A DNA stretch of 64,000 bases from Microbacterium testaceum StLB037 (GTDB taxonomy: Bacteria > Actinomycetota > Actinomycetes > Actinomycetales > Microbacteriaceae), in NCBI RefSeq assembly GCF_000202635.1, contig NC_015125.1, forward strand, positions 3,472,001-3,536,000, in the 5' to 3' direction. Made by a program: the position numbers and the translations under genes. Below are positions 1 to 64,000 of this stretch, in pieces. The first letter of the stretch is position 1, and each line of letters starts with the position of its first letter. The notes below the pieces were generated by a model. It was given only the letters and a program-made list of their open reading frames with translations. It was not told where the DNA came from and made no database searches.

Positions 1-1
1 C

Positions 2-448
2 GTGCAACTCATCGTGGCCTTCGCACTTCTCGGCATCGGCATCGGCGCGGCCGAAACGGTATCGAACGAGCTCATTCTGTCGAGCGCGCCCTCCGCGAAG
101 GCGGGCGCGGCCAGCGCTGTGTCCGAGACCGCGTACGAGGTGGGCGCCGTGCTCGGGACGGCCGTGCTCGGTGGCATCCTGGCCGCGTTCTACCGCGCTC
201 AACTGGTGCTGCCGGCCGGGCTCCCGGATGCCGCCGCCTCCGCCGCGCGAGAGACGCTCGCCGGTGCGGTCGCCGTGTCGCACACCCTCGACGATGCCGC
301 GCTGGCCGAGGCCCTGCGGGTCGCCGCGGCTCACGCGTTCGACTCCGGCGTGGTGGTGACGGCCCTGATCGGTGCCGGTCTCATCGTCATCGCGGGTGTG
401 ATCGCTGCCACTACCCTGGGAGGAACCCGCAGCACGTCGACGAAGTGA
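2..448 (+). CDS. MFS drug-efflux transporter (DHA2/EmrB-like), C-terminal part
   Basis: The gene enters from the left edge, so only the last 148 or so residues are visible. They contain three hydrophobic segments (about residues 3-20, 45-65 and 115-140) and a glycine-rich stretch [20 protein letters not shown]. This resembles the final helices of 14-TM proton-driven multidrug transporters of the EmrB/QacA type. The C-terminus is short and polar. The stop lies 25 bases before the leuB start. The substrate cannot be inferred. The GTG at position 2 is an internal codon, not a supported start. Confidence 0.75.
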
Positions 449-473
449 CGTGCCCCGAGCTCTGAGGAGAGCG

Positions 474-1523
474 ATGTCGCGTGTCGTGAAGCTGGCCGTC
501 ATCCCCGGTGACGGAATCGGTCCCGAGGTCGTCGCGGAGGCCGTCAAGGTCCTCGATGCCGTCACCGCCGACTCGGGCGTCGTCTTCGAGAAGACGCCCT
601 TCTCCCTCGGTGCGGGGCGCTACCTCGAGACCGGCGACACGCTCACCGACGACGACCTCGCGGCGATCGCCGGGCACGACGCGATCCTGCTCGGCGCCGT
701 CGGCGGAGTGCCCGGTGACCCGCGCCTCAAGAACGCGAACATCGAGCGCGGTCTGCTGCTGAAGCTCCGCTTCGAACTCGACCATTACGTCAATCTGCGC
801 CCCTCGAAGCTGTATCCCGGCGCCTCAGGCCCGCTCGCCGACCCGGGCGACATCGACTTCGTCGTCGTCCGCGAGGGAACCGAGGGGCCGTACGTCGGCA
901 ACGGCGGGGCCATCCGACAGGGCACCCCGCACGAGGTCGCCAACGAGACCTCGGTCAACACGGCCTTCGGCGTCGAGCGCGTCGTCCGCTACGCCTTCGC
1001 CCTGGCGGAGCGGCGTCGCCACAAGTTGACGCTCGTGCACAAGACGAACGTGCTCGTGCACGCCGGGGGGATGTGGAAGCGGATCGTGGATGCCGTGGCA
1101 TCCGAGTTCCCGGGGGTCGACGTAGACTACCTGCACGTCGACGCGACAACCATCTTCCTGGTCACGAACCCGGGCCGCTTCGACGTGATCGTCACCGACA
1201 ACCTCTTCGGCGACATCTTGACCGACTTGGCCGGCGCCGTCACCGGAGGCATCGGCCTCGCCGCATCGGGCAACATCAACCCCGACGGCGCGTTCCCCTC
1301 GATGTTCGAGCCCGTCCACGGATCGGCGCCCGACATCGCGGGTACCCAGAAGGCCGACCCCACGGCCGCGATCCTCTCCGTCGCCCTCCTGCTCGACCAC
1401 CTCGGGCTCACCGACGAAGCCGCCCGCGTCACCCACGCGGTCGAGACCGACATCGCGCACCGTGACGGCGTCCGCACCACTGCCCAGATCGGCGACGCCA
1501 TCGCCGACCGCGTCCGGGCGTAA
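474..1523 (+). CDS. leuB: 3-isopropylmalate dehydrogenase
   Basis: Oxidises and decarboxylates 3-isopropylmalate to 2-oxoisocaproate, the third step of leucine synthesis, using NAD. The 349-residue product opens with [15 protein letters not shown]. It carries the family signature [14 protein letters not shown] and the nucleotide-binding run [14 protein letters not shown] chose ATG 474 because GAGGAG sits just upstream; an in-frame GTG at 450 would add eight residues without family support. It is followed by ilvE after 54 bases, so the pair serves branched-chain amino acid synthesis. leuCD lies about 28 kb away, and leuA is not in the window. Confidence 0.96.
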
Positions 1524-1577
1524 CCTGGACCGATCGGCGAGCATCGCCCCCGGCACTCGACAAGCTTTGGACAACGA

Positions 1578-2684
1578 ATGACCACCATCGACACCGATCC
1601 CGACACCGGCCTCGACCCGCTCGAGTTCGCGGTCACCCGCAACCTCGCGGCCAAGAGCGCCACTGATCGCGACGCGATCCTCGCCAACCCCGGCTTCGGG
1701 CAGAGCTTCACCGACCACATGGTCGACATCTGCTGGTCGGTCCGCGGCGGCTGGCACCGCCCGCGCGTCTCGCCCTACGGCCCCATCTCGCTCGATCCCG
1801 CCGCCGCGGTGCTGCACTACGGTCAGGAGATCTTCGAGGGCATCAAGGCGTACCGTCACGCCGACGGGTCGGTGCACACGTTCCGACCTGACCAGAACGG
1901 CCGACGCCTTCAGCGCTCGGCCCGCCGCCTCGCTCTGCCCGAGCTGCCGGTGCCCTACTTCCTGCAGTCGCTGCGCGAGCTGATCGCCGTCGACGGCGCC
2001 TGGGTGCCTTCGGGCGAGGACCAGAGCCTCTACCTGCGCCCGTTCATGTTCGCCAAGGAGGCCTTCCTCGGCGTTCGACCGGCGCACAAGGTCGCCTATT
2101 ACCTCATCGCCAGCCCCGCCGGCGCCTACTTCAAGGGCGGCGTGCAGCCCGTCTCGATCTGGCTCAGCGAGGACTACTCCCGCGCAGGCAAGGGCGGCAC
2201 GGGTGCGGCGAAGACCGGCGGCAACTACGCCGCGAGCCTGCTGCCCCAGTCCGAGGCGTACGAGAACGAGTGCGACCAGGTCGTCTTCCTCGACCAGGAC
2301 CGCAACGTCGAAGAGCTCGGCGGCATGAACGTCGTGTTCGTCTACAAGGACGGCACGATCGTCACTCCGCAGTCGGACTCGATCCTCGAGGGCATCACCC
2401 GCGACTCGCTCCTGCAGCTCGCCCGTGACCGCGGTCACCACGTCGTGGGCCGCAACGTCTCTCTCGACGAGTGGCGCCAGGGAGTGGCATCCGGAGACAT
2501 CGTCGAGGTGTTCGCGTGCGGCACGGCCGCCGTCGTCACCCCGATCGGCACCCTCAAGGGCCGCGATTTCATCGACGAGCAGCCCACCGGCACGCTCGCC
2601 CTCGAGCTGCGCGAAGAGCTCACGAACATCCAGTACGGCCGCGCCGAGGACAAGCACGGCTGGCTGTACCGTCTCGACGCGTAA
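1578..2684 (+). CDS. ilvE: Branched-chain amino acid aminotransferase
   Basis: PLP enzyme catalysing the last step of Leu, Ile and Val synthesis and the first step of their breakdown. The 368-residue length and layout match the type II fold-class IV enzymes (BCAT2-like). The Schiff-base lysine is about residue 212 in GGTGAAKTGGNYAASLL. Further family segments are YGQEIFEGIKAYR, SLYLRPFMFA and EELGGMNVVFV. It lies directly downstream of leuB, probably co-transcribed, and ends at a very strong hairpin (2697-2734). Confidence 0.96.
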   Translation: MTTIDTDPDTGLDPLEFAVTRNLAAKSATDRDAILANPGFGQSFTDHMVDICWSVRGGWHRPRVSPYGPISLDPAAAVLHYGQEIFEGIKAYRHADGSVHTFRPDQNGRRLQRSARRLALPELPVPYFLQSLRELIAVDGAWVPSGEDQSLYLRPFMFAKEAFLGVRPAHKVAYYLIASPAGAYFKGGVQPVSIWLSEDYSRAGKGGTGAAKTGGNYAASLLPQSEAYENECDQVVFLDQDRNVEELGGMNVVFVYKDGTIVTPQSDSILEGITRDSLLQLARDRGHHVVGRNVSLDEWRQGVASGDIVEVFACGTAAVVTPIGTLKGRDFIDEQPTGTLALELREELTNIQYGRAEDKHGWLYRLDA

Positions 2685-2696
2685 GCGGCGGCGGCA

Positions 2697-2734
2697 CACG
2701 AAGGGACCCCCGGGACACCGGGGGTCCCTTCGTG
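2697..2734 (+). terminator. Rho-independent-type terminator after ilvE
   Basis: A perfect 17-bp stem (2697-2713 with 2718-2734) closes a 4-base loop: CACGAAGGGACCCCCGG pairs with its exact complement. It starts 13 bases after the ilvE stop. The T-tract is weak (GGTTTCC), which is common in actinobacteria. It probably ends the leuB-ilvE transcript. Confidence 0.85.
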
Positions 2735-2759
2735 GTTTCCGGCGGCGCTGCCCCGATTC

Positions 2760-2826
2760 CGATAAACGCTGCTCGTGCGGAGAAACGCCCCGACACCGCG
2801 TTTCTCGCTCGGAACAGCGTTTATCG
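2760..2826. repeat. Nested imperfect palindrome, 67 bases
   Basis: Outer arms GATAAACGCTG (2761-2771) and CAGCGTTTATC (2815-2825) are perfectly complementary. Inner arms GAGAAACGC (2780-2788) and GCGTTTCTC (2798-2806) also match exactly, with mismatched stretches in between. It lies after the ilvE terminator and before the FAH gene, so it is not needed as a terminator. Its architecture resembles the elements at 8588 and 21936. Confidence 0.6.
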
Positions 2827-2895
2827 GCGCGCGCACAGGCCGCGAGCGGGCGGGAATCCGGATGCCTTGTCGGAGCCCGTGGATAGGCTGAAGAA

Positions 2896-3663
2896 GTGAA
2901 GATCGCTCGATTCAGCCACCAGGATGCCATTCGCTACGGGATCGTCGACGACGGCGAGCTCGTGGTCCTCGCCGGAGACCCGATGTTCGCCGGGTTCGAT
3001 ACGACGGGGGAGCGCGTGCCGCTCGCCGACGTCGCTCTTCTCGCCCCGGTGATTCCTCGCTCGAAGGTCGTCTGCATCGGCAAGAACTACCACGACCACG
3101 CGGCCGAGATGGGCGGTGCGGCCCCCGCCGAACCCCTGATGTTCCTCAAGCCGAACACCTCGGTGATCGGCCCCGGCGATGTGATCGTGCGTCCCACGAG
3201 CCTCAGCTCGCACACCGACTACGAGGGCGAGCTCGCCGTCGTCATCGGGCGTATCGCCAAGAACGTCCCCGCCGAGAAGGCGAGCGACTACATCTTCGGG
3301 TACACCGTCGCGAACGACGTGACCGCGCGCGACCTGCAGCGCAGCGACGGGCAGTGGTCTCGCGCCAAGGGCTTCGACACGTTCTGCCCCGTCGGCCCGG
3401 TGATCGAGACCGACCTCGACCTCGAGACCGCTGCCATCACCACGCGCGTCAACGGCGAGGTGCGTCAGCAGGGTCCCGTCTCCGACATGATCCACGGCAT
3501 CGGCGCCCTGGTCGCGTACGCCTCCGCGGTGTTCACGCTGCTTCCGGGCGACCTGATCCTCACCGGCACCCCCGCGGGTGTCGGCCCCTTCGTCGCGGGC
3601 GACACGGTCGAGGTCGAGGTGAGCGGCATCGGGGTGCTGCGCAACGCCGTGCGCGATGCCTGA
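2896..3663 (+). CDS. Fumarylacetoacetate hydrolase (FAH) family protein
   Basis: 255 residues. The C-terminal two-thirds is the FAH fold shared by fumarylpyruvate hydrolases, HpcE-type isomerases and oxaloacetate decarboxylases. Characteristic segments are VCIGKNYHDHAAEMG, LMFLKPNTSVIGPGD, TDYEGELAVVIG (acidic metal ligands) and GYTVANDVTARDLQ. The substrate is not predictable; acylpyruvase or oxaloacetate decarboxylase activity is plausible. The start is GTG. TAGGCT at 2884-2889 ends six bases before it, suggesting a leaderless transcript. It overlaps the next MFS gene by eight bases. Confidence 0.9.
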   Translation: MKIARFSHQDAIRYGIVDDGELVVLAGDPMFAGFDTTGERVPLADVALLAPVIPRSKVVCIGKNYHDHAAEMGGAAPAEPLMFLKPNTSVIGPGDVIVRPTSLSSHTDYEGELAVVIGRIAKNVPAEKASDYIFGYTVANDVTARDLQRSDGQWSRAKGFDTFCPVGPVIETDLDLETAAITTRVNGEVRQQGPVSDMIHGIGALVAYASAVFTLLPGDLILTGTPAGVGPFVAGDTVEVEVSGIGVLRNAVRDA

Positions 3664-4909
3664 CACCGCCGCGTCGGCGAGCATCGACCTCGTCGCCGCC
3701 CAGCGCCGGACGGTGCGGGTGCTGGCGGCGGGGCAGGTGCTCACCGGCGTGGCTTTCGGCGCGACTCTCTCGCTGGGTGCGCTGTTGGCAGCCGACCTGT
3801 CGGGTCAAGAAGCCCTGTCGGGTTTCGCGACCGCGGCGGTGACCCTCGGTGCGGCTCTCACCGCGATCCCGCTCGCGCGACTCGCCGCCCGCCGCGGGCG
3901 TCGGTTCGCGCTCACGACCGGCAACCTCGCCGCGCTGGCCGGGATCGTCGTCGTCATCACCGCGGCGGCGACGCGGACGTTCCCCCTGCTGCTCGCCGGG
4001 ATCGCCCTCATCGGTGCAGGAAATGCCGGCACCCTGCAGTCCCGCTTCGCCGCGACCGATCTCGCGACGACCGCCCGCCGCGGCCGCGACCTTGCCACGG
4101 TCGTGTGGGCGACGACGGTCGGCGGTGTCGTCGGGCCGCTCCTGCTCGCGCCCGGCGAGCTCGTCGGGGCGAGCATCGGGATGCCGCGCCTCACGGGCGC
4201 GTACCTGTTCTCGTTCGCCGCGCAGGTGTGCGCCTTCGCCCTCTACGTGCTCGTGCTGCGCCCCGACCCGCTGCTGCTCGCACAGCGCCTCGATCGCGAC
4301 AAGACGTCGTCCGCTGTCGCAGCGCCGGAGGTCGACCGCCCGCGGACCGCCCGCTTCGCGATGCTCGCGGTCGCCGCCTCCCACGTCACCATGGCGTCGG
4401 TCATGGCGATGACTCCGGTGCACCTGTCGCACATCGTGGCTCCGGATGCCGTCACGCTCGCCGTCGGCGTCACGATCGCCCTGCACGTGTTCGGCATGTA
4501 CGGGCTCTCTCCCGTCTTCGGCATCCTCGCCGACCGCATCGGGCGTCTCGCGGTGATCCTGCTCGGGCAGGCGCTTCTCGCCGCGTCTCTGATCGTCGCT
4601 TCGCTGTTCTCCGCGTCGCAAGCGGGGGTCCTGGTCGCCCTGGTCCTCCTCGGCCTCGGCTGGAGCGCGGCGACGGTCGCGGGCTCCGCGCTGCTGACCG
4701 AGGCGACGCCGCTCGCGCTGCGGCCCCGACGTCAGGGGCGCAGCGACACGCTCATGACCGCGTGCGCGGCGGTCGGGTCGGTTCTCGCCGGGGTGATCCT
4801 CGGTCTCGTCGGATACGGCGGCCTCGCGCTCTGGGCGTTCGTGCCCGTCGCGCTGGTCTGCGCGGGAGCCGTCGTGGCTCGGAGGCGAGAGGCGTCTCAG
4901 ATCGAATAG
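3656..4909 (+). CDS. MFS transporter
   Basis: 417-residue integral membrane protein with about 12 hydrophobic segments and the typical loop-2/3 basic motif LARLAARRGRRFAL near residue 75. A second half-repeat around residues 225-400 contains FGILADRIGRLAVI. The start ATG lies within the end of the FAH gene (8-base overlap), so the two are translationally coupled and may act on related substrates. The 3' end overlaps the convergent class V aminotransferase gene by 13 bases. Efflux or uptake direction is unknown. Confidence 0.88.
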   Translation: MPDTAASASIDLVAAQRRTVRVLAAGQVLTGVAFGATLSLGALLAADLSGQEALSGFATAAVTLGAALTAIPLARLAARRGRRFALTTGNLAALAGIVVVITAAATRTFPLLLAGIALIGAGNAGTLQSRFAATDLATTARRGRDLATVVWATTVGGVVGPLLLAPGELVGASIGMPRLTGAYLFSFAAQVCAFALYVLVLRPDPLLLAQRLDRDKTSSAVAAPEVDRPRTARFAMLAVAASHVTMASVMAMTPVHLSHIVAPDAVTLAVGVTIALHVFGMYGLSPVFGILADRIGRLAVILLGQALLAASLIVASLFSASQAGVLVALVLLGLGWSAATVAGSALLTEATPLALRPRRQGRSDTLMTACAAVGSVLAGVILGLVGYGGLALWAFVPVALVCAGAVVARRREASQIE

Positions 4910-5979
4910 CTGAGGGCGGGCGCCGCGGCGGCGGGAGCGATCGTGCCGAGCGCGCGGAGCGCGCGGTCGACGTCTCCCTCGTCGTTGAAGACGTGGAAGG
5001 CCACGCGCGCCCGACCCGCGCGCCCCGACGCGGTGACGCCGCGCGCCGTGAGACGGGCGAGGGCGTCACCGGTGGCATCCGGCCACGTCACGATCGCCGA
5101 GGGGCGCTGGGGTTCCGGAAGACCGAGCCCGGCGCGGAACCGCGCGGCGAGGCCGGTGGTGTGAGCGTAGAGGTCGGTGATGTCGGCATCTGCGAACATC
5201 TCCAGCGCGGGTGCCGCACCGACGAAGGCCTGCCACGCGGGGGAGACGTCGAAGCGTCGGGCGTCGGGCGCGAGAGTGCCCCCGGTGCCGTAGCAGGACG
5301 ACCACGGATCGTCACCCGAGTACCAGCCCGCGTGCACCGGGCGCAGAATCCTGGCGAACTCCGGCGTCACCGTGAGGAATCCGACCCCACGGGGGCAGCA
5401 CAGCCACTTGTAGGCGTGGCAGACGGTCGCGTCGAACAGTGTCGCGTCGACCGGGAGCCAGCCTGCGGCCTGCGTGAGGTCGCAGAGCGTCCGCGCGCCG
5501 GCGCGTGCCGCCGCGGCGGCGATGCCCGCGGCATCCGCGACCTCTCCGGTGGCCGACTGCACGAGCGAGAACGCCACGAGCCAGGTGTCGGGGCAGATGG
5601 CGTCCGCCAGGTCGTCGAGAGGAACCGTGCGCAGCCGGACGCCGCGCGCGGCATGCGCGAACGGCGCGACGAGCGAGGCGAAGTCACCCTCCGGGCACAA
5701 CACCTCCGCTCCGTCGGGCACCGAAGCGGCGATGAGCGACGTCATCACCGACGTCTGCGAACCGATGGCGACGTGGCTGACGGGGGAGTGCACCAGACGC
5801 GCGTACGCCGCGCGAGCGTCCTCGACGGCGCGGGACGCGGCGGCGACGTCGGGGCGACCGGATGCTGCGGAGTCGAGGTCGTCGCGCACGGCACGCACGG
5901 TGGCGCGCGAGGGGAGTCCGAGGGTGCAGGCGGCGAGGTAGTCGCGGCCGCCGGCGAAGCGGGAGGCGAGGCTGCTCAT
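4897..5979 (-). CDS. Class V aminotransferase (PLP-dependent, cysteine desulfurase/kynureninase-like fold)
   Basis: 360 residues from ATG 5979. The PLP lysine is in VCHAYKWLCCPRGVGFL. ASPVSHVAIGSQTSV and CDLTQAAGWLPVD are typical of fold type I, class V. No cysteine-desulfurase loop motif is recognisable, so the reaction is unknown. An alternative GTG start at 6042 would place the N-terminus inside the putative LysR operator, which argues against it. It is divergent from a LysR-family gene that probably controls it. Confidence 0.82.
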   Translation of the reverse strand: MSSLASRFAGGRDYLAACTLGLPSRATVRAVRDDLDSAASGRPDVAAASRAVEDARAAYARLVHSPVSHVAIGSQTSVMTSLIAASVPDGAEVLCPEGDFASLVAPFAHAARGVRLRTVPLDDLADAICPDTWLVAFSLVQSATGEVADAAGIAAAAARAGARTLCDLTQAAGWLPVDATLFDATVCHAYKWLCCPRGVGFLTVTPEFARILRPVHAGWYSGDDPWSSCYGTGGTLAPDARRFDVSPAWQAFVGAAPALEMFADADITDLYAHTTGLAARFRAGLGLPEPQRPSAIVTWPDATGDALARLTARGVTASGRAGRARVAFHVFNDEGDVDRALRALGTIAPAAAAPALSYSI

Positions 5980-6031
5980 GGATCCAGGTTCCCAAGCCGC
6001 CCGGCATTGCACTAGATCAGGTGTTGCATGA

Positions 6032-6056
6032 GAAACATTCACTCTGCTTATGTTTC
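6032..6056. promoter_or_regulatory. LysR-type dyad operator between divergent genes
   Basis: GAAACAT (6032-6038) and ATGTTTC (6050-6056) form a perfect inverted repeat with an 11-base spacer. This exactly meets the T-N11-A rule for LysR-type regulators. The right arm ends three bases before the lysR start codon, so binding would repress lysR itself and could activate the divergent aminotransferase gene. A second, weaker dyad (TTGCA and TGTTGCA around 6006-6028) lies beside it. Confidence 0.65.
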
Positions 6057-6059
6057 AGG

Positions 6060-7016
6060 ATGACCGATTCCGACGACGACCTCGACGCCCACTCCCTCCG
6101 CGTGGTGAAGGCGATCGCCGACACCGGCTCGATCACGGCGGCTGCGCGCGCCCTGGGATACAGCCAGCCGGCGGTCAGCCAACAGTTGCGCCGGCTGGAG
6201 CGCCGAGCCGGCACCCCCATCGTCGAGCGCGTCGGCCGGGGCGTGCGCCTGACCGAGGCGGGGCGCGTGCTCGCCCGGCACGCGGCTGTCGTCACGACCG
6301 CTCTCGAAGCGGCGGCGGGAGATCTCGCCGAGCTCCGCGGCCTGCGGGCGGGGCGCGTGCGCATCGCGGCCTTCCCCTCGGCGTCGTCCACCGTCGTCCC
6401 GCGGGTGATCGCCGCCGTGACCGCGAGGCGCCCAGGAGTCTCGATCAGCTTCGTCGAGGCGGAGCCGCCCGAGGCGATCGTCGCGGTACGCGAGGACCGC
6501 GCCGATATCGCGCTCACCTACAGCTATCCCGGCGACCGGCGCGAGCTCGACCTCGCCGCGAACGGCCTGTCCGTACGCACCGTCGGGGGCGACGACACCG
6601 TCCTGGTGCTCCCCGTCGACCACCCGGCGGCGGAGGGTCCCATCGACCTCTCGAGGCTCGCGGGCGAGCGCTGGATCGCCGGATGCCCCCAGTGCCGGGG
6701 GCACCTTCTCGAGGCGTGTGCCCGCGCGGGGTTCGTGCCCGACATCGCCTTCGAGACCGACAACTACATCGCCGTCGAGAACCTCGTCGCGCAGGGCGTG
6801 GGGGTCGCGATCCTGCCGCGCATGGCCGTGGCATCCTTCCCGCTCCTCTCGGGAATCGCCGCACCCCGGCTTCCGGATGCCGAGGCCCGCACGCTGCACG
6901 TCGTGACCGCCCGCGGCGCCGAGCGCGTGCCGGCGGTCGGCGTCGCACTCGAGGTGGTGGACGAGGTGCTGGCCGAGTATCCGCATCCCACCGGTCGCGG
7001 GGGCGCCCGCCGGTAG
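6060..7016 (+). CDS. LysR-family transcriptional regulator
   Basis: 318 residues. The N-terminal winged helix (about residues 9-68) reads [20 protein letters not shown] then [20 protein letters not shown], the canonical LysR helix-turn-helix. The C-terminal half is the periplasmic-binding-like effector domain ([14 protein letters not shown] onward). ATG 6060 is preceded only by AGG, and a dyad operator overlaps this region, suggesting autoregulation. The likely target is the divergent class V aminotransferase gene. The effector is unknown. Confidence 0.92.
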
Positions 7017-7026
7017 GATCGAGGGG

Positions 7027-8541
7027 ATGTCTGCCACGCCCGATCCCCGCACCACGACCGCCTCCGGCGCCGACGTTCGCGTCCGCTTCTGCCCGTCTCC
7101 GACGGGCCTGCCGCACGTGGGTCTCATCCGCACCGTCCTGTTCAACTGGGCCTATGCCCGGCACAACGGCGGCAAACTCGTCTTCCGCATCGAAGACACC
7201 GACGCCGCCCGCGACAGCGAGGAGAGCTACCAGCAGCTCCTCGACGCGCTGCGGTGGATGAACATCGACTGGGACGAGGGTGTCGAGGTCGGCGGGCCGC
7301 ACGCGCCGTACCGGCAGTCGCAGCGGCACGAGCTGTACCGCGAGGTGCTCGACAAGCTCGTCGCCGCGGGGGCCGTGTACGAGAGCTACTCGACCGCCGA
7401 GGAGATCGACGCGCGCAACGAGGCGAACGGCCGCGCGAAGCAGCTCGGTTACGACAACTACGACCGCGACCTCACGGACGAGCAGAAGGCCGCCTTCCGC
7501 GCCGAGGGGCGTCAGCCCGCGTGGCGCCTGCGCGTGCCCGACCACGACCTGAGCTACGTCGACCTCATCCGCGGTGAGGTCACCTTCCCGGCCGGCTCGT
7601 TCCCCGACTTCGTGCTCGTTCGCGCCGGGGGAGTGCCGCTCTACCCGTTCGTGAACCCGGTCGACGACGCCCTCATGGGCATCACCCACGTCATCCGCGG
7701 CGAAGACCTCATGCCCTCGACGGCCCGGCAGCTCGCGCTGTACTCCGCCCTGGTGGATGCCGGGGTGACGACGTTCATCCCGCGCTTCGGCCACATGCCG
7801 CTGGTGCTGGGCGAGACGGGCAACAAGAAGCTCTCGAAGCGCGACCCGCAGGCCGACCTCTTCCTGCAGCGTGAGAAGGGCTTCATCCACGAGGGCCTCC
7901 TCAACTACCTCTCGCTGCTCGGCTGGTCGCTCGCGAGCGATCGCGACGTCTTCTCGCTCGACGAGATGATCGCCGCGTTCGACATCGCCGACGTGAACCC
8001 CAATCCGGCCCGCTTCGATCAGAAGAAGGCCGAGGCGATCAACGGCGACCACATCCGGATGCTGGATGCCGACGACTTCGCCGCGCGGATCGTTCCGTAC
8101 CTCGCGGGTGCGGGGTACATCGCCGAGGAGCCGTCGCCGGAACACCGGGAGATCATCGCCGCGGCAGCGCCCCTCGTGCAGGAGCGCGTGCAACTGCTGG
8201 GCGAGGTCCCGGGCATGCTCGGGTTCCTCTTCGTCTCCGAGGTCGACTACGCCGAAGATGCGCTGAAGGGCCTCCCCGCCAACGCGGACGAGGTGCTCGT
8301 GGCATCCGTCGGCGCTCTCGAGCTCGTGCCCGACGCGGAGTTCACCGCCGCCGCCGTGCAGGAGGCACTCTCGAAGGCCCTGGTCGAGGAGCTCGGGCTG
8401 AAGCCCCGCGTCGCCTACGGCCCGCCCCGTGTCGCCCTCACGGGTCGGCGCGTCTCGCCTCCGCTGTTCGAGTCGATGGAGCTTCTCGGCAAGGCGGAGA
8501 CGCTGCGGCGCCTCGACGCCCTCGTGCGGCACCTGGGCTGA
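7027..8541 (+). CDS. gltX: Glutamyl-tRNA synthetase
   Basis: Class I aminoacyl-tRNA synthetase charging tRNA-Glu (and possibly tRNA-Gln for later amidation; gatCAB is not in this window). 504 residues. The ATP-site motifs are [15 protein letters not shown] (HIGH class, written HVGL) near residues 25-40 and KKLSKRD near residue 270. TAGGAT at 7014-7019 lies seven bases upstream of the ATG and overlaps a GAGGGG ribosome site. It follows lysR by only ten bases but probably has its own promoter. A tRNA-Gln gene lies downstream. Confidence 0.97.
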
Positions 8542-8587
8542 GCGTCGCGCGCGTCGCGCGGAGCGCGCCCGCTGCGCGGAGCGCACG

Positions 8588-8658
8588 ACCTCGCAGAACC
8601 GCGCGGACCTCGCAGAATCCCCGGCGGATCCTGCGAGGTTCGCGCGTTTCTGCGTGGT
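8588..8658. repeat. Doubly nested palindromic element, 71 bases
   Basis: The unit ACCTCGCAGAA occurs twice in direct orientation (8588 and 8607) and twice inverted (ending 8639 and 8658). The inner pair ACCTCGCAGAATCC/GGATCCTGCGAGGT has one mismatch over 14 bp around CCGGC. The outer pair has two mismatches over 18 bp. It sits between gltX and tRNA-Gln. The rest of 8542-8767 is G+C-rich without a recognisable gene. Confidence 0.6.
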
Positions 8659-8767
8659 TCGCGGCAGCGCGGTCGTGCCGCGCGACGCGCGCGGGCCGAC
8701 TCCGGTTTGGTGAAGGGCCGCGCGTCACGTAAGCTTGATCCTCGGCACGAGTTACGGCTCACCGCCT

Positions 8768-8839
8768 TGGGGTATGGTGTAATTGGCAACACGGCGGTTT
8801 CTGGTTCCGTTGTTCTTGGTTCGAGTCCAGGTACCCCAG
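8768..8839 (+). tRNA. tRNA-Gln (anticodon CTG)
   Basis: The sequence folds as a 72-base cloverleaf. Acceptor TGGGGTA pairs with TACCCCA (8832-8838), with discriminator G 8839. The D arm contains AATTGGC, the T arm TTCGAGT. The 7-base anticodon loop TTCTGGT gives CTG at 8801-8803. The anticodon stem closes with a U-U opposition. CCA is not encoded. A hairpin terminator follows eight bases later. Confidence 0.93.
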
Positions 8840-8846
8840 CAAAACG

Positions 8847-8889
8847 AAAAGCCCCGGTCAGCGCACAATGCGTGAGAACCGGGGCTTTT
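8847..8889 (+). terminator. Terminator downstream of tRNA-Gln
   Basis: AAAAGCCCCGGT (8847-8858) pairs perfectly with ACCGGGGCTTTT (8878-8889), giving a 12-bp stem whose 3' arm ends in a T-run (GCTTTTG). This is the classic intrinsic terminator shape. Confidence 0.88.
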
Positions 8890-8940
8890 GCTTTGCCGTC
8901 GCGTCTGGTGCCTGTCCGAAGACGCTGGTAGGCAGGACGT

Positions 8941-9627
8941 ATGACCACGACCTCGACACCGCCGCGCCGCCCGTCGCCGGGTGCACGTCGTGCGCGCCGG
9001 GAGCGCCTGGCCACCTGGATCACGATCTCGGTCGTCCTCGTCATCTGCGGAGCCGCCGGCCTCGGGGCGTACGCGATGTCGCACTCGTGGTGGGTCGAGG
9101 CGGCGCCGGCTCCCGCGGCCGACCAGCAGCTCACGGACGGGCAGTCGCGCTTCGACCGCGCGGGCCTCGACTTCCTCAACCGCCAGCGCCTCGCCACCGT
9201 CGATGTCGTGGCCCCCGCTCCCGCGAGTGAACTCGGTCTTCCTTCGGACGGCGACACCCCGATCGAGACCCTCGTCCCTCTGACCGTGGACGTGCGCGGC
9301 GCCGAGGGTGTGCTGTCGTTCCCGGGCGTCTCATCCTTCGCCCTCACCACGTCGGGGGATCGGCTCGCGACCCTGACCGTGACGCCGGCCGCGAGCGGCA
9401 CGTGGATCACGATCCGCGCTGACCTCGAGAAGCGGGCGACGGAGTGGGGCTGGTCGACGGCGGACCTCGAGGATCTCGAGCGCAAAGTCGGTGAGGCGGG
9501 CCGTCAGGAGGGTGTCGCGCAGACGATGAGCCTGCCCGAGGCATCCGTCGACGGGATGACCGTGAGCGCGGACGTCACCGTCGACGCGGCGGGAGGGATC
9601 GCGCTGCAGTACGTCTTCGCGCGCTGA
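8941..9627 (+). CDS. Membrane-anchored hypothetical protein
   Basis: 228 residues, family not recognised. The N-terminus is proline- and arginine-rich (to about residue 22), followed by one transmembrane helix near residues 23-45 (TWITISVVLVICGAAGLGAY). The rest is an extracytoplasmic domain of about 180 residues with no cysteines. TAGGCA at 8929-8934 lies six bases before the ATG, consistent with a leaderless promoter right after the tRNA terminator. Similar single-pass proteins are common in Microbacteriaceae, but I cannot assign a role. Confidence 0.7.
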   Translation: MTTTSTPPRRPSPGARRARRERLATWITISVVLVICGAAGLGAYAMSHSWWVEAAPAPAADQQLTDGQSRFDRAGLDFLNRQRLATVDVVAPAPASELGLPSDGDTPIETLVPLTVDVRGAEGVLSFPGVSSFALTTSGDRLATLTVTPAASGTWITIRADLEKRATEWGWSTADLEDLERKVGEAGRQEGVAQTMSLPEASVDGMTVSADVTVDAAGGIALQYVFAR

Positions 9628-9674
9628 TTCGGGGTCTCGGAGCTCGCGCCCGATCGGCGCGCGACAATAGGTGC

Positions 9675-9911
9675 ATGGGACTCTTCATGCAGCGTCCGGA
9701 GGAACCGAGTGAATGGGCGGGACTCCCCGGCGAGCCCCTCCGGCCCCGGAGCCCGGCCGAGGTGCTCCCCGACGACGGGCCCGTGGATGCCGCTTCGGCC
9801 GGTCTTCTGGGAGTGGGGGACGTCCCCCTTTCGTCGATCTCGGTGCCGCTCGAGGTGGTGCATCCCCGCGAGAGCGACGTGTCGCCCGCTCCGGATGCCG
9901 ACGAGGACTGA
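9675..9911 (+). CDS. Small acidic hypothetical protein (78 aa)
   Basis: A short ORF in the 370-base gap between two better-supported genes. The product is acidic and proline-rich (ends DADED), without hydrophobic segments, cysteines or a known domain. It is probably cytoplasmic and partly disordered. Support comes from position, orientation with its neighbours, third-position G+C bias, and an AATAGGTGC sequence just before the ATG that could serve as a promoter or weak ribosome site. It could be spurious. Confidence 0.5.
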   Translation: MGLFMQRPEEPSEWAGLPGEPLRPRSPAEVLPDDGPVDAASAGLLGVGDVPLSSISVPLEVVHPRESDVSPAPDADED

Positions 9912-9996
9912 CGGGCGCTCGGCACAAGCGCCCGCATCCGCTCGCCGCGGGTGAGCCGGTTCGGACGGGAAGGCGCGCGCGACTTAGGGTGAAGCA

Positions 9997-10983
9997 GTGC
10001 GCGTTCGTCCCTTTGCCACCCTTCTGGTGCTTCTGGGTGCGGCGCTCACCGCCTGTGCGTCGCCCTCGATGACCCCGACCCTCTCCCCGTCGCCTTCGCT
10101 CGCGCCGAGTGCGAGCGTCAGTTCGCCGGCGCCCGAGGCCGCCTCCTCTTCCGGGTGCGGTGCGACGCCGCCGGCCCCCGTCGGCGCGACGACCGCCGGT
10201 TCGATCACCGTCGACGGACAGAGCCGCACGTACCTCCTGCACATCCCCGGCGGCTACGACGCCACGAAGCCGACCCCCGTCATCCTCGCGTTCCACGGTC
10301 ACGGGATGTCGCAGGGGGCTCTCGAGGGCTTCAGCGACCTCGAAGTCAGCGGGTCCCTTGTCGTCTACCCCAAGGCGGTGGGGAGCTCGCCCAAAGACGG
10401 GTGGCAGGGTGCGCCCTACGCGTCGGGCGCAGACGACGTGGCGTTCGTCTCCGCACTCATCGACACCCTCTCCGGTCGCTACTGCGTCGACACCGATCGA
10501 GTATCGGCGGTGGGGATCTCGAACGGCGGCGGATTCGTCGCCCTGTTGTCGTGCGCCCTCCCGCACCGCATCGCGGCCTTCGCCGTGGTCGCCGGAGCGA
10601 TCTACCCCGCCTTCAATCCGGGATGCCCGACGGCCGAACCCGTCCCCCTGATCGAGTTCCACGGCACGGCCGATCCCATCACCACGTTCGAGGGTGGGGA
10701 TCGCAACGGGACGCCCCTGGCATCCGTCCCGACATGGCTGGCGCGGGAGTCGCAGCGAAACGGCTGCGCCGCGACGCCGACGCGGACGAAGCTCGGCACC
10801 GACGTCGACCAGGACACCTGGACCGGATGCCAGGGGCGCGGTGCCCTGATCGCCTACCGCATCAACGGCGGAGGCCACACGTGGCCCGGCGCGGTCGCTG
10901 CGAGCGGGCCCGGCGTCACGACACAGACCATCTCGGCGACGTCTCTCGTCCTCGCCTTCTTCGCGGACCACCCGCGGCGGTGA
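9997..10983 (+). CDS. LpqC/PHB-depolymerase-like esterase lipoprotein
   Basis: 328-residue alpha/beta hydrolase. The signal peptide ends in a lipobox (LTAC, Cys about residue 19), so it should be anchored to the outer face of the membrane. A Ser/Thr/Pro-rich linker to about residue 55 precedes the hydrolase domain. The nucleophile is Ser175 in GISNGGG; the acid is probably Asp226 in HGTADPI and the base His294 in GGGHTWPG. The family includes secreted PHB depolymerases and feruloyl/acetylxylan esterases, so the substrate is open. TAGGGT ends six bases before the GTG start. Confidence 0.87.
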   Translation: MRVRPFATLLVLLGAALTACASPSMTPTLSPSPSLAPSASVSSPAPEAASSSGCGATPPAPVGATTAGSITVDGQSRTYLLHIPGGYDATKPTPVILAFHGHGMSQGALEGFSDLEVSGSLVVYPKAVGSSPKDGWQGAPYASGADDVAFVSALIDTLSGRYCVDTDRVSAVGISNGGGFVALLSCALPHRIAAFAVVAGAIYPAFNPGCPTAEPVPLIEFHGTADPITTFEGGDRNGTPLASVPTWLARESQRNGCAATPTRTKLGTDVDQDTWTGCQGRGALIAYRINGGGHTWPGAVAASGPGVTTQTISATSLVLAFFADHPRR

Positions 10984-11091
10984 CGGCGGCTCCTCCGGGA
11001 GCAAGCGCCCGTCGCGTCCGCGGATTCAGGAACGAGCGGGGTAGCATCCGGGACAACAGCGCCGGGGCGGCCCCGGCCGGGGAGGTCTGAC

Positions 11092-11526
11092 GTGAAGCGT
11101 TCGTCGTTCATCGTGGCAGGGGCTCTTGCGGCCGCTCTCCTCCTCGCCGGCTGCTCACCCGCCGCCGACTCGTCGTCCTCCGGCGGAGCGGACATCGGCT
11201 CGTCCTCGTCGGCGGTGAAGCCCGGGGCGTCGGCGAGCGCGCAGGCGCTTCCGCCGACGCTCGTGTCGCCGGGCGATCTCGACGGGCGGGACGTGACGGT
11301 CATCGTCGGGACCTCGCTCGTGATCGCCGCGCCCGACGGCACGGACGCCGAATGGACGGGGACGACCGCCGACCGCACCATCGCCGAGTTCTCGGCGGGC
11401 GGGGCCTCGGAGGGAGCGACGTTCCATCCCGGCTACATCGCGCGGGCGACGGGCACCACGGATGCCACCCTGACGGGACCGGACGGGAAGAACATCTCCT
11501 TCCGCATCTCCGTCGTGGCTCCCTAG
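11092..11526 (+). CDS. Small lipoprotein of unknown function
   Basis: 144 residues with a clear lipoprotein signal (lipobox LAGC, Cys about residue 22), a serine-rich linker, and a compact beta-rich domain rich in Gly and Thr (DGRDVTVIVGTSLVI). The domain may be Ig- or copper-binding-like, but this is not recognisable. Start GTG 11092 follows GGGGAGG. A TAGCAT hexamer at 11041 could be its -10. It precedes the envelope operon encoding the domain-repeat protein and subtilase but is separated from it by 126 bases with operator-like dyads. Confidence 0.75.
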   Translation: MKRSSFIVAGALAAALLLAGCSPAADSSSSGGADIGSSSSAVKPGASASAQALPPTLVSPGDLDGRDVTVIVGTSLVIAAPDGTDAEWTGTTADRTIAEFSAGGASEGATFHPGYIARATGTTDATLTGPDGKNISFRISVVAP

Positions 11527-11588
11527 CGGGCTCGCGCCGCGCCCGGCCTGTGACGATCGTGTTACGTCCGGGAATGGTCGCGAAAAAG

Positions 11589-11639
11589 TATGAAAAATTC
11601 CTTCATATCGTGCTTCACTGTACGCATCTCATCCGTACA
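11589..11639. promoter_or_regulatory. Two dyad sites upstream of the secreted protein/subtilase operon
   Basis: TATGAA (11589-11594) with TTCATA (11602-11607) is a 6-bp dyad with a 7-base spacer. TGTACG (11619-11624) with CGTACA (11634-11639) is a second 6-bp dyad with a 9-base spacer. They lie in an unusually A+T-rich stretch 14-64 bases before the ATG at 11653. The spacing suits regulator binding over a promoter. The regulator is unknown. Confidence 0.5.
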
Positions 11640-11652
11640 CCCAGAGGCCCTT

Positions 11653-13350
11653 ATGAAGAAACCTTGGATCACCGCCGGCGCGGCTCTCGCTGCCGTCGTG
11701 CTCGTCGGCAGCGTTGCCGGCACCGTCGCCGTCGCGCAGAGCGGTTCTCCCGCTCCCGCAGACCCGAACTCGAACGCCGCGGTCGCGGCATCCGTCGCCG
11801 ATCTGGATCGTTCCGGCTCGTTCTCGCTCGCCGAGACGGAGGCGACCGCCGCGATCGATGACAGCCGTGTCATCGCCGCCGCCCCCGAGGCCGACACCCG
11901 GGTGCCGGTGACGCTCGACGTGTCGAGCATCGAGCAGTACTGGCTGTGGGCCGGCGGCGTGAGCGTGACCGCGCACGGCCTCACGCCCGGGGCCGAGGTC
12001 GAGATCGGGATCGTCTTCGCCTCCGGCACGACGTTTCACTGGGCGCCCGTCACGGCCGACGCCGACGGGAACGTCGTCACCCAGGTGCGCACGCTCGACG
12101 TCGACCCCGAGAACACGCGGCCCGAAGCAGGACTCGCGCAGATCACCGTCACCTCGTCGGCGGGGGAGGCGGGCTCGGCGCTCCTGCGTGTCACCGCCAC
12201 CACCGATGCCCTGACGGTGTCGACCGACCCCGTGACCATCAGTCAAGACGCCTTCCTCGACGCACCCGTCACGATCCACGCCGGCGGCTTCACCCCGATG
12301 ACGAAGGTGTTCTTCAACCTCGGTATGCCCGATACGACCATGGTCGGCGTCGGCGAGAACGAGGGGCTCCACTCCGACGAGAACGGCGACTTCTCGTACT
12401 CGCTGCAGATGAACTCGGTCAACGCGCAGGTGGGCACGTGGCTGGTGAGCCTGATCTCGGCGGACGAGGGTCAGAGCGGATCCGCGACGTTCCAGGTGAC
12501 CGCCGGCGCGGAGCGCGTCGCGGACAAGAAGGTCACTCCCGCAAGCTCCGAGATCTCCGTCGCCGATTTCGTCGCCGAGCCGGGCATGCGCTTCACGCTC
12601 GACGGGTTCCTCGCCTTCGACACGTACGAGCTGCTCCTGACCACCTCTCGCGGGTACACGGCGTCGCTCGGCATCTCGCGCACCAACGGCGAGGGGCACC
12701 ACAGCAACGCGATCACGAGCCCCGAAGGCATCCCCGAGGGCGTCTACACCGTGACGGCGCGATCGACCACGACGGGTGACTACGCTTCCGGCACGTTCCG
12801 CGTGACGGGGAACCCGACGGCTCCGGCATCCGAGATCTCCCTCTCGACCGGCACGGTGAGCGCGGATGCTCTCGCCGACCCGTCGGCGGGTGTCGTCGTC
12901 CGCGGGCGGGACATCACCCCGGACACGTCGTTCCGCGTGTCGCTGCGCAACGCCGCGTGGGAGCGTCAGCCCCTGCTCGTCGGCGCGGACGCCTACGTGA
13001 ACGTGGGCGCGGATGGGGTGCTCTCCCTGCCGCTGGTCACGCTGCAGACCCTCGCCGCCGGAACCTACACCGTGTGGATCGAAGGCGGCGGGGGAGCGGC
13101 GGCATACAACGCCCACCTTCCGCTCGAGGTGACGGCGGCCCCGGCCGCGGCCCCCGAGGCCTCGCCCACGCCGGAGACGCGTCTCGCCCCCGTCGAGCAG
13201 GCGCCCGTCGCTCCGCAGCCTTCGCCGGTCGCGCCCGAGACACCGGCTCCGGCCCCGTCGCCGAGTGCGTCGCCGACTCCCACCCCCGACCCGTTCGAGG
13301 ACTTCGCGCCGGACCCGGCGATGCCCGTCCCGACCGTCCCGACCCGCTGA
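11653..13350 (+). CDS. Secreted repeat-domain surface protein
   Basis: 565 residues. A Sec signal peptide (KKPWITAGAALAAVVLVGSV, cleavage near residue 30) leads to about four beta-sandwich-like repeats of roughly 100-110 residues. Each is Val/Thr-rich with recurring GLTPGAEVEI, GGFTPMTKVFF and GRDITPDTSFRV segments, as in Ig-like or IPT/TIG modules. The last 70 residues are a Pro/Ala/Thr stalk with no sorting signal or TM helix, so it may be released or wall-associated. I chose ATG 11653 for the signal peptide. Only 12 bases separate it from the subtilase gene, so the two are surely co-transcribed. Confidence 0.85.
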   Translation: MKKPWITAGAALAAVVLVGSVAGTVAVAQSGSPAPADPNSNAAVAASVADLDRSGSFSLAETEATAAIDDSRVIAAAPEADTRVPVTLDVSSIEQYWLWAGGVSVTAHGLTPGAEVEIGIVFASGTTFHWAPVTADADGNVVTQVRTLDVDPENTRPEAGLAQITVTSSAGEAGSALLRVTATTDALTVSTDPVTISQDAFLDAPVTIHAGGFTPMTKVFFNLGMPDTTMVGVGENEGLHSDENGDFSYSLQMNSVNAQVGTWLVSLISADEGQSGSATFQVTAGAERVADKKVTPASSEISVADFVAEPGMRFTLDGFLAFDTYELLLTTSRGYTASLGISRTNGEGHHSNAITSPEGIPEGVYTVTARSTTTGDYASGTFRVTGNPTAPASEISLSTGTVSADALADPSAGVVVRGRDITPDTSFRVSLRNAAWERQPLLVGADAYVNVGADGVLSLPLVTLQTLAAGTYTVWIEGGGGAAAYNAHLPLEVTAAPAAAPEASPTPETRLAPVEQAPVAPQPSPVAPETPAPAPSPSASPTPTPDPFEDFAPDPAMPVPTVPTR

Positions 13351-13362
13351 ATACAGGAACCC

Positions 13363-16300
13363 ATGATCACTCCACATTCGGCGCGCTCGCGCGCCTGCGC
13401 CCTGGTCGGAACCGGCCTCCTCGCGACCACGCTGTCGCTCGGTGCCGCTCTGCCCGCCGGGGCCGCCCCCGCCGGTCTCGATGAGATCGCCCTCGCCCCC
13501 GCCGGCCCCGGCAGCGGGACGCCGTTGCCCGACTCCGTCCTGTCCGCCGTGGGGAAGGTCGACGTCTTCGTCCAGACGCGCGGCGACAGCGCCCTCGGCG
13601 TGAGCAGTGCGCGCCGGGCGCAGGGCGCGCCGGAAGACGCGGCGACCGCGGCCGCGGCGGAGACCGCCGCGCGCAACGCCGAGGTCACCGAGCGCGTCTC
13701 CGACGCTCTCGGACAGATCGATCCGGATGCCACGGTGCTCTACACCTCGACCTACTCGGTGCCCGGGATCGCCGTGAGCGCCGACGCAGACACGCTTCGC
13801 CAGCTCGCCGAGCGCTCGGATGTCGAGAAGGTCTCGCGCATCGTGTCGCAGTCGATCGAGCTTCCGGCCGCGGACGGAGCGACGCCGTCGAACGCGGCCT
13901 CCGACGCCCTCACCCGCGCGGTCAACGCGTGGCAGCAGGCCGGTCGTACCGGGAAGGACGTGACGGTCGCCGTCGTGGACACGGGGGTGGACTACACCCA
14001 CGCCGACTTCGGCGGACCCGGCACCACGGAGGCGTACCAGCAGGCCTTGGCCTCGACCGACGCGCCCGACGCGAGCTGGTTCGACGCCGCCAAGTACCTC
14101 GGCGGCTGGGACTTCGCCGGCCCCTCGTACAACGGTGCGAACGGCACCCCGGCGTACGACCCGATCCCGCGCCCGGACGCCAACCCGATCGACGGCCCGG
14201 GCGGAAACCACGGCACGCACGTCGCCGGCACCGCCGTCGGACTCGGCGTCGACAAGGACTCCCGGACGTTCCGGGGCGACTACACGACGCTGTCGTCGGA
14301 GAGCGTCCGCTCGCAGTTCTCGATCGGCCCCGGTTCCGCCCCGGAAGCCGGTCTCGTCGCGCTGAAGGTGTTCGGCGACAACGGCGGCAGCACCTCTCTC
14401 ACCGGGGCGGCGCTGGAGTGGATCGCGGAGAAGGTGGCATCCGGAACCTCCATCGATGTCGTCAACCTCTCGCTGGGCACGAACTACGGCGCGATCGACG
14501 ACCCCGACAACGCCAAGCTCCAGGTGCTCGTCGACGCGGGAGTGCTCCCGGTGGTCGCGGCCGGCAACTCCGGCGACGTCACCGACATCGCGGGCAGCCC
14601 CGGCACCACGATGGGCGCGCTGACCGTCGCCGCGTCGTCGAGCGGACACGGCCTCGCGGACGCGGCGTTGGCCACGGTCGGTGATCCCGCGCAGAACGCC
14701 GCCGAGAAGATCAAGGTCCAGTACTCGCAGGAGTACGGCTGGGACTTCGACGTCGCCCGCAACGTCGTCGCCCTGTCGGACACCACCAACGCGGACGGCT
14801 GCAAGCCGTTCAGCGCCGCGGACCGCCCGCGCGTCGCCGGCAAGATCGTCTGGCTCGAGTGGGACGACGCGGACGTCGCGTGCGGTTCGGCGACGCGGTT
14901 CGACAACGCCGACGACGCGGGTGCCGTGGGGGTCGTGCTGACCAGCCAGGCCAACTCCTTCGAGAACGGCATCGCGGGGAACTCCGCGATTCCCGGCGCC
15001 CAGCTCACCGGTGACTCCACGAACGCCCTCCGCCCCGCGATGGAGGAGGGACGTCTCGTGATCGAGATGCGCTCGGACCTGCGTCGCACCATCGAGGTGT
15101 TCGACTCCTCGCGGGTGGACACCGCGGCATCCTTCACGTCCCGGGGAACGCACGGGTCGATCGACAACGTGCTCAAGCCCGACGTGTCGGCGCCCGGAGT
15201 CTCGGTCGTCTCGGCCGGGAACGGCAGCGGGACCGGGCTCGAGGTGCTCAGCGGCACCTCGATGGCGGCCCCGCACGCCGCAGGCGTCGCCGCCCTCGTC
15301 GTCCAGGCGCACCCGGACTGGTCGGCCGAGCGCGTCAAGCAGAAGGTCATGAACACGGCCGCGCACGACATCGTCACCGCGGGGGAGAACCCGATCGCCT
15401 ACGGCCCCGCTCGCGTGGGCGTCGGTCGCGTCGATGCGCTGGCCGCCGTCGAGGGCGACATCGACCTGCGATCGGTCGAGAACGGCGACCTGATCAGTGC
15501 GTCGTTCGGCGTGATCGACGTCGGCACCGAACCCGTCGTGCAGACGCGCACGGTCTCGGTCGGCAACGACGGGACGGATGCCGCCACCCTCGACCTGCGG
15601 TACTCGCCGCGCACGGAGACGCCCGGCGTCGCCTACGAGGTCAGCCCCGCGAACGTCACGGTTCCCGCCGGGGGAAGCGTCGACGTGACGCTCACTCTGC
15701 GGATCGAGGACCCGGCGGCTCTGCGTCGCACGCTCGACCCGACCATGGAATCGCAGACCGGGGGAGCGCCGCGGCAGTACCTCGCCGACGCCTCGGGAGT
15801 GCTCGAGGCCACCGGCCCCGCGGGCACCTATCCCGTGCGTCTCGCCGTGTACTCGGCTCCGCGGCCGTACTCCGAGACGCATGCCGAGGGACTCGCGTTC
15901 GACGGCACGGGCGGCACGCTCACGATCGACGGGCGCGGGCTCGACCAGGGCGAGGGGAGCGAGCGGTACCGCTCGATGATGGTGCCGCTCATCCTCGGAG
16001 CGACCGACCCCGACGACACCTTCCCGGACACGTCGGCGCAGCACACGCTGGAGAGCGCCGACATCCTCGCGGTGGGTGCCTCGTCGACCGCGTCGCTGCT
16101 GGACGATCCGACCGAGGGCGTGCTGACGTTCGGACTGCAGATGGACGGCGAATGGGCGCGGATGTCGCCCCTGACCTGGCCTATGGTGCAGCTCGACGTC
16201 AACGGTGACACCCGTGCCGACTTCATCGTGCAGGTGCAGCCCGGCGACGCCGGGGACGTGCCCGTGGCGATGACGATCGACGCCGTGACCGGTGACCTGA

Positions 16301-16908
16301 TCGAGGAACGGCCCGTGAACGGCGTGTTCGGCGACCAGGGGACGAACGTGTTCGACAACACCGTCCTGACGATGTCGACCTCGCTGAAAGCGCTCGGCTA
16401 CACGACCGGGACCACGCAGACGACGGTGCGCTACCTCGCGCAGACCCGCTCGTACTACAACCCCGCGTTCGACGGCGGGTACCAGAGCGCGCTCGTGGAT
16501 CAGACGGATGCCGCCACCATCGACGCCTACGCTCCGGCGCTGTCGTTCGGTGAGAGCGGGACCGCGATGTTCGCGGACGCGGCGGGATCGGTTCCCGTGA
16601 CCCGTGCGGGGGACGCGGCGCCCCAGGTGCTTGTGCTGCACCTGCACGGCGAGGGCGACGCCCGCGCCGAGATCGTCACCCCGACGATCGCCGGGGGACC
16701 GACACCGACGCCGACCGACCCGGCCCCGAGCCCGTCGGCGTCGAACCCGGACGGCGGAGGCTCCACCCCGCCGGGTGCCTCGCCGAAGCCCCAGGCTCTC
16801 GCCTCGACCGGACTGGACGGGGTCGCGCTCGTGTGGCTCGGCGCCGGTGCGGCCGCCGCGCTGGTCGCGGGAGCGGCCCTCGTGTGGCGTCGCCGCCAGC
16901 GGTCCTGA
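13363..16908 (+). CDS. Cell-wall-anchored S8 subtilisin-family serine protease with LAXTG sortase motif
   Basis: 1181 residues. Order: signal peptide (1-35), inhibitor-I9-like propeptide (about 60-165), S8 catalytic domain with Asp206 (VAVVDTGVDYTHADF), His283 (GGNHGTHVAGT), oxyanion Asn (AAGNSGD) and Ser633 (LSGTSMAAPHAAGVAAL). A PA-like domain is inserted between His and Ser (about 440-600). A Fn3-like domain starts near 720 and an FG-GAP-like segment near 940. A proline-rich stalk ends in LASTG (1146-1150), a hydrophobic helix and RRRQRS. LAXTG is the known class E sortase signal of high-G+C Gram-positives. Other actinobacterial subtilases (vpr/C5a-peptidase type) share this build. Confidence 0.94.
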   Translation: MITPHSARSRACALVGTGLLATTLSLGAALPAGAAPAGLDEIALAPAGPGSGTPLPDSVLSAVGKVDVFVQTRGDSALGVSSARRAQGAPEDAATAAAAETAARNAEVTERVSDALGQIDPDATVLYTSTYSVPGIAVSADADTLRQLAERSDVEKVSRIVSQSIELPAADGATPSNAASDALTRAVNAWQQAGRTGKDVTVAVVDTGVDYTHADFGGPGTTEAYQQALASTDAPDASWFDAAKYLGGWDFAGPSYNGANGTPAYDPIPRPDANPIDGPGGNHGTHVAGTAVGLGVDKDSRTFRGDYTTLSSESVRSQFSIGPGSAPEAGLVALKVFGDNGGSTSLTGAALEWIAEKVASGTSIDVVNLSLGTNYGAIDDPDNAKLQVLVDAGVLPVVAAGNSGDVTDIAGSPGTTMGALTVAASSSGHGLADAALATVGDPAQNAAEKIKVQYSQEYGWDFDVARNVVALSDTTNADGCKPFSAADRPRVAGKIVWLEWDDADVACGSATRFDNADDAGAVGVVLTSQANSFENGIAGNSAIPGAQLTGDSTNALRPAMEEGRLVIEMRSDLRRTIEVFDSSRVDTAASFTSRGTHGSIDNVLKPDVSAPGVSVVSAGNGSGTGLEVLSGTSMAAPHAAGVAALVVQAHPDWSAERVKQKVMNTAAHDIVTAGENPIAYGPARVGVGRVDALAAVEGDIDLRSVENGDLISASFGVIDVGTEPVVQTRTVSVGNDGTDAATLDLRYSPRTETPGVAYEVSPANVTVPAGGSVDVTLTLRIEDPAALRRTLDPTMESQTGGAPRQYLADASGVLEATGPAGTYPVRLAVYSAPRPYSETHAEGLAFDGTGGTLTIDGRGLDQGEGSERYRSMMVPLILGATDPDDTFPDTSAQHTLESADILAVGASSTASLLDDPTEGVLTFGLQMDGEWARMSPLTWPMVQLDVNGDTRADFIVQVQPGDAGDVPVAMTIDAVTGDLIEERPVNGVFGDQGTNVFDNTVLTMSTSLKALGYTTGTTQTTVRYLAQTRSYYNPAFDGGYQSALVDQTDAATIDAYAPALSFGESGTAMFADAAGSVPVTRAGDAAPQVLVLHLHGEGDARAEIVTPTIAGGPTPTPTDPAPSPSASNPDGGGSTPPGASPKPQALASTGLDGVALVWLGAGAAAALVAGAALVWRRRQRS

Positions 16909-16979
16909 GCACGGCCACGGCGGGCGTCGCGCGTCCCTCGGGGTGCGCGGCGTCCGCCGACGCGGCAGACTGGGACGTC

Positions 16980-17555
16980 ATGTCCGGTCAGACGCTCGTC
17001 ATCTCCGATCCCCGCGCGGTTCGCGCCATGGCGAACCCCCTGCGCATGGTCGTGGTCGACGAGCTGTACCGACGTCAGGGCCCGGCGACGGCCACCGAAC
17101 TCGCCGAGCTCGTCGGTCTCACGCCGAGCGCGATGAGCTACCACCTGCGTGCCGCGGAATCCACGGGGCTCATCCGGCGCGGCGAGTCCACGGATGGGCG
17201 CGAGCGCCCCTGGCTGCCGGCCGCACCGAGCTATTCGCTGGTCGCGAGCGTCGAGTCCGACGCCGTCCAGCGCATGGTGCTGATCGATTCGCGCCTGACG
17301 CCGATGCGTCAGCGCATGGAAGAACTTCTGGCCGCGCGTTCGGTGCGAGCTCCGGATGCCGACATCGTCTACATGGTGCTGCGGACCGGGCAGCTGCTGC
17401 TCAGCGCCGAGGAGGTCGGGCAGCTCCAGGACCGTGTGATGGACGTCTTCGACGAGTTCGAAGCCCTCAGCGCTGACCGCACCGAGGAAGGCGACTTCCG
17501 TCGCGGACGCTACATGTGGTCCATCGTCCCCGAGAAGGTACAGCCCGAGGACTGA
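16980..17555 (+). CDS. ArsR-like winged-helix transcriptional regulator
   Basis: 191 residues. Residues 10-85 form an ArsR/HTH_20-type winged helix: AMANPLRMVVVDELYRRQ, then TATELAELVGLTPSAMSYHL as recognition helix, then wing ESTGLIRRGES. The C-terminal half is helical and probably a dimerisation or effector domain. No metal-binding Cys pair (ELCVCDL type) is present, so metal sensing is unlikely. ATG 16980 has CAGACT eight bases upstream. It is followed by a GGATGCC/GGCATCC hairpin. The target is unknown; the preceding surface operon is a candidate. Confidence 0.85.
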   Translation: MSGQTLVISDPRAVRAMANPLRMVVVDELYRRQGPATATELAELVGLTPSAMSYHLRAAESTGLIRRGESTDGRERPWLPAAPSYSLVASVESDAVQRMVLIDSRLTPMRQRMEELLAARSVRAPDADIVYMVLRTGQLLLSAEEVGQLQDRVMDVFDEFEALSADRTEEGDFRRGRYMWSIVPEKVQPED

Positions 17556-17584
17556 ATCCCCGGGCGCCGCGAGTGCGCCCGATT

Positions 17585-17640
17585 CCGGATGCCGGGAGTC
17601 GACCGAGCGCGACCGTGCAGCGCCCGGGCTCGGCATCCGG
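17585..17640 (+). terminator. Inverted GGATGCC pair, probable terminator
   Basis: CCGGATGCCG (17585-17594) and CGGCATCCGG (17631-17640) form a perfect 10-bp stem around a 36-base G+C-rich loop that can fold further. It lies 29 bases after the winged-helix gene stop and before the fructose operon promoter. The arms are copies of the heptamer repeated across the window. Confidence 0.55.
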
Positions 17641-17668
17641 CGTGCCGGAAAGCCATGTGGCATTTCTG

Positions 17669-17697
17669 TTGCTGTGTGTGGGTTCGTGTTGTATCGT
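17669..17697 (+). promoter_or_regulatory. Putative promoter of the fructose PTS operon
   Basis: TTGCTG (17669-17674), a 17-base spacer and TATCGT (17692-17697) lie 25 bases before the GTG start of the DeoR gene. GTGTGGG occurs in direct repeat at 17676 and again at 17696, flanking and overlapping the -10. These are good candidates for the regulator's own binding sites. AAGGAG at 17711-17716 is the ribosome site. Confidence 0.6.
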
Positions 17698-17722
17698 GTG
17701 GGAATCCTCGAAGGAGATCCCC

Positions 17723-18505
17723 GTGTACGCAATGGAGCGCCAACAGCTCATCGAGCGCGAACTGCGCGAGGTCGGACGCGTGAGCGTCGTCGACCTGGCC
17801 CGTCGTTTCGACGTGACCACGGAAACCGTCCGTCGCGACCTCGACCGTCTCGAGTCGACCGGTTCGCTCCGCCGCGTCCACGGCGGCGCCGTCGGTGTCG
17901 ACCGGGCCAGCACGGCCGAGTCGACGCTCACCGAGCGCCGCGAACGCCAGGGCGACGCGAAGCGCGCGATCGCCGCCGCGGCCGCCGCGGTGCTGGGTTC
18001 CACCTTCCGCGGTTCGGTCTTCGTCGACGCGGGAACGACCGCCGCCGCCGTCGCCGCCGCCCTTCCGAGCGCGCTGAGCGCGAGCACGGGCGTCGAGGTC
18101 GTCACGCACTCGCTCGAGGCGGCGCATCTGCTCGCGGGGGAGGAGCGTCTCTCGCTCACCACGATCGGCGGGCGCGTGCGCGGGGTCACCGCCGCCGCGG
18201 TCGGGGCGCACACGGTGCGTGCGATCGGGCAGCTCCGTCCCGACATCGCCTTCGTCGGAACGAACGGTCTTAGCGCGGGTTTCGGGTTGAGCACCCCCGA
18301 TCCCGAGGAAGCCGCCGTCAAGACGGCCATCATCCAGTCCGCGCGCCGGGTCGTCCTGGTCGCCGACGCGGCCAAATTCGGAGAGGAACTGCTCGTGAGC
18401 TTCGCCCGTCTCGATGAGATCGACGTCCTCGTCACGGACGCGTCGCCCGCCGCGCCCCTGGCGGACGCCCTCGCCGACGCCGACGTGGAGGTGCGTGTCG
18501 CATGA
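17723..18505 (+). CDS. DeoR-family regulator of fructose uptake
   Basis: 260 residues. N-terminal DeoR helix-turn-helix (about 5-60: RQQLIERELREVGRVSVVDL, then FDVTTETVRRDLDRLESTG) and C-terminal sugar-phosphate sensor (DeoRC; FVDAGTTAAAVAAAL, FVGTNGLSAGFG, VLVADAAKFG). Start GTG 17723 is set by AAGGAG six bases upstream; in-frame codons further up lack a ribosome site. The stop overlaps fruK by four bases (ATGA). By analogy with other actinobacterial fru operons it probably represses them until fructose 1-phosphate binds. Confidence 0.92.
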   Translation: MYAMERQQLIERELREVGRVSVVDLARRFDVTTETVRRDLDRLESTGSLRRVHGGAVGVDRASTAESTLTERRERQGDAKRAIAAAAAAVLGSTFRGSVFVDAGTTAAAVAAALPSALSASTGVEVVTHSLEAAHLLAGEERLSLTTIGGRVRGVTAAAVGAHTVRAIGQLRPDIAFVGTNGLSAGFGLSTPDPEEAAVKTAIIQSARRVVLVADAAKFGEELLVSFARLDEIDVLVTDASPAAPLADALADADVEVRVA

Positions 18506-19467
18506 TCGTCACCCTGACCGCCAACCCCTCCGCCGATCGTGCCGTCGTGCTCGCGGAGGCACTCGCCCCGGGCGAGGTGCAGCGCGCCCTCTCGTCACGC
18601 GAGGACGCCGGAGGAAAGGGTGTCAACGTGGCCCGCGTCGTCACGGCGGCGGGTGCCCCGGCTCGGGCCGTCGTGCCGGTCAACGGCCACGACCCGTACC
18701 GGATGCTGCTCGAAGACACCGGGATCGCCCTTGAGACCGTCGAGGTGGCGGGCCGCGCGCGAGCGAACCTCACCATCACCGATCCGTCGGGCGAGACCAC
18801 CAAGCTCAACCTCCCCGGCGCCGAGCTCTCGGCGGCCGAGGCCGCGTCGCTCGTCGCGGGCGTCGTCGCTGCCGCCGAGGGGGCGACCTGGCTCGTTCTC
18901 GCGGGATCCCTGCCCCCCGGTGTGCCGGCGTCGTTCTACGCCGACCTCATCGCCGCCGTGCGCGAGCGATGGGGGAGCGCCTCCCCGCGCATCGCGGTCG
19001 ACGCCTCGGGCCCCGCTCTCGCGGCCGTGGTCGAGACCGCCCACCCCGACCTCATCAAGCCCAATCACGAAGAGCTCGCCGAGTTGGTCGGCGAAGACGC
19101 GGCCACCGACACGGACGTTCTCGTCGAGGCCGCGCGGCGGGCGCGGACGCTCGTGCCCGAGCGCGCGGCATCCGCGCTCGTCACGCTCGGAGCCGACGGA
19201 GCCCTGCTCTTCTCAGCCGACGGCGCCTGGCGCGGACGCGCCCCGAAGATCCAGGTCGCCAGCACGGTCGGGGCGGGCGACAGCTCGCTCGCCGGCTACC
19301 TGCTGGCCGACCTCGAGGGGGCCACGGCCCCCGACCGTCTCGCCCGCAGCATCGCTTACGGCGCCGCGGCCGCGACGCTGCCCGGCACCCAGGCCCCGAC
19401 ACCGGCGGATCTGCCCGCAGGTCCCATCGCGGTCTCCGACTTCTCCACCCCCATCGCAACATCCTGA
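18502..19467 (+). CDS. fruK: 1-phosphofructokinase
   Basis: 321-residue PfkB/ribokinase-family kinase converting fructose 1-phosphate (the product of FruA) to fructose 1,6-bisphosphate. Family marks are GGKGVNVARV near residue 37 and the C-terminal signature STVGAGDSSLAGYLLA with catalytic Asp in GAGD near residue 255. The ATGA overlap with the regulator and the following PTS gene identify the sugar. Chain length is typical. Confidence 0.95.
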   Translation: MIVTLTANPSADRAVVLAEALAPGEVQRALSSREDAGGKGVNVARVVTAAGAPARAVVPVNGHDPYRMLLEDTGIALETVEVAGRARANLTITDPSGETTKLNLPGAELSAAEAASLVAGVVAAAEGATWLVLAGSLPPGVPASFYADLIAAVRERWGSASPRIAVDASGPALAAVVETAHPDLIKPNHEELAELVGEDAATDTDVLVEAARRARTLVPERAASALVTLGADGALLFSADGAWRGRAPKIQVASTVGAGDSSLAGYLLADLEGATAPDRLARSIAYGAAAATLPGTQAPTPADLPAGPIAVSDFSTPIATS

Positions 19468-19485
19468 CCACGGAGGTCACTGACA

Positions 19486-21555
19486 ATGTCCGACATCATC
19501 ACTCCGGAGCTCGTCACTCTCGACGCGCCCCTGGGCACCGACAAGCAGTCGGTGATCCGAGCCCTCGCCGAGCGCGTCGTCGCGCAGGGTCGCGCGACCA
19601 GCGCGCAGGAGCTGTTCGACGACGCCTGGGCCCGCGAGCAGAAGGACGAGACCGGCCTGCCCGGCGGCATCGGCATCCCGCACGCGCGCAGCGCGTCGGT
19701 CACCGAGCCGACTCTCGCATTCGCCCGCCTGAAGCCCGGCGTCGACTTCGGCGCCCCGGACGGCCCCGCCGACATCGTGTTCCTCATCGCCGCGCCCGCC
19801 GGCGCCGACGAGGCGCACCTCGCGGTGCTGTCGCAGCTGGCCCGCAGCCTCATGAACGACCAGTTCATGTCGGGCCTGCGCGCCGCGCAGACCCCCGCGG
19901 ATGCGGTGCGCATCATCACGGATGCCGTGAACCCGGCGCCCGCGGCCGCTCCGGCCGAGACGTCCGCGGCGCCGGCCGCCGCCACGCGCGCCGAGGCCCG
20001 CAACGCGACCGCGCCGAAGACCAAGAAGATCGTCGCCGTCACCGCGTGTGCCACCGGCATCGCCCACACCTTCATGGCCGCCGACGCGCTCACGGCTGCG
20101 GGCGCCGAGACGGACGGCGTCGAGCTGGTCGTCGAGCCCCAGGGATCGAGCGGCTACAAGGCGCTTCCGCAGAGCGTGATCGACGACGCCGACGCCGTGA
20201 TCTTCGCGGTCGACGTCGACGTCCGCGAGCCCCAGCGTTTCGCCGGCAAGCCCGTGGTCCGCGCGGGGGTCAAGCGCGGCATCGAGCAGCCGAAGCAGCT
20301 CATCGCCGAGGCCCTCGCCGCCAGTGAGAACCCCAACGCGGCACGCGTGCAGGGCGGTGCCGCCGCGGCATCCGCGTCCGACGCCCCCGTCGCGCAGCAG
20401 TCGGTGGGTCGCCGCATCCAGCGTTGGCTGCTCACCGGTGTCAGCTACATGATCCCGTTCGTCGCCGGTGGCGGTCTGCTCATCGCCCTCGGCTTCCTCC
20501 TCGGCGGCTACCAGGTCACCAAGGACGCGGCGAACGTCATCATCCAGAACTCGCTGTGGGACCTCCCCACCGAGAACATCACCTCGCCGCTCGGGCCGAT
20601 CGGTCAGTACCTCGGCTCGGTCGCGTTCACGATCGGTGCGACGTCGATGGGCTTCATCGTCGCCGTCCTCGCGGGCTTCATCGCCTACGCGATCGCCGAC
20701 CGCCCCGGCATCGCTCCCGGTTTCGTCGCCGGAGCCGTGGCCGTGCTCATGAACGCCGGCTTCATCGGCGGCATCATCGGCGGTCTCCTCGCCGGTTTCA
20801 TCGCCTGGTGGCTCGGCCGTTTCGACGCCCCGCGCTGGTTGCGCGGCCTCATGCCGGTGGTGATCGTGCCGTTCCTCGGCTCGATCTTCGCCTCGGGGCT
20901 GATGATCCTGTTCCTCGGCCGCCCGATCGCTGCCCTCATGGCGGCGCTCACCGAGGGTCTCACCTCGCTCGCCGCCAGCAGCGCCGGTGCGATCGTCCTC
21001 GGCGTCATCCTCGGTCTCATGATGTGCTTCGACCTCGGTGGCCCGGTGAACAAGGTCGCGTACGTCTTCGCCACGACCGGCCTCGCCGCGGCGACCCAGA
21101 CGAACACCGCTCCGTACCTCATCATGGCCGCGGTCATGGCCGCCGGCATGGTGCCCCCGCTGGCGATGGCCCTCGCCTCGACGCTTCTCGCCCGTAATAA
21201 GTTCACGCCGGTGGAGCGCGAGAACGGTGCGGCCGCGTGGCTGCTCGGTGCCTCGTTCATCTCCGAGGGCGCGATCCCGTTCGCCGCGGCCGACCCGCTG
21301 CGCGTGATCCCCGCCTCGATGGTGGGCGGTGCGATCACCGGTGGTCTCAGCATGCTGCTGGGCGTGCAGTCGTTCGCCCCGCACGGCGGGATCTTCGTCT
21401 TCTTCGCGATCAACCCCTTCTGGGGTTTTGCCCTCGCAATCGTGGCGGGTACCGTCGTGACGGCGCTGATCGTCGTGGCCCTCAAGGGTCTCGGTCGCAG
21501 CACCAAGGACGCCGCCGTCACCGAGGCCGCTCCCGCAGCCACGGTCGCCGCGTAA
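19486..21555 (+). CDS. fruA: PTS fructose transporter, fused EIIA-EIIB-EIIC
   Basis: 689 residues. EIIA domain (about 1-150) with phospho-His66 in GIGIPHARS; an Ala/Pro-rich linker; EIIB (about 180-285) with phospho-Cys188 in VAVTACATGIAHTFMAADAL; EIIC membrane domain (about 305-670) with some nine or ten hydrophobic helices. The A-B-C order in one chain is usual for actinobacterial fructose permeases. It imports fructose as fructose 1-phosphate, feeding FruK. It lies 18 bases after fruK and 27 before ptsH. Confidence 0.96.
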   Translation: MSDIITPELVTLDAPLGTDKQSVIRALAERVVAQGRATSAQELFDDAWAREQKDETGLPGGIGIPHARSASVTEPTLAFARLKPGVDFGAPDGPADIVFLIAAPAGADEAHLAVLSQLARSLMNDQFMSGLRAAQTPADAVRIITDAVNPAPAAAPAETSAAPAAATRAEARNATAPKTKKIVAVTACATGIAHTFMAADALTAAGAETDGVELVVEPQGSSGYKALPQSVIDDADAVIFAVDVDVREPQRFAGKPVVRAGVKRGIEQPKQLIAEALAASENPNAARVQGGAAAASASDAPVAQQSVGRRIQRWLLTGVSYMIPFVAGGGLLIALGFLLGGYQVTKDAANVIIQNSLWDLPTENITSPLGPIGQYLGSVAFTIGATSMGFIVAVLAGFIAYAIADRPGIAPGFVAGAVAVLMNAGFIGGIIGGLLAGFIAWWLGRFDAPRWLRGLMPVVIVPFLGSIFASGLMILFLGRPIAALMAALTEGLTSLAASSAGAIVLGVILGLMMCFDLGGPVNKVAYVFATTGLAAATQTNTAPYLIMAAVMAAGMVPPLAMALASTLLARNKFTPVERENGAAAWLLGASFISEGAIPFAAADPLRVIPASMVGGAITGGLSMLLGVQSFAPHGGIFVFFAINPFWGFALAIVAGTVVTALIVVALKGLGRSTKDAAVTEAAPAATVAA

Positions 21556-21582
21556 CACCCCGTCGAATCGGAAGGATTCACC

Positions 21583-21852
21583 ATGGCAGAACGTCAGGCC
21601 ACCATCGCGAGCGCCTCGGGCCTCCACGCTCGTCCCGCCAAGCTCTTCGTGCAGGCCGTGCAGGAGAAGAAGATCCCCGTCACGATCGCCGCCGAAGGCG
21701 GTCCGGACCTCAACGCCGGCAGCATCCTGTCGCTCATGGGCCTCGGCGCCGGTCACGGCACGGTCGTGACCCTCAAGGCCGAGGGCGAGGGGGCCGAGCA
21801 GGCGCTCGACGAGCTCGTCGCGCTCCTCGAGACCGACCTCGACGCGCAGTAA
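21583..21852 (+). CDS. ptsH: Phosphocarrier protein HPr
   Basis: 89 residues. The phosphorylated His15 lies in ASGLHARPAKLFVQ, and the regulatory-site region is AGSILSLMGLGAG. It passes phosphate from enzyme I (not in this window) to FruA EIIA. GGAAGGA precedes ATG 21583. As last gene of the fru operon it is followed within 20 bases by a strong hairpin. Confidence 0.97.
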   Translation: MAERQATIASASGLHARPAKLFVQAVQEKKIPVTIAAEGGPDLNAGSILSLMGLGAGHGTVVTLKAEGEGAEQALDELVALLETDLDAQ

Positions 21853-21867
21853 GCAGCTTCACCGCAG

Positions 21868-21910
21868 AACACCGGATGCCACGGCCCTAGGGGTCGTGGC
21901 ATCCGGTGTT
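21868..21910 (+). terminator. Terminator after ptsH built from inverted GGATGCC words
   Basis: AACACCGGATGCCACG (21868-21883) pairs perfectly with CGTGGCATCCGGTGTT (21895-21910), giving 16 bp extended by G-C pairs in the loop and followed by a short T-run. Each arm carries one copy of the repeated heptamer. Confidence 0.87.
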
Positions 21911-21935
21911 TCGCGTGCGGGATCGTGGTCGCCCC

Positions 21936-22021
21936 GGGCCGAACTCCTGAGCAACGCGCGGTTCCCGGGCGGGCACGCTGCGGCGGATGACCGCCGCAGC
22001 CGAAACTCAGGAGTCCGGCCC
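21936..22021. repeat. Nested palindromic element, 86 bases
   Basis: Outer arms GGGCCGAACTCCTGAG (21936-21951) and CTCAGGAGTCCGGCCC (22006-22021) match with one mismatch. An inner perfect hairpin is GCTGCGGCGG (21977-21986), loop ATGA, CCGCCGCAGC. It lies between the ptsH terminator and the convergent metallo-hydrolase gene, whose stop codon is only 12 bases to the right. Confidence 0.62.
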
Positions 22022-22032
22022 GCAGGCGACCG

Positions 22033-22671
22033 TCACACGTCGACGGAGTCGCCGGGCTTCAGGTCGACGAACGACCCGCCGTTCTGCTCGACCGCCCACG
22101 TCAGTCGCGCGTCGCCCATCTGCTTACCGGCGGCCGAGAGGGTCATGTCGTGGGTCGCGAAGACGCGCTCCGGCTTGACGTCGAGGACGAAGTCGATCGC
22201 GTCGCCGATCTTCAACCAGGGCGCGCCCACCGGTGCCGCCAGCAATGCGACCTTCCTGTGCTTGGGGAGCGCGTACGAGTCGCCCGGGTAGTACAGCTGG
22301 TCGTTCACCAGGACGCCGACGTTGTCGATGACCGGGATCGACTCGTGGATGACGGCGTGCTCTCCGCCGAAGAACTCCAGGTGGAACGGGCCGAGGTCGA
22401 GCCTGTCGCCCGGGTGGACGGTGGTGACGTCGAAGCCCGCCGCAGCCTGTCGGACGCCCTCGGGTCCGTAGATCGGCGTACCCGGGTGCGCCGTGAGGAG
22501 GCGGGTGAGGTGGTCGGGCGTCCAGTGATCGGGGTGCTCGTGGGTCAGGACGATGCCCGCGAGGTTATCCACGTCGTCGAGCGGCGAGGTGAAGGTTCCC
22601 GGGTCGATGACCAGCGAATGTCCCGACTCGACGAGGACGAGGGCGGCGTGTTCGTGCTTGGTTACTCGCAT
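22033..22671 (-). CDS. MBL-fold metallo-hydrolase (UlaG/UPF0173-like)
   Basis: 212 residues. The zinc-binding motif HEHPDHW (HxHxDH type) is near residue 49, with further His/Asp ligands downstream (GEHAVIH, FATHDMTL). The sequence resembles the L-ascorbate-6-phosphate lactonase-like branch of the metallo-beta-lactamase fold. The substrate is unknown. I chose ATG 22671, with GAGGAG 12 bases away on the minus strand; a TTG at 22683 sits too close to that site. It stands alone between the fru operon and tRNA-Glu. Confidence 0.83.
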   Translation of the reverse strand: MRVTKHEHAALVLVESGHSLVIDPGTFTSPLDDVDNLAGIVLTHEHPDHWTPDHLTRLLTAHPGTPIYGPEGVRQAAAGFDVTTVHPGDRLDLGPFHLEFFGGEHAVIHESIPVIDNVGVLVNDQLYYPGDSYALPKHRKVALLAAPVGAPWLKIGDAIDFVLDVKPERVFATHDMTLSAAGKQMGDARLTWAVEQNGGSFVDLKPGDSVDV

Positions 22672-22837
22672 GGAGCAAGTCAACTCCTCGCTCCGGGGCG
22701 CGGCAACCGGTGGCGCACGGGACTATGGGGGAGTAGATATGCCCGTCGGGGGATACTCACCGCGCTCTTCCGTCCGCTGCGGGATGGCGCTACGGTGGCC
22801 GGACACGCCCGAGATCTGCGGCGGTCCCGCCCCGATT

Positions 22838-22865
22838 TTGCGTGCGTGTTTTTGTGGTGCATACT
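22838..22865 (+). promoter_or_regulatory. Putative tRNA-Glu promoter
   Basis: TTGCGT (22838-22843) and CATACT (22860-22865) are separated by 16 bases and end 16 bases before the mature 5' end of tRNA-Glu. The intervening T-run makes this the most A+T-rich stretch of the gap. Confidence 0.55.
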
Positions 22866-22881
22866 TGAACGGTTGCGACGC

Positions 22882-22957
22882 GGCCCCATCGTATAGCGGC
22901 CTAGTACGCCGCCCTCTCACGGCGGTAACGCGGGTTCGAATCCCGCTGGGGTCACCA
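22882..22957 (+). tRNA. tRNA-Glu (anticodon CTC)
   Basis: A 76-base cloverleaf. Acceptor GGCCCCA pairs with TGGGGTC (22947-22953), then A and an encoded CCA (22955-22957). Anticodon stem CCGCC/GGCGG closes loop CTCTCAC, giving CTC at 22916-22918. The T arm is CGGGTTCGAATCCCG. A perfect terminator follows. Confidence 0.95.
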
Positions 22958-22960
22958 ACA

Positions 22961-23000
22961 CGGAAAAGAGCTTCGACCGTCAGGTCGGAGCTCTTTTCCG
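22961..23000 (+). terminator. Terminator downstream of tRNA-Glu
   Basis: CGGAAAAGAGCTTCGACC (22961-22978) pairs with GGTCGGAGCTCTTTTCCG (22983-23000): 18 bp with one T-G wobble and loop GTCA, and a TTTT run in the 3' arm. It begins three bases after the tRNA CCA end. Confidence 0.88.
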
Positions 23001-23098
23001 TATCGGCGAACTCGGCAGGACGAGGAGCCGTACGCGCGGGTTCGGCCCCACCGCCCGACCGTTCTCGGGCCGATGCCGGCGGACGGCCGCCGCGGAGG

Positions 23099-24154
23099 TC
23101 AGCCCTCGCGCGCCGCGCGCCGTCGGCGCAGCACCCGCCGCACCGCCCACACCACCGCGCCGACGATGGCCGCGACCGCGATCCAGGGCAGCAGGAACCC
23201 CAGCCCGATCACGACGCCGTTGAGGGCGGCGACGAGGCCGTTCCAGCCGGCGAGCAGCCCGTCGCCGAACCCCGCGGGGTCGGCGGATACGGTCGCCGTC
23301 GCGGGGACGACCTGCACCGACAACGACGACATCGACACCTGCGTCTCCAGCAGCGTCAACTGCTGCCGGTCGGCGTCGAGCTGCGCTTGCCGTTGTGCCA
23401 GCGCCGACTCCGCCGTGATGAGGTCCGACACCGACGCCGCCTGCGACATCAGTTCGGTCAGCCGGGCGACGGATGCCTCGCCCGCGGTGACACGCGCCCG
23501 GAGGTCCACCGCCTGGTCGGTGACATCGCTCCTCGAGACGCTCGAGGCTGTCACCGTTCCGACGGCGGAGAGCCTGTCCATCACGCTCGAAAGCTTGTCG
23601 GCGGGGATGCGGACCGTGACCCATGCCGTCGACGGGTCGCCGTTCGCGCTCTCCCTCACGGTGTCTCCCTCGAGGGGGACGACTCCGGACGAGCCCCCGA
23701 CCTGCGAGGACTCGACGTAGCCGCCGACCGAGGTCGCGGCATCCGAAATCTGTGTGACAGCGGCAGCGACGTCGTTCGCCTCGATGGTCGCGGAGCCGTT
23801 CGCGATGATCTCGCGCGTGGTGGTGTCGCTCGCGCCGGGGGCCGCCTCGCCCCGCGCGCCATCGACGGACGGGGCGAGGGGAGCGCTGTCCGCGGAGCCC
23901 GCGTTCTGCTCGGTGACGCTGCCGCCGCCGGAAGCGGACTGCTCGAAGAGGGCACGATCGCCGCCGTTCAGGACGGCCGGACCGACGATGGCCGCGATGA
24001 GGACGACGCCGGCGGCCGCGGCGGTCCATCCGCCGATCCGTGCGCGCCTGCGTCGGCGATCGGCGTGCGCGGAGTCGTGGATGCGCGCGAAGATCCGGGT
24101 CTCCATCGCGTCGACCTGGCTGTCGTCGAGTGGGGGGAGCGTGGGCGTGGTCAT
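23099..24154 (-). CDS. DUF4349 membrane protein, possible anti-sigma partner
   Basis: 351 residues. A cytoplasmic N-terminus (1-43) with DDSQVDAMETRIFARIHDSA resembles short anti-sigma anchors. Then come one TM helix (about 44-63), an extracytoplasmic DUF4349 domain (about 110-290) with a coiled-coil-prone stretch (LAQRQAQLDADRQQLTLLETQ), a second TM helix (about 310-338) and an Arg-rich tail. ATG 24154 overlaps the sigma gene stop by four bases (ATGA), so the two are coupled. The pairing suggests membrane sequestration of the sigma factor, but I cannot see a zinc-binding anti-sigma motif (HxxxCxxC). Confidence 0.85.
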   Translation of the reverse strand: MTTPTLPPLDDSQVDAMETRIFARIHDSAHADRRRRRARIGGWTAAAAGVVLIAAIVGPAVLNGGDRALFEQSASGGGSVTEQNAGSADSAPLAPSVDGARGEAAPGASDTTTREIIANGSATIEANDVAAAVTQISDAATSVGGYVESSQVGGSSGVVPLEGDTVRESANGDPSTAWVTVRIPADKLSSVMDRLSAVGTVTASSVSRSDVTDQAVDLRARVTAGEASVARLTELMSQAASVSDLITAESALAQRQAQLDADRQQLTLLETQVSMSSLSVQVVPATATVSADPAGFGDGLLAGWNGLVAALNGVVIGLGFLLPWIAVAAIVGAVVWAVRRVLRRRRAAREG

Positions 24155-24705
24155 GGGGTCTCCGTCTCCATCGCGGTGGCGCGCACCCGGGTGCGGATGC
24201 GGGAGAGGCGATTGCGCACGGTGCCGTGCGAGACGCCGAGATGCTCGGCGGCTGCCTGGTAGCCGTAGCCCTCGGCCGCGCACAGACGGAAGATCTCGCG
24301 GTCCAGGTCTCCGAGGCGATCGACGACCGCGAGGATCGCGGCCACGGTCTCCGCCTGCACGACCTGGGCTTCGACGTCGACGGTCGAGGCGATGTCTTCG
24401 TCGAGGCCGGCGTGCGAACCGTGGCGACGGCGCGCCCGCAGCCGGTTCTGTGCCTGCAGGCGGCAGACCGTCGCAAGCCACGGGAGCAGCGAGGTGCCCT
24501 CGAGTCTCAGCGACGGGATCTTCCGCCAGGCGACGACGAACGTGTCCTGCACGACGTCCTCCGCGTCGGTCGCGTCGCCCATCAGTCCGAACGCGATCCA
24601 GTACACCGGTCGCACGTACGCCCGGTACAGCTCGCGGTAGGCGACCTCCGACCCGCCGGCGGCGCGCGCCACGAGGGCCCTGTCGTCGATCACGTCGTGG
24701 CTCAT
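24151..24705 (-). CDS. ECF-type RNA polymerase sigma factor
   Basis: 184 residues. Sigma region 2 spans about 10-90 (VAYRELYRAYVRPVYWIAFGL, DAEDVVQDTFVVAWRKIPSL) and region 4 about 120-175 (REIFRLCAAEGYGYQAAAEH then GVSHGTVRNRLSRIR). Region 3 is absent, as in the extracytoplasmic-function group. It probably directs a small regulon including its own operon with the DUF4349 gene. The 160-base gap upstream holds no obvious consensus; a GGAAC on the minus strand near 24791-24795 is a weak -35 candidate. Confidence 0.92.
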   Translation of the reverse strand: MSHDVIDDRALVARAAGGSEVAYRELYRAYVRPVYWIAFGLMGDATDAEDVVQDTFVVAWRKIPSLRLEGTSLLPWLATVCRLQAQNRLRARRRHGSHAGLDEDIASTVDVEAQVVQAETVAAILAVVDRLGDLDREIFRLCAAEGYGYQAAAEHLGVSHGTVRNRLSRIRTRVRATAMETETP

Positions 24706-24865
24706 GGCATCCGTTCCGCCCCCCGGGTGAGTCCCGGGAGCACTCTCTCACTCAGAGGTGTCCGCGCCCGCCTGATCGTCTCACCTCGCCGTTCCGTAAC
24801 AGGGTGTGGGGCATCGGGCCCGGCTGGCGTGGATGCGAGAGGAGGCCTGAGAAGCCCTCAACGGG

Positions 24866-25108
24866 ATGTCATCCGGAGGGACTGGTAATTCACCCTCCGA
24901 CACCGTCGTGACCGAGGGTGGCACCTATACATTCGCTTGTGAAGATGACGATTGCGCGGAGGCGGCCATCATGAAGCAGTTTTTTCGGGTGAAGACCGTG
25001 CGCAGGTGGGGCGTGCCAACGGCCGGAGGTGGCTCTATGCACACGGAAACGAAGGTGAGCGGCTGGCTCGTCGCCTATAAGCCGAACGGGCGGTTCTCTT
25101 GCGTCTGA
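24866..25108 (+). CDS. Small hypothetical protein (80 aa), uncertain
   Basis: Family not recognised. The ORF is less G+C-rich than its neighbours. It encodes a soluble peptide with a cluster of acidic residues and two cysteines (FACEDDDCAEAAI) near residue 25, and a third Cys at the end. There is no convincing ribosome site for ATG 24866; GAGGAGG lies 20 bases upstream. Its stop overlaps the TTG start of the next small ORF by ten bases, which favours a coupled pair. It could be spurious or recently acquired. Confidence 0.35.
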   Translation: MSSGGTGNSPSDTVVTEGGTYTFACEDDDCAEAAIMKQFFRVKTVRRWGVPTAGGGSMHTETKVSGWLVAYKPNGRFSCV

Positions 25109-25347
25109 GGGTCGGGAGTGTTGCGCTCGCACTGTGTGTGGTCGGGGTGGTCGCAGGACTCGTGATCTTCGTCAGCGCCGCCCCCGCCGACGCGTGCGCG
25201 GGCCCGGTCGTCGACACGTCGTTGTGCGAGGGCGTGCGGCTCCGCGAGGCGATTCTCGCCGCTGCCCTGGTGGGCTCGGCGCTCGTCGCCGCAGCTCTCG
25301 TGATCGGCGCACTCATCCTGTCGCGGGAGCGTGCGGACAGCCGCTAG
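25099..25347 (+). CDS. Small two-helix membrane protein (82 aa)
   Basis: A TTG start overlaps the preceding ORF. The product has a hydrophobic helix near residues 6-28 (SVALALCVVGVVAGLVIFV), an extracytoplasmic loop with two cysteines (DACAGPVVDTSLCEGVRL) that could form a disulfide, a second helix near 51-73, and a basic end. The membrane topology argues for a real gene. No family is recognised. Confidence 0.5.
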   Translation: MRLRVGSVALALCVVGVVAGLVIFVSAAPADACAGPVVDTSLCEGVRLREAILAAALVGSALVAAALVIGALILSRERADSR

Positions 25348-25444
25348 GCCTACGGCTCCACCGCGATGGAAGAGACCGCGCGAGCGATGGGTCCGTGGTA
25401 CCGCTGGATAGACTCGAGCGTTTCCCCCGAACGAGAGGCTCGTC

Positions 25445-26506
25445 ATGGAGCTGCAGATCGACCCGCTCTTCCAGACGGTCACGCTCGTCGCGCTCGTCCT
25501 GATCCTGGTCGCCGATCTGCTGATCATCCTCAAGCGGCCGCACATCCCCGCGGCCAAGGAATCGACCCTCTGGGTCGTCTTCTACGTCACGCTCGCGCTC
25601 ATCTTCGCCGGGGTGCTGTGGATCGTGGCCGGGGGAGAGGTCGCGGGACAGTTCGTCGCCGGCTGGCTGACGGAGTACAGCCTGTCGATCGACAACCTCT
25701 TCGTCTTCGTGCTGATCATGGGACAGTTCGCGGTGCCGCGGCGCTATCAGCAGGAGGTGCTGATGGTGGGCATCATCATCGCGCTCGTGCTGCGCGGCGC
25801 GTTCATCCTCGTCGGTGCCACGATCATCGAGAACTTCAGCCCGATCTTCTACCTGTTCGGTCTGTTCCTCGTCTACACGGCGATCCGGCAGGCCTTCCCG
25901 GGCGACGACGATGACGACGCGCAGAAGGAGAATCTCATCGTGCGGACGCTGCGCCGCGTGCTGCCGATGAGCGACTCGTACGACGGCAAAAGGGTTATCA
26001 CGCGCGTGAACGGCAAGAAGCTGTTCACGCCGATGATCATCGTGTTCGTCGCGATCGGCGTGACCGACCTGCTGTTCGCGATCGACTCGATCCCCGCCAT
26101 CTTCGGCATCACGCAGAGCCCGTTCATCGTCTTCACCGCGAACCTGTTCGCGCTCATGGGCCTCCGCCAGCTGTACTTCCTCCTCGGCGACCTGCTCGAC
26201 CGCTTGAAGTACCTGCACTACGGGATCGCGTTCATCCTCGCGTTCATCGGTGTGAAGCTCGTCCTGCACGCGATGCACGTCAACGAGCTGCCGTTCCTCA
26301 ACGGCGGGGAGCCGATCGAATGGGCGCCCGAGATCTCGACCTGGACGTCCCTCGCCGTGATCGTCCTGTCGATGGCGGTGGCCACGATCGCCAGCCTGAT
26401 CGCCGCGCGTCGTCACCCCGTGTCCGACGGACCTCAGGATGCCGCGACGGATGTCGCCGACGAGAGGGGCACGCCCACGACGGTGGAGCGCCCCGAGAGC
26501 GACTGA
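25445..26506 (+). CDS. TerC-family integral membrane protein
   Basis: 353 residues with about nine TM helices. The family motifs are GWLTEYSLSIDNLFVFVLIM near residue 80 and TDLLFAIDSIPAIFGIT near residue 205, whose conserved acidic residues are thought to bind metal. TerC/Alx proteins are implicated in manganese export and metalation of secreted proteins; some sit in tellurite-resistance operons, but no other ter genes are nearby. The hydrophilic C-terminal 40 residues are probably disordered. GAGAGG precedes the ATG, and a TAGACT near 25409 may be the -10. Confidence 0.93.
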   Translation: MELQIDPLFQTVTLVALVLILVADLLIILKRPHIPAAKESTLWVVFYVTLALIFAGVLWIVAGGEVAGQFVAGWLTEYSLSIDNLFVFVLIMGQFAVPRRYQQEVLMVGIIIALVLRGAFILVGATIIENFSPIFYLFGLFLVYTAIRQAFPGDDDDDAQKENLIVRTLRRVLPMSDSYDGKRVITRVNGKKLFTPMIIVFVAIGVTDLLFAIDSIPAIFGITQSPFIVFTANLFALMGLRQLYFLLGDLLDRLKYLHYGIAFILAFIGVKLVLHAMHVNELPFLNGGEPIEWAPEISTWTSLAVIVLSMAVATIASLIAARRHPVSDGPQDAATDVADERGTPTTVERPESD

Positions 26507-26534
26507 CGCCGCTCCCGGAGCTCCGCAGCCAGGA

Positions 26535-26598
26535 GGACCCTGAGCTCGTCGAAGGGTCCGGGAGCGCGCGCGGGCGACGGTGGCTTCGACGGGCTCAG
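26535..26598. repeat. CTTCGACnnGCTCAG-type palindromic repeat between convergent genes
   Basis: GGACCCT (26535-26541) pairs with AGGGTCC (26553-26559) around GAGCTCGTCGA. A diverged inverted copy, CTTCGACGGGCTCAG, lies at 26584-26598. Words of this type (CTTCGACAAGCTCAGG) are recurrent intergenic repeats in many actinobacterial genomes. Here it separates terC from the convergent monooxygenase gene and may act as a bidirectional terminator. The remainder of 26507-26652 holds no gene. Confidence 0.6.
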
Positions 26599-26652
26599 CC
26601 ATCGTTGCGGGCAGTCACCTCGTTGCGGGCTCAGCCCGCGGCATCCGGGAAC

Positions 26653-27966
26653 CTAGAATGCCCGCAGGTTCGCCCGCAGGCCGCCGTCGACGTACTCCTC
26701 GCGCAGGATGCCACGGCGCCGCAGGATCGGCACGAGGTCATCGAGCACGCGGTGGACGGTGACCGGATGCAGGTCGCCCCACAGGAGCACGCCGTCGTTG
26801 CCCCACGTGCTGAGCTCCTCGATGCGGTCGGCGAACTCGTCGGCCGTGCCCACGAATCCGGTACCGTCGTTGAGCCGCCCCAGGCGGGCGTGCGCGGCCA
26901 GCAGCGTGCGAAGCGGAGTGTGGGCGTCGTGCTTTCCGACGAGCCTCTTGATGCTGCCCTCCGACACGTGCTCGCCGAAGATCGACCGGTCGAGGGGCCG
27001 GTCGAGATCGAGCCCCGTCAGATCGGTCTCGAGGTCACTGGATTGCTTGCGCGCGATCGCGATCAGCGCGTCCTCCGAGGGATCGGCGGATGCCGCGACG
27101 AGACGATCCGCCTCCTCCGGTGACGACACCAGGACGGGCTGGATCGCGAAGAGGATCTTGATGGCGTCAATCGCACGACCCGCCGCCTCTGCCGCGGCGT
27201 GGATGCGCCCGCGGTAGGCGCGGATGCTCGCCTCGTCGAGCGGGGCGAGGGCGAGCTGCACGTCGGAGTTGTGGCCCGCGAACGAGAGTCCGCGCCCCGA
27301 GCCGCCCGGCGAGACGATCGCCGGCTCGCCGTCGGTGAACGGGATCGCGTTGAGCGGGCCGTCGAAGCCGAAGTACTCGCCGCGGTGGCGGGTGGCATCC
27401 AGTCTCGTCCCGTCGGCGTACACGCCGGATTCCTCGTCGACGACGAGCGCTCCCTCTCCCCAGCTCCGCCAGAGCTGACGGATGCCGTCGAGCCACTCTT
27501 CAGCTCGGTCGTACGCCGCGTCGTGTCCGAGCTGCGGGGCCGTGGAGAAGTGGCGGGCGCTGCCGGTATCGGTGACGACGTTGAGTCCGAGCCGGTGTCC
27601 GCTCAGGTGCTGCAGCGTCGCGAACTGCCGGGCCGCGGTGTACGGCAGGTACGCGGCGGGGTTCACGGTCGGCACGACGCCCAGGTGACGGGTGGCGGCG
27701 AAGAGGTACGGTGCGAGCAGCAGCGGGTCGTGCTTGGGCCCGCCGAAGGCGTGACGCACGCGCAGGTCGATGGTCTCTGCGCTGCCGAGCGAGGGGGCGT
27801 CTTCGATGATGAGCAGGTCGAAGCCGGCCTGCTCGAGCGTGCGCGCGGAGTCCTGGTAGAGCCCCGGCTCCGTCCAGCGGTGGTTCCACCGCAGGTACGG
27901 GTGTCCCCAGCCGTGCGGACCGAATCCGCGGGCGAGGAACCACCCGAAGTGCTGCAGCCGGCTCAC
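26653..27966 (-). CDS. LLM-class flavin-dependent monooxygenase (NtaA/SnaA/DszA type)
   Basis: 437 residues of the bacterial-luciferase-like TIM-barrel family that uses FMNH2 from a separate reductase. Markers are the N-terminal [29 protein letters not shown], and [13 protein letters not shown] near residue 140, typical of the NtaA/DszA branch acting on chelators, sulfones or thioethers. The GTG start (27966) overlaps the stop of the upstream sulfhydrylase gene by four bases (GTGA). That coupling suggests release of sulfur from an organosulfur compound followed by its capture; this is inference from context. Confidence 0.88.
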
Positions 27967-29273
27967 AGGACGACCGTCTCGCGCTCGGCCACGGGCACTC
28001 CCACGAGCGCCTGCTCGAGGTCGGCCAGGATGTCGTCGATGTCCTCGATCCCGATCGACAGGCGGACGGTGCCGGGGAAGACGCCCGCGCGCTCGCGTTC
28101 TTCGACGGTGCGGGCCGAGTGCGAGGTGCTCTGCGGGTGCAGCACGAGCGAGCGGACGTCGCCGAGGTGGGTCATGTGCGTGATGAGCTTCACCGACTGA
28201 ACGAGGTGGCGGGCCGCCTCGAGTCCGCCGCGGAGCGTCACGGTGAAGACCGAGCCGGTGCCGCGGGTGAGATAGTGTGCGCCGAGGTCGTGATGCGGGT
28301 GCGAGGTGAGCCCGACGTGGTCGACACGCTCCACCTCGGGCCGGCCCTCGAGCCACCGGGCGACCGCGAGCGCGTTCTGCGACTGCCGCTCGACGCGCAG
28401 GCTCAGCGTCTCGATGCCCTGACCGATCAGGAACGCGTTCAGCGGCGACGGCGCGGGGCCGAACCGCGGGGCGACGCTTTCGCGGATGTACGCGCCGCGC
28501 GCGCGGGCGCCGTGCTTCTCGGCGTAGCTCGCGCCACCCAGGCGGTCGGTGTGCACCAGGTGCGGGAAGAGATGACCGGATGCCGCGGCGTCGAAGCGTC
28601 CGTCGTCGACGATGACCCCGCCGAGCACCGCACCCTGGCCGGCGAGGAACTTGCTCGCCGAGTGCACCACGATCGCCGCGCCGTGCTCGATGGGACGAAG
28701 GAGGTACGGCGTCGTGAAGGTGCTGTCCACGACGAGGGGGATGCCGCGCTCCCGGCCGATCGCGGACACGGCGGCGATGTCGAGGACGTCGTTGCGGGCG
28801 TTGGACAGCGTCTCGGCGAACAGCGCCTTGGTGCGGGGGGTGACGGCATCCCGCCAGGCGTCGAGGTCGGACGTGTCGACGAAGGTGGTCTCGATACCGA
28901 GACGCGCGAGGTTGTCGAGGAGCAGGCCGCGCGTGCCCTCGTAGATGTGCTCGGAGACGACGACGTGATCGCCCGCGCCCGCGAGCGCCAGGAGGGCGAC
29001 GGTGACCGCGGCCTGCCCGCTCGACACGAGCACGGCCTGGTCGCCGCCCTCGAGCGAGGCCAGGCGGTCCTCGACGGCCTGCACCGTGGGGTTTCCCGTG
29101 CGCGTGTAGCCGAAGCCCGCGCCGGTGCCGAAGTGGTCGGCGGACTCGTCGAGGTCGGTGAACGTGAAGCCGGCCGTGAGGTAGATCGGCAGGGCCCGCG
29201 GCGAGGCGGGCACCGTCGAGGCTCCGACGTGGACCTGTCGGGTCGAGAATCCGGGCTCTGCGTTCGCGGCCAT
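27963..29273 (-). CDS. O-acetylhomoserine sulfhydrylase / Cys-Met metabolism PLP enzyme
   Basis: 436 residues, fold type I Cys/Met metabolism family, MetY-like. It carries [24 protein letters not shown], substrate-site [15 protein letters not shown] and the PLP lysine in [17 protein letters not shown]. It would form homocysteine from O-acetylhomoserine and sulfide (or use methanethiol). ATG 29273 has AAGGAG eight bases upstream. The coupled monooxygenase gene implies sulfide from organosulfur sources. The gene is divergent from the leuC leader across a 149-base gap. Confidence 0.9.
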
Positions 29274-29422
29274 GCGGCACGCTCCTTCCTGCGGCGTCTC
29301 GACAGGCTCGCACGAGGGCTCGGGCAATGCCCAAATGTGCGGCGTCGTGTTACGTCCCGCGCGGGGTCGGGGACGGCGGGCCGCGCGGAGAGAGGGACGG
29401 AGCCCGGTGGTATCGTGACGAG

Positions 29423-29473
29423 GTGCGGATCGTCGGCCTCCTCCTTAGCGGCCGCGACGAGACCTTGTTCTAG
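29423..29473 (+). CDS. Leucine-rich leader peptide upstream of leuC
   Basis: GTG 29423 opens a 16-codon ORF reading [16 protein letters not shown], with three consecutive Leu codons (CTC CTC CTT, 29438-29446) and a fourth near the end. It precedes leuC by 61 bases and overlaps the left arm of a hairpin with two alternative partners. This is the classic design of leucine-responsive attenuation. TATCGT at 29411-29416 ends six bases before the GTG, so the leader is probably translated from a leaderless transcript. Confidence 0.72.
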
Positions 29474-29504
29474 GCCTTTCTCGTCGCGGAGTTCGTCGCG
29501 GGCC
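29450..29504 (+). promoter_or_regulatory. Attenuator with mutually exclusive hairpins, leuCD
   Basis: The left arm CGCGACGAGA (29453-29462, inside the leader ORF) pairs perfectly with TCTCGTCGCG (29479-29488). The overlapping left arm GGCCGCGACGA (29450-29460) can instead pair with TCGTCGCGGGCC (29493-29504, one bulge). The same strand thus has two competing partners, and ribosome position on the Leu codons would choose between them. No clear U-tract follows, so the output could be Rho-dependent or act on leuC translation. Confidence 0.6.
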
Positions 29505-29534
29505 TCACACCCCTCCCGAGGAGAAACGCAAACC

Positions 29535-31010
29535 ATGAGCACGATTCCCGAGAACCCTCGCACCCTGGCTGAGAAGGTCTGGGACGACCATCTCGTCGTC
29601 AAGGGCGAAGACGGTCAGCCCGACCTCATCTACATCGACCTGCACCTCGTGCACGAGGTCACCAGCCCCCAGGCCTTCGACGGTCTGCGCGCCGAGGGGC
29701 GCCCCGTGCGCCGCCTCGACCTCACGATCGCGACCGAGGACCACAACACTCCGACCCTCGACATCGACAAGCCGATCGCCGACCTCACCAGTCGCACGCA
29801 GATCGACACGCTGCGCCGCAACGCCGAGGAGTTCGGCGTGCGCATTCACTCGCTGGGCGACAAAGAACAGGGGATCGTCCACGTCGTGGGTCCGCAGCTC
29901 GGACTCACGATGCCGGGCATCACCGTCGTCTGCGGCGACTCGCACACCTCGACGCACGGCGCGTTCGGCGCCATGGCGTTCGGCATCGGCACGAGCGAGG
30001 TCGAGCACGTGCTCGCAACGCAGACGCTGCCGCTCAAGCCCTTCAAGACCATGGCGATCACGGTCGAGGGCGAACTGAAGCCCGGCGTGACGGCGAAGGA
30101 CATCATCCTCGCGATCATCGCCAAGATCGGCGCGAACGGCGGCCAGGGCTACGTCCTGGAGTTCCGCGGCAGCGCGATCCGCTCCCTCTCGATGGAGGGG
30201 CGAATGACGATGTGCAACATGTCGATCGAGGCCGGCGCTCGCGCCGGCATGATCGCGCCCGATGAGACGACGTTCGCGTACGTGAAGGACAAGCCCCACG
30301 CGCCGCAGGGGCAGGACTGGGACGACGCGGTCGCCTACTGGCGCACGCTGCCGAGCGACGAGGGTGCCGTCTACGACGCCGAGGTGTTCCTGGATGCCGC
30401 CGAGCTGGAGCCCTTCGTGACCTGGGGCACGAACCCCGGCCAGGGTGTTTCGCTGTCGGACGTCGTGCCCACCCCCGCCGACATCGCCGACCCCAATGAG
30501 CGCGCCGCCGCCGAGCGGGCGCTGGAGTACATGGACCTCACGGCGGGCACCCCGATGAAGGACATCCCCGTGGATGCCGTCTTCATGGGCTCCTGCACCA
30601 ACAGCCGCATCGAAGACCTGCGTGCGTTCGCCTCGGTCATCGAGGGCCGCACCAAGGCCGACAACGTCCGCGTGATGGTCGTGCCGGGTTCGGCGCGCGT
30701 GCGTCTCGAGGCCGAGGCCGAGGGCCTCGACAAGGTCTTCACCGACTTCGGCGCCGAATGGCGCTTCGCCGGCTGCTCGATGTGCCTCGGGATGAACCCC
30801 GATCAACTGGCGCCGGGGGAGCGCTGCGCCTCGACGTCGAACCGCAACTTCGAGGGTCGCCAGGGCAAGGGCGGGCGGACGCACCTCGTGTCGCCGCTGG
30901 TGGCTGCGGCCACCGCCGTGCGCGGCACGCTGTCGAGCCCCGCCGACCTCGACCCCCTGCCCGGCGCGACCGCGCCCGCGGAGACCGTTTCGACCGGGGC
31001 GGAGGCCTGA
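29535..31010 (+). CDS. leuC: 3-isopropylmalate dehydratase large subunit
   Basis: 491-residue aconitase-family subunit that, with LeuD, isomerises 2- to 3-isopropylmalate. The 4Fe-4S cluster cysteines are in [11 protein letters not shown] and the pair in [28 protein letters not shown] is the upstream family signature. ATG 29535 is chosen because the leader region ends before it, AGGAG lies upstream and the family N-terminus ([12 protein letters not shown]) follows. The ORF is open far upstream by G+C bias only. Confidence 0.97.
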
Positions 31011-31011
31011 C

Positions 31012-31608
31012 ATGGAGAAGATCACCACGCACACCGGTGTCGCCGCCCCGCTGAAGCGCTCAGCGGTCGACACCGACCAAATCATCCCCGCCGTCTTCCT
31101 CAAGCGGGTCACGAAGACCGGGTTCGACGACGCCCTGTTCGCCAACTGGCGTCAGGATCCGGAGTTCATCCTGAACCAGGACGCCTACCGGTCGGCATCC
31201 GTCCTCGTCGCGGGCCCCGACTTCGGCACCGGCTCGAGCCGCGAACACGCCGTCTGGGCGTTGCGCGACTACGGCTTCCAGGTCGTGCTGAGCCCGAAGT
31301 TCGCCGACATCTTCCGCGGTAACGCGGGCAAGCAGGGCCTGGTCACCGGGGTGATCACCGAAGACGAGGTCGAGCGGATCTGGGCCGTCATCGAGGCGAA
31401 CCCCGGCATCGAGATGACGGTCGATCTGCAGGCGAAGACCGCCACGGTCGGCGACCTCCAGGTCTCGTTCGAGATCGACGATTACACTAGGTGGCGGCTT
31501 CTCGAAGGGCTCGACGACATCGGGCTCACGCTGCGTGACGAAGACAAGATCACGCAGTTCGAGGCGCGCCGCGAGGCATGGCGGCCGCGGACCCTTCCGG
31601 TCCGCTGA
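31012..31608 (+). CDS. leuD: 3-isopropylmalate dehydratase small subunit
   Basis: 198 residues, the swivel domain of the dehydratase. Characteristic segments are [19 protein letters not shown] near residue 15, [19 protein letters not shown] near residue 70 and [14 protein letters not shown] near residue 97. It starts one base after the leuC stop, so the subunits are made together. Confidence 0.97.
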
Positions 31609-31671
31609 GCCCGATCGACCCGATCGGGTCGATTCGCCGCCCCTCGTCCACGAAGTGAGGTCCACCCCCCT

Positions 31672-33045
31672 ATGAGCACACTCGTCACCGATACCGGAGA
31701 CCAGAACCCCGGCCAGCCGGACTGGGAGGCGGCAGAGACCCTCACCATCCGCGGCGGTCGCCCCTTGCGCGGCACCGTCGAGGTCAAGGGAGCGAAGAAC
31801 CTCGTCACCAAGGCGATGGTGGCGGCCCTTCTGGGCGACAGCACCAGCACCCTGCGCGACGTCCCGATGATCAGCGACGTCAAGGTCGTCCGTTCGCTCC
31901 TCGAGGTGCACGGCGTCACCGTCACCGAGGGCGAGGAGGAGGGAACCCTCCACCTCGACCCCTCCGGCGCGGTCGCCGCGCACTTCGAGGAGATCGACGC
32001 GCACGCGGGCGCTTCGCGCATCCCGATCCTCTTCTGCGGCCCGCTGCTGCACCTGCTCGGTGAAGCGCTGATCCCCGACCTCGGCGGATGCCGCATCGGC
32101 GACCGTCCGATCAACTTCCACATGGACGCGCTCCGCGCCTTCGGTGCGGTCGTCGACAAGAGCTACGAGGGCATCCGCATCACGGCGCCCAACGGCCTGC
32201 ACGGGGCGAACATCACGCTCCCGTACCCGAGCGTCGGCGCGACCGAGCAGGTGCTGCTCACGGCCGTCCGCGCAAAGGGCGTCACCGAGCTGCGCAACGC
32301 CGCGATCGAGCCCGAGATCATGGACCTGATCGCGGTGCTGCAGAAGATGGGCGCGATCATCTCCTACGAGCCCAACCGCGTCATCTTCATCGAGGGCGTC
32401 GACAAGCTCGACGGCTACGACCACCGCGCGATCTTCGACCGCAACGAGGCCGCGTCGTGGGCCTGCGCCGCTCTCGCGACCGACGGTGAGATCTTCGCCA
32501 AGGGCGCGCGTCAGCAGGACATGCTGACCTTCCTCAACGTCTTCCGCAAGGCCGGCGGCTGGTTCGACGTCCGCGAGGACGGCATCCTGTTCCGTCGGGG
32601 CGAGGCGCTCAAGCCCGTCATGGTCGAGACCGACGTGCACCCCGGCTTCATGACGGATTGGCAGCAGCCGCTGATCGTGGCGCTCACGCAGGCTCCGGGG
32701 ACCTCGACGGTCCACGAGACCGTGTACGAGAACCGCCTCGGCTTCACGGCCGCGCTGAACAAGATGGGCGCGGACATCGTCGTGCACCCGAAGGGCATCG
32801 CGAGCCCCGACCGCCGTGTCCCGCGTCGCGACCTCGAACAGGCCGCCGTCATCAACGGTCCGACGCCGCTGCACGGAGCCGACGTCGAGGTCCCCGACCT
32901 CCGCGGCGGTTACAGCTACGTGATTGCCGCCCTGGCGGCCGAGGGCGAGTCGACGGTGCGCAACATCGGCATCATCCGCCGCGGGTACGAGAAGTTCCTC
33001 GAGAAGCTCACCGCTCTCGACGCCGATTTCTCGGTCGTGGGCTGA
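31672..33045 (+). CDS. murA: UDP-N-acetylglucosamine 1-carboxyvinyltransferase
   Basis: First committed step of peptidoglycan synthesis: transfer of enolpyruvate from PEP to UDP-GlcNAc. 457 residues in the two-domain EPT fold. The N-terminal substrate site includes VKGAKNLVTKAMVAALLG, and the catalytic Cys140 lies in GGCRIGDRPIN. A Cys rather than Asp here predicts the fosfomycin-sensitive type. It starts a run of envelope-precursor genes (plsC, gpsA, ddl). The N-terminal 25 residues are longer than usual. Confidence 0.96.
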   Translation: MSTLVTDTGDQNPGQPDWEAAETLTIRGGRPLRGTVEVKGAKNLVTKAMVAALLGDSTSTLRDVPMISDVKVVRSLLEVHGVTVTEGEEEGTLHLDPSGAVAAHFEEIDAHAGASRIPILFCGPLLHLLGEALIPDLGGCRIGDRPINFHMDALRAFGAVVDKSYEGIRITAPNGLHGANITLPYPSVGATEQVLLTAVRAKGVTELRNAAIEPEIMDLIAVLQKMGAIISYEPNRVIFIEGVDKLDGYDHRAIFDRNEAASWACAALATDGEIFAKGARQQDMLTFLNVFRKAGGWFDVREDGILFRRGEALKPVMVETDVHPGFMTDWQQPLIVALTQAPGTSTVHETVYENRLGFTAALNKMGADIVVHPKGIASPDRRVPRRDLEQAAVINGPTPLHGADVEVPDLRGGYSYVIAALAAEGESTVRNIGIIRRGYEKFLEKLTALDADFSVVG

Positions 33046-33050
33046 CGCCG

Positions 33051-33788
33051 GTGGCCTCGAACCCCGAGAAGAGCCGCCCGAGCGCCTTCTGGCCGCTCGC
33101 GGCGATCATCGTCCCCGTCACGGGACTCTTCGCCCGGATCGAGATCCGCGGTGCGGAGAACCTTCCGCGCGAGGGGGCGTACGTCCTCGCTCCGAACCAC
33201 AACTCGGAGTTCGACCCCGTGACGGTCGCGGTGGCCGTCTGGCGTCTCGGGCGTGCCCCGCGGTTCATGGCGAAGGAGAGCCTCTTCAAGGTCCCCGTGC
33301 TGGGGGCGGCGCTCCGGGCGACCGGAATGGTCCCCGTGCCGCGGTCCTCCACCAGCGCCAATCAGTCGATGAAGGCCGCCCAGCAGATCGCGAAGGACGG
33401 GCGCGGTGTCATCGTCTACGCCGAGGGCACGCTCACGCGCGACCCCGATCTGTGGCCGATGCGCGGCAAGACCGGCGCCGTCCGGCTCGCCCTCGCCGGT
33501 GATCTTCCGCTCATCCCCATGGCGCAGTGGGGAGTGCAGCAGATCCTGCCGCGCTACGGCAAGCTCAAGTTCCCGCGGCGCTCACACGTGATCGTGGAGT
33601 TCGGCCCCGCGATGGACCTGTCCGAGTACGCCGGATCCACCTCGCCCGCGGTGCTGACGCGCGCGACGGACGCGCTGATGGGGCGCATCTCGGAGATGCT
33701 CTCCGGCATCCGGGGTGTTCCCGCTCCGGCCGAGCGCTGGAACCCGTCGCAGCACGGGCAGAACGAGACGGGCCGCCTTGAGCCGTAA
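33051..33788 (+). CDS. plsC: 1-acyl-sn-glycerol-3-phosphate acyltransferase
   Basis: 245 residues. The acyltransferase motif I is NHNSEFD (HX4D) near residue 45, with motif III EGTLTRDPDLWPMRGKTGA near 125. A hydrophobic N-terminal segment (FWPLAAIIVPVTGLFARI) associates it with the membrane. It acylates lysophosphatidic acid in phospholipid synthesis, a natural neighbour of gpsA, which makes glycerol 3-phosphate. Start GTG 33051 lies five bases after the murA stop. Its end overlaps the gpsA TTG start by 11 bases. Confidence 0.92.
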   Translation: MASNPEKSRPSAFWPLAAIIVPVTGLFARIEIRGAENLPREGAYVLAPNHNSEFDPVTVAVAVWRLGRAPRFMAKESLFKVPVLGAALRATGMVPVPRSSTSANQSMKAAQQIAKDGRGVIVYAEGTLTRDPDLWPMRGKTGAVRLALAGDLPLIPMAQWGVQQILPRYGKLKFPRRSHVIVEFGPAMDLSEYAGSTSPAVLTRATDALMGRISEMLSGIRGVPAPAERWNPSQHGQNETGRLEP

Positions 33789-34920
33789 GAACCTCGCGCA
33801 GGCCGCTGGTCCCAAGGTCGCCGTCATCGGCGCCGGGAGCTGGGGCACGACCTTCGGGAAGATCCTCGCCGACGGCGGGGCGTCGGTCGTCATGTGGGCT
33901 CGCCGGCCCGAGCTGGCGGCCGAGATCACCGAGTCCAAGCGCAACAGCCGCTATCTCTCGGGCATCAATCTGCCGCGCACCATGACGGCGACCACCGATC
34001 TGGCCGAGGCGATCCGCGGTGCCGAGCAGATCTACCTCTCCGTGCCGAGCCAGTCGCTGCGCGAGAACCTCGCCGCGATCAAGCCGCTCGTCGCGCACAC
34101 CGACGTCCCGATCGTCTCGCTCATGAAGGGCGTCGAGAAGTCGACCGGGTTGCGCATGAGCCAGGTCATCGAGCAGGTGCTGGAGTGCGACCCGGCCCGC
34201 ATCGCGGTGGCATCCGGTCCGAACCTCGCTCTCGAGATCGCGCGCGAGCAGCCGACGGCTGCGGTCATCAGCTCGCTGAGCCCCGAGACGGCCGAAGCCG
34301 TGGCCCGCCGCGCGCGCAACCGGTACTTCCGCTCGTTCGTGAACACCGACGTCGTCGGCACCGAGTTCGGCGGCGTGCTGAAGAACCTCATCGCCGTCGC
34401 CATCGGCATCGTCGACGGGGTCGGCTACGGCGAGAACACGAAGGCGTCGATCATCACGCGCGGTCTCGTCGAGATGACGGACTTCGCCGTCGCGCAGGGC
34501 GCGCAGCCCGAGACGCTGCAGGGACTCGCGGGTCTCGGCGACCTCATCGCGACGTGCCAGTCACCGCTGAGCCGCAACAACACCGCCGGGCGACTGCTCG
34601 GCCAGGGCTACGGCTACAAAGAAGTGGTCGCCCAGATGCAGCAGACCGCGGAGGGGCTGGCATCCGTCGCTCCCGTGCTCCAGCTCGCGAAGCAGGTCGG
34701 TGTCGACATGCCCATCGTGCAGCAGGTGAAGATGGTGCTCGACGGCACGATGGACCCGCGCGACATCGCGCCCCACCTGACGACCGACGACGACCAGCCG
34801 CAGGGCGAGAGGACGCAGAATGACCAAACCGGTGGTGGTGGTGCTCTTCGGCGGGCGCTCCAGCGAGCATTCGATCAGTTCCGCCACGGCGGGCGGGGTG
34901 CTGCGCGCGATCGATCGTGA
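33778..34920 (+). CDS. gpsA: NAD(P)H-dependent glycerol-3-phosphate dehydrogenase
   Basis: 380 residues from TTG 33778 (about 40 longer than usual). The Rossmann motif VIGAGSWGTTFGKILADGG, the catalytic Lys in GGVLKNLIAVAIGIVDGVGYG, and the segments SLMKGVEKSTG and GLAGLGDLIATCQSPLSRN all fit GpsA. The canonical fold ends near TMDPRDIAPHLT. The last roughly 34 residues (Gly/Arg-rich) run 101 bases into ddl in another frame. The TTG start is the only start codon near the family N-terminus. It supplies glycerol 3-phosphate to plsC. Confidence 0.93.
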   Translation: MSRKNLAQAAGPKVAVIGAGSWGTTFGKILADGGASVVMWARRPELAAEITESKRNSRYLSGINLPRTMTATTDLAEAIRGAEQIYLSVPSQSLRENLAAIKPLVAHTDVPIVSLMKGVEKSTGLRMSQVIEQVLECDPARIAVASGPNLALEIAREQPTAAVISSLSPETAEAVARRARNRYFRSFVNTDVVGTEFGGVLKNLIAVAIGIVDGVGYGENTKASIITRGLVEMTDFAVAQGAQPETLQGLAGLGDLIATCQSPLSRNNTAGRLLGQGYGYKEVVAQMQQTAEGLASVAPVLQLAKQVGVDMPIVQQVKMVLDGTMDPRDIAPHLTTDDDQPQGERTQNDQTGGGGALRRALQRAFDQFRHGGRGAARDRS

Positions 34921-35905
34921 CCGCTTCCGGGTGATTCCGGTCGGGATCACCCGCGACGGCGCCTTCGTCCTCGAGGACGACGACCCCGACAAGTTCGCTC
35001 TCATCCCCGAGGCGCTGCCGCAGGTCGTCGACAACGGCACGCGCGTGCGACTTCCCGACTCGACGCTCACGCGCGAGTGGACGGTGACGGATGCCGAGGG
35101 CACGTGGTCCCTCGGCGACGTCGATGTCGTCCTGCCGATCCTGCACGGCCGCTTCGGCGAGGACGGCACGGTGCAGGGACTGCTCGAGCTCCTCGGCATC
35201 CCGTATGCCGGCGGCGGCGTGCTCATGTCGGCGATCGGCATGAACAAGCACGTGACCAAGCAGGTGCTCCGCGCCGCGAACGTCCCCGTCGTGCCGTGGG
35301 TCGCGGTGAGCCGCGCCGACCTCGCCCGCGACCGGTCGCTGTGGGAGCGGCGCATCCGCGCCCTCGACCTGCCGGTGTTCGTCAAGCCGAACGAGGCCGG
35401 CTCGAGCGTCGGCGTCACGAAGGTGTCGCGCTGGGAAGACCTCGATGCCGCCCTCGACACCGCTTTCGCCGAGGACGGTCTGGTGCTCGTGGAGAAGGCG
35501 ATCGTCGGGCGTGAGCTCGAGTGCGGGGTCCTGCCCGGACGCGACGGGGGACCGGTGCGCGTGTCCGTCGCGGGCGAGATCGTCGTGACGGGCCGCGAGT
35601 TCTACGACTTCGAGGCGAAGTATCTCGACGCTCCGGGCGTCGACCTCGTGTGCCCCGCAGAGCTTGGCGACGGCGAACTGGCCGAGATGCAACGCATCGC
35701 CACGCAGGCCTTCGAGGCGATCGGCGGTCAGGGGCTGGCCCGGGTGGACTTCTTCTCCACCGGCACCGAGTTCTTCGTGAACGAGGTCAACACGATGCCC
35801 GGGTTCACGCCGATCTCGATGTTCCCGACGTGCTGGATCGCGTCGGGCCTGAGCTACCCCGACCTGATCAGCGACCTGCTCGACGCGGCGCTCGAGAAGG
35901 CCTGA
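34820..35905 (+). CDS. ddl: D-alanine--D-alanine ligase
   Basis: 361-residue ATP-grasp ligase producing the D-Ala-D-Ala terminus of peptidoglycan stems. N-terminal LFGGRSSEHSISSAT, LHGRFGEDGTVQGLLELLGIPYAGGG, ATP-grasp PVFVKPNEAGSSVGVTKV near residue 185 and metal-site FVNEVNTMPGFTPISMFP near residue 325 are all intact. The start ATG lies 101 bases inside the gpsA reading frame. The insertion relative to short Ddl is typical of the vancomycin-ligase-like VanA/Ddl group. Confidence 0.97.
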   Translation: MTKPVVVVLFGGRSSEHSISSATAGGVLRAIDRDRFRVIPVGITRDGAFVLEDDDPDKFALIPEALPQVVDNGTRVRLPDSTLTREWTVTDAEGTWSLGDVDVVLPILHGRFGEDGTVQGLLELLGIPYAGGGVLMSAIGMNKHVTKQVLRAANVPVVPWVAVSRADLARDRSLWERRIRALDLPVFVKPNEAGSSVGVTKVSRWEDLDAALDTAFAEDGLVLVEKAIVGRELECGVLPGRDGGPVRVSVAGEIVVTGREFYDFEAKYLDAPGVDLVCPAELGDGELAEMQRIATQAFEAIGGQGLARVDFFSTGTEFFVNEVNTMPGFTPISMFPTCWIASGLSYPDLISDLLDAALEKA

Positions 35906-35936
35906 GCGCTCTCCCACGGGAGGGGATTCCGGCTCC

Positions 35937-35966
35937 GGAGGACGGTCCGGCCAGGTCTCGTCCTCC
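35937..35966. repeat. Hairpin in the ddl-DUF3515 gap
   Basis: GGAGGACG (35937-35944) pairs with CGTCCTCC (35959-35966) over a 14-base loop. It lies 32 bases after the ddl stop and may act as a terminator for both ddl and the convergent DUF3515 gene. The rest of 35906-36073 is rich in short inverted GGGAGG/CCTCCC words but has no gene. Confidence 0.45.
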
Positions 35967-36073
35967 CGCCTCGGGATCTCCTCCGCACCGGGAGGCCCGC
36001 TCCCGCAGCGCCGCTCTGGTCTCGCTCGGGCACGGGGCTGCGCGCGATGAGGAGGCGTGCGGACCCGACACCG

Positions 36074-36589
36074 CTACGGGGTCGCTGAGGGCGACGGCTC
36101 GGGAGCCGGCGTCGCGTCCGACAGCGATGTGCATTTCGCGCCGGTCGCGGCGAGGTTGTCGCGAATGAGGGGACCGAGCGCCTGGGCCACATCGCCGCTG
36201 CTGGCCACGCCCTGATCCAGGAAGACCTGCACGGCGGGCTCGCGCCCGTAGGTGGTGAGCGTGTACTTGTTCTCGGCCGCGCGGGACTCGTCGACGATCC
36301 AGTCCACCCCGTCCGACGTGCGACACGGCAGCGTCGTCGGGCCCGGGGCCTCGAGACCGCAGGTCATGAGAATGGATGCCGGATTGCCCCAGGCCGCGGT
36401 CGACTGCGCGTCGGTCCAGCGGCGCTCCTGCCCCGAGATGGTCTTCGGCAGCCGTGCCTCGACGTTGGCGCACGCGGGGTCGTTCGCGAGCTTCGCCGGC
36501 TGCATCGCGACGGTCGCGCTGCAGGCCGCGAGCCCCGGCAGGAGCGTGAGGGCGGCGAGCAGCGCGAGGGTCCGAGAAGAGCGGGGCAC
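36074..36589 (-). CDS. DUF3515 lipoprotein
   Basis: 171 residues. The signal peptide has lipobox LAAC (Cys about residue 23). Conserved DUF3515 features are the Cys pair in NDPACANVEARLP and LMTCGLEAPGP, and PCRTSDGVDWIVDES. The family is restricted to actinobacteria, usually beside ddl and thiL as here; its role is unknown. The GTG start (36589) is preceded by TAGCCT with a six-base gap, interleaved with the divergent thiL promoter. Confidence 0.88.
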   Translation of the reverse strand: MPRSSRTLALLAALTLLPGLAACSATVAMQPAKLANDPACANVEARLPKTISGQERRWTDAQSTAAWGNPASILMTCGLEAPGPTTLPCRTSDGVDWIVDESRAAENKYTLTTYGREPAVQVFLDQGVASSGDVAQALGPLIRDNLAATGAKCTSLSDATPAPEPSPSATP

Positions 36590-36614
36590 CCCTCCAGGCT
36601 AATAGCGTGGGGGA

Positions 36615-37619
36615 GTGACCGATGCCGAGACCAGCCGTGAGATCACCGTGGGAGAGCTCTCCGAGGGGCAGATCCTCCGCGGCATCCTGGATCGCCTTCC
36701 GCCCTCCGCAGCGCCGGTCGGACCGGGCGACGACGCGGCGGTGCTCGCGGTTCCGGACGGGCGTGTGGTCGCGACCACCGACACCCTCGTGCACGGCCCG
36801 GACTTTCGTCTCGCGTGGTCGTCCGCGCACGACCTCGGCTTCAAAGCGGCCGCGGTGAACCTCGCGGATGTCGCGGCGATGGGCGCTCGGCCCATCGCGC
36901 TGTTGGTGGCGCTGGCGATGCCCGACGCGACCCCGATCTCGTTCGTGCGGGGTTTCGCCGACGGACTGGCCGACGCCTGCGCCGAGCTGGCCCCGGACTG
37001 CGCGGTCGAGGGCGGCGACCTGACCGTCTCGGACACCCTCATCATCGCCGTCACCGCGCTCGGCTCGCTCGACGGCCGTGCTCCCGTCCGTCGATCGGGC
37101 GCGCGGGTCGGCGACGGCGTCTACGTCATCGGAGAGCTCGGCCCGGCCGCGCGCGGCATCGACCTGCTCTTCCGTCGGTTCACGGATGCCGACGGTGCCC
37201 CCGTCGCGCTCACGGCCGAGGACCGCGCGGCCCTTAGCGCCGCCGATGCCCGCGCGCTGTCTCGGCAGCTCGCGCCGCGGCCTCCGATCGCGGAGGCGCT
37301 GCGCGCGGCCGGCGCGGGAGCTACGGCGATGATGGACATCTCCGACGGCCTCGCGCTCGACGCCACACGGATGGCGGATGCCTCCGACGTGACGATCTCG
37401 CTCGATTCGGCGTCCCTGGGCGATGACCCCGCGCTCGCCCTGGGCGGGGGAGAGGATCACGGTTTCCTCGTCACCTTTCCGCCGGATGCCGACCCGCTCG
37501 GCCGCCGGATCGGAACCGTCGAAGCGCGCGGTGACGAACCGATCACCGTCGACGGACGGCCGTGGACCGGCCGGGTCGGCTGGGACCCCTACCGCGACTG
37601 GGACGCCGGTCGCGGCTGA
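36615..37619 (+). CDS. thiL: Thiamine-monophosphate kinase
   Basis: 334 residues. It phosphorylates thiamine monophosphate to the active diphosphate. The ATP/Mg site lies in PVGPGDDAAVLAV near residue 35 and AAVNLADVAAMGARPIALLV near residue 78. DISDGLALDATRMA and the C-terminal GGGEDHGFLVTF are also typical of the PurM-like family. The GTG start lies six bases after TAGCGT, and GGGGGAG also overlaps there. Confidence 0.95.
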   Translation: MTDAETSREITVGELSEGQILRGILDRLPPSAAPVGPGDDAAVLAVPDGRVVATTDTLVHGPDFRLAWSSAHDLGFKAAAVNLADVAAMGARPIALLVALAMPDATPISFVRGFADGLADACAELAPDCAVEGGDLTVSDTLIIAVTALGSLDGRAPVRRSGARVGDGVYVIGELGPAARGIDLLFRRFTDADGAPVALTAEDRAALSAADARALSRQLAPRPPIAEALRAAGAGATAMMDISDGLALDATRMADASDVTISLDSASLGDDPALALGGGEDHGFLVTFPPDADPLGRRIGTVEARGDEPITVDGRPWTGRVGWDPYRDWDAGRG

Positions 37620-37631
37620 CCCTCTGCCGCG

Positions 37632-38195
37632 TCAGGCGGGTGGCCGTCCCCACCACAGGGTCGTGTCCCCGTAGGCACGCTCCCGATCGGGTTCGAGACC
37701 TGCGGCGGCCCAGTCCGGTGCCGGTGAGCGCTTCGCGCGCTCGACGATGACCGCGGCATCCGGGCTCAGGCGCGGAGCGAGCGCGACCAGCACACGGGTG
37801 AGCTCGTCCTCGCCGACGTCGTACGGCGGGTCGATGAAGACGAGGTCCCACTCGGACCCGGATGCCAGAAGGTAGGTCGTGACGTTGGCCCGGTGCACCC
37901 GCGCGGGCGCGTGGACGCCCGCCGTCCGCACACGGTCCGCATTCTTGCGGATGACGGCGGATGCCGGGGCGGACAGCTCCACGAGGTCGGCGGAAACCGC
38001 TCCTCGGCTCAGGCTCTCGAGCCCGAGCGCGCCCGAACCGGCGTAGAGGTCGGCGACGCGCGCTCCGTCGAGCAGGTCGGCGGACTCGAGAGCGCCGAAC
38101 AGCGACTCGCGCACGCGGTCGCTCGTCGGGCGCGTGCCCTTCGGGGGGACCTCGAGCACGGTGCCGCCCGCGCGGCCGGAGATGATGCGCGTCAC
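37632..38195 (-). CDS. rsmD: 16S rRNA (guanine(966)-N(2))-methyltransferase
   Basis: 187 residues. Opens with MTRIISGRAGGTVLEVPPKG and RPTSDRVRESLFGAL, diagnostic of RsmD. The SAM motif is VADLYAGSGALGLESLSRG, and the catalytic motif IV is DLVFIDPPYD near residue 118. It methylates G966 in the 30S subunit. The GTG start has TAGGCT six bases upstream on the minus strand, back to back with recG. The 3' end lies 12 bases from the convergent thiL stop. Confidence 0.95.
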   Translation of the reverse strand: MTRIISGRAGGTVLEVPPKGTRPTSDRVRESLFGALESADLLDGARVADLYAGSGALGLESLSRGAVSADLVELSAPASAVIRKNADRVRTAGVHAPARVHRANVTTYLLASGSEWDLVFIDPPYDVGEDELTRVLVALAPRLSPDAAVIVERAKRSPAPDWAAAGLEPDRERAYGDTTLWWGRPPA

Positions 38196-38269
38196 CCTCC
38201 CAGCCTAGGGTTCCGCGGACGCGAGCCCGGGGCCGCGTCGATGTCGGTGGTCGTCCCTAGACTCGAGGC

Positions 38270-40459
38270 ATGTCCGGACTGTCGCTCGCCTCCCGTCTCG
38301 ACGGCGCGATCGGCGGCAAGACGGCAGCGGCGTTCGACCGCGCTTTCGGCATGAAGACGGTGGGTGAGCTGCTCGAGCACTACCCGCGGCGGTACGCACG
38401 GCGTGGCGAGCTGACGCCGATCTCGACGCTCCCGCTGGGTGAACCGGTCACGATCGTCGCCGAGGTCGTGAGTGCGAGCGAGCGGCGGATGCAGAATCGT
38501 CGGGGCTCCCTGCTCGAGGTCGTCATCAGTGACGGCGACGGTCGGCTCTCACTCACGTTCTTCAACCAGCCGTGGCGGCTGAAAGATCTGACCCCCGGTC
38601 GCCGGGGCATCTTCTCGGGCAAGGTCGGCGAGTACCGGCGCCAGACGCAGCTGACGAACCCCGACTACGAGCTGTTCGACGATCTCGCCGAGGCCCGCGC
38701 CGAGGCCGAGGTCAGCGCGAAGCGTCCGATCCCGATCTATCCGGCCACCGCGACCGTGCCGAGCCCGCTCGTGCAGAAGACCATCTCGCTCGTCCTCGAC
38801 GCGCTCGGCGACATCGACGATCCCCTTCCCGACGATCTCCGCGCCCGGCGGGGCCTCCTTCCGGCCCGCACCGCGCTCGAGCAGATCCACCGCCCCGAGG
38901 ACGACGACGACATCCCTCCCGCCGTGGCGACCCTGCGCATGCAGGAGGCTTTCGTCCTTCAGACGGCGCTCCTCCAGCAGCGCCAGTTCGTACGAGCCCT
39001 CTCGGCGACGAAGCGGCCCGCCGCGCCCGGCGGTCTTCTCGAGCGATTCGACCGCATTCTGCCGTTCGAACTCACCCCCGATCAGCAGAGCGTGGGCGCG
39101 CAGATCCAGGCCGACATGGTCGGCGACTGGCCCATGAACCGTCTCGTCCAGGGCGAGGTCGGTTCGGGGAAGACCCTCGTGGCCCTCCGTGCCATGCTGC
39201 AGGTGGCCGAGACCGGCGGCCAGTCCGCGCTGATCGCCCCGACCGAGGTGCTCGCCGCGCAGCACCTGCGTTCGATCGCCCGCATGCTCGGCCCCGAGCT
39301 CGCCCCCGAACTCATGCCGACGCTGCTGACCGGGCAGCTTCCCGCTGCCGAGCGACGCAAGGCCGCTCTGCGCGTGGCATCCGGTCAGGCGCGCATCGTC
39401 GTCGGCACGCACGCGCTCCTCAGCTCGACCACGACCTTCGCCGACCTCGGGTTCGTCGTCGTCGACGAGCAGCACCGCTTCGGCGTCGACCAGCGTGAGG
39501 CGCTGCGCGCCAAGGGCGATTCCCCGCACACCATCGTGCTCACGGCGACACCCATCCCGCGCACGGTGGCCATGACGGTCTTCGGCGACCTCGACGTCTC
39601 GACGATCCGCACCATGCCGGCCGGGCGCGCCGGCATCCAGTCCTTCGTCGCGCCCCTCGCCGAGAAGCCGAGCTGGTTCGCCCGGGTGTGGGACCGCGTG
39701 GCCGAAGAGGTCGCGCAGGGGCGCCAGGCCTTCGTCGTCTGCGCCGCCATCGACGCGGATCAGCTCGCGGCCGACGACAAGACCGACGAACCGGCCGATG
39801 CACCGGAAGGGCCCGCGTCTGCCGCAGCGAGCGACGGCCAACGTACCCGGTGGGGAGTGGTCCAGGTCGAGGCCCTGCTCTCGCGACTGCCGGCGTTCAC
39901 CGGCATCCGCGTCGAGATCCTGCACGGCAAGATGCCGTCGGACGAGAAGGATGCCGTCATGCAGGCCTTCGCGCGCGGCGACATCGATGTGCTGGTCGCG
40001 ACCACGGTCATCGAGGTCGGTGTCGACGTGCCGAACGCCTCCACGATGGTGATTCTGGAAGCCGACCGTTTCGGCGTCTCCCAGCTCCACCAGTTGCGCG
40101 GACGCGTCGGTCGCGGCGGACTACCCGGACTGTGCCTGCTCGTCACCGAGGCGGCCCCCGGCACGTCGTCGCGGGCCCGTGTCGACGCGGTGGCGGCGAC
40201 CCTCGATGGCTTCGCCCTGGCCGAGGTGGATCTCGAGCTGCGCGGTGAGGGGGATGTGCTCGGCGGCGCGCAGTCCGGCGTGCGATCGTCGCTCCGGCTC
40301 CTTCGCGTCGTCACCGACGCCGACCTCATCACCGAGGCACGCGCCGAGGGGGAGCGGTTGCTCGCCGACGATCCCGCCCTGCAACGGCATCCGGGGCTGG
40401 CGGCCGCCCTCGAGCGTCGTCTCGGCGTCGAAGAACGCGCGGCGCTCGCGAAGTCCTGA
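38270..40459 (+). CDS. recG: ATP-dependent DNA helicase RecG
   Basis: 729 residues. An N-terminal wedge/OB domain (about 1-170) binds branched DNA. The helicase core has Walker A QGEVGSGKTLVAL near residue 297, the DEAH-type box VVDEQHRFGVDQR near 400, the TATPIPRTVAM motif and the C-terminal QLHQLRGRVGRGG with a RecG-type TRG. It remodels stalled replication forks and Holliday junctions. A low-complexity Asp/Glu/Ala insertion near 500-525 is tolerated in actinobacterial RecG. TAGACT lies six bases before the ATG. Confidence 0.96.
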   Translation: MSGLSLASRLDGAIGGKTAAAFDRAFGMKTVGELLEHYPRRYARRGELTPISTLPLGEPVTIVAEVVSASERRMQNRRGSLLEVVISDGDGRLSLTFFNQPWRLKDLTPGRRGIFSGKVGEYRRQTQLTNPDYELFDDLAEARAEAEVSAKRPIPIYPATATVPSPLVQKTISLVLDALGDIDDPLPDDLRARRGLLPARTALEQIHRPEDDDDIPPAVATLRMQEAFVLQTALLQQRQFVRALSATKRPAAPGGLLERFDRILPFELTPDQQSVGAQIQADMVGDWPMNRLVQGEVGSGKTLVALRAMLQVAETGGQSALIAPTEVLAAQHLRSIARMLGPELAPELMPTLLTGQLPAAERRKAALRVASGQARIVVGTHALLSSTTTFADLGFVVVDEQHRFGVDQREALRAKGDSPHTIVLTATPIPRTVAMTVFGDLDVSTIRTMPAGRAGIQSFVAPLAEKPSWFARVWDRVAEEVAQGRQAFVVCAAIDADQLAADDKTDEPADAPEGPASAAASDGQRTRWGVVQVEALLSRLPAFTGIRVEILHGKMPSDEKDAVMQAFARGDIDVLVATTVIEVGVDVPNASTMVILEADRFGVSQLHQLRGRVGRGGLPGLCLLVTEAAPGTSSRARVDAVAATLDGFALAEVDLELRGEGDVLGGAQSGVRSSLRLLRVVTDADLITEARAEGERLLADDPALQRHPGLAAALERRLGVEERAALAKS

Positions 40460-40486
40460 GCGGCACCCGGTCGGTAGGCTGGCGGC

Positions 40487-40984
40487 ATGGACCCCCGGAT
40501 CGCCGTTGTTCCCGGCTCGTTCGACCCGCCCACGCTCGGGCACCTCGACGTGATCCGGCGTGCGGCCGGTCTCTTCGACCAGCTGCACGTGCTCGTGGTC
40601 CACAACCCCGGCAAAGAGGCGATGCTGCCGATCGCCCAGCGGCAGTCGCTGCTCGAGCAGTCGATCGCCGAGGCGGGCGTCGAGGGAGACGTGGTCGTCG
40701 CGGCCTGGAGCATGGGGCTGCTCGTCGACTACGCCACCGAGGTGGGCGCGAAGGTTCTGGTCAAAGGCATCCGCTCGCAGGTCGATGTCGCCTACGAGAC
40801 GCCGATGGCGATCGTGAACCGCGATCTCGCGCACGTCGAGACCGTGTTCCTCCTCCCGGACCCCTCGCACGCGCTGGTCTCGAGTTCTCTCGTCCGCCAG
40901 GTCGCGGGTCTCGGCGGCGACGTCTCGCCGTACGTGCCGCCCGCGGTCGCCCGCTTCCTCGACACCGGCGCGCGAGGTCTCTGA
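40487..40984 (+). CDS. coaD: Phosphopantetheine adenylyltransferase
   Basis: 165 residues, the penultimate enzyme of coenzyme A synthesis. The nucleotidyltransferase motif is [20 protein letters not shown] (TxGH class). [13 protein letters not shown] and the C-terminal [20 protein letters not shown] identify CoaD. TAGGCT ends six bases before the ATG. It is often found beside recG and rsmD, as here. Confidence 0.97.
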
Positions 40985-41044
40985 CCGGCGCAGCGCCCGC
41001 GCGCCCGGCCCTCATCCCGGAGCGCCCGGGTAGCATGGACGACC

Positions 41045-41605
41045 GTGAGAACCCGACGACCCGGCCCCTTCCAGCTCCCCGTGCGCGACATCGAACGCAA
41101 GCCCGGTGAGATGCGCGAGCACAGCCTCGAGCTTCCCGCTCCCGAGAAATGGGGCGAGGGTCTCGTCTCGGTCGCCGAGGCCGAGCTGCTCGATCTCGAG
41201 GTGCGCCTCGAGTCGGTGCACGAGGGGATTCTCGTCTCGGGCACGGTCGACACCACCGCCACCGGCGTGTGCGGACGATGCCTGATCGACATCGAGGAGC
41301 CTGTCGAAGTCGAGTTCCAGGAACTTTTCGCGTATCCTGGGGATGAAGCGAGCGACTTCGACGTTCAAGACGACCACGTGGATCTTGAAAATCTGGTCCG
41401 GGACACGATTGTCCTGTCGCTTCCGTTCCAGCCGGTGTGTCAGCCGGACTGCCCCGGGCTCGACCCGAACACGGGCGAGAGGCTGACGGAAAGCCCCGGC
41501 GACACGGAGCAGACGTCCGTTGATCCTCGATGGGCTGCGCTCCAGCAGTACACCCCAGACGACGGCGATGCGCTCCGCGCCGCCCCCAAGACAGAGAAGA
41601 GCTAG
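41045..41605 (+). CDS. DUF177 (YceD) family protein
   Basis: 186 residues. Metal-ligand-like cysteines occur as [20 protein letters not shown] near residue 75 and [15 protein letters not shown] near residue 130. The family is linked to large-subunit rRNA accumulation and almost always precedes rpmF, as here two bases away. Acidic and probably cytoplasmic. Start GTG 41045 lies eight bases after TAGCAT. Confidence 0.92.
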
Positions 41606-41607
41606 TC

Positions 41608-41817
41608 ATGGCAGGTAACCCCCCGAAGCGGAAGGTCTCCCGCTCGAACACCCGCTCGCGCCGCGCGCAGTGGAAGGCCGAAGCCCCCGCGCTGGTCAAG
41701 ACCATCGAGAACGGCAAGGTCGTCTACAGCCGTCCCCACCAGGCGAAGGTCGTCACCGACTCGCAGGGCACCGAGCTCTTCCTCGAGTACAAGGGCCGCA
41801 AGGTCGCCGACGTCTGA
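41608..41817 (+). CDS. rpmF: 50S ribosomal protein L32
   Basis: 69 residues, starting [20 protein letters not shown], the conserved basic N-terminus of L32. No zinc-finger cysteines are present, so this is the C-minus (zinc-independent) form. Such genomes often carry a second, C-plus copy elsewhere under zinc control. It is coupled to DUF177 and followed ten bases later by rnc. Confidence 0.96.
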
Positions 41818-41827
41818 TCGGCGATTC

Positions 41828-42520
41828 GTGACGCGTAACAACGTCGAGCGCTCCGCGCTCACCGAGAAGCTCGGGGTCGACATCGACCCCGAGCTTCTTT
41901 CGCTCGCTCTGACGCATCGCTCGTTCGCCTACGAGAACGGCGGCATCCCGCACAACGAGCGCCTCGAGTTCCTCGGCGACTCGGTGCTCGGGCAGGCCGT
42001 CACCGTCCGCCTCTTCACGCGGCATCCCGATCTCGACGAGGGCCAGCTCGCGAAGCGCCGCGCCGGCGTGGTCTCGACGATCGCTCTCGCCGAAGTCGCT
42101 CGCGGCATCGGTCTCGGTCAGCACGTGCGTCTCGGGCGGGGGGAGATCCTCACCGGCGGCCATGACAAGGACTCGATCCTCGCCGACACCATGGAGGCGA
42201 TCATCGGCGCGACGTACCTGTCCGCCGGACCGGATGCCGCCACGGCGATGGTGCTGCGTCTGGTCGAACCCCTGATGGCCGATCCCGCGCGTTACGGTGC
42301 GGCGATGGACCCGAAGACGAGCCTGCAGGAGATCGCGGCGCGGCTGTCGGTGCCCGCTCCGACCTACTCCGTCGAAGCCGCCGGCCCCGATCACGACCGT
42401 CGCTTCACCGCGACCGTGCGCGTCGGCGACGTGGTCACCACCGGAACCGGGTCGAGCAAGAAGCAGGCCGAGATGGCTGCGGCGCTGACGGCCTGGCGCG
42501 AACTCGACGCGCGTGCCTGA
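41828..42520 (+). CDS. rnc: Ribonuclease III
   Basis: 230 residues. The signature NERLEFLGDSVLGQAV near residue 40 carries the catalytic acidic residues, and DKDSILADTMEAIIGATYL the second set. The C-terminal double-stranded RNA-binding domain (about 155-225) has TGSSKKQAEMAAALTAW. It processes rRNA precursors and structured mRNAs. The GTG start follows rpmF, and its end overlaps mutM by eight bases. Confidence 0.97.
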   Translation: MTRNNVERSALTEKLGVDIDPELLSLALTHRSFAYENGGIPHNERLEFLGDSVLGQAVTVRLFTRHPDLDEGQLAKRRAGVVSTIALAEVARGIGLGQHVRLGRGEILTGGHDKDSILADTMEAIIGATYLSAGPDAATAMVLRLVEPLMADPARYGAAMDPKTSLQEIAARLSVPAPTYSVEAAGPDHDRRFTATVRVGDVVTTGTGSSKKQAEMAAALTAWRELDARA

Positions 42521-43403
42521 GCTTCCCGAGGTCGAGGTCGTCCGCGCGGGCCTCGAACCCGCGGTGACCGGCGCGCTGATCACCTCGGTGGACGTCCGCG
42601 ACGAGCGCGCCCTCACACGTCATACCGGGGGAGCAGCCCACTTCGAGGCCGAACTGACCGGTCGGCGGATCGATGCCGCTGTTCGTCGCGGAAAGTTCCT
42701 CTGGATGCCGGTCTCCGCCGACGAAGCGATCGTGACGCATCTCGGGATGAGCGGGCAGATGCTCCTCCGCGTTCCGGGAGCGCCGGAGGAGCGCCACGAG
42801 CGCATCCGCATCGAGCTCGAGCATCCGGTACACGGCCCGCTCTCGGTGGTCTTCGCCGACCAGCGGACCTTCGGTTCCCTCGCGGTCGACCGACTCGTCG
42901 ACACCCCTGACGGCGCCGCGGCCGGACGCGGATCGAGCCTGCCGCGCGTTCCGACCCAGGTCGCGCACATCGCCCGCGATCCGCTCGACCCCGCCTTCGA
43001 CGTCTCGCGCTTCCGGTCACGCGTCGGTCGAACAGCGTCCGGCATCAAGCGCGTCCTGCTCGATCAGACCGTGGCGAGCGGCATCGGCAACATCTACGCC
43101 GATGAGTCGCTGTGGGCGGCGCGCATTCACCCCGAGGCCGTGGCATCCTCTCTGCCGACCCGCGCGGTGAATCGTCTGCTGGGCGAGGTCCGGGAGGTGC
43201 TCGACAAGGCGCTGGCCGAGGGCGGGACCAGCTTCGACGCGCAGTACGTGAACGTCAACGGCCAGGCCGGGTACTTCGCGCACTCGCTCAACGCCTACGG
43301 GCGGACCGGCCAGCCGTGCCCTCGCTGCGGCCGGCCGATCGTCCGGGTGTCGTTCATGAACCGATCGAGCCACTTCTGCCCGCACTGTCAGCGCCTCCGC
43401 TGA
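42513..43403 (+). CDS. mutM: Formamidopyrimidine-DNA glycosylase
   Basis: 296 residues. Begins (GTG) PELPEVEVVRAGLEP, with catalytic Pro2 and Glu3. VLLDQTVASGIGNIYADESLW holds the helix-two-turn-helix, and the C-terminal zinc finger is CPRCG...CPHC. It removes 8-oxoguanine and Fapy lesions with AP-lyase activity. The rnc-mutM-smc order is a hallmark of actinobacteria, interrupted here by the minus-strand group at 43419-45085. Confidence 0.96.
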   Translation: MPELPEVEVVRAGLEPAVTGALITSVDVRDERALTRHTGGAAHFEAELTGRRIDAAVRRGKFLWMPVSADEAIVTHLGMSGQMLLRVPGAPEERHERIRIELEHPVHGPLSVVFADQRTFGSLAVDRLVDTPDGAAAGRGSSLPRVPTQVAHIARDPLDPAFDVSRFRSRVGRTASGIKRVLLDQTVASGIGNIYADESLWAARIHPEAVASSLPTRAVNRLLGEVREVLDKALAEGGTSFDAQYVNVNGQAGYFAHSLNAYGRTGQPCPRCGRPIVRVSFMNRSSHFCPHCQRLR

Positions 43404-43418
43404 CAGTGCGCCCGGCGG

Positions 43419-44501
43419 TCAGGACAGCACTTTCTTCCACGCCCCCTCGTACGCCACCGGGACGAAGCCGATCGCCTCGTTGATCGAGAGCATGGGTCGG
43501 TTCTCCTCCGCGTTGTAGGTGAGGACCCGCGGGGAGTCCGGCGCGATGTCGCGCCAGGCGAGAAGCCCCGCGCACTTCACGAGCAGCCCGAGGCGGTGGC
43601 CGCGGTGCGAGTCGACGACGAGCGTGTCGTGCTGAGACGTCGCAGCCGTGCGGTCCTTGCCGATCGCGAGCTCGTTGAACGCGACCAGCTCGCCGCTGTC
43701 GATGTGCTGAGCCGCCGTCACCAGGAGTAGGCGCCCGGCATCGAGGTAGGTTCGCTCGTAGCGGCGGACACGCTCGGCATCCCACTTCTCCTCGTCGAAC
43801 TCCAGTCCCGCCGCCGGGGCGTCGGTGACCATGCGTGCCTTCATGAGCGCCAGGCCGTCGACGAACTCGTCGGGGGTCGGCAAGGTCCACTGCACGACGC
43901 GGTACCCGACGGACGCTGCTTCGGCCACCGCGAGGAGCTCGCGAAGGCGAGGTTCGGCGGTGGTGAGGTCGAGCGCACTGTTGCGCTCCACCTGCTCGAG
44001 AGTGTGACCGGATGCCAGGAAGAACCGCGCGATGTGATCGTGCGGCACCGACCCGAACCCGGTGGGCGCCTCGAGGTGCGGGCCGTCGGCGGCGGGGTGC
44101 TCGGCCCAGGATTGCAGCACGGTTCGGCCGTGCTCGCGCGCGGTCTGCTCGACGAGGGCGTAGGCGGCTCGTCCGATTCCGCGGCCCCAGACGGAGCGAA
44201 GCAGCTCGATGAGCCAGAAGCCCGATCGTGCCCCCTCCTCCTGCGGGAGGTCGAGGCCGACGCGTCCGACGGCCTCGCCGTCGAGCACCACGAGCCACGA
44301 GAACCGCAGCTGGGCGGGGTCGGGCTGGAAGTTCGGGAGCAGTTCGTCCGCGGGCATGGCGTGATCGTCGTGTCCGGAGATCTCGGCGTAGACGAGGTTG
44401 CGCACGCGCGTCATCTCGCGGAAGTCGGCGGCGTCATCGCTGTCGATCGAGGCGGGGATGTGCAGGCGTCGGAACTCGACGCCGGCGGGAAGCGAGGTCA
44501 T
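43419..44501 (-). CDS. GNAT-family N-acetyltransferase (tandem domain)
   Basis: 360 residues, long enough for two GNAT folds. The N-terminal half contains WLVVLDGEAVGRVGLDLPQ and LRSVWGRGIGRAAYALVEQTA (R/Q-x-x-G-x-A acetyl-CoA loop). The C-terminal half contains HDTLVVDSHRGHRLGLLVKC, a second such loop. This build resembles mycothiol-synthase-like and other actinobacterial tandem GNATs; the substrate is unknown. ATG 44501 with upstream AGAAAG is preferred to the longer ORF. It is the last of three minus-strand genes inserted between mutM and smc. Confidence 0.85.
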   Translation of the reverse strand: MTSLPAGVEFRRLHIPASIDSDDAADFREMTRVRNLVYAEISGHDDHAMPADELLPNFQPDPAQLRFSWLVVLDGEAVGRVGLDLPQEEGARSGFWLIELLRSVWGRGIGRAAYALVEQTAREHGRTVLQSWAEHPAADGPHLEAPTGFGSVPHDHIARFFLASGHTLEQVERNSALDLTTAEPRLRELLAVAEAASVGYRVVQWTLPTPDEFVDGLALMKARMVTDAPAAGLEFDEEKWDAERVRRYERTYLDAGRLLLVTAAQHIDSGELVAFNELAIGKDRTAATSQHDTLVVDSHRGHRLGLLVKCAGLLAWRDIAPDSPRVLTYNAEENRPMLSINEAIGFVPVAYEGAWKKVLS

Positions 44502-44566
44502 GAGATGTCTTTCTGGGGTGGGAGGGGTCGGGGTGTGCGCCGCCCCGAAGGACGGCGCACACCGGA

Positions 44567-44833
44567 TCAGGCGGTCGGGCGCATCAGGGACGCCGTGCGG
44601 TACCAGTCGCGTTCGCGCCGGCTCCGCTCGGCCGACTGCACGTGCGCCCGATGGGCGCTGGCCGTGCGCAGCTCGATGACGTGCACGCGCGCCGCGTGTC
44701 GCGTCAGCAACCACAGGCCGAGGCGAAGGGTGAGACGGTCGACGAAGCCGACCGGACGGTCGGTGATCAGGGGAAGGGAAACGGTGGGCGTGGCCGCGGT
44801 GTGCTGCGGCGCGCGCGTGGGCAGGGTGCTCAT
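44567..44833 (-). CDS. Small basic hypothetical protein (88 aa)
   Basis: No family recognised. From ATG 44833 (GGAG seven bases upstream) the product is basic, with one moderately hydrophobic amphipathic stretch (VDRLTLRLGLWLLTRHAARV) near residues 27-46 followed by an Arg-rich helix containing SAERSRRERDWYR. It may be membrane-associated. It resembles the short arginine-rich proteins common in this family. It lies between the 37-residue peptide ORF and the GNAT gene on the same strand and may share their transcript. Confidence 0.55.
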   Translation of the reverse strand: MSTLPTRAPQHTAATPTVSLPLITDRPVGFVDRLTLRLGLWLLTRHAARVHVIELRTASAHRAHVQSAERSRRERDWYRTASLMRPTA

Positions 44834-44971
44834 GCGGAGGCTCCGATGAAGGGAAGAGCGGGAGAGGAAGCGGCGAGCGGTGCTCGCGGAGGGATCGAAC
44901 GATCCTGAGTGCACGGCATCCGGAAGATGCGGCACGCGAAGCGGAGACGACGAGCGTCTCGACGCGACGGG

Positions 44972-45085
44972 TCAGCCCTGGAAGACGGGCGTTCCGACGA
45001 CGGTGGTCACTCCGGCAAAGGATGCGGACAGCACGGGGGCGGCGGTGAAGCCGGTGGCGTCGAAGCCAGTGGTGTTGCGAATCAT
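44972..45085 (-). CDS. 37-residue peptide with strong expression signals
   Basis: ATG 45085 is preceded by AAAGGAGG, a complete anti-16S match at seven bases, and by a promoter with a perfect TTGACA. The peptide starts MIRNTTGFDATGF and ends VVGTPVFQG. It has no cysteine, lysine or tryptophan, is rich in Thr, Val, Ala and Gly, and has a mildly hydrophobic middle. It is not recognised. It could be a secreted or modified peptide precursor, a regulatory leader for the downstream small basic protein and GNAT genes, or a membrane-active peptide. Confidence 0.6.
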   Translation of the reverse strand: MIRNTTGFDATGFTAAPVLSASFAGVTTVVGTPVFQG

Positions 45086-45121
45086 GGGAGGACCTCCTTT
45101 CGTCGTCGGTTGCGAGCCCCG

Positions 45122-45151
45122 ACGCTAGCGAAGGCTGTCAGCGAATGTCAA
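45122..45151 (-). promoter_or_regulatory. Strong promoter for the 37-residue peptide
   Basis: On the minus strand TTGACA (45151-45146) is followed after 18 bases by TAGCGT (45127-45122). The predicted transcription start near 45115 leaves about 30 bases before the ATG at 45085, containing the AAAGGAGG ribosome site. This is the only exact -35 consensus with a matched -10 that I noticed in the window. Confidence 0.65.
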
Positions 45152-45275
45152 GCTCACGTCCAGATTCGCCAGGCGCCCGGGCGCGTCTTGGCGGCGCAGA
45201 CGGCTCGGTGCCGCGGAATCCCGCGGTTGCTCAGGTAGCGTGAAGCGTGGACGATCAGGCGGGAGGCGGGGCGAC

Positions 45276-48200
45276 GTGCACTTGAAAAGCGTGACGCTCA
45301 AGGGCTTCAAGTCGTTCGCGCAGTCCACGACGTTCGCGCTCGAGCCCGGGGTGACCTGCATCGTCGGCCCGAACGGCTCGGGCAAGTCCAACGTCGTCGA
45401 CGCGCTCGCCTGGGTGATGGGGGAGCAGGGAGCCAAGACCCTCCGCGGCGGCAAGATGGAGGACGTCATCTTCGCCGGCACCTCGACGCGCGGTCCGCTC
45501 GGGCGCGCGGAGGTGCAGCTGACGATCGACAACTCCGACGGCGCGCTCCCGATCGACTACAGCGAGGTGACGATCAGCCGGACGCTGTTCCGCACCGGCG
45601 CGAGCGAGTACGCGATCAACGGGCAGACGAGCCGGTTGCTCGACGTCCAGGAGCTGTTGAGCGACTCGGGTCTCGGACGCGAGATGCACGTGATCATCGG
45701 GCAGGGGCGCCTGGACACGGTGCTGCAGGCGACCGCGGAGGACCGCCGGGGCTTCATCGAGGAAGCCGCGGGGATCCTGAAGCACCGCCGCCGCAAAGAG
45801 AAGACCGTCCGCAAGCTCGAGGCGATGGAGACCAATCTCACTCGGCTCAGCGACTTGGCCGGAGAGCTTCGCCGCCAGCTGAAGCCGCTCGGAAAGCAGG
45901 CCGAGATCGCACGGGAAGCCGCCACGATCGCGGCGGTCGTCCGCGATGCCAAGGCCCGACTCTTCGCCGACGAACTCGTGCGACTGCGCGGGCAGCTCGC
46001 CGACGCCGCGCGGGCCGAGAACGAGCGCCACACCGAGCGGCTCGTGCTGCAGGAGCAGGCGGAGGGTCTCCGTCACCGCGTCGAGCGACTCGAAGAGGAA
46101 CAGCGCTCCGAGGCGGTGGACAAGGCCCGTCGCGTCGCGTTCTCGCTCGAGCAGGTGCAGGAGCGCCTGCGCGGCCTGTATACGCTCGCGGGTCAGCGAC
46201 TCGCGCTGCTGTCCGACGACGACCGGGACACGGGCGCCTTCTCGCCGACGGTGACGCAGTCGATGATCGACGATGTCCGCGGCGAGATCGACGACATCGC
46301 CGCGGGTCTCGGTGACGCACAGGATGCCGCGGCCGATGCCGCGCGGGTGGTGGGGCGTGCACGCGCCGACCTCGACGCCCTCGACATCGACATCGCGGCG
46401 CAGAGCGCGCTGGTCTCCGAGCACGACATGAAGCTCACCGCCCTGCGCGGTGCGGCCTCGTCGGCGGCCTCGACCCGGGATGCCGTGCGCGCGGGCGTGG
46501 AGCGCCAGCAGCGCGCTCTGGACGCGGCGTTGGTCCGGCGAGCCGAGGCCGAGGAGGCCCTCGCCGACCTGGATCCGACGGTGGCTCCCGAGGCGTCGTC
46601 GGCCGAGCACGCGGCCGCCTATGAGCGCGCACAACGCGAGGCCAACGACGCCGAGACCTCGGTGGCCCAGCTGCGCGAACGCCTGCACGCCGCGGAGCGC
46701 GAGCGGGACGCCCTCTCCGCGCAGACGACGGCCCTCGGACGCGCGCTCGACGTGCGCAACGCCGCGGCAGATCTGGTCGCCTCGGGGCAACCCGGCGTCC
46801 GAGGACTGGTGGGAGACGGCGTCAAGGTGACCGCGGGCTACGAAGCCGCGATCGCCGCAGCGCTCGGATCGCTCGCCGAGGGTGTGCTCGTCGACGATGC
46901 CGCCGCCGCCTTCGCCACGGCCCGTGCCGCAGCCGAGGACGACCTCGGCATGGTCGAGATCGCTGTCGCCGACGCATCGGTGGACAGCTCACCGGCGCCC
47001 GTCGTCGCGGGCGGCGTGCGAGCCGTCGACGTCGTGACCGCCCCGCCGGGCATCCTCGGCATCCTGGCTCGGTTCGTGATCGTCGACGACCTGGATGCCG
47101 CCCAGTCGGGGCTGAACGACCTCGACGAGCGCACAATTCTCGTGACGCGCGCCGGCGAGGTCCTGACGGCGCACACGCTGCGCGCGGGGTCGGGCGCCGG
47201 GCGTTCGCGGCTCGAACTGGCGGCGGAGCGGGATGCCGCCGCGGAGCGGCTCGCGGAGATCGTCGTGGTCGCCGACTCGCTCCGCGAAGCCCTCGGTGAC
47301 GCGCAGCGAGGGCTCGTCGACGCCCGACAGCGCACGAAAGACACCCTCGCCACACTGCGCGCACATGATGCGGCGCTGGCGGCTCAGGCCGAGAAGGTCA
47401 ACCGCATCACGGTGCGGCACGAGGCTGCCGTCGCCGAGTGCGAACGGCTGGAAGCAGGACTGGCGCAGGCCTCCGCGGCTGTCGCCGAGGCCGAAGAGGC
47501 GGCGGTCGTTGCCGAGGCGGCGCTTGCTCGTGCCCTCGAGGCTCCTCGTCCGATCCTCGATGCCTCGGCGCGAGACGGCATGGTCCTCGAACTCGAGTCG
47601 GCGCGTGAGGCCGAGATGCGCGCGCGCCTCGACATCGAGACGCTCAAGGAGCGGGTGCGCGCCGGCGAGGCTCGCATCGTGCAGCTCGAGAACCAGCGTG
47701 AACGGGAGCGGGCCGCCGCCGAGGAAGCCGCACGGCGAGCCGTGATCCGGCGCGCGCAGCGCGAGATCGCTGCCGAGGTCGCGGCCCAGCTCCCCGCGCT
47801 CCTCGACTCGGTCGATCGCTCAGTGAGCCAGGCGCGCGTGGAGCTCGCGGCGGCGGAGGCCACCCGCACCGCGGTGTCGGCGGACCTCACGCGGGCCAGA
47901 GGCGAAGAGGCCGAGGTCCGCGAACGCCTCGCCCGCCTCACCGAGAGCGTTCACGGGCTCGAGCTCCAGATGCACGAGAAGCGCCTGCACGTCACGAGTC
48001 TGTTGGAGCGCGTGCAGTCCGAGCTGGCGCTCGACGAGGACATTCTCGTTTCGGAATATGGCCCGGATCAGCCCGTTCCGACGGAGGTCGAGGGGGAGAC
48101 GCTCGCGTTCGATCGAGCGGGGCAGAAGCGCCGCCTGCAGGACGCGGAGCGCAAGCTCGGTCAGCTGGGCCGGGTGAACCCACTCGCTCTCGAGGAGTTC

Positions 48201-48797
48201 GCCGCGCTCGAGCAGCGCCACGCCTTCCTCACCGAGCAGCTCGCCGACCTGCAGCAGACGCGAGCGGACCTTCAGACGATCATCGCCGAGCTCGACGAGC
48301 GCATGCAGACGATCTTCGTCGCGGCCTTCGAGGACACGCGCGCCGCGTTCACCGAGATCTTCCCGATCCTGTTCCCGGGCGGGTCGGGGAGCATCTCGCT
48401 CACCGATCCGGAACACCCGTTGACGACGGGCATCGAGGTCTCCGTCCGCCCCGTGGGCAAGAAGATCGAGCGTCTCTCGCTGCTCTCCGGCGGGGAACGG
48501 TCCCTCGCCGCTGTCGCGTTCCTGACCTCGATCTTCACGGCCCGTCCGAGCCCGTTCTACATCCTCGACGAGGTCGAGGCGGCCCTCGACGACGCGAACC
48601 TGGGCCGTCTCCTCGGGGTCTTCGAGAAGCTGCGCTCGAGCAGCCAGCTGATCGTCATCACCCACCAGAAGCGGACGATGGAGATCGCGGACGCGCTCTA
48701 CGGCGTCTCGATGCGGCAGGACGGGGTGTCCGCCGTCGTGGGCCAGCGCGTCGGCGATCGGGCGTCGGCCGCGCGCGAGGTCGCCCCCGTAAGCTGA
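45276..48797 (+). CDS. smc: Chromosome segregation protein SMC
   Basis: 1173 residues. The N-terminal ATPase half carries Walker A VGPNGSGKSNVVDALAW near residue 35. Coiled coil runs about 170-500 with a hinge about 505-660 (GVRGLVGDGVKV, ALGSLAEGVLVDDA), then returning coiled coil about 665-1010. The C-terminal half has signature LSGGERSLAAVAF and Walker B FYILDEVEAALDD. With ScpAB it condenses and segregates the chromosome. GTG 45276 with GGGAGG upstream begins the family N-terminus HLKSVTLKGFKSFA. TAGCGT at 45235 is a likely -10. Confidence 0.97.
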   Translation: MHLKSVTLKGFKSFAQSTTFALEPGVTCIVGPNGSGKSNVVDALAWVMGEQGAKTLRGGKMEDVIFAGTSTRGPLGRAEVQLTIDNSDGALPIDYSEVTISRTLFRTGASEYAINGQTSRLLDVQELLSDSGLGREMHVIIGQGRLDTVLQATAEDRRGFIEEAAGILKHRRRKEKTVRKLEAMETNLTRLSDLAGELRRQLKPLGKQAEIAREAATIAAVVRDAKARLFADELVRLRGQLADAARAENERHTERLVLQEQAEGLRHRVERLEEEQRSEAVDKARRVAFSLEQVQERLRGLYTLAGQRLALLSDDDRDTGAFSPTVTQSMIDDVRGEIDDIAAGLGDAQDAAADAARVVGRARADLDALDIDIAAQSALVSEHDMKLTALRGAASSAASTRDAVRAGVERQQRALDAALVRRAEAEEALADLDPTVAPEASSAEHAAAYERAQREANDAETSVAQLRERLHAAERERDALSAQTTALGRALDVRNAAADLVASGQPGVRGLVGDGVKVTAGYEAAIAAALGSLAEGVLVDDAAAAFATARAAAEDDLGMVEIAVADASVDSSPAPVVAGGVRAVDVVTAPPGILGILARFVIVDDLDAAQSGLNDLDERTILVTRAGEVLTAHTLRAGSGAGRSRLELAAERDAAAERLAEIVVVADSLREALGDAQRGLVDARQRTKDTLATLRAHDAALAAQAEKVNRITVRHEAAVAECERLEAGLAQASAAVAEAEEAAVVAEAALARALEAPRPILDASARDGMVLELESAREAEMRARLDIETLKERVRAGEARIVQLENQRERERAAAEEAARRAVIRRAQREIAAEVAAQLPALLDSVDRSVSQARVELAAAEATRTAVSADLTRARGEEAEVRERLARLTESVHGLELQMHEKRLHVTSLLERVQSELALDEDILVSEYGPDQPVPTEVEGETLAFDRAGQKRRLQDAERKLGQLGRVNPLALEEFAALEQRHAFLTEQLADLQQTRADLQTIIAELDERMQTIFVAAFEDTRAAFTEIFPILFPGGSGSISLTDPEHPLTTGIEVSVRPVGKKIERLSLLSGGERSLAAVAFLTSIFTARPSPFYILDEVEAALDDANLGRLLGVFEKLRSSSQLIVITHQKRTMEIADALYGVSMRQDGVSAVVGQRVGDRASAAREVAPVS

Positions 48798-48801
48798 GGG
48801 A

Positions 48802-49674
48802 ATGGCTGAGAACTCCTGGTCGCTCGGCCGCGCGTTGCGCGGGCTGTTCGTCAAACCCACGATCGACGAGACCACGTGGGACGACCTCGAGACGGCTCTG
48901 CTGACGGCCGACTTCGGTCCCGACGTGACCGAACGGCTCGTCGACGAGCTGCGCGAGAAGGTGGAGCGCTTCCGCACGACCGATCCGCGCGACCTGCAGC
49001 GCATGCTGAAGGAGACGCTCGAGGAGCACTTCGCAAAGTTCGACACGACGCTGCGCCTCACCGAAAGGCCGGCGGTGGTCCTCGTCGTCGGCGTCAACGG
49101 CGTCGGCAAGACGACGACGATCGGCAAGTTCGCCAAGTTCCTCCAGCGCTACGGACGCACCGTCGTCGTCGGGGCCGCGGACACCTTCCGCGCCGCCGCG
49201 GTGGACCAGCTCGCCACGTGGGCGGAGCGCGGGGGAGCCACGATCGTCCGTCCTCAGCACGAGGGCCAGGATCCGGCATCCGTCGCTTTCCAGACCGTCG
49301 CGCACGCGAAGGAGACGGGGACCGAGATCGTCCTGGTCGACACCGCCGGGCGCCTCCACACCAAGGGCGGGCTCATGGACGAGCTCGGCAAGATCAAGCG
49401 CGTGATCGAGAAGCAGGCGCCGATCGCCGAGGTGCTGCTGGTCCTCGATGCCACGACGGGCCAGAACGGGCTGATGCAGGCGCAGGCCTTCCTCGACAGC
49501 GCCGGGGTGACGGGACTCGTGCTGACCAAGCTCGACGGCTCCGCGAAGGGCGGCTTCGTGCTCGCCGTGCAGGAGCGCACGGGCATTCCCGTCAAGCTCC
49601 TCGGTCAGGGCGAGGGCATCAACGACCTCACGGGTTTCACCCCGCACGTCTTCGCCTCCTCGCTCGTCGACTGA
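48802..49674 (+). CDS. ftsY: Signal recognition particle receptor FtsY
   Basis: 290 residues: an N domain (about 1-80) and a GTPase G domain with GVNGVGKTTTIGKFA (G1), DTFRAAAVDQL, VDTAGRLHTKGGLM (G3) and TKLDGSAKGG (G4). The acidic A domain of E. coli FtsY is absent, a normal short form. It docks the ribosome-SRP complex (Ffh is encoded at 53024) at the membrane. The ATG lies six bases after TAAGCT and four after the smc stop. Confidence 0.96.
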   Translation: MAENSWSLGRALRGLFVKPTIDETTWDDLETALLTADFGPDVTERLVDELREKVERFRTTDPRDLQRMLKETLEEHFAKFDTTLRLTERPAVVLVVGVNGVGKTTTIGKFAKFLQRYGRTVVVGAADTFRAAAVDQLATWAERGGATIVRPQHEGQDPASVAFQTVAHAKETGTEIVLVDTAGRLHTKGGLMDELGKIKRVIEKQAPIAEVLLVLDATTGQNGLMQAQAFLDSAGVTGLVLTKLDGSAKGGFVLAVQERTGIPVKLLGQGEGINDLTGFTPHVFASSLVD

Positions 49675-49745
49675 CGAACGGATCGCGTCGCCCGCACCGG
49701 GCGGGTCGCCTTCCCGAAGCGGGTGGGGACTGGTTTCATGGGGGT

Positions 49746-50246
49746 ATGGCGATCGAGCACGATTTCTTCGGACTCCTCGAGTCCGGACCCGACGGGTCGA
49801 TCTTCTGGTCCGAGAACGTCGAGTTCGGCGACCAGAGCGTGACCGTCGACCTGACGGCCCCCGATCAGGACGACGTGTCCGTGGAGGCGCTCGACGTGGC
49901 GGCGGCCATGATCTCCGCCCTCGAGGCGATCGACCTCGCCGCGCGGAACGCCATGGTCGGTGAACTCGACTCGCGCACGAGCGAGGTCACGGAATACATC
50001 CTCCAGCAGCAGGCGACTCTCGGAGAGGAGATCGACGACCTCCTCATCGATCCCTCCGGCGACACCCACATCGACGTCATCAAGTCGATGCAGCTGATGA
50101 GTGTGACGATCCTCGCGGACGAGCACGGCGGGTCCGACCCCTTCGCGGTGCTCGAGTACGCCCTCGATCCGGATGCCACCGACGACGTGCTCCTCGTCAA
50201 TCTCGCCTCGGACGGCACGGTGCAGTCGGTCACCAGCGCCGACTGA
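49746..50246 (+). CDS. Acidic hypothetical protein (possibly DUF2004)
   Basis: 166 residues, strongly acidic and apparently soluble, no signal peptide. The order is a short beta-rich N-terminus (DFFGLLESGPDGSIFWSENV), a long helical region (AAAMISALEAIDLAARNAMV, SEVTEYILQQQATL), then a beta-rich end (SVTILADEHG). This resembles DUF2004-type proteins from memory, which I hold loosely. It stops four bases before the GTG start of the next gene, so they are likely co-transcribed. Confidence 0.65.
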   Translation: MAIEHDFFGLLESGPDGSIFWSENVEFGDQSVTVDLTAPDQDDVSVEALDVAAAMISALEAIDLAARNAMVGELDSRTSEVTEYILQQQATLGEEIDDLLIDPSGDTHIDVIKSMQLMSVTILADEHGGSDPFAVLEYALDPDATDDVLLVNLASDGTVQSVTSAD

Positions 50247-50250
50247 ACCC

Positions 50251-50679
50251 GTGCAGACGTTCCTGCCCTACCCGTCGTTCGCGGAATCCGCCGCGGTCCT
50301 CGACACGAAGCGGCTCGGAAAGCAGCGCGTCGAGACCTTCCAGCTGCTGCGTGCCCTCACGGTCCCGGGACACGGCTGGCGCAACCATCCCGCAGCGAAG
50401 ATGTGGGTCGGCTTCCTCCCGGCGCTCGTGTCTTACGGCCTCGCGATGACCGACGAGTGGATCGTTCAGGGCCGCAACGACACCGTGCGCGAGAAGATCC
50501 GCGTCTTCGCACCCGAGGTCGACGGTCTCTCGCAAGCCGACCTGGTCGTCCCTGCCTGGCTCGGCGACGAGGCATTCCACCTCTCGCATCGCTCCAACCT
50601 CATCCGCAAGGATGCCGACTTCTACGTGCCGCGCTTCGGCCCGGTGCCCGCCGACCTGCCTTACGTCTGGCCGGTCTGA
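50251..50679 (+). CDS. MSMEG_6728-type protein, related to pyrimidine-dimer glycosylase/endonuclease V
   Basis: 142 residues from GTG 50251. Conserved features are FAESAAVLDTKRLGKQRVETFQLL near residue 10, GWRNHPAAKMWVGF near 46 and HLSHRSNLIRKDADFY near 112. These match a family annotated as T4 DenV-related or MSMEG_6728-like, although the N-terminal threonine nucleophile of DenV is replaced here (VQTF). A DNA-repair role is possible but unproven. Confidence 0.72.
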   Translation: MQTFLPYPSFAESAAVLDTKRLGKQRVETFQLLRALTVPGHGWRNHPAAKMWVGFLPALVSYGLAMTDEWIVQGRNDTVREKIRVFAPEVDGLSQADLVVPAWLGDEAFHLSHRSNLIRKDADFYVPRFGPVPADLPYVWPV

Positions 50680-50686
50680 GCGAGCA

Positions 50687-51721
50687 TCAGACGGCCTGGG
50701 CGAAGCCCGCCTCGGCGGCCGCGATGTCCTTCGCCAGATGCGTGAGGTGCGGCGGGATCTCGCGGCCCTTCGAGACCATCGACTGCGCCCACAGGCGACC
50801 GGCGCGGTAGGACGAGCGGACGAGGGGACCCGCCAGAACACCGAGGAAGCCGATGCGCTCCGCTTCCTCCTTGAACGCGACGAACTCGGCGGGCTTGACC
50901 CACCGCTGCACCGGCAGGTGGCGCGGGGTCGGTCGCAGGTACTGGGTGATGGTGATGATGTCTGTCCCCGCCTCGCGCAGGTCGCGCAGGGCCTGCACGA
51001 CCTCCTCCGGCTCTTCGCCCATTCCCAGGATGAGGTTGGACTTCGTGATGAGCCCGGCGTCGCGTGCCGCGGTCAGCACGCCGAGGGAGCGCTCGTAGCG
51101 GAAAGCGGGGCGGATCCGCTTGAAGATGCGCGGAACCGTCTCGACGTTGTGGGCGAAGACCTCGGGGCGGGAGGAGAAGACCTCCTCGAGCAGAACGGGG
51201 TTCCCGGAGAAGTCGGTGGCGAGGATCTCCACGCCCGTCCCCGGGTTCTCGGCGTGGATCCGACGGACGGTCTCGGCGTGCAGCCACGCCCCTTCGTCCG
51301 GGAGGTCATCGCGGGCGACGCCCGTGACCGTCGCGTAACGCAGTTGCATCCGGGTCACGCTCTCGGCGACCCGCCGGGGCTCGTCGGTGTCGTAGTCGGC
51401 GGGCTTGCCGGTGTCGATCTGGCAGAAGTCGCACCGTCGCGTGCACTGTGAGCCACCGATGAGGAAGGTCGCCTCGCGGTCCTCCCAGCACTCGAAGATG
51501 TTCGGGCAGCCGGCTTCCTGGCACACCGTGTGGAGGTCCTCGCTCTTCACGAGGTTCTGCAGCGCCGTGTACTCCGGCCCCATCCTGGCCTTCGTCTTGA
51601 TCCACTCGGGCTTGCGCTCGATCGGCGTCTCCGCGTTGCGGACCTCGAGGCGCAGGAGCTTCCGCCCGTTCGGAGCAGTGGATGCCGGCACCCCGGCCGT
51701 TCCGGTGCCACAGGTGCTCAT
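50687..51721 (-). CDS. lipA: Lipoyl synthase
   Basis: 344-residue radical SAM enzyme inserting two sulfurs into octanoyl-carrier domains. The auxiliary cluster motif is [12 protein letters not shown] near residue 67 and the radical-SAM motif CTRRCDFC near residue 94. [14 protein letters not shown] and [17 protein letters not shown] are LipA-specific. Start ATG 51721 overlaps the lipB stop by four bases, so lipoate assembly genes are coupled in order lipB-lipA. Confidence 0.97.
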
Positions 51722-52356
51722 GCGGCCACCCCCGCGTACTCGGCGCGGAAGACGTCGACGATGCGCGGCACGAGATCGCCGGGGGAGACGTCGGCGCCGA
51801 TCACCTCGCTCACGGTGGTCACGCCGGCATCCGTGATCCCACAGGGGACGATGTGCCGGAAGCCCGCGAGGGTGTTGTCGCAGTTGACGGCGAAGCCGTG
51901 CATGGTCACTCCTTTTTCGACGCGGACGCCGATCGCCGCGACCTTGTCGAGGCCGAGGGGGCGTTGGACCCACACGCCGCTGCGTCCGTCGACGCGGATG
52001 CCGTCGACGCCGAGCGGGGCGAGGGCGGCGATGATGAGGGATTCGAGGCGTCGGACGTGCGCGACGACGTCGACCGGTTCGGGCAGACGCACGATCGGGT
52101 AGCCCACGAGCTGACCGGGGCCGTGCCAGGTGATCTTGCCGCCTCGGTCGACGTCGATCACGGGAGTTCCGTCATCGGGACGCTCGTGGTCCTCGGTGCG
52201 CTTGCCCGCCGTGTACACCGCCTCGTGCTCGAGGAGCAGGAGGGTGTCGGGACGCCTGCCCGACACGACGTCGGCGTGGACGCGCCGCTGCTCGGCCCAG
52301 CCGTCGAGGTACGGCACGTAGTCGGGGGCGAACCCCGAGTGATGGATGTCGAGCAT
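51718..52356 (-). CDS. lipB: Octanoyltransferase
   Basis: 212 residues. It transfers octanoate from acyl carrier protein to lipoyl domains, supplying LipA. Conserved: [12 protein letters not shown] near residue 50, [20 protein letters not shown] near 80, and the catalytic-Cys loop [15 protein letters not shown] near 185. ATG 52356 with GGGAG is favoured over GTG 52359. A dyad operator lies 15 bases upstream, shared with the divergent TetR gene. Confidence 0.96.
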
Positions 52357-52370
52357 CACCGCTCCCGCCT

Positions 52371-52391
52371 TTGTTGGATTGCGTCTAACAA
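52371..52391. promoter_or_regulatory. Dyad operator between lipB and tetR
   Basis: TTGTTGGA (52371-52378) and TCTAACAA (52384-52391) form an 8-bp inverted repeat with one mismatch and a five-base spacer, typical in size for TetR operators. It lies 15 bases from the lipB start and 32 from the tetR start, where both promoters should be. Confidence 0.62.
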
Positions 52392-52422
52392 TACATGCGC
52401 GACCGTCTCCTAGGCTGTGGTG

Positions 52423-52971
52423 ATGACCTCAGCGAGCCGGAGCGGACGACCTCGCGCGTCGTCCCGGGAGGTCCTCGCCGAAGCCGCGTGCGAGCTCTTC
52501 CTCGAGCGCGGGTACGAGGCGACCTCGGTATCGGACATCACCCGCCGTGCCGGCGTCAGCCGCTCGAGTTTCTTCAACTACTTCTCGGCGAAGAGCGACG
52601 TGCTGTGGTCGGGATTCGACGAGCAATCCGCCCGGGGCGTCGGGCTGCTCCGCGACGGCGTCGACCCGCGACAGGCGCTGACGGTGATCGGAGACGGCCT
52701 GGACCCCGACGCCCTCGCCCTCGCCATCACGAATGCGGATGCCATGGGCATCGCCGCCGAACTCGACCGCGACCGCGCGGTGCGCCAGTTCCAGCTGCAG
52801 CGCGAGGTCGCCGCTCGCCTGGTGCGGGACGGCGTCCCGCCGCTCACCGCGCAGGTGCGGGCGGGCGCACTGTCGGCCGCCGTCCTCGCCGCCGTCTGGG
52901 CGTGGGCGGACCGCACGGCCGCGGGACGATCGCTTCCCGAGACGCTGGCGGAAGCCCTCGCGACGGCCTGA
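52423..52971 (+). CDS. TetR-family transcriptional regulator
   Basis: 182 residues. The N-terminal helix-turn-helix (about 10-58) reads [48 protein letters not shown]. The C-terminal ligand domain is short and unassigned. ATG 52423 is favoured because TAGGCT (52411-52416) ends exactly six bases before it, the spacing seen at many genes here. It is divergent from lipB and shares a dyad operator, so autorepression plus control of lipBA is possible. Confidence 0.88.
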
Positions 52972-53023
52972 CGCTTCTGCCCGGGCGGCGGGTGTGCCTC
53001 GTGCCGCGTAAACTCGACTCATC

Positions 53024-54568
53024 ATGGCGACTTTCGGCACCCTCTCCGACCGGCTCACAGAGACCTTCCGCAATCTCCGGAAGAAGGGCCAGCTCACGCC
53101 CGCCGACGTCGACGGGACGGTGCGCGAGATCCGCCGCGCCCTCCTCGACGCCGACGTGGCGCTGCCCGTGGTCAAGGAGTTCACCGCCGCGGTCCGCGAA
53201 CGCGCGCTCGGCGACGAGGTCAACCGTGCGCTGAACCCCGCGCAGCAGGTCGTGCAGATCGTCAACGACGAGCTCATCGGCATCCTGGGCGGCAAGCAGC
53301 GTCGCCTGCAGTTCGCCAAGAACCCGCCGACGGTCATCATGCTGGCCGGCCTCCAGGGTTCGGGTAAGACGACCTTCGCCGGCAAGCTCGCGAAGATGCT
53401 CGAGAAGGACGGGCACACGCCCCTTCTCGTCGCCTGCGACCTCCAGCGCCCCAACGCCGTCAACCAGCTCCAGGTCGTCGCGGAGCGCGCCGGTGCCGCC
53501 ATCTACGCGCCCGAGCCCGGCAACGGCGTCGGCGACCCCGTCAAGGTCGCGCGCGACGGCGTCGCCTACGCCACGCGTCAGCAGCACGACATCGTCATCA
53601 TCGACACCGCCGGCCGCCTCGGCGTCGACGCCGAGCTGATGAAGCAGGCCGCCGACATCCGCACGGCCACCCAGCCCGATGAGGTGCTGTTTGTCATCGA
53701 CGCGATGATCGGTCAGGATGCCGTGAACACGGCCAAGGCGTTCCAGGACGGCGTCGACTTCACCGGCGTCGTGCTGTCGAAGCTCGACGGTGACGCCCGC
53801 GGTGGCGCCGCGCTGTCCGTCGCCTCGGTGACCGGACGCCCGATCATCTTCGCGTCGACCGGTGAGGGTCTCGACGACGTCGAGCCGTTCCACCCCGACC
53901 GCATGGCATCCCGCATCCTCGATCTCGGTGACATCCTCACGCTGATCGAGCAGGCGCAGAACGCCTTCGACGAGGCCGAGGCGATGAAGGTCGCCGAGAA
54001 GCTCGCGACCGAGACGTTCACGCTCGAGGACTTCCTCGAGCAGATGCAGCAGATGAAGAAGATGGGCTCCATGAAGAAGATGCTCGGGATGCTCCCGGGC
54101 ATGGGAAACATGAAGCAGCAGCTCGAGGACTTCGACGAGCGTGAGATCGACCGCACGGAGGCGATCATCCGCTCGATGACCCCGGTCGAGCGCCGCAACC
54201 CGAAGGTCCTGAACGGGTCCCGGCGTCTTCGCATCGCCCGCGGTTCGGGCATGACCGTCACCGACGTGAACCAGCTGGTCCAGCGCTTCGAGCAGGCCGC
54301 GAAGATGATGAAGACCGTCGCGCGCGGCGGTGTGCCCAACATCCCCGGCATGGGTCCGGTGGGGGGCAAGCCCGGTGCGTCGTCGAAGCGCGGCAAGCAG
54401 CAGAAGGCCAAGGGCTCGAGGTCGGGCAACCCGGCCAAGCGCGCCGCCGAGAACGCCGGCATCGCGGCATCCACCGCTCCGACCGGGTCGGGCTTCGGCC
54501 TGGGCGGTCAGGCGGCGCCGAGCGAGGCCGACCTCGCGGAGCTGCAGAAGATGCTCGGTCGCGGCTGA
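53024..54568 (+). CDS. ffh: Signal recognition particle protein Ffh
   Basis: 514 residues. NG GTPase domain with LAGLQGSGKTTFAGKLA (G1) near residue 107, LVACDLQRPNAVNQL, IIDTAGRLGVD (G3) and SKLDGDARGGAAL (G4). The methionine-rich M domain (about 320-440) has QMQQMKKMGSMKKMLGM, then the RNA-binding helices SGMTVTDVNQLVQRF. The C-terminal 80 residues are Gly/Ala/Lys-rich and probably disordered. Partner of FtsY encoded 4 kb away. Confidence 0.97.
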   Translation: MATFGTLSDRLTETFRNLRKKGQLTPADVDGTVREIRRALLDADVALPVVKEFTAAVRERALGDEVNRALNPAQQVVQIVNDELIGILGGKQRRLQFAKNPPTVIMLAGLQGSGKTTFAGKLAKMLEKDGHTPLLVACDLQRPNAVNQLQVVAERAGAAIYAPEPGNGVGDPVKVARDGVAYATRQQHDIVIIDTAGRLGVDAELMKQAADIRTATQPDEVLFVIDAMIGQDAVNTAKAFQDGVDFTGVVLSKLDGDARGGAALSVASVTGRPIIFASTGEGLDDVEPFHPDRMASRILDLGDILTLIEQAQNAFDEAEAMKVAEKLATETFTLEDFLEQMQQMKKMGSMKKMLGMLPGMGNMKQQLEDFDEREIDRTEAIIRSMTPVERRNPKVLNGSRRLRIARGSGMTVTDVNQLVQRFEQAAKMMKTVARGGVPNIPGMGPVGGKPGASSKRGKQQKAKGSRSGNPAKRAAENAGIAASTAPTGSGFGLGGQAAPSEADLAELQKMLGRG

Positions 54569-54611
54569 CGCCGCGCTCCCTGCAAGACGCGTCGATCAGG
54601 GCACGCGTCGG

Positions 54612-55334
54612 TCAGGGGAGGATGTCTGCGTCCTGCAGCGCGGACACGATCGTCTGCTCGATCGCTTTCTGTCCGCGAGCCGTGGGATGTACGTCGTCGT
54701 CCTGCAGCCATTCGGGGTGCCCGAGAAGCGGCTGTCCGATGTCGATGTATGTGCCGCCGACCGCGTCGATCGCCTCCTGCAGGGCCTGGGACGTGACGGC
54801 GTTGTCATCGGGGATGTCGGATTCGTCGTTCCAGATCGTGCTCAAGCCGACGATGTGCGCCGCGGGCGCCGCTTCGTGGAGTTCGTCGACGGTGGCCATG
54901 GTGCTCGAGCGGATGTCGTCGGCGTCTTGCCAGAAGTCGTTGCTCGACGACTCCACGATGAGCAGATCGGGCTGCAGCGCCGCGACCGCGGGAGCGAACC
55001 CCGCGTAGTTCGTTCCGCACTCACCGTCCACCACGAACCCCATTCCTCCGCAGGCCAGGTTCGTCAACGCGAGATGAGCGCGGGATGCCATGAGGTCGGG
55101 CCAGGCCTCGCCCAGCGTCAGTCCGGCGCCCGACATGAGTGAGTCGCCGACCGTGACGACGCGGAGGCGCGGGGGAGTGCTCGTCGACGGGGCCGGGGTC
55201 GGGGAGTCGACCGCGAAGGTCAACTCGGGTCGCGGCGCAGCCGCGGGCTCGGGGGCGCACGCGGCGAGGATGACCACCAGACCCGCGAGGAGCGCTGCCA
55301 GAGGTCGGCGCGAGCGGGTGCGTGCGGAGGTCAT
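54612..55334 (-). CDS. SGNH/GDSL-family hydrolase lipoprotein
   Basis: 240 residues. Signal peptide with lipobox LAAC (Cys about residue 26), a Pro/Thr linker, then the SGNH domain: block I VTVGDSLMSGAG near residue 62, block III ESSSNDFW near 130, block V DDDVHPTARGQ near 215. These give the Ser-Asp-His triad of an esterase or lipase acting outside the membrane. TAAGAT lies six bases upstream of the ATG. Its 3' end lies 43 bases from the convergent ffh stop. Confidence 0.87.
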   Translation of the reverse strand: MTSARTRSRRPLAALLAGLVVILAACAPEPAAAPRPELTFAVDSPTPAPSTSTPPRLRVVTVGDSLMSGAGLTLGEAWPDLMASRAHLALTNLACGGMGFVVDGECGTNYAGFAPAVAALQPDLLIVESSSNDFWQDADDIRSSTMATVDELHEAAPAAHIVGLSTIWNDESDIPDDNAVTSQALQEAIDAVGGTYIDIGQPLLGHPEWLQDDDVHPTARGQKAIEQTIVSALQDADILP

Positions 55335-55403
55335 GGCGTGATCTTAGAGCGGCCCGTCTATGAGAATCCGCCGAGCGGGCATCACCCGGCGGCGGCGGAC
55401 GGC

Positions 55404-56567
55404 TCAGACACGGAGCGCCGCGAGGTGCTCGCGCAGGGTCGGTCCGGCGCGGAACTCCCGGATGAGGTGCTGCACGACCTCGCGCAGGTCGCCGTCGGCG
55501 GCGTCCGCGACCGCGACCTGCCGTGCGGAGCTTCCGCCGGTGGCGAGGATCGTCTCGAGGCCGGCGAACTCCCGCGCGCACTTCAGCTCGACCGCGACGT
55601 CCGCCAACTCCTCCATGGTCTCGCGCAGGTGCTCGACGACGGGGCGCTGCGTTCCCTCGCGGTCGACGATCACGCGTGCGTCGAGTCCGTAGCGCGCAGC
55701 GCGCCACTTGTTCTCGCGGGCGAACCACGGAGGGATGCCGGGCAGTTCCCGGCCCTCGTCGAGGAGGCGCGAGAAGTGCTCGACGAGGGTCTGGGCCAGC
55801 GCCGCGACGGCGGCGAGCTCGGGGAGGGTCGACATCCCGTCGCACGCGCGGATCTCGACGGTTCCCCAGCGCGGCGCCGGACGGATGTCCCACCGCACTT
55901 CCGTGGCATCCGCCATCACGCCCGTGCGGATCATGTCGTCGAGGTAGCTCTCGAACTGACCCCAGGTCTCCATCTGCCAGGGGAGCCCCGCCGTCGGCAG
56001 CTGTTGGAAGACCAGGGAGCGGTTCGAGACGTAACCGGTGCGCTCTCCGGCCCAGAAGGGACTGGATGCCGACAGCGCCTGCAGGTGCGGGAGGAAGACG
56101 GTCAGCGCGTTGACGATCGGGAGCACCTTGTCGACGGAGTCGACGCCCACGTGCACGTGCACCCCCCAGATCATCATGTTGCGCCCCCACCACTGGGTGC
56201 GCTCGATGAGGGTGTGATACCTGGTCTTGTCGGTGACCTGCTGGTCGTACCACTGCGCGAAGGGGTGGCTCCCCGCGCAGAGCAGTTCGATGCCGCGCTT
56301 CTCCGTCTCGTCGCGGAGGGCGCCGATGGCGTCGGCGATGTCGTCGACGGCCGCGGCCACCGTGTCGCCGACACCGCTGGTGACCTCGACCGTGTTCGTC
56401 AGCAGCTCGCCCGTCACGGTGTAGCGCTCGAGGGCGGTGCGCTCCTCGACGAGCTCCAGGATCTCGGGCGCGCGGGGCACGAGATCGCCCGTGTCGCGGT
56501 CGGCGAGCATGAGTTCCCACTCCAGCCCCACGGATGATCGCGTTGAGGAAGCGAACGGCAGCGTCAT
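55404..56567 (-). CDS. YbdK-type carboxylate-amine ligase (GCS2 family)
   Basis: 387 residues. The glutamate-cysteine-ligase 2 signature: GLEWELMLAD near residue 15, GSHPFAQW near 90, WWGRNMMIWGVHVHVGVDS near 115 and PRWGTVEIRACDGMSTLPE near 240. E. coli YbdK has weak gamma-glutamylcysteine synthetase activity, but mycothiol producers often keep such genes with other, unknown substrates. ATG 56567 is chosen for family fit and CAGACT six bases upstream; the open frame extends much further by composition only. Confidence 0.88.
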   Translation of the reverse strand: MTLPFASSTRSSVGLEWELMLADRDTGDLVPRAPEILELVEERTALERYTVTGELLTNTVEVTSGVGDTVAAAVDDIADAIGALRDETEKRGIELLCAGSHPFAQWYDQQVTDKTRYHTLIERTQWWGRNMMIWGVHVHVGVDSVDKVLPIVNALTVFLPHLQALSASSPFWAGERTGYVSNRSLVFQQLPTAGLPWQMETWGQFESYLDDMIRTGVMADATEVRWDIRPAPRWGTVEIRACDGMSTLPELAAVAALAQTLVEHFSRLLDEGRELPGIPPWFARENKWRAARYGLDARVIVDREGTQRPVVEHLRETMEELADVAVELKCAREFAGLETILATGGSSARQVAVADAADGDLREVVQHLIREFRAGPTLREHLAALRV

Positions 56568-56603
56568 CCGGTCAGTCTGACATGGGACACGCGGCACTCT
56601 CTG

Positions 56604-56694
56604 TTTCGCGCCTCGCGGTGTCATCTGGCAGAATAGAGGGTCGGACCAGGCACTCGACCCTCTATCCAGTGCCGGCCCGCCTTTTTTGAGCTTC
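56604..56694 (+). promoter_or_regulatory. rpsP promoter and structured leader
   Basis: CAGAAT (56629-56634) in GGCAGAATAGA serves as -10. ATAGAGGGTCG (56633-56643) pairs perfectly with CGACCCTCTAT (56655-56665), and a T6 run follows at 56682-56687. The same GGCAGAATAGA box precedes rplS with identical spacing to a CTG-TTT upstream element. The hairpin plus T-run could be an attenuator or an autoregulatory ribosomal-protein leader. The mRNA leader is about 120 bases. Confidence 0.6.
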
Positions 56695-56761
56695 CGCCGG
56701 GTGTGCACCCCACGCTCCAGGCGACCAGTTCGTTCGCTTTTCACCATCCAGGAGAAAATTC

Positions 56762-57178
56762 GTGGCTGTCAAGATCCGTCTCAAGCGTCTCGGTAAGATC
56801 CGTGCGCCCTACTACCGCATCGTCGTCGCCGACTCGCGCACCAAGCGCGACGGTCGTGTGATCGAGGAGATCGGCAAGTACCACCCCACCGAGGAGCCCT
56901 CGTTCATCGAGGTCGACTCCGAGCGTGCGCAGTACTGGCTCTCGGTCGGCGCCCAGCCCACCGAGCAGGTCGCGGCGATCCTCAAGCTCACCGGCGACTG
57001 GGGCAAGTTCAAGGGCGACAAGGACGCCGTGTCCACCGTCAAGGTGCGCGAGCCCAAGGCGGCCTTCGAGGCCGACGCGTCCAAGAAGTCGGTCGTCAAG
57101 CCCAAGGCCGAGAAGAAGGCGGAGGCCCCCGCGGCCGACGCTTCGGCCGACGACGCCGCCGAGACCTCGGCCGAGTAG
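56762..57178 (+). CDS. rpsP: 30S ribosomal protein S16
   Basis: 138 residues from GTG. The S16 core (about 1-85) begins [25 protein letters not shown] without its first Met. A 50-residue Lys/Ala/Glu-rich tail ([20 protein letters not shown]) follows; such extensions are usual in actinobacterial S16. AGGAG precedes the start. First gene of the rpsP-khpA-rimM-trmD operon. Confidence 0.97.
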
Positions 57179-57183
57179 TCCTC

Positions 57184-57414
57184 GTGCTGTCTGCCGCGCT
57201 CGAACACGTCGTCAAGGGGATCGTCGATCACCCTGAGGACGTGACCATCCGTTCCAGCACCTCGCCCCGGGGCGATGTGCTGGAGGTTCGCGTGCACCCC
57301 GATGACCGGGGTCGCGTGATCGGGCGCGGCGGACGCACCGCCAAGGCTCTGCGCACCGTCGTCTCCGCCCTCGCCGACGGGCGCCGCGTGCGCGTCGACG
57401 TGGCCGACGACTGA
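57184..57414 (+). CDS. khpA: KH-domain RNA-binding protein
   Basis: 76 residues with one KH domain: DVLEVRVHPDDRGRVIGRGGRTAKALRTV, the GRGG being the RNA-binding GxxG loop. KhpA-type proteins bind many transcripts and in other bacteria work with KhpB. The GTG start lies five bases after rpsP, and the stop overlaps the rimM ATG by one base (TGATG), so translation is coupled. Confidence 0.94.
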   Translation: MLSAALEHVVKGIVDHPEDVTIRSSTSPRGDVLEVRVHPDDRGRVIGRGGRTAKALRTVVSALADGRRVRVDVADD

Positions 57415-58055
57415 TGGCGGCCGGCGACATCGCGGGCGGACAGCCCGCCAAGACACAGCTCCGCGTGGGGCGGCTCGTCAAGGCCCACGGCCTGAAGGGC
57501 GCCTTCAAGCTCGAGCTCTACACCGACGACCCCGAGGGACGCTTCGTCCCGGGGAACACCTTCACTCTGCAGGTGCCGGAGTCGTCGCCGTGGCACGGCC
57601 GTCCGTTGACGGTCCGGGAGTTCCGCTGGATGAACTCGCACCCCGTCGCCTTCTTCGAGGGCGTCGACGATCGTAATGCCGCCGAAGAACTCGTCAAGGC
57701 GATCCTCTGGATCGACCAGGACACCGCCGACGCCCCGGCCGAAGACGACGCGTGGTACGACCACCAGCTCGTCGGACTCGACGTCGTCCGCGACGGCGAG
57801 GTCGTGGGACGCGTGGTCCGCGTCGACCACTTCCCCGCGCAGGACCTGCTGATCGTGCGCCCGTCGGGCGAGGACCGTGAGGTGCTCGTCCCGTTCGTGA
57901 GCGCCATCGTCCCCGAGGTCGACATCGCCGGTGGCCGAGTGGTCGTGACACCCCCGGCGGGGCTCTTCGAAGACCTGCCGAGCGACGACGGAGACGAGCC
58001 CGAAGATTCGGACCGCGACGACTCCGACGACGCTTCCGCAGCCCGCGAGGACTGA
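57414..58055 (+). CDS. rimM: Ribosome maturation factor RimM
   Basis: 213 residues. N-terminal RimM beta-barrel (about 15-95) with [28 protein letters not shown]. The PRC-barrel domain (about 105-180) has [20 protein letters not shown] and [13 protein letters not shown]. It helps assemble the 30S head. The acidic tail ([16 protein letters not shown]) is longer than usual. One base separates it from trmD. Confidence 0.95.
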
Positions 58056-58056
58056 C

Positions 58057-58746
58057 ATGCGCATCGACGTCGTGTCGATCTTCCCGACGATCTTCGACGC
58101 CCTCGAGGTGTCGCTGCTCGGCAAGGCCCGCACGACCGGCCTGCTCGACGTCCGCGTCCACGACTTGCGCGACTACACGCACGACCGCCACCGCACCGTC
58201 GACGACACCCCCTACGGTGGGGGCGCCGGCATGGTGATGAAGCCGGAGCCGTGGGGTGAAGCGCTCGACGACATCGTGGGCGATTCCGCCCCGCGCCCCG
58301 TCATCATCTTCCCCTCGCCGGCCGGTGAGCGATTCACCCAGGCGACCGCCCGCGAGCTGTCGACGGCGCAGCACCTGGTGTTCGGCTGCGGTCGCTACGA
58401 GGGCATCGACGAGCGTGTCTTCGACTACGCCGCGGAGCTCGGCGACGTCCGCCTCCTCAGCCTGGGCGACTACGTCCTCAACGGGGGAGAGGTCGCCGTC
58501 ATGGCGATGGTCGAGGCCATCGGCCGCCTCATCCCCGGGGTCGTGGGCAACCCCGAGAGCCTCGTCGAAGAATCGCACGAAGACGGTCTGCTCGAGTACC
58601 CCTCATATACCAAGCCCTCGGTCTGGCGCGGACGCGAGGCTCCGCCGGTCCTGCTGAGCGGCAATCACGGTGCGGTCGCCGCGTGGCGCCGGGAGCAGCA
58701 GCTCGTTCGCACGCGCGAGCGTCGTCCGGACCTGCTCGCGGACTGA
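58057..58746 (+). CDS. trmD: tRNA (guanine(37)-N(1))-methyltransferase
   Basis: 229-residue SPOUT methyltransferase. N-terminus [23 protein letters not shown] region [20 protein letters not shown] and trefoil-knot [45 protein letters not shown] is the tRNA-binding segment. It prevents frameshifting by methylating G37. Last gene of the rpsP operon. Confidence 0.97.
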
Positions 58747-58820
58747 CGCCCCGCGGGAGCGGCGCGGACCCCAGAATCTCGGCGACGCGAGCGCGGAACT
58801 CGCGGACGATCGCGACTCTC

Positions 58821-58851
58821 GCAGTAATCCGCGCGGAACGCGCGTCTCTGC
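58821..58851. repeat. Imperfect palindrome in the trmD-map gap
   Basis: GCAG (58821-58824) with CTGC (58848-58851), and CGCGCG (58830-58835) with CGCGCG (58839-58844) around GAA. Words such as CGCAGTAATCC and GCGCGGAACG echo the 8588 element, so it may be a degraded member of the same group. The rest of 58747-58866 is G+C-rich with no gene. Confidence 0.4.
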
Positions 58852-58866
58852 CCGGTCGGACGGGAC

Positions 58867-58896
58867 GGATGCCACGACCCCGAAGCCGCGGCATCC
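58867..58896. terminator. Inverted GGATGCC pair between convergent trmD and map
   Basis: GGATGCC (58867-58873) and GGCATCC (58890-58896) form a 7-bp stem over 16 bases, 11 bases beyond the map stop on the minus strand. Probable bidirectional terminator built from the repeated heptamer. No clear T-run. Confidence 0.5.
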
Positions 58897-58907
58897 GGAA
58901 TCCGTCG

Positions 58908-59690
58908 TCAGCGCACGCCGAGGAACGACCGGTCGGTGAGCACGATCGGGCCCTCGGCGGTGATCGCGACGGTGTGCTCGGAGTGCGCGCCGCGCGAGCC
59001 GTCGACGCTGCGCAGGGTCCAGCCGTCGGGGTCGGTGACGAGCTCGTCGGTGGTCTGCAGGAACCACGGCTCGAGCGCGACGACCAGGCCCGCGCGGAGA
59101 GGGTATCCGCGGCCGGCCTTGCCGTCGTTGGCCACGTGCGGGTCGCCGTGCATCGTGCGGCCCACGCCGTGACCGCCGAAATCGGTGTTGATGCTCAAGC
59201 CCTCGGCGTGGGCGACAGCGGCGATGGCCGCGGAGATGTCGCCGATCTTGTGTCCGACGGTCGCGGCGTCGATCGCGGCGACCAGAGCGCGTTCGGTCGT
59301 GTCGATGAGCGCGAGGTCTTCGTCGCGGGGGGTGCCGACCACGAACGAGACCGCCGAGTCGGCGACCCATCCGTCGACGGATGCCGCGAAGTCGAGCGAG
59401 ACGAGGTCGCCGTCGCGCAGCACGTAGTCGTGGGGCAAGCCGTGCAGGACCGCGTCGTTGATCGAGGTGCAGAGGACCTTTCCGAAGGGGCTCGCTCCGA
59501 AGGACGGGTGGTAGTCGATGTAGCAGGACTCAGCCCCCGCGGCACGGATCATGTCGTGGGCGCGGCGATCCAGGTGGAGGAGATTGGTTCCCACCTTGGT
59601 CTCGTCGCGCAGCGTGGCCAGCACCTCGGCGACGAAACGGCCGGCCGGCCGCATCGCCTCGATCTCGGCAGGGGTGCGCAGTTCGATCAT
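58908..59690 (-). CDS. map: Methionine aminopeptidase, type I
   Basis: 260 residues. Metal ligands are the Asp pair in VSLDFAASVDGWVADSAV, His in GHGVGRTMHGDPHV, and Glu in LVVALEPWF and SEHTVAI. It removes initiator Met from nascent proteins. ATG 59690 with AAGGGA upstream starts the family N-terminus IELRTPAEIEAMRPAGR. The longer open frame to 59762 has no support. Some actinobacteria carry two map genes. Confidence 0.95.
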   Translation of the reverse strand: MIELRTPAEIEAMRPAGRFVAEVLATLRDETKVGTNLLHLDRRAHDMIRAAGAESCYIDYHPSFGASPFGKVLCTSINDAVLHGLPHDYVLRDGDLVSLDFAASVDGWVADSAVSFVVGTPRDEDLALIDTTERALVAAIDAATVGHKIGDISAAIAAVAHAEGLSINTDFGGHGVGRTMHGDPHVANDGKAGRGYPLRAGLVVALEPWFLQTTDELVTDPDGWTLRSVDGSRGAHSEHTVAITAEGPIVLTDRSFLGVR

Positions 59691-59797
59691 CGGTGGTTCC
59701 CTTCGTCTCTCCCATTGTCCCCGATCCGTTCGTGCCGCCCGACGTGCACCTGCCGCACTCATAGGCGGTGCACAGTGACGGTGCGTAGCCTCGATCC

Positions 59798-60289
59798 ATG
59801 GTGCTTCGCCGAGTGTTCCTCCGCTGGCTGTTCCCCGCAGCCTTCGTCCTGCCGCTCTGGCTGTTCGTCGGATGGATCGTGTTCGCCGGCGGAAGCGCGT
59901 GGGCCCTGCTGTGGCTGCTCATCGCCGCTCCCACGGTGTTCGTGTCGCAGATTCTGCTCACGCTCCTGGTCCGTGCGCGCACGAGCGTCCGTCTCGGGCG
60001 TGCTGTCGCGTGGCGCGACGTCCTCGGGCTCGGCATCTGGCACGTCGTGATCGTTGCGCTGGGCTTCTACGATTCGCGCGCTTTCTTTCCCCTGCTCGTC
60101 CTCAGTGTGGTCGGAGCGCTCGTCCTGTTCTGGTCCTCGCTGGCCCAGCTGTGGAACGAGGCGCGCGGTTCGATGACCGTGATGCACGCGCAGGACGGCA
60201 CCGCCTACATTCCGCCGACGGCCGAACGTCCGCGTCCGCGCGTCGGCGGAGACGTGATCGTGGTGTCGGAGAGCACGCCCCGCGACTGA
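59798..60289 (+). CDS. Four-helix hypothetical membrane protein
   Basis: 163 residues with hydrophobic segments at about 9-30, 35-57, 75-93 and 97-115 and a hydrophilic C-terminal tail of 45 residues (TAYIPPTAERPRPRVGGDV). The family is not recognised, but such proteins are frequent beside map/rplS in Microbacteriaceae in my recollection. TAGCCT (59786-59791) ends six bases before the ATG. It is divergent from map. Confidence 0.75.
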   Translation: MVLRRVFLRWLFPAAFVLPLWLFVGWIVFAGGSAWALLWLLIAAPTVFVSQILLTLLVRARTSVRLGRAVAWRDVLGLGIWHVVIVALGFYDSRAFFPLLVLSVVGALVLFWSSLAQLWNEARGSMTVMHAQDGTAYIPPTAERPRPRVGGDVIVVSESTPRD

Positions 60290-60290
60290 C

Positions 60291-60402
60291 CTGGTTTGGC
60301 GCGTGTCTTCTGCCGTGGCAGAATAGATGTTTGTGCCCTGACCAGCTCTGCCTCAGGGGAGTCCAGCCGCTTTCGCGGCCTCGGGCACGCCTCACCTTTT
60401 TC
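60291..60402 (+). promoter_or_regulatory. rplS promoter and structured leader
   Basis: GGCAGAATAGA (60317-60327) repeats the rpsP -10 box. Downstream, GTGCCC (60333-60338) pairs with GGGCAC (60383-60388), CCCTGA (60336-60341) can alternatively pair with TCAGGG (60353-60358), and GCCGC-TTTC-GCGGC (60366-60379) is a tight hairpin. A T5 run follows at 60397-60401. Competing pairings plus a T-run before the ribosome site suggest feedback control, possibly by L19. Confidence 0.58.
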
Positions 60403-60449
60403 CCTCTTATCGTGCGATCGACCTGTGGCGGTCGCAGGAAGTGATGATC

Positions 60450-60797
60450 ATGCAGATCCTCGACTCCGTCGACGCGGCTTCGCTCCGCTCCGACATCCCC
60501 GCCTTCGGCCCCGGTGACACCGTCAAGGTGCACGTCAACATCACCGAAGGCAACCGCTCGCGTATCCAGGTGTTCCAGGGGGTCGTCATCGGCCGCTCGG
60601 GCGACGGTGTGCGCGAGACCTTCTGCGTCCGCAAGGTCAGCTTCCAGGTCGGCGTCGAGCGCACCTTCCCGGTCCACAGCCCCGTGATCGACCACATCGA
60701 GGTCGTCACGCGCGGCGACGTGCGCCGCGCCAAGCTGTACTACCTGCGCAACCTGCGTGGCAAGAAGGCCAAGATCAAGGAGAAGCGCGACCGCTGA
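60450..60797 (+). CDS. rplS: 50S ribosomal protein L19
   Basis: 115 residues. [18 protein letters not shown] at the N-terminus, then [20 protein letters not shown] and [17 protein letters not shown] are characteristic. ATG 60450 with AGGA about ten bases upstream is chosen for family fit; GTG 60441 and ATG 60444 are in frame but closer to the ribosome site. L19 sits at the 30S-50S interface. Monocistronic, between its own leader and a perfect terminator. Confidence 0.97.
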
Positions 60798-60808
60798 GTC
60801 GACTCTCT

Positions 60809-60841
60809 CGAACGCCCCGCGACTTCGTCGCGGGGCGTTCG
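60809..60841 (+). terminator. Terminator after rplS
   Basis: CGAACGCCCCGCGAC (60809-60823) pairs perfectly with GTCGCGGGGCGTTCG (60827-60841) around TTC: 15 bp, then GCGTTTTCC. It lies 11 bases after the rplS stop. Confidence 0.9.
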
Positions 60842-60941
60842 GCGTTTTCCGGGTGACGTCGTGCGGCATCGCGCTTTCGATGTGCGACCCTTGTTCCTGC
60901 GGTTCTCCGGTGTGCGGCGAGCCCGGTGAAGGATCTTTGTG

Positions 60942-61694
60942 ATGAGCGACCAGACCGCGTCGACCCCGGATGCCATGGCATCCGCCCCCTCGGACCGTCG
61001 GCGACGAGGGTGGGGCGCATTCCTCCGCGACATCGTCGTCATCATCCTGATCGCGCTGGCCGTCTCGTTCCTCGTCAAGACGTTCGTGGTCCGCTCGTTC
61101 TACATCCCCTCCGCCTCGATGAACAACACGCTCATCGAACAGGACCGCATCCTCGTCGACGAGCTGACCCCCCGCTTCGGGCAGTACTCGCGCGGTGACG
61201 TCGTCGTCTTCCGCGATCCGGGCGGGTGGCTCCCCGTCTCGACCCGTCCGGCACGTCCGCCCCTCGAAGAGGGAGCCGACTGGGTCCTCTCGCTGTTCGG
61301 CCTTTCCGCCCCCGACAGCGACGATCACCTCATCAAGCGCGTGATCGGAACGCCGGGTGACCACGTGGTGTGTTGCAACGCCCTGGGGCAGACCTCCGTC
61401 AACGGCGTGCCCCTCGACGAGCCGTACGTGAAGCTCTTCCCCGGCGCGACCGCGCCCAACCCGGTTCCGTACGACATCACCGTGCCCCAGGGCTCGCTCT
61501 GGGTGCTCGGCGACAACCGGAACAGCTCGAAGGACTCCCGCTTCAATCAGGATCAGCCGGGCCACGGTTTCGTGCCGATCGACAACGTCGTCGGACGCGC
61601 CTTCCTCATCACGTGGCCCTTCTCCCGTTTCGGGATCATCGACTTCCACCACAACGTGTTCGCGGGGGTGCCCGCGCCCGAGGCCACGCCGTGA
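60942..61694 (+). CDS. lepB: Type I signal peptidase
   Basis: 250 residues. One N-terminal TM helix (about 29-50) after a basic cytoplasmic stretch, then the S26 domain: nucleophile Ser59 in IPSASMNNTLIE, general-base Lys in DDHLIKRVIGTPGD near residue 130, and GDNRNSSKDSRF near 190. It cleaves Sec and Tat signal peptides, including those of the secreted proteins in this window. ATG 60942 has AAGGA upstream. It overlaps rnhB by four bases. Confidence 0.95.
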   Translation: MSDQTASTPDAMASAPSDRRRRGWGAFLRDIVVIILIALAVSFLVKTFVVRSFYIPSASMNNTLIEQDRILVDELTPRFGQYSRGDVVVFRDPGGWLPVSTRPARPPLEEGADWVLSLFGLSAPDSDDHLIKRVIGTPGDHVVCCNALGQTSVNGVPLDEPYVKLFPGATAPNPVPYDITVPQGSLWVLGDNRNSSKDSRFNQDQPGHGFVPIDNVVGRAFLITWPFSRFGIIDFHHNVFAGVPAPEATP

Positions 61695-62344
61695 TCGAGC
61701 CGACGCTGACCCTCGAGCGTCGCCTTCTCAAGGAGCACGCACTTGTCATCGCGTGCGACGAGGTGGGGCGTGGAGCGCTGGCCGGTCCGGTGGCCGTCGG
61801 CGCCGCGGTGATCGATCCGTCGCGGTCGCGTAAGCGTGTGCCCACCGGCCTGCGCGACTCGAAGCTCGTTCCCGAGGCCCGTCGTCCCGAGGTGGCCGCG
61901 CGCGCGGCGGCGTTCGTCCAGCACAGTGCCGTCGGCTGGGCGAGCTCGGAGGAGATCGACGAGATCGGCATCATCCGGGCCCTCGGTCTCGCCGCGGTCC
62001 GGGCGATCGCCGATCTTCGGGCGCACGGTGTCGTGCCCGAGGACGCGTTGGTCATCCTCGACGGCAATCACGACTACATCACACCGGCGGGAGAGTCGGG
62101 TCTCCGTGTTCAGCCCATCGTGAAGGCCGACCGGGACTGCGCGAGTGCCGCCGCGGCATCCGTCATCGCCAAGGTCGCGCGCGACACCGTCATGACGTAT
62201 CTGCACGACGATCTGCCGGCGTATGGCTGGGCGCGCAACAAGGGGTACGCGAGCCTCGATCACCGCGAGGCGATCTCGGCTCACGGGATGAGCGTGCACC
62301 ACCGGCACTCGTGGGCGATCGCCGCGGCGCCGACGCTGTTCTGA
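61691..62344 (+). CDS. rnhB: Ribonuclease HII
   Basis: 217 residues from GTG 61691, overlapping the lepB stop (GTGA). The catalytic DEDD set starts with VIACDEVGRGALAGPVAVGA near residue 20, LRDSKLVPEARR near 53, LVILDGNHDYI near 120 and IVKADRDCASAAAASVIAKVARD near 140. It removes ribonucleotides from DNA. The lepB-rnhB-DUF2469-yraN order is a standard actinobacterial arrangement. Confidence 0.96.
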   Translation: MIEPTLTLERRLLKEHALVIACDEVGRGALAGPVAVGAAVIDPSRSRKRVPTGLRDSKLVPEARRPEVAARAAAFVQHSAVGWASSEEIDEIGIIRALGLAAVRAIADLRAHGVVPEDALVILDGNHDYITPAGESGLRVQPIVKADRDCASAAAASVIAKVARDTVMTYLHDDLPAYGWARNKGYASLDHREAISAHGMSVHHRHSWAIAAAPTLF

Positions 62345-62422
62345 TCCGGCTCGACGCGGACGCGCCCGGGGCGAGGGCGCCGTGCGACCCCGAGGACCGG
62401 GCGCACCTAGGATGGAGAGACC

Positions 62423-62746
62423 ATGGATGACGACGTCTTCGAGGATTACGACCGCGAACTCGAACTGGCCCTGTACCGCGAGTATCGCGACGTCGTGCAG
62501 CAGTTCCAGTACGTGATCGAGACCGAACGCCGGTTCTACCTGGCCAACGACGTGAACGTCGTCCGCCGCGACACCGAGCACGACTTCTACTTCGAGATCT
62601 CGATGTCCGACGTGTGGGTGTGGGACATCTACCGTGCCGACCGTTTCGTGAAGTCGGTGCGCGTGCTCACGTTCAAGGACGTGAACGTCGAAGAGCTCTC
62701 GCGTCGGGACTTCCAGCTCCCGGAGGAGCTCTCGCTCGACAACTGA
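62423..62746 (+). CDS. DUF2469 family protein
   Basis: 107 residues, highly acidic, opening DDDVFEDYDRELELALYREY, with RFYLANDVNVV and VWVWDIYRADRFVKSVRVLTF. Nearly universal in actinobacteria next to rnhB and yraN, function unknown. TAGGAT lies nine bases upstream of the ATG, overlapping GGAGAG, so it can be transcribed independently. Confidence 0.93.
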   Translation: MDDDVFEDYDRELELALYREYRDVVQQFQYVIETERRFYLANDVNVVRRDTEHDFYFEISMSDVWVWDIYRADRFVKSVRVLTFKDVNVEELSRRDFQLPEELSLDN

Positions 62747-62866
62747 GGGGCGTGACCCGGCATCGCACGGGTGAGCCTCCTCCCCATTCCGGGGATTGGC
62801 GGGTCCATCCACGGAAGGCCGGGGTGAGCCCTCGACACGTCGTCTCGGGATGCCACGCTCTCGGGC

Positions 62867-63229
62867 ATGGCAGCGAAAGACGAACTCGGACGAGCCGGCG
62901 AGAACCGCGCGGTGGCGCATCTGCGCACCAGTGGCTACCGGATCCTCGACCGCAACTGGCGGTGTTCCCAGGGCGAGATCGACATCGTCGCGGACCATCA
63001 CGGCGCTCTCGTGGTGATCGAGGTCAAGACCCGCACGAGCGAGGCGTTCGGTCACCCGTTCGACGCGATCGATGCGCGGAAAGCCGCGCGGCTCTGGCGA
63101 CTGGCGATGGCCTGGATGGCGGAGCACCCCGATGAGGCACGCGGACGCCGACTCCGCATCGATGCCATCGCGGTGACCGGCCCCGACCCCGCGACGGGCC
63201 GGCTCGAGCACCTGGAGGACGCGCTGTGA
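62867..63229 (+). CDS. YraN/UPF0102 family protein
   Basis: 120 residues of the PD-(D/E)XK nuclease-like superfamily: GRAGENRAVAHLRTSGYRIL, WRCSQGEIDIVADHHGALV and VVIEVKTRTSEAFGHPF contain the E...D-EVK catalytic pattern. No activity is established for the family. The gene ends in the GTG start of comM (four-base overlap), a widespread pairing that suggests a role with ComM in DNA processing or transformation. The 120 bases before it hold no recognisable gene. Confidence 0.92.
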   Translation: MAAKDELGRAGENRAVAHLRTSGYRILDRNWRCSQGEIDIVADHHGALVVIEVKTRTSEAFGHPFDAIDARKAARLWRLAMAWMAEHPDEARGRRLRIDAIAVTGPDPATGRLEHLEDAL

Positions 63230-64000
63230 CCGTCGCGCGCACCTGGGCCGTGGCGCTCTCGGGCCTGCGCGGAGACCTCGTCGACGTCGAAGCAGATCTG
63301 TCGCAGCAGACCCCGGAGTTCTCCATCATCGGCCTGCCGGACAAGGCCCTCGGCGAGGCGGGCCGCCGCGTGCGAAACGCCTGCGCGAACCGCGGGCTCG
63401 ATCTGCCCAAGCGTCGGATCACCGTCAACCTGTCCCCGGCGAGCCTCCCCAAGCGCGGTTCGGGGTTCGACGTCGCGATCGCGGTGGCGGCGCTCGCGAC
63501 GACGGGGATGATGGATGCCACTCGCGTCGCCACCACCGTGCACATCGGGGAGCTCGGGCTCGACGGTCGGTTGCGTCCGGTTCCGGGAGTGCTCCCCGCG
63601 GTCGTCGCGGCGCAGCGGGCGGGGCACCGTCGTGTCGTCGTTCCGGCGGCCAACGCGGGGGAGGCTCGACTCGTCGACGGCGTGGAGGTGTGTGCCGCGA
63701 AGTGCCTCGCCGAGGTCGTCCGGTGGCACGGGGGTACCTGTGACGCGATCGAGCTCGAGCCCGTGCTCCCCAGCGCGCCGCCCCCGACCGACGAGGCCCC
63801 GCTCGAACTCGCAGACGTCGTCGGACAGACGGATGCGGTCGACGCGCTCGTCGTCGCGGCAGCCGGAGGCCATCACATGCTCATGAGCGGGCCACCCGGT
63901 GCGGGGAAGACGATGTTGGCTCGACGGCTTCCCGGCATCCTTCCCGACCTCGACGATGAGGCGGCCCTGTCCGTGGCATCCGTGCGCTCGCTCTCCGGCG
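63226..64000 (+). CDS. comM: ComM/YifB-type magnesium-chelatase-like AAA+ ATPase (5' part)
   Basis: GTG 63226 overlaps the yraN stop (GTGA), and the frame is open to the window edge (258 codons). It begins TVARTWAVALSGLRGDLVDV with an S5-like N-terminal domain (FSIIGLPDKALGEAGRRVRN, ITVNLSPASLPKRGSGFDVA). After about residue 195 the AAA+ module starts with VVGQTDAVDALVVAAAGGHH and Walker A SGPPGAGKTMLARRL. In Haemophilus and Vibrio, ComM is a branch-migration helicase aiding natural transformation. It sits here amid a candidate uptake-type word. Confidence 0.93.
   Translation, partial: MTVARTWAVALSGLRGDLVDVEADLSQQTPEFSIIGLPDKALGEAGRRVRNACANRGLDLPKRRITVNLSPASLPKRGSGFDVAIAVAALATTGMMDATRVATTVHIGELGLDGRLRPVPGVLPAVVAAQRAGHRRVVVPAANAGEARLVDGVEVCAAKCLAEVVRWHGGTCDAIELEPVLPSAPPPTDEAPLELADVVGQTDAVDALVVAAAGGHHMLMSGPPGAGKTMLARRLPGILPDLDDEAALSVASVRSLSG

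Follow-up and report, generated by a model that had tools for sequence, protein, structure and literature searches.

A stretch of 64,000 nucleotides from the chromosome of Microbacterium testaceum StLB037 (hereafter, the window) resembles ordinary core genome, with leuB, ilvE, trmD, SMC, recG and aconitase genes, and is filled with copies of one heptamer, GGATGCC. What, then, keeps such a word in place, and does it serve the cell as a DNA signal? We found that relatives of this strain carry other words built on a shared core, and these dialects are the main new finding. Our reading, to which we assign a probability of roughly 55%, is that GGATGCCR represents the local dialect within a Microbacteriaceae-wide set of genome-abundant DNA recognition words that would be upheld through receptor-biased uptake.

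Abundance and form of the word

Direct counting over positions 1..64000 gave 61 GGATGCC and 57 GGCATCC on the + strand, that is, 118 copies on the two strands (61 +, 57 -), compared with 13.30 expected (standard deviation 3.74, largest 25) in 100 dinucleotide shuffles. The original prediction had put the total at about 105 (57 + 48) with about 15 expected; its strong excess held, and its exact total did not. GGATGCC is the top 7-mer in the window and the strongest in 464 kb of the genome, where 814 copies were found versus 101, 116 and 153 expected under Markov models of order 1, 2 and 3, respectively. The whole genome (one contig, 3.98 Mb) holds 7,116 copies, 3,501 and 3,615 by orientation, in keeping with the roughly one short word per kb, in both orientations, of DNA uptake sequences (DUS) and uptake signal sequences (USS). 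A control word with the letters reversed occurs 161 + 203 times in the genome, although the resulting 20-fold ratio is overstated because the control contains TAG and because other families often give a ratio of about 2.

A or G follows 757 of the 814 copies in 464 kb, which makes the motif mainly GGATGCCR; C is near expectation at this position, and T is 3-5 times above expectation in two of the contexts observed. When the word was set against the related heptamer GGACGCC, as had been proposed, GGATGCC was far commoner (814 vs. 230 copies in 464 kb) despite GAC being the common Asp codon. Copies are separated by a mean gap of 556 bp in the 464 kb, with gaps near exponential, on which ground clustering was rejected. 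The excess depends on GC content in this genome: 1-kb segments below about 62% GC hold 2 copies versus 1.5 expected (10 kb only), and the excess climbs through 3.5 times to 7-10 times at usual GC.

Maintenance of the word in DNA

Shuffling of synonymous codons, among the nulls suggested beforehand, did not reproduce the count: 173±10 words (largest of 100 shuffles, 193) were obtained in 331 called ORFs, compared with 662 observed, and all six frame/strand classes lay above the codon-shuffle expectation, by 1.6 to 30 times. Word density was 1.55/kb in called intergenic DNA versus 1.79/kb in coding DNA, although ORFs were called by a simple codon-score script whose calls covered 80% of the DNA, and missed genes make up some of the "intergenic" part. 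This density and the dialects described below take the place of a codon-pair-preserving null.

When the comEC region of this genome (L085) was aligned with 26 closely related loci at 78-90% identity, the word was identical in 484 of 683 comparisons, versus 18,596 of 45,657 for 7-mers of the same composition. Within the word, use of the rare codons GAT and GCA was confirmed, and their retention in relatives proved far higher there than elsewhere. With the amino acid unchanged in 25 loci, GCA was kept in 115/148 cases inside the word vs. 23/225 outside, and GAT in 77/102 vs. 186/570 (P about 1e-41 and 7e-16, sites and genomes being non-independent). As had been suspected, upkeep of GGATGCC acts at the DNA level; the excess over codon shuffles, the similar intergenic density, the retention of GCA and GAT, and the dialects described below all bear on this conclusion.

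Dialects in Microbacteriaceae

Among the genomes of the phylum surveyed, enrichment of GGATGCC was seen only in Microbacteriaceae: no value exceeded about 480/Mb in 216 genomes of other families. Densities in 199 Microbacteriaceae genomes from 85 genera ranged from about 79/Mb (G051) to 1,890/Mb (G057), and those in 149 genomes of the genus Microbacterium from 181 to 2,245/Mb. Genomes low in GGATGCC were sampled at 40-160 kb each, and all dialects except GGATGCC and CGGATCC were defined from these samples. Several such genomes have another word instead, each within the frame CGGA. The top word in the sample was CGGATCC in G164, G559, G526, G469 and G522; GGATGCGG in G466, G547, G448 and G496; GGATGCTG in G462 and G551; GGATGGC in G446 and G451; CCGGATG in G553; and CGGAACCA in G529. 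A sample of G057, from another genus, had GGATGCC followed by C, T or G.

Codon-shuffle ratios of the dialect words were 2.2 to 10, with similar densities in called intergenic DNA. In a cross-table of ten genome groups, each group had its own word highest; the weakest case was the GGATGGC pair, at 2.1 with CCGGATG at 2.0, and genomes with GGATGCGG and GGATGCTG gave 2.2-2.8 for each other's word. In whole genomes, CGGATCC reached 1,715-2,697/Mb in seven of the 149 Microbacterium genomes (G164, G469, G476, G514, G522, G526 and G559), in which GGATGCC was present at just 181-360/Mb, and stayed at or below about 460/Mb in the other 142. Because CGGATCCG is counted on both strands, its sites are fewer than its counts. 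Relatives thus carry other words that have a common CGGA core and a variable remainder and are largely mutually exclusive. Dialects with a shared core among relatives, another hallmark of DUS and USS, are therefore present, several of them from 40-160 kb samples.

A clear word was absent from the samples of G500, G508, G473, G560 and G443, and was weak or unclear in those of G416, G418 and G497. In 40-60 kb samples from other genera, G034 had CGGATCC, G026 had GGATGCG at 2.7, G017 was unclear, and G045 and G016 had no word, as was the case for G206 from another family. G051, also of another genus, had a weak word.

On a tree of LeuS, HolA and LepA, CGGATCC and GGATGCGG each appear at two places, with named loci labelled GGATGCC by default. 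GGATGCC sites of this genome were kept in 20/49 comparisons with three genomes of the same dialect vs. 18/120 with five genomes of other dialects, all at 76-79% identity (P = 0.0005, with non-independent comparisons). In-place conversion of words between dialects was set aside since sites were too few.

Several single cases were also recorded. M. testaceum StLB037 and Microbacterium testaceum NS220 share 98% identity in HolA. A metagenome-assembled locus (L185) encodes a HolA 96% like that of this genome, yet has only 6 GGATGCC in 11.7 kb (2.6 expected); the word may have been lost recently, the dialect may differ, or the locus may have been wrongly binned. In G480, six CGGATCC lie at a 16-bp period (C1:30365-30451), and word positions in contig C1 of G425 repeat with a spacing of about 43.86 kb, as would fit duplication or concatemerization of the contig.

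A probable role in uptake and the competence machinery

A short word in both orientations, sharply recognized and composed of a common core with a variable remainder, has by analogy the anatomy of uptake sequences. The pattern resembles the DUS dialects of Neisseriaceae more closely than methylase-linked words such as the cyanobacterial HIP, Chi sites or codon bias. Passages of Frye et al. (PMC3630211) describe eight Neisseriaceae dialects that share a CTG core, with thousands of short-word copies per genome in both orientations and a variable flank, as here; the Microbacterium words belong to a different phylum, differ in sequence and have 7-9 bases. The same passages give an abundant 9-mer in two versions as the USS of Pasteurellaceae, to which GGATGCC is unrelated, and treat uptake words as confined to Neisseria and Pasteurellaceae. 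We found no earlier description of the word in the open-licence PMC literature reached by topic searches.

An uptake mechanism for the word is likely, though unproven. A DNA receptor with sequence specificity, supplying the competence machinery (a Tad-like pilus, ComEA and ComEC), would prefer DNA that carries the word, so that DNA of kin would be taken up and recombined more often. Such a bias, possibly together with biased conversion, could build up and maintain thousands of copies, and a shift in receptor preference would let a new word spread while the old one decays. It stands at about even odds that Microbacteriaceae, which are high-GC Gram-positive bacteria, tag their own DNA in dialects for transformation via a Tad-type pilus, in a system that arose independently of those of Neisseriaceae and Pasteurellaceae, with dialect switches acting as gene-exchange barriers between Microbacterium species. 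Dialects of this kind, in a large soil and plant genus that can be cultured, would add an independent instance of uptake words, and the origin and switching of such words would become directly testable across many related species.

Competence genes, whose presence had been proposed as a check, are present. ComEC was found in 147/149 Microbacterium genomes (both misses being less than 78% complete), a T2SSE-family pilus ATPase of putative Tad type in 149/149 (two matches in G000), and ComEA together with ComEC in this genome, where comEA adjoins comEC between leuS and holA. This presence does not discriminate: the five genomes without a clear word have ComEC and the ATPase just as the others do, and ComEC presence or absence was rejected as the cause of the word because ComEC is near universal. 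Transformation of Micrococcus luteus, also an actinobacterium, depends on two tad clusters, and the combination of tad with comEA/comEC is common among actinobacteria (PMC4322843; PMC6370729). The receptor of neisserial DUS is ComP, a minor pilin of the type IVa pilus; the marker of that pilus, PilM (PF11104), is in contrast absent from this genome and patchy in the genus (43/149), and a type IVa pilus was rejected as the cause of the word. A ComEA alignment arranged by dialect revealed no dialect-linked residues by eye, and none of the tested genes tracks the word. The proposal of an uptake-like word is supported as regards upkeep in DNA, both orientations and likeness to known uptake words, and is strengthened by the dialects; a role in uptake stays putative, as no receptor was found.

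Further observations count against uptake. Near-words of this genome became perfect words in relatives no oftener than controls did (25/1,171 vs. 2,153/121,107), where a strong drive might have raised the rate. The word of G553 is strong despite an interrupted comEC. On the side of the uptake reading, four Microbacterium phages have little enrichment of GGATGCC (16-21 copies vs. 10-13 expected, 1.2 to 2.1 times), as do the low-GC segments of this genome. Three of these phages, from M. foliorum, have 10, 6 and 5 copies of GGATGCGG versus 2.4-2.6 expected, with GGATGCC about 2-fold; this excess of both words, though modest, counts against uptake.

Mobile elements seem to enter comEC. In G553 (L082, 8119-9660), an element carrying a large serine-recombinase-like ORF interrupts the gene, two comEC pieces lie about 16 kb apart in G555 (C13, 37273 and 53252), and the comEC match in G447 (C26) begins in the same profile region as in G555.

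Alternative explanations

If uptake is not responsible, some site-specific process would have to place copies in the genome by the thousand and switch target from species to species, which would be at least as surprising. The best-surviving alternative, which we consider unlikely, is that selection keeps the word as a site bound throughout the chromosome by a protein of the nucleoid, of segregation or of repair, with a specificity that shifts from lineage to lineage; the nucleoid-protein site suggested beforehand belongs here. Similar upkeep in coding and called intergenic DNA, balanced strands and conserved word positions are consistent with such a protein; it is hard, however, to see selection on each site bringing about rapid and discrete switches at thousands of them, and we know of no candidate protein for the word.

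Slightly less probable is a process of the kind proposed for HIP, in which the word is marked by a DNA methylase and accumulates through mismatch repair or some other process. Parts of one paper (PMC4390886) describe HIP at 500-2,500 copies per Mb, with alternates that replace each other and are matched to methylases, as the dialects here replace one another; HIP is palindromic, in contrast to all words here apart from GGATCC. One PF01555 methylase is present in 39 of 40 genomes, including 19 of 20 with high word density. G511, which has the highest word density, lacks this gene, G553 has only part of it, and all five genomes with no clear word carry it; its core is conserved whatever the dialect (L208-L227), and it was rejected as the dialect reader. 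PF00145, PF02384 and PF02086 occur in 10, 13 and 6 of the 20 high-density genomes and in 18, 25 and 6 of the 40. None of the four families is present in all 20, and none tracks the word, so that as far as these families go the suggestion of a methyltransferase target is disfavoured, though one of them falls short by a single genome. Correction of the Vsr type was rejected because no one-mismatch neighbour of the word is strongly depleted in 464 kb.

Chi words are over-represented short words that differ between species, which would suit the dialects, and known ones are strand-skewed. GGATGCC has no strand polarity: the leading-strand share of the 814 copies was 46.9-53.1% over 40 origin positions, scanned because GC skew gives no support to an origin at position 1. 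The balanced orientation noted in advance was thus upheld, and the Chi-like site offered as an alternative is disfavoured. As one dialect is palindromic and the copy number is far higher than that of Chi, a recombination signal read by a RecBCD/AddAB-type nuclease is quite improbable. Codon, codon-pair or mutational context bias, which fits the location of most copies within called ORFs and chiefly in three of the six frame/strand classes, can practically be dismissed in view of the excess in every class, the intergenic copies, the sharp recognition of the word and the other words used in relatives.

Genes and inverted word pairs

The expected comM and yraN genes at the edge of the window were identified, together with an rnhB-like ORF, from translations by eye rather than by profile search. 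The yraN-like ORF (62867..63229, + strand), a neighbour of comM, and the competence-linked comM-like ORF (63226..64000, + strand), which is open at the window end, are both separate from the word itself. Inverted word pairs spaced 7-12 bp numbered 9 versus 2.3 expected. In the window, the arrangement GGATGCC-2 bp-GGCATCC occurs within the leuB ORF (1088..1103) and at 60968..60983. Elsewhere, two strong hairpins formed by inverted pairs lie 15-17 bp past called gene ends (L013, about 4564; L019, about 3089), and these look as if the words serve in terminators.
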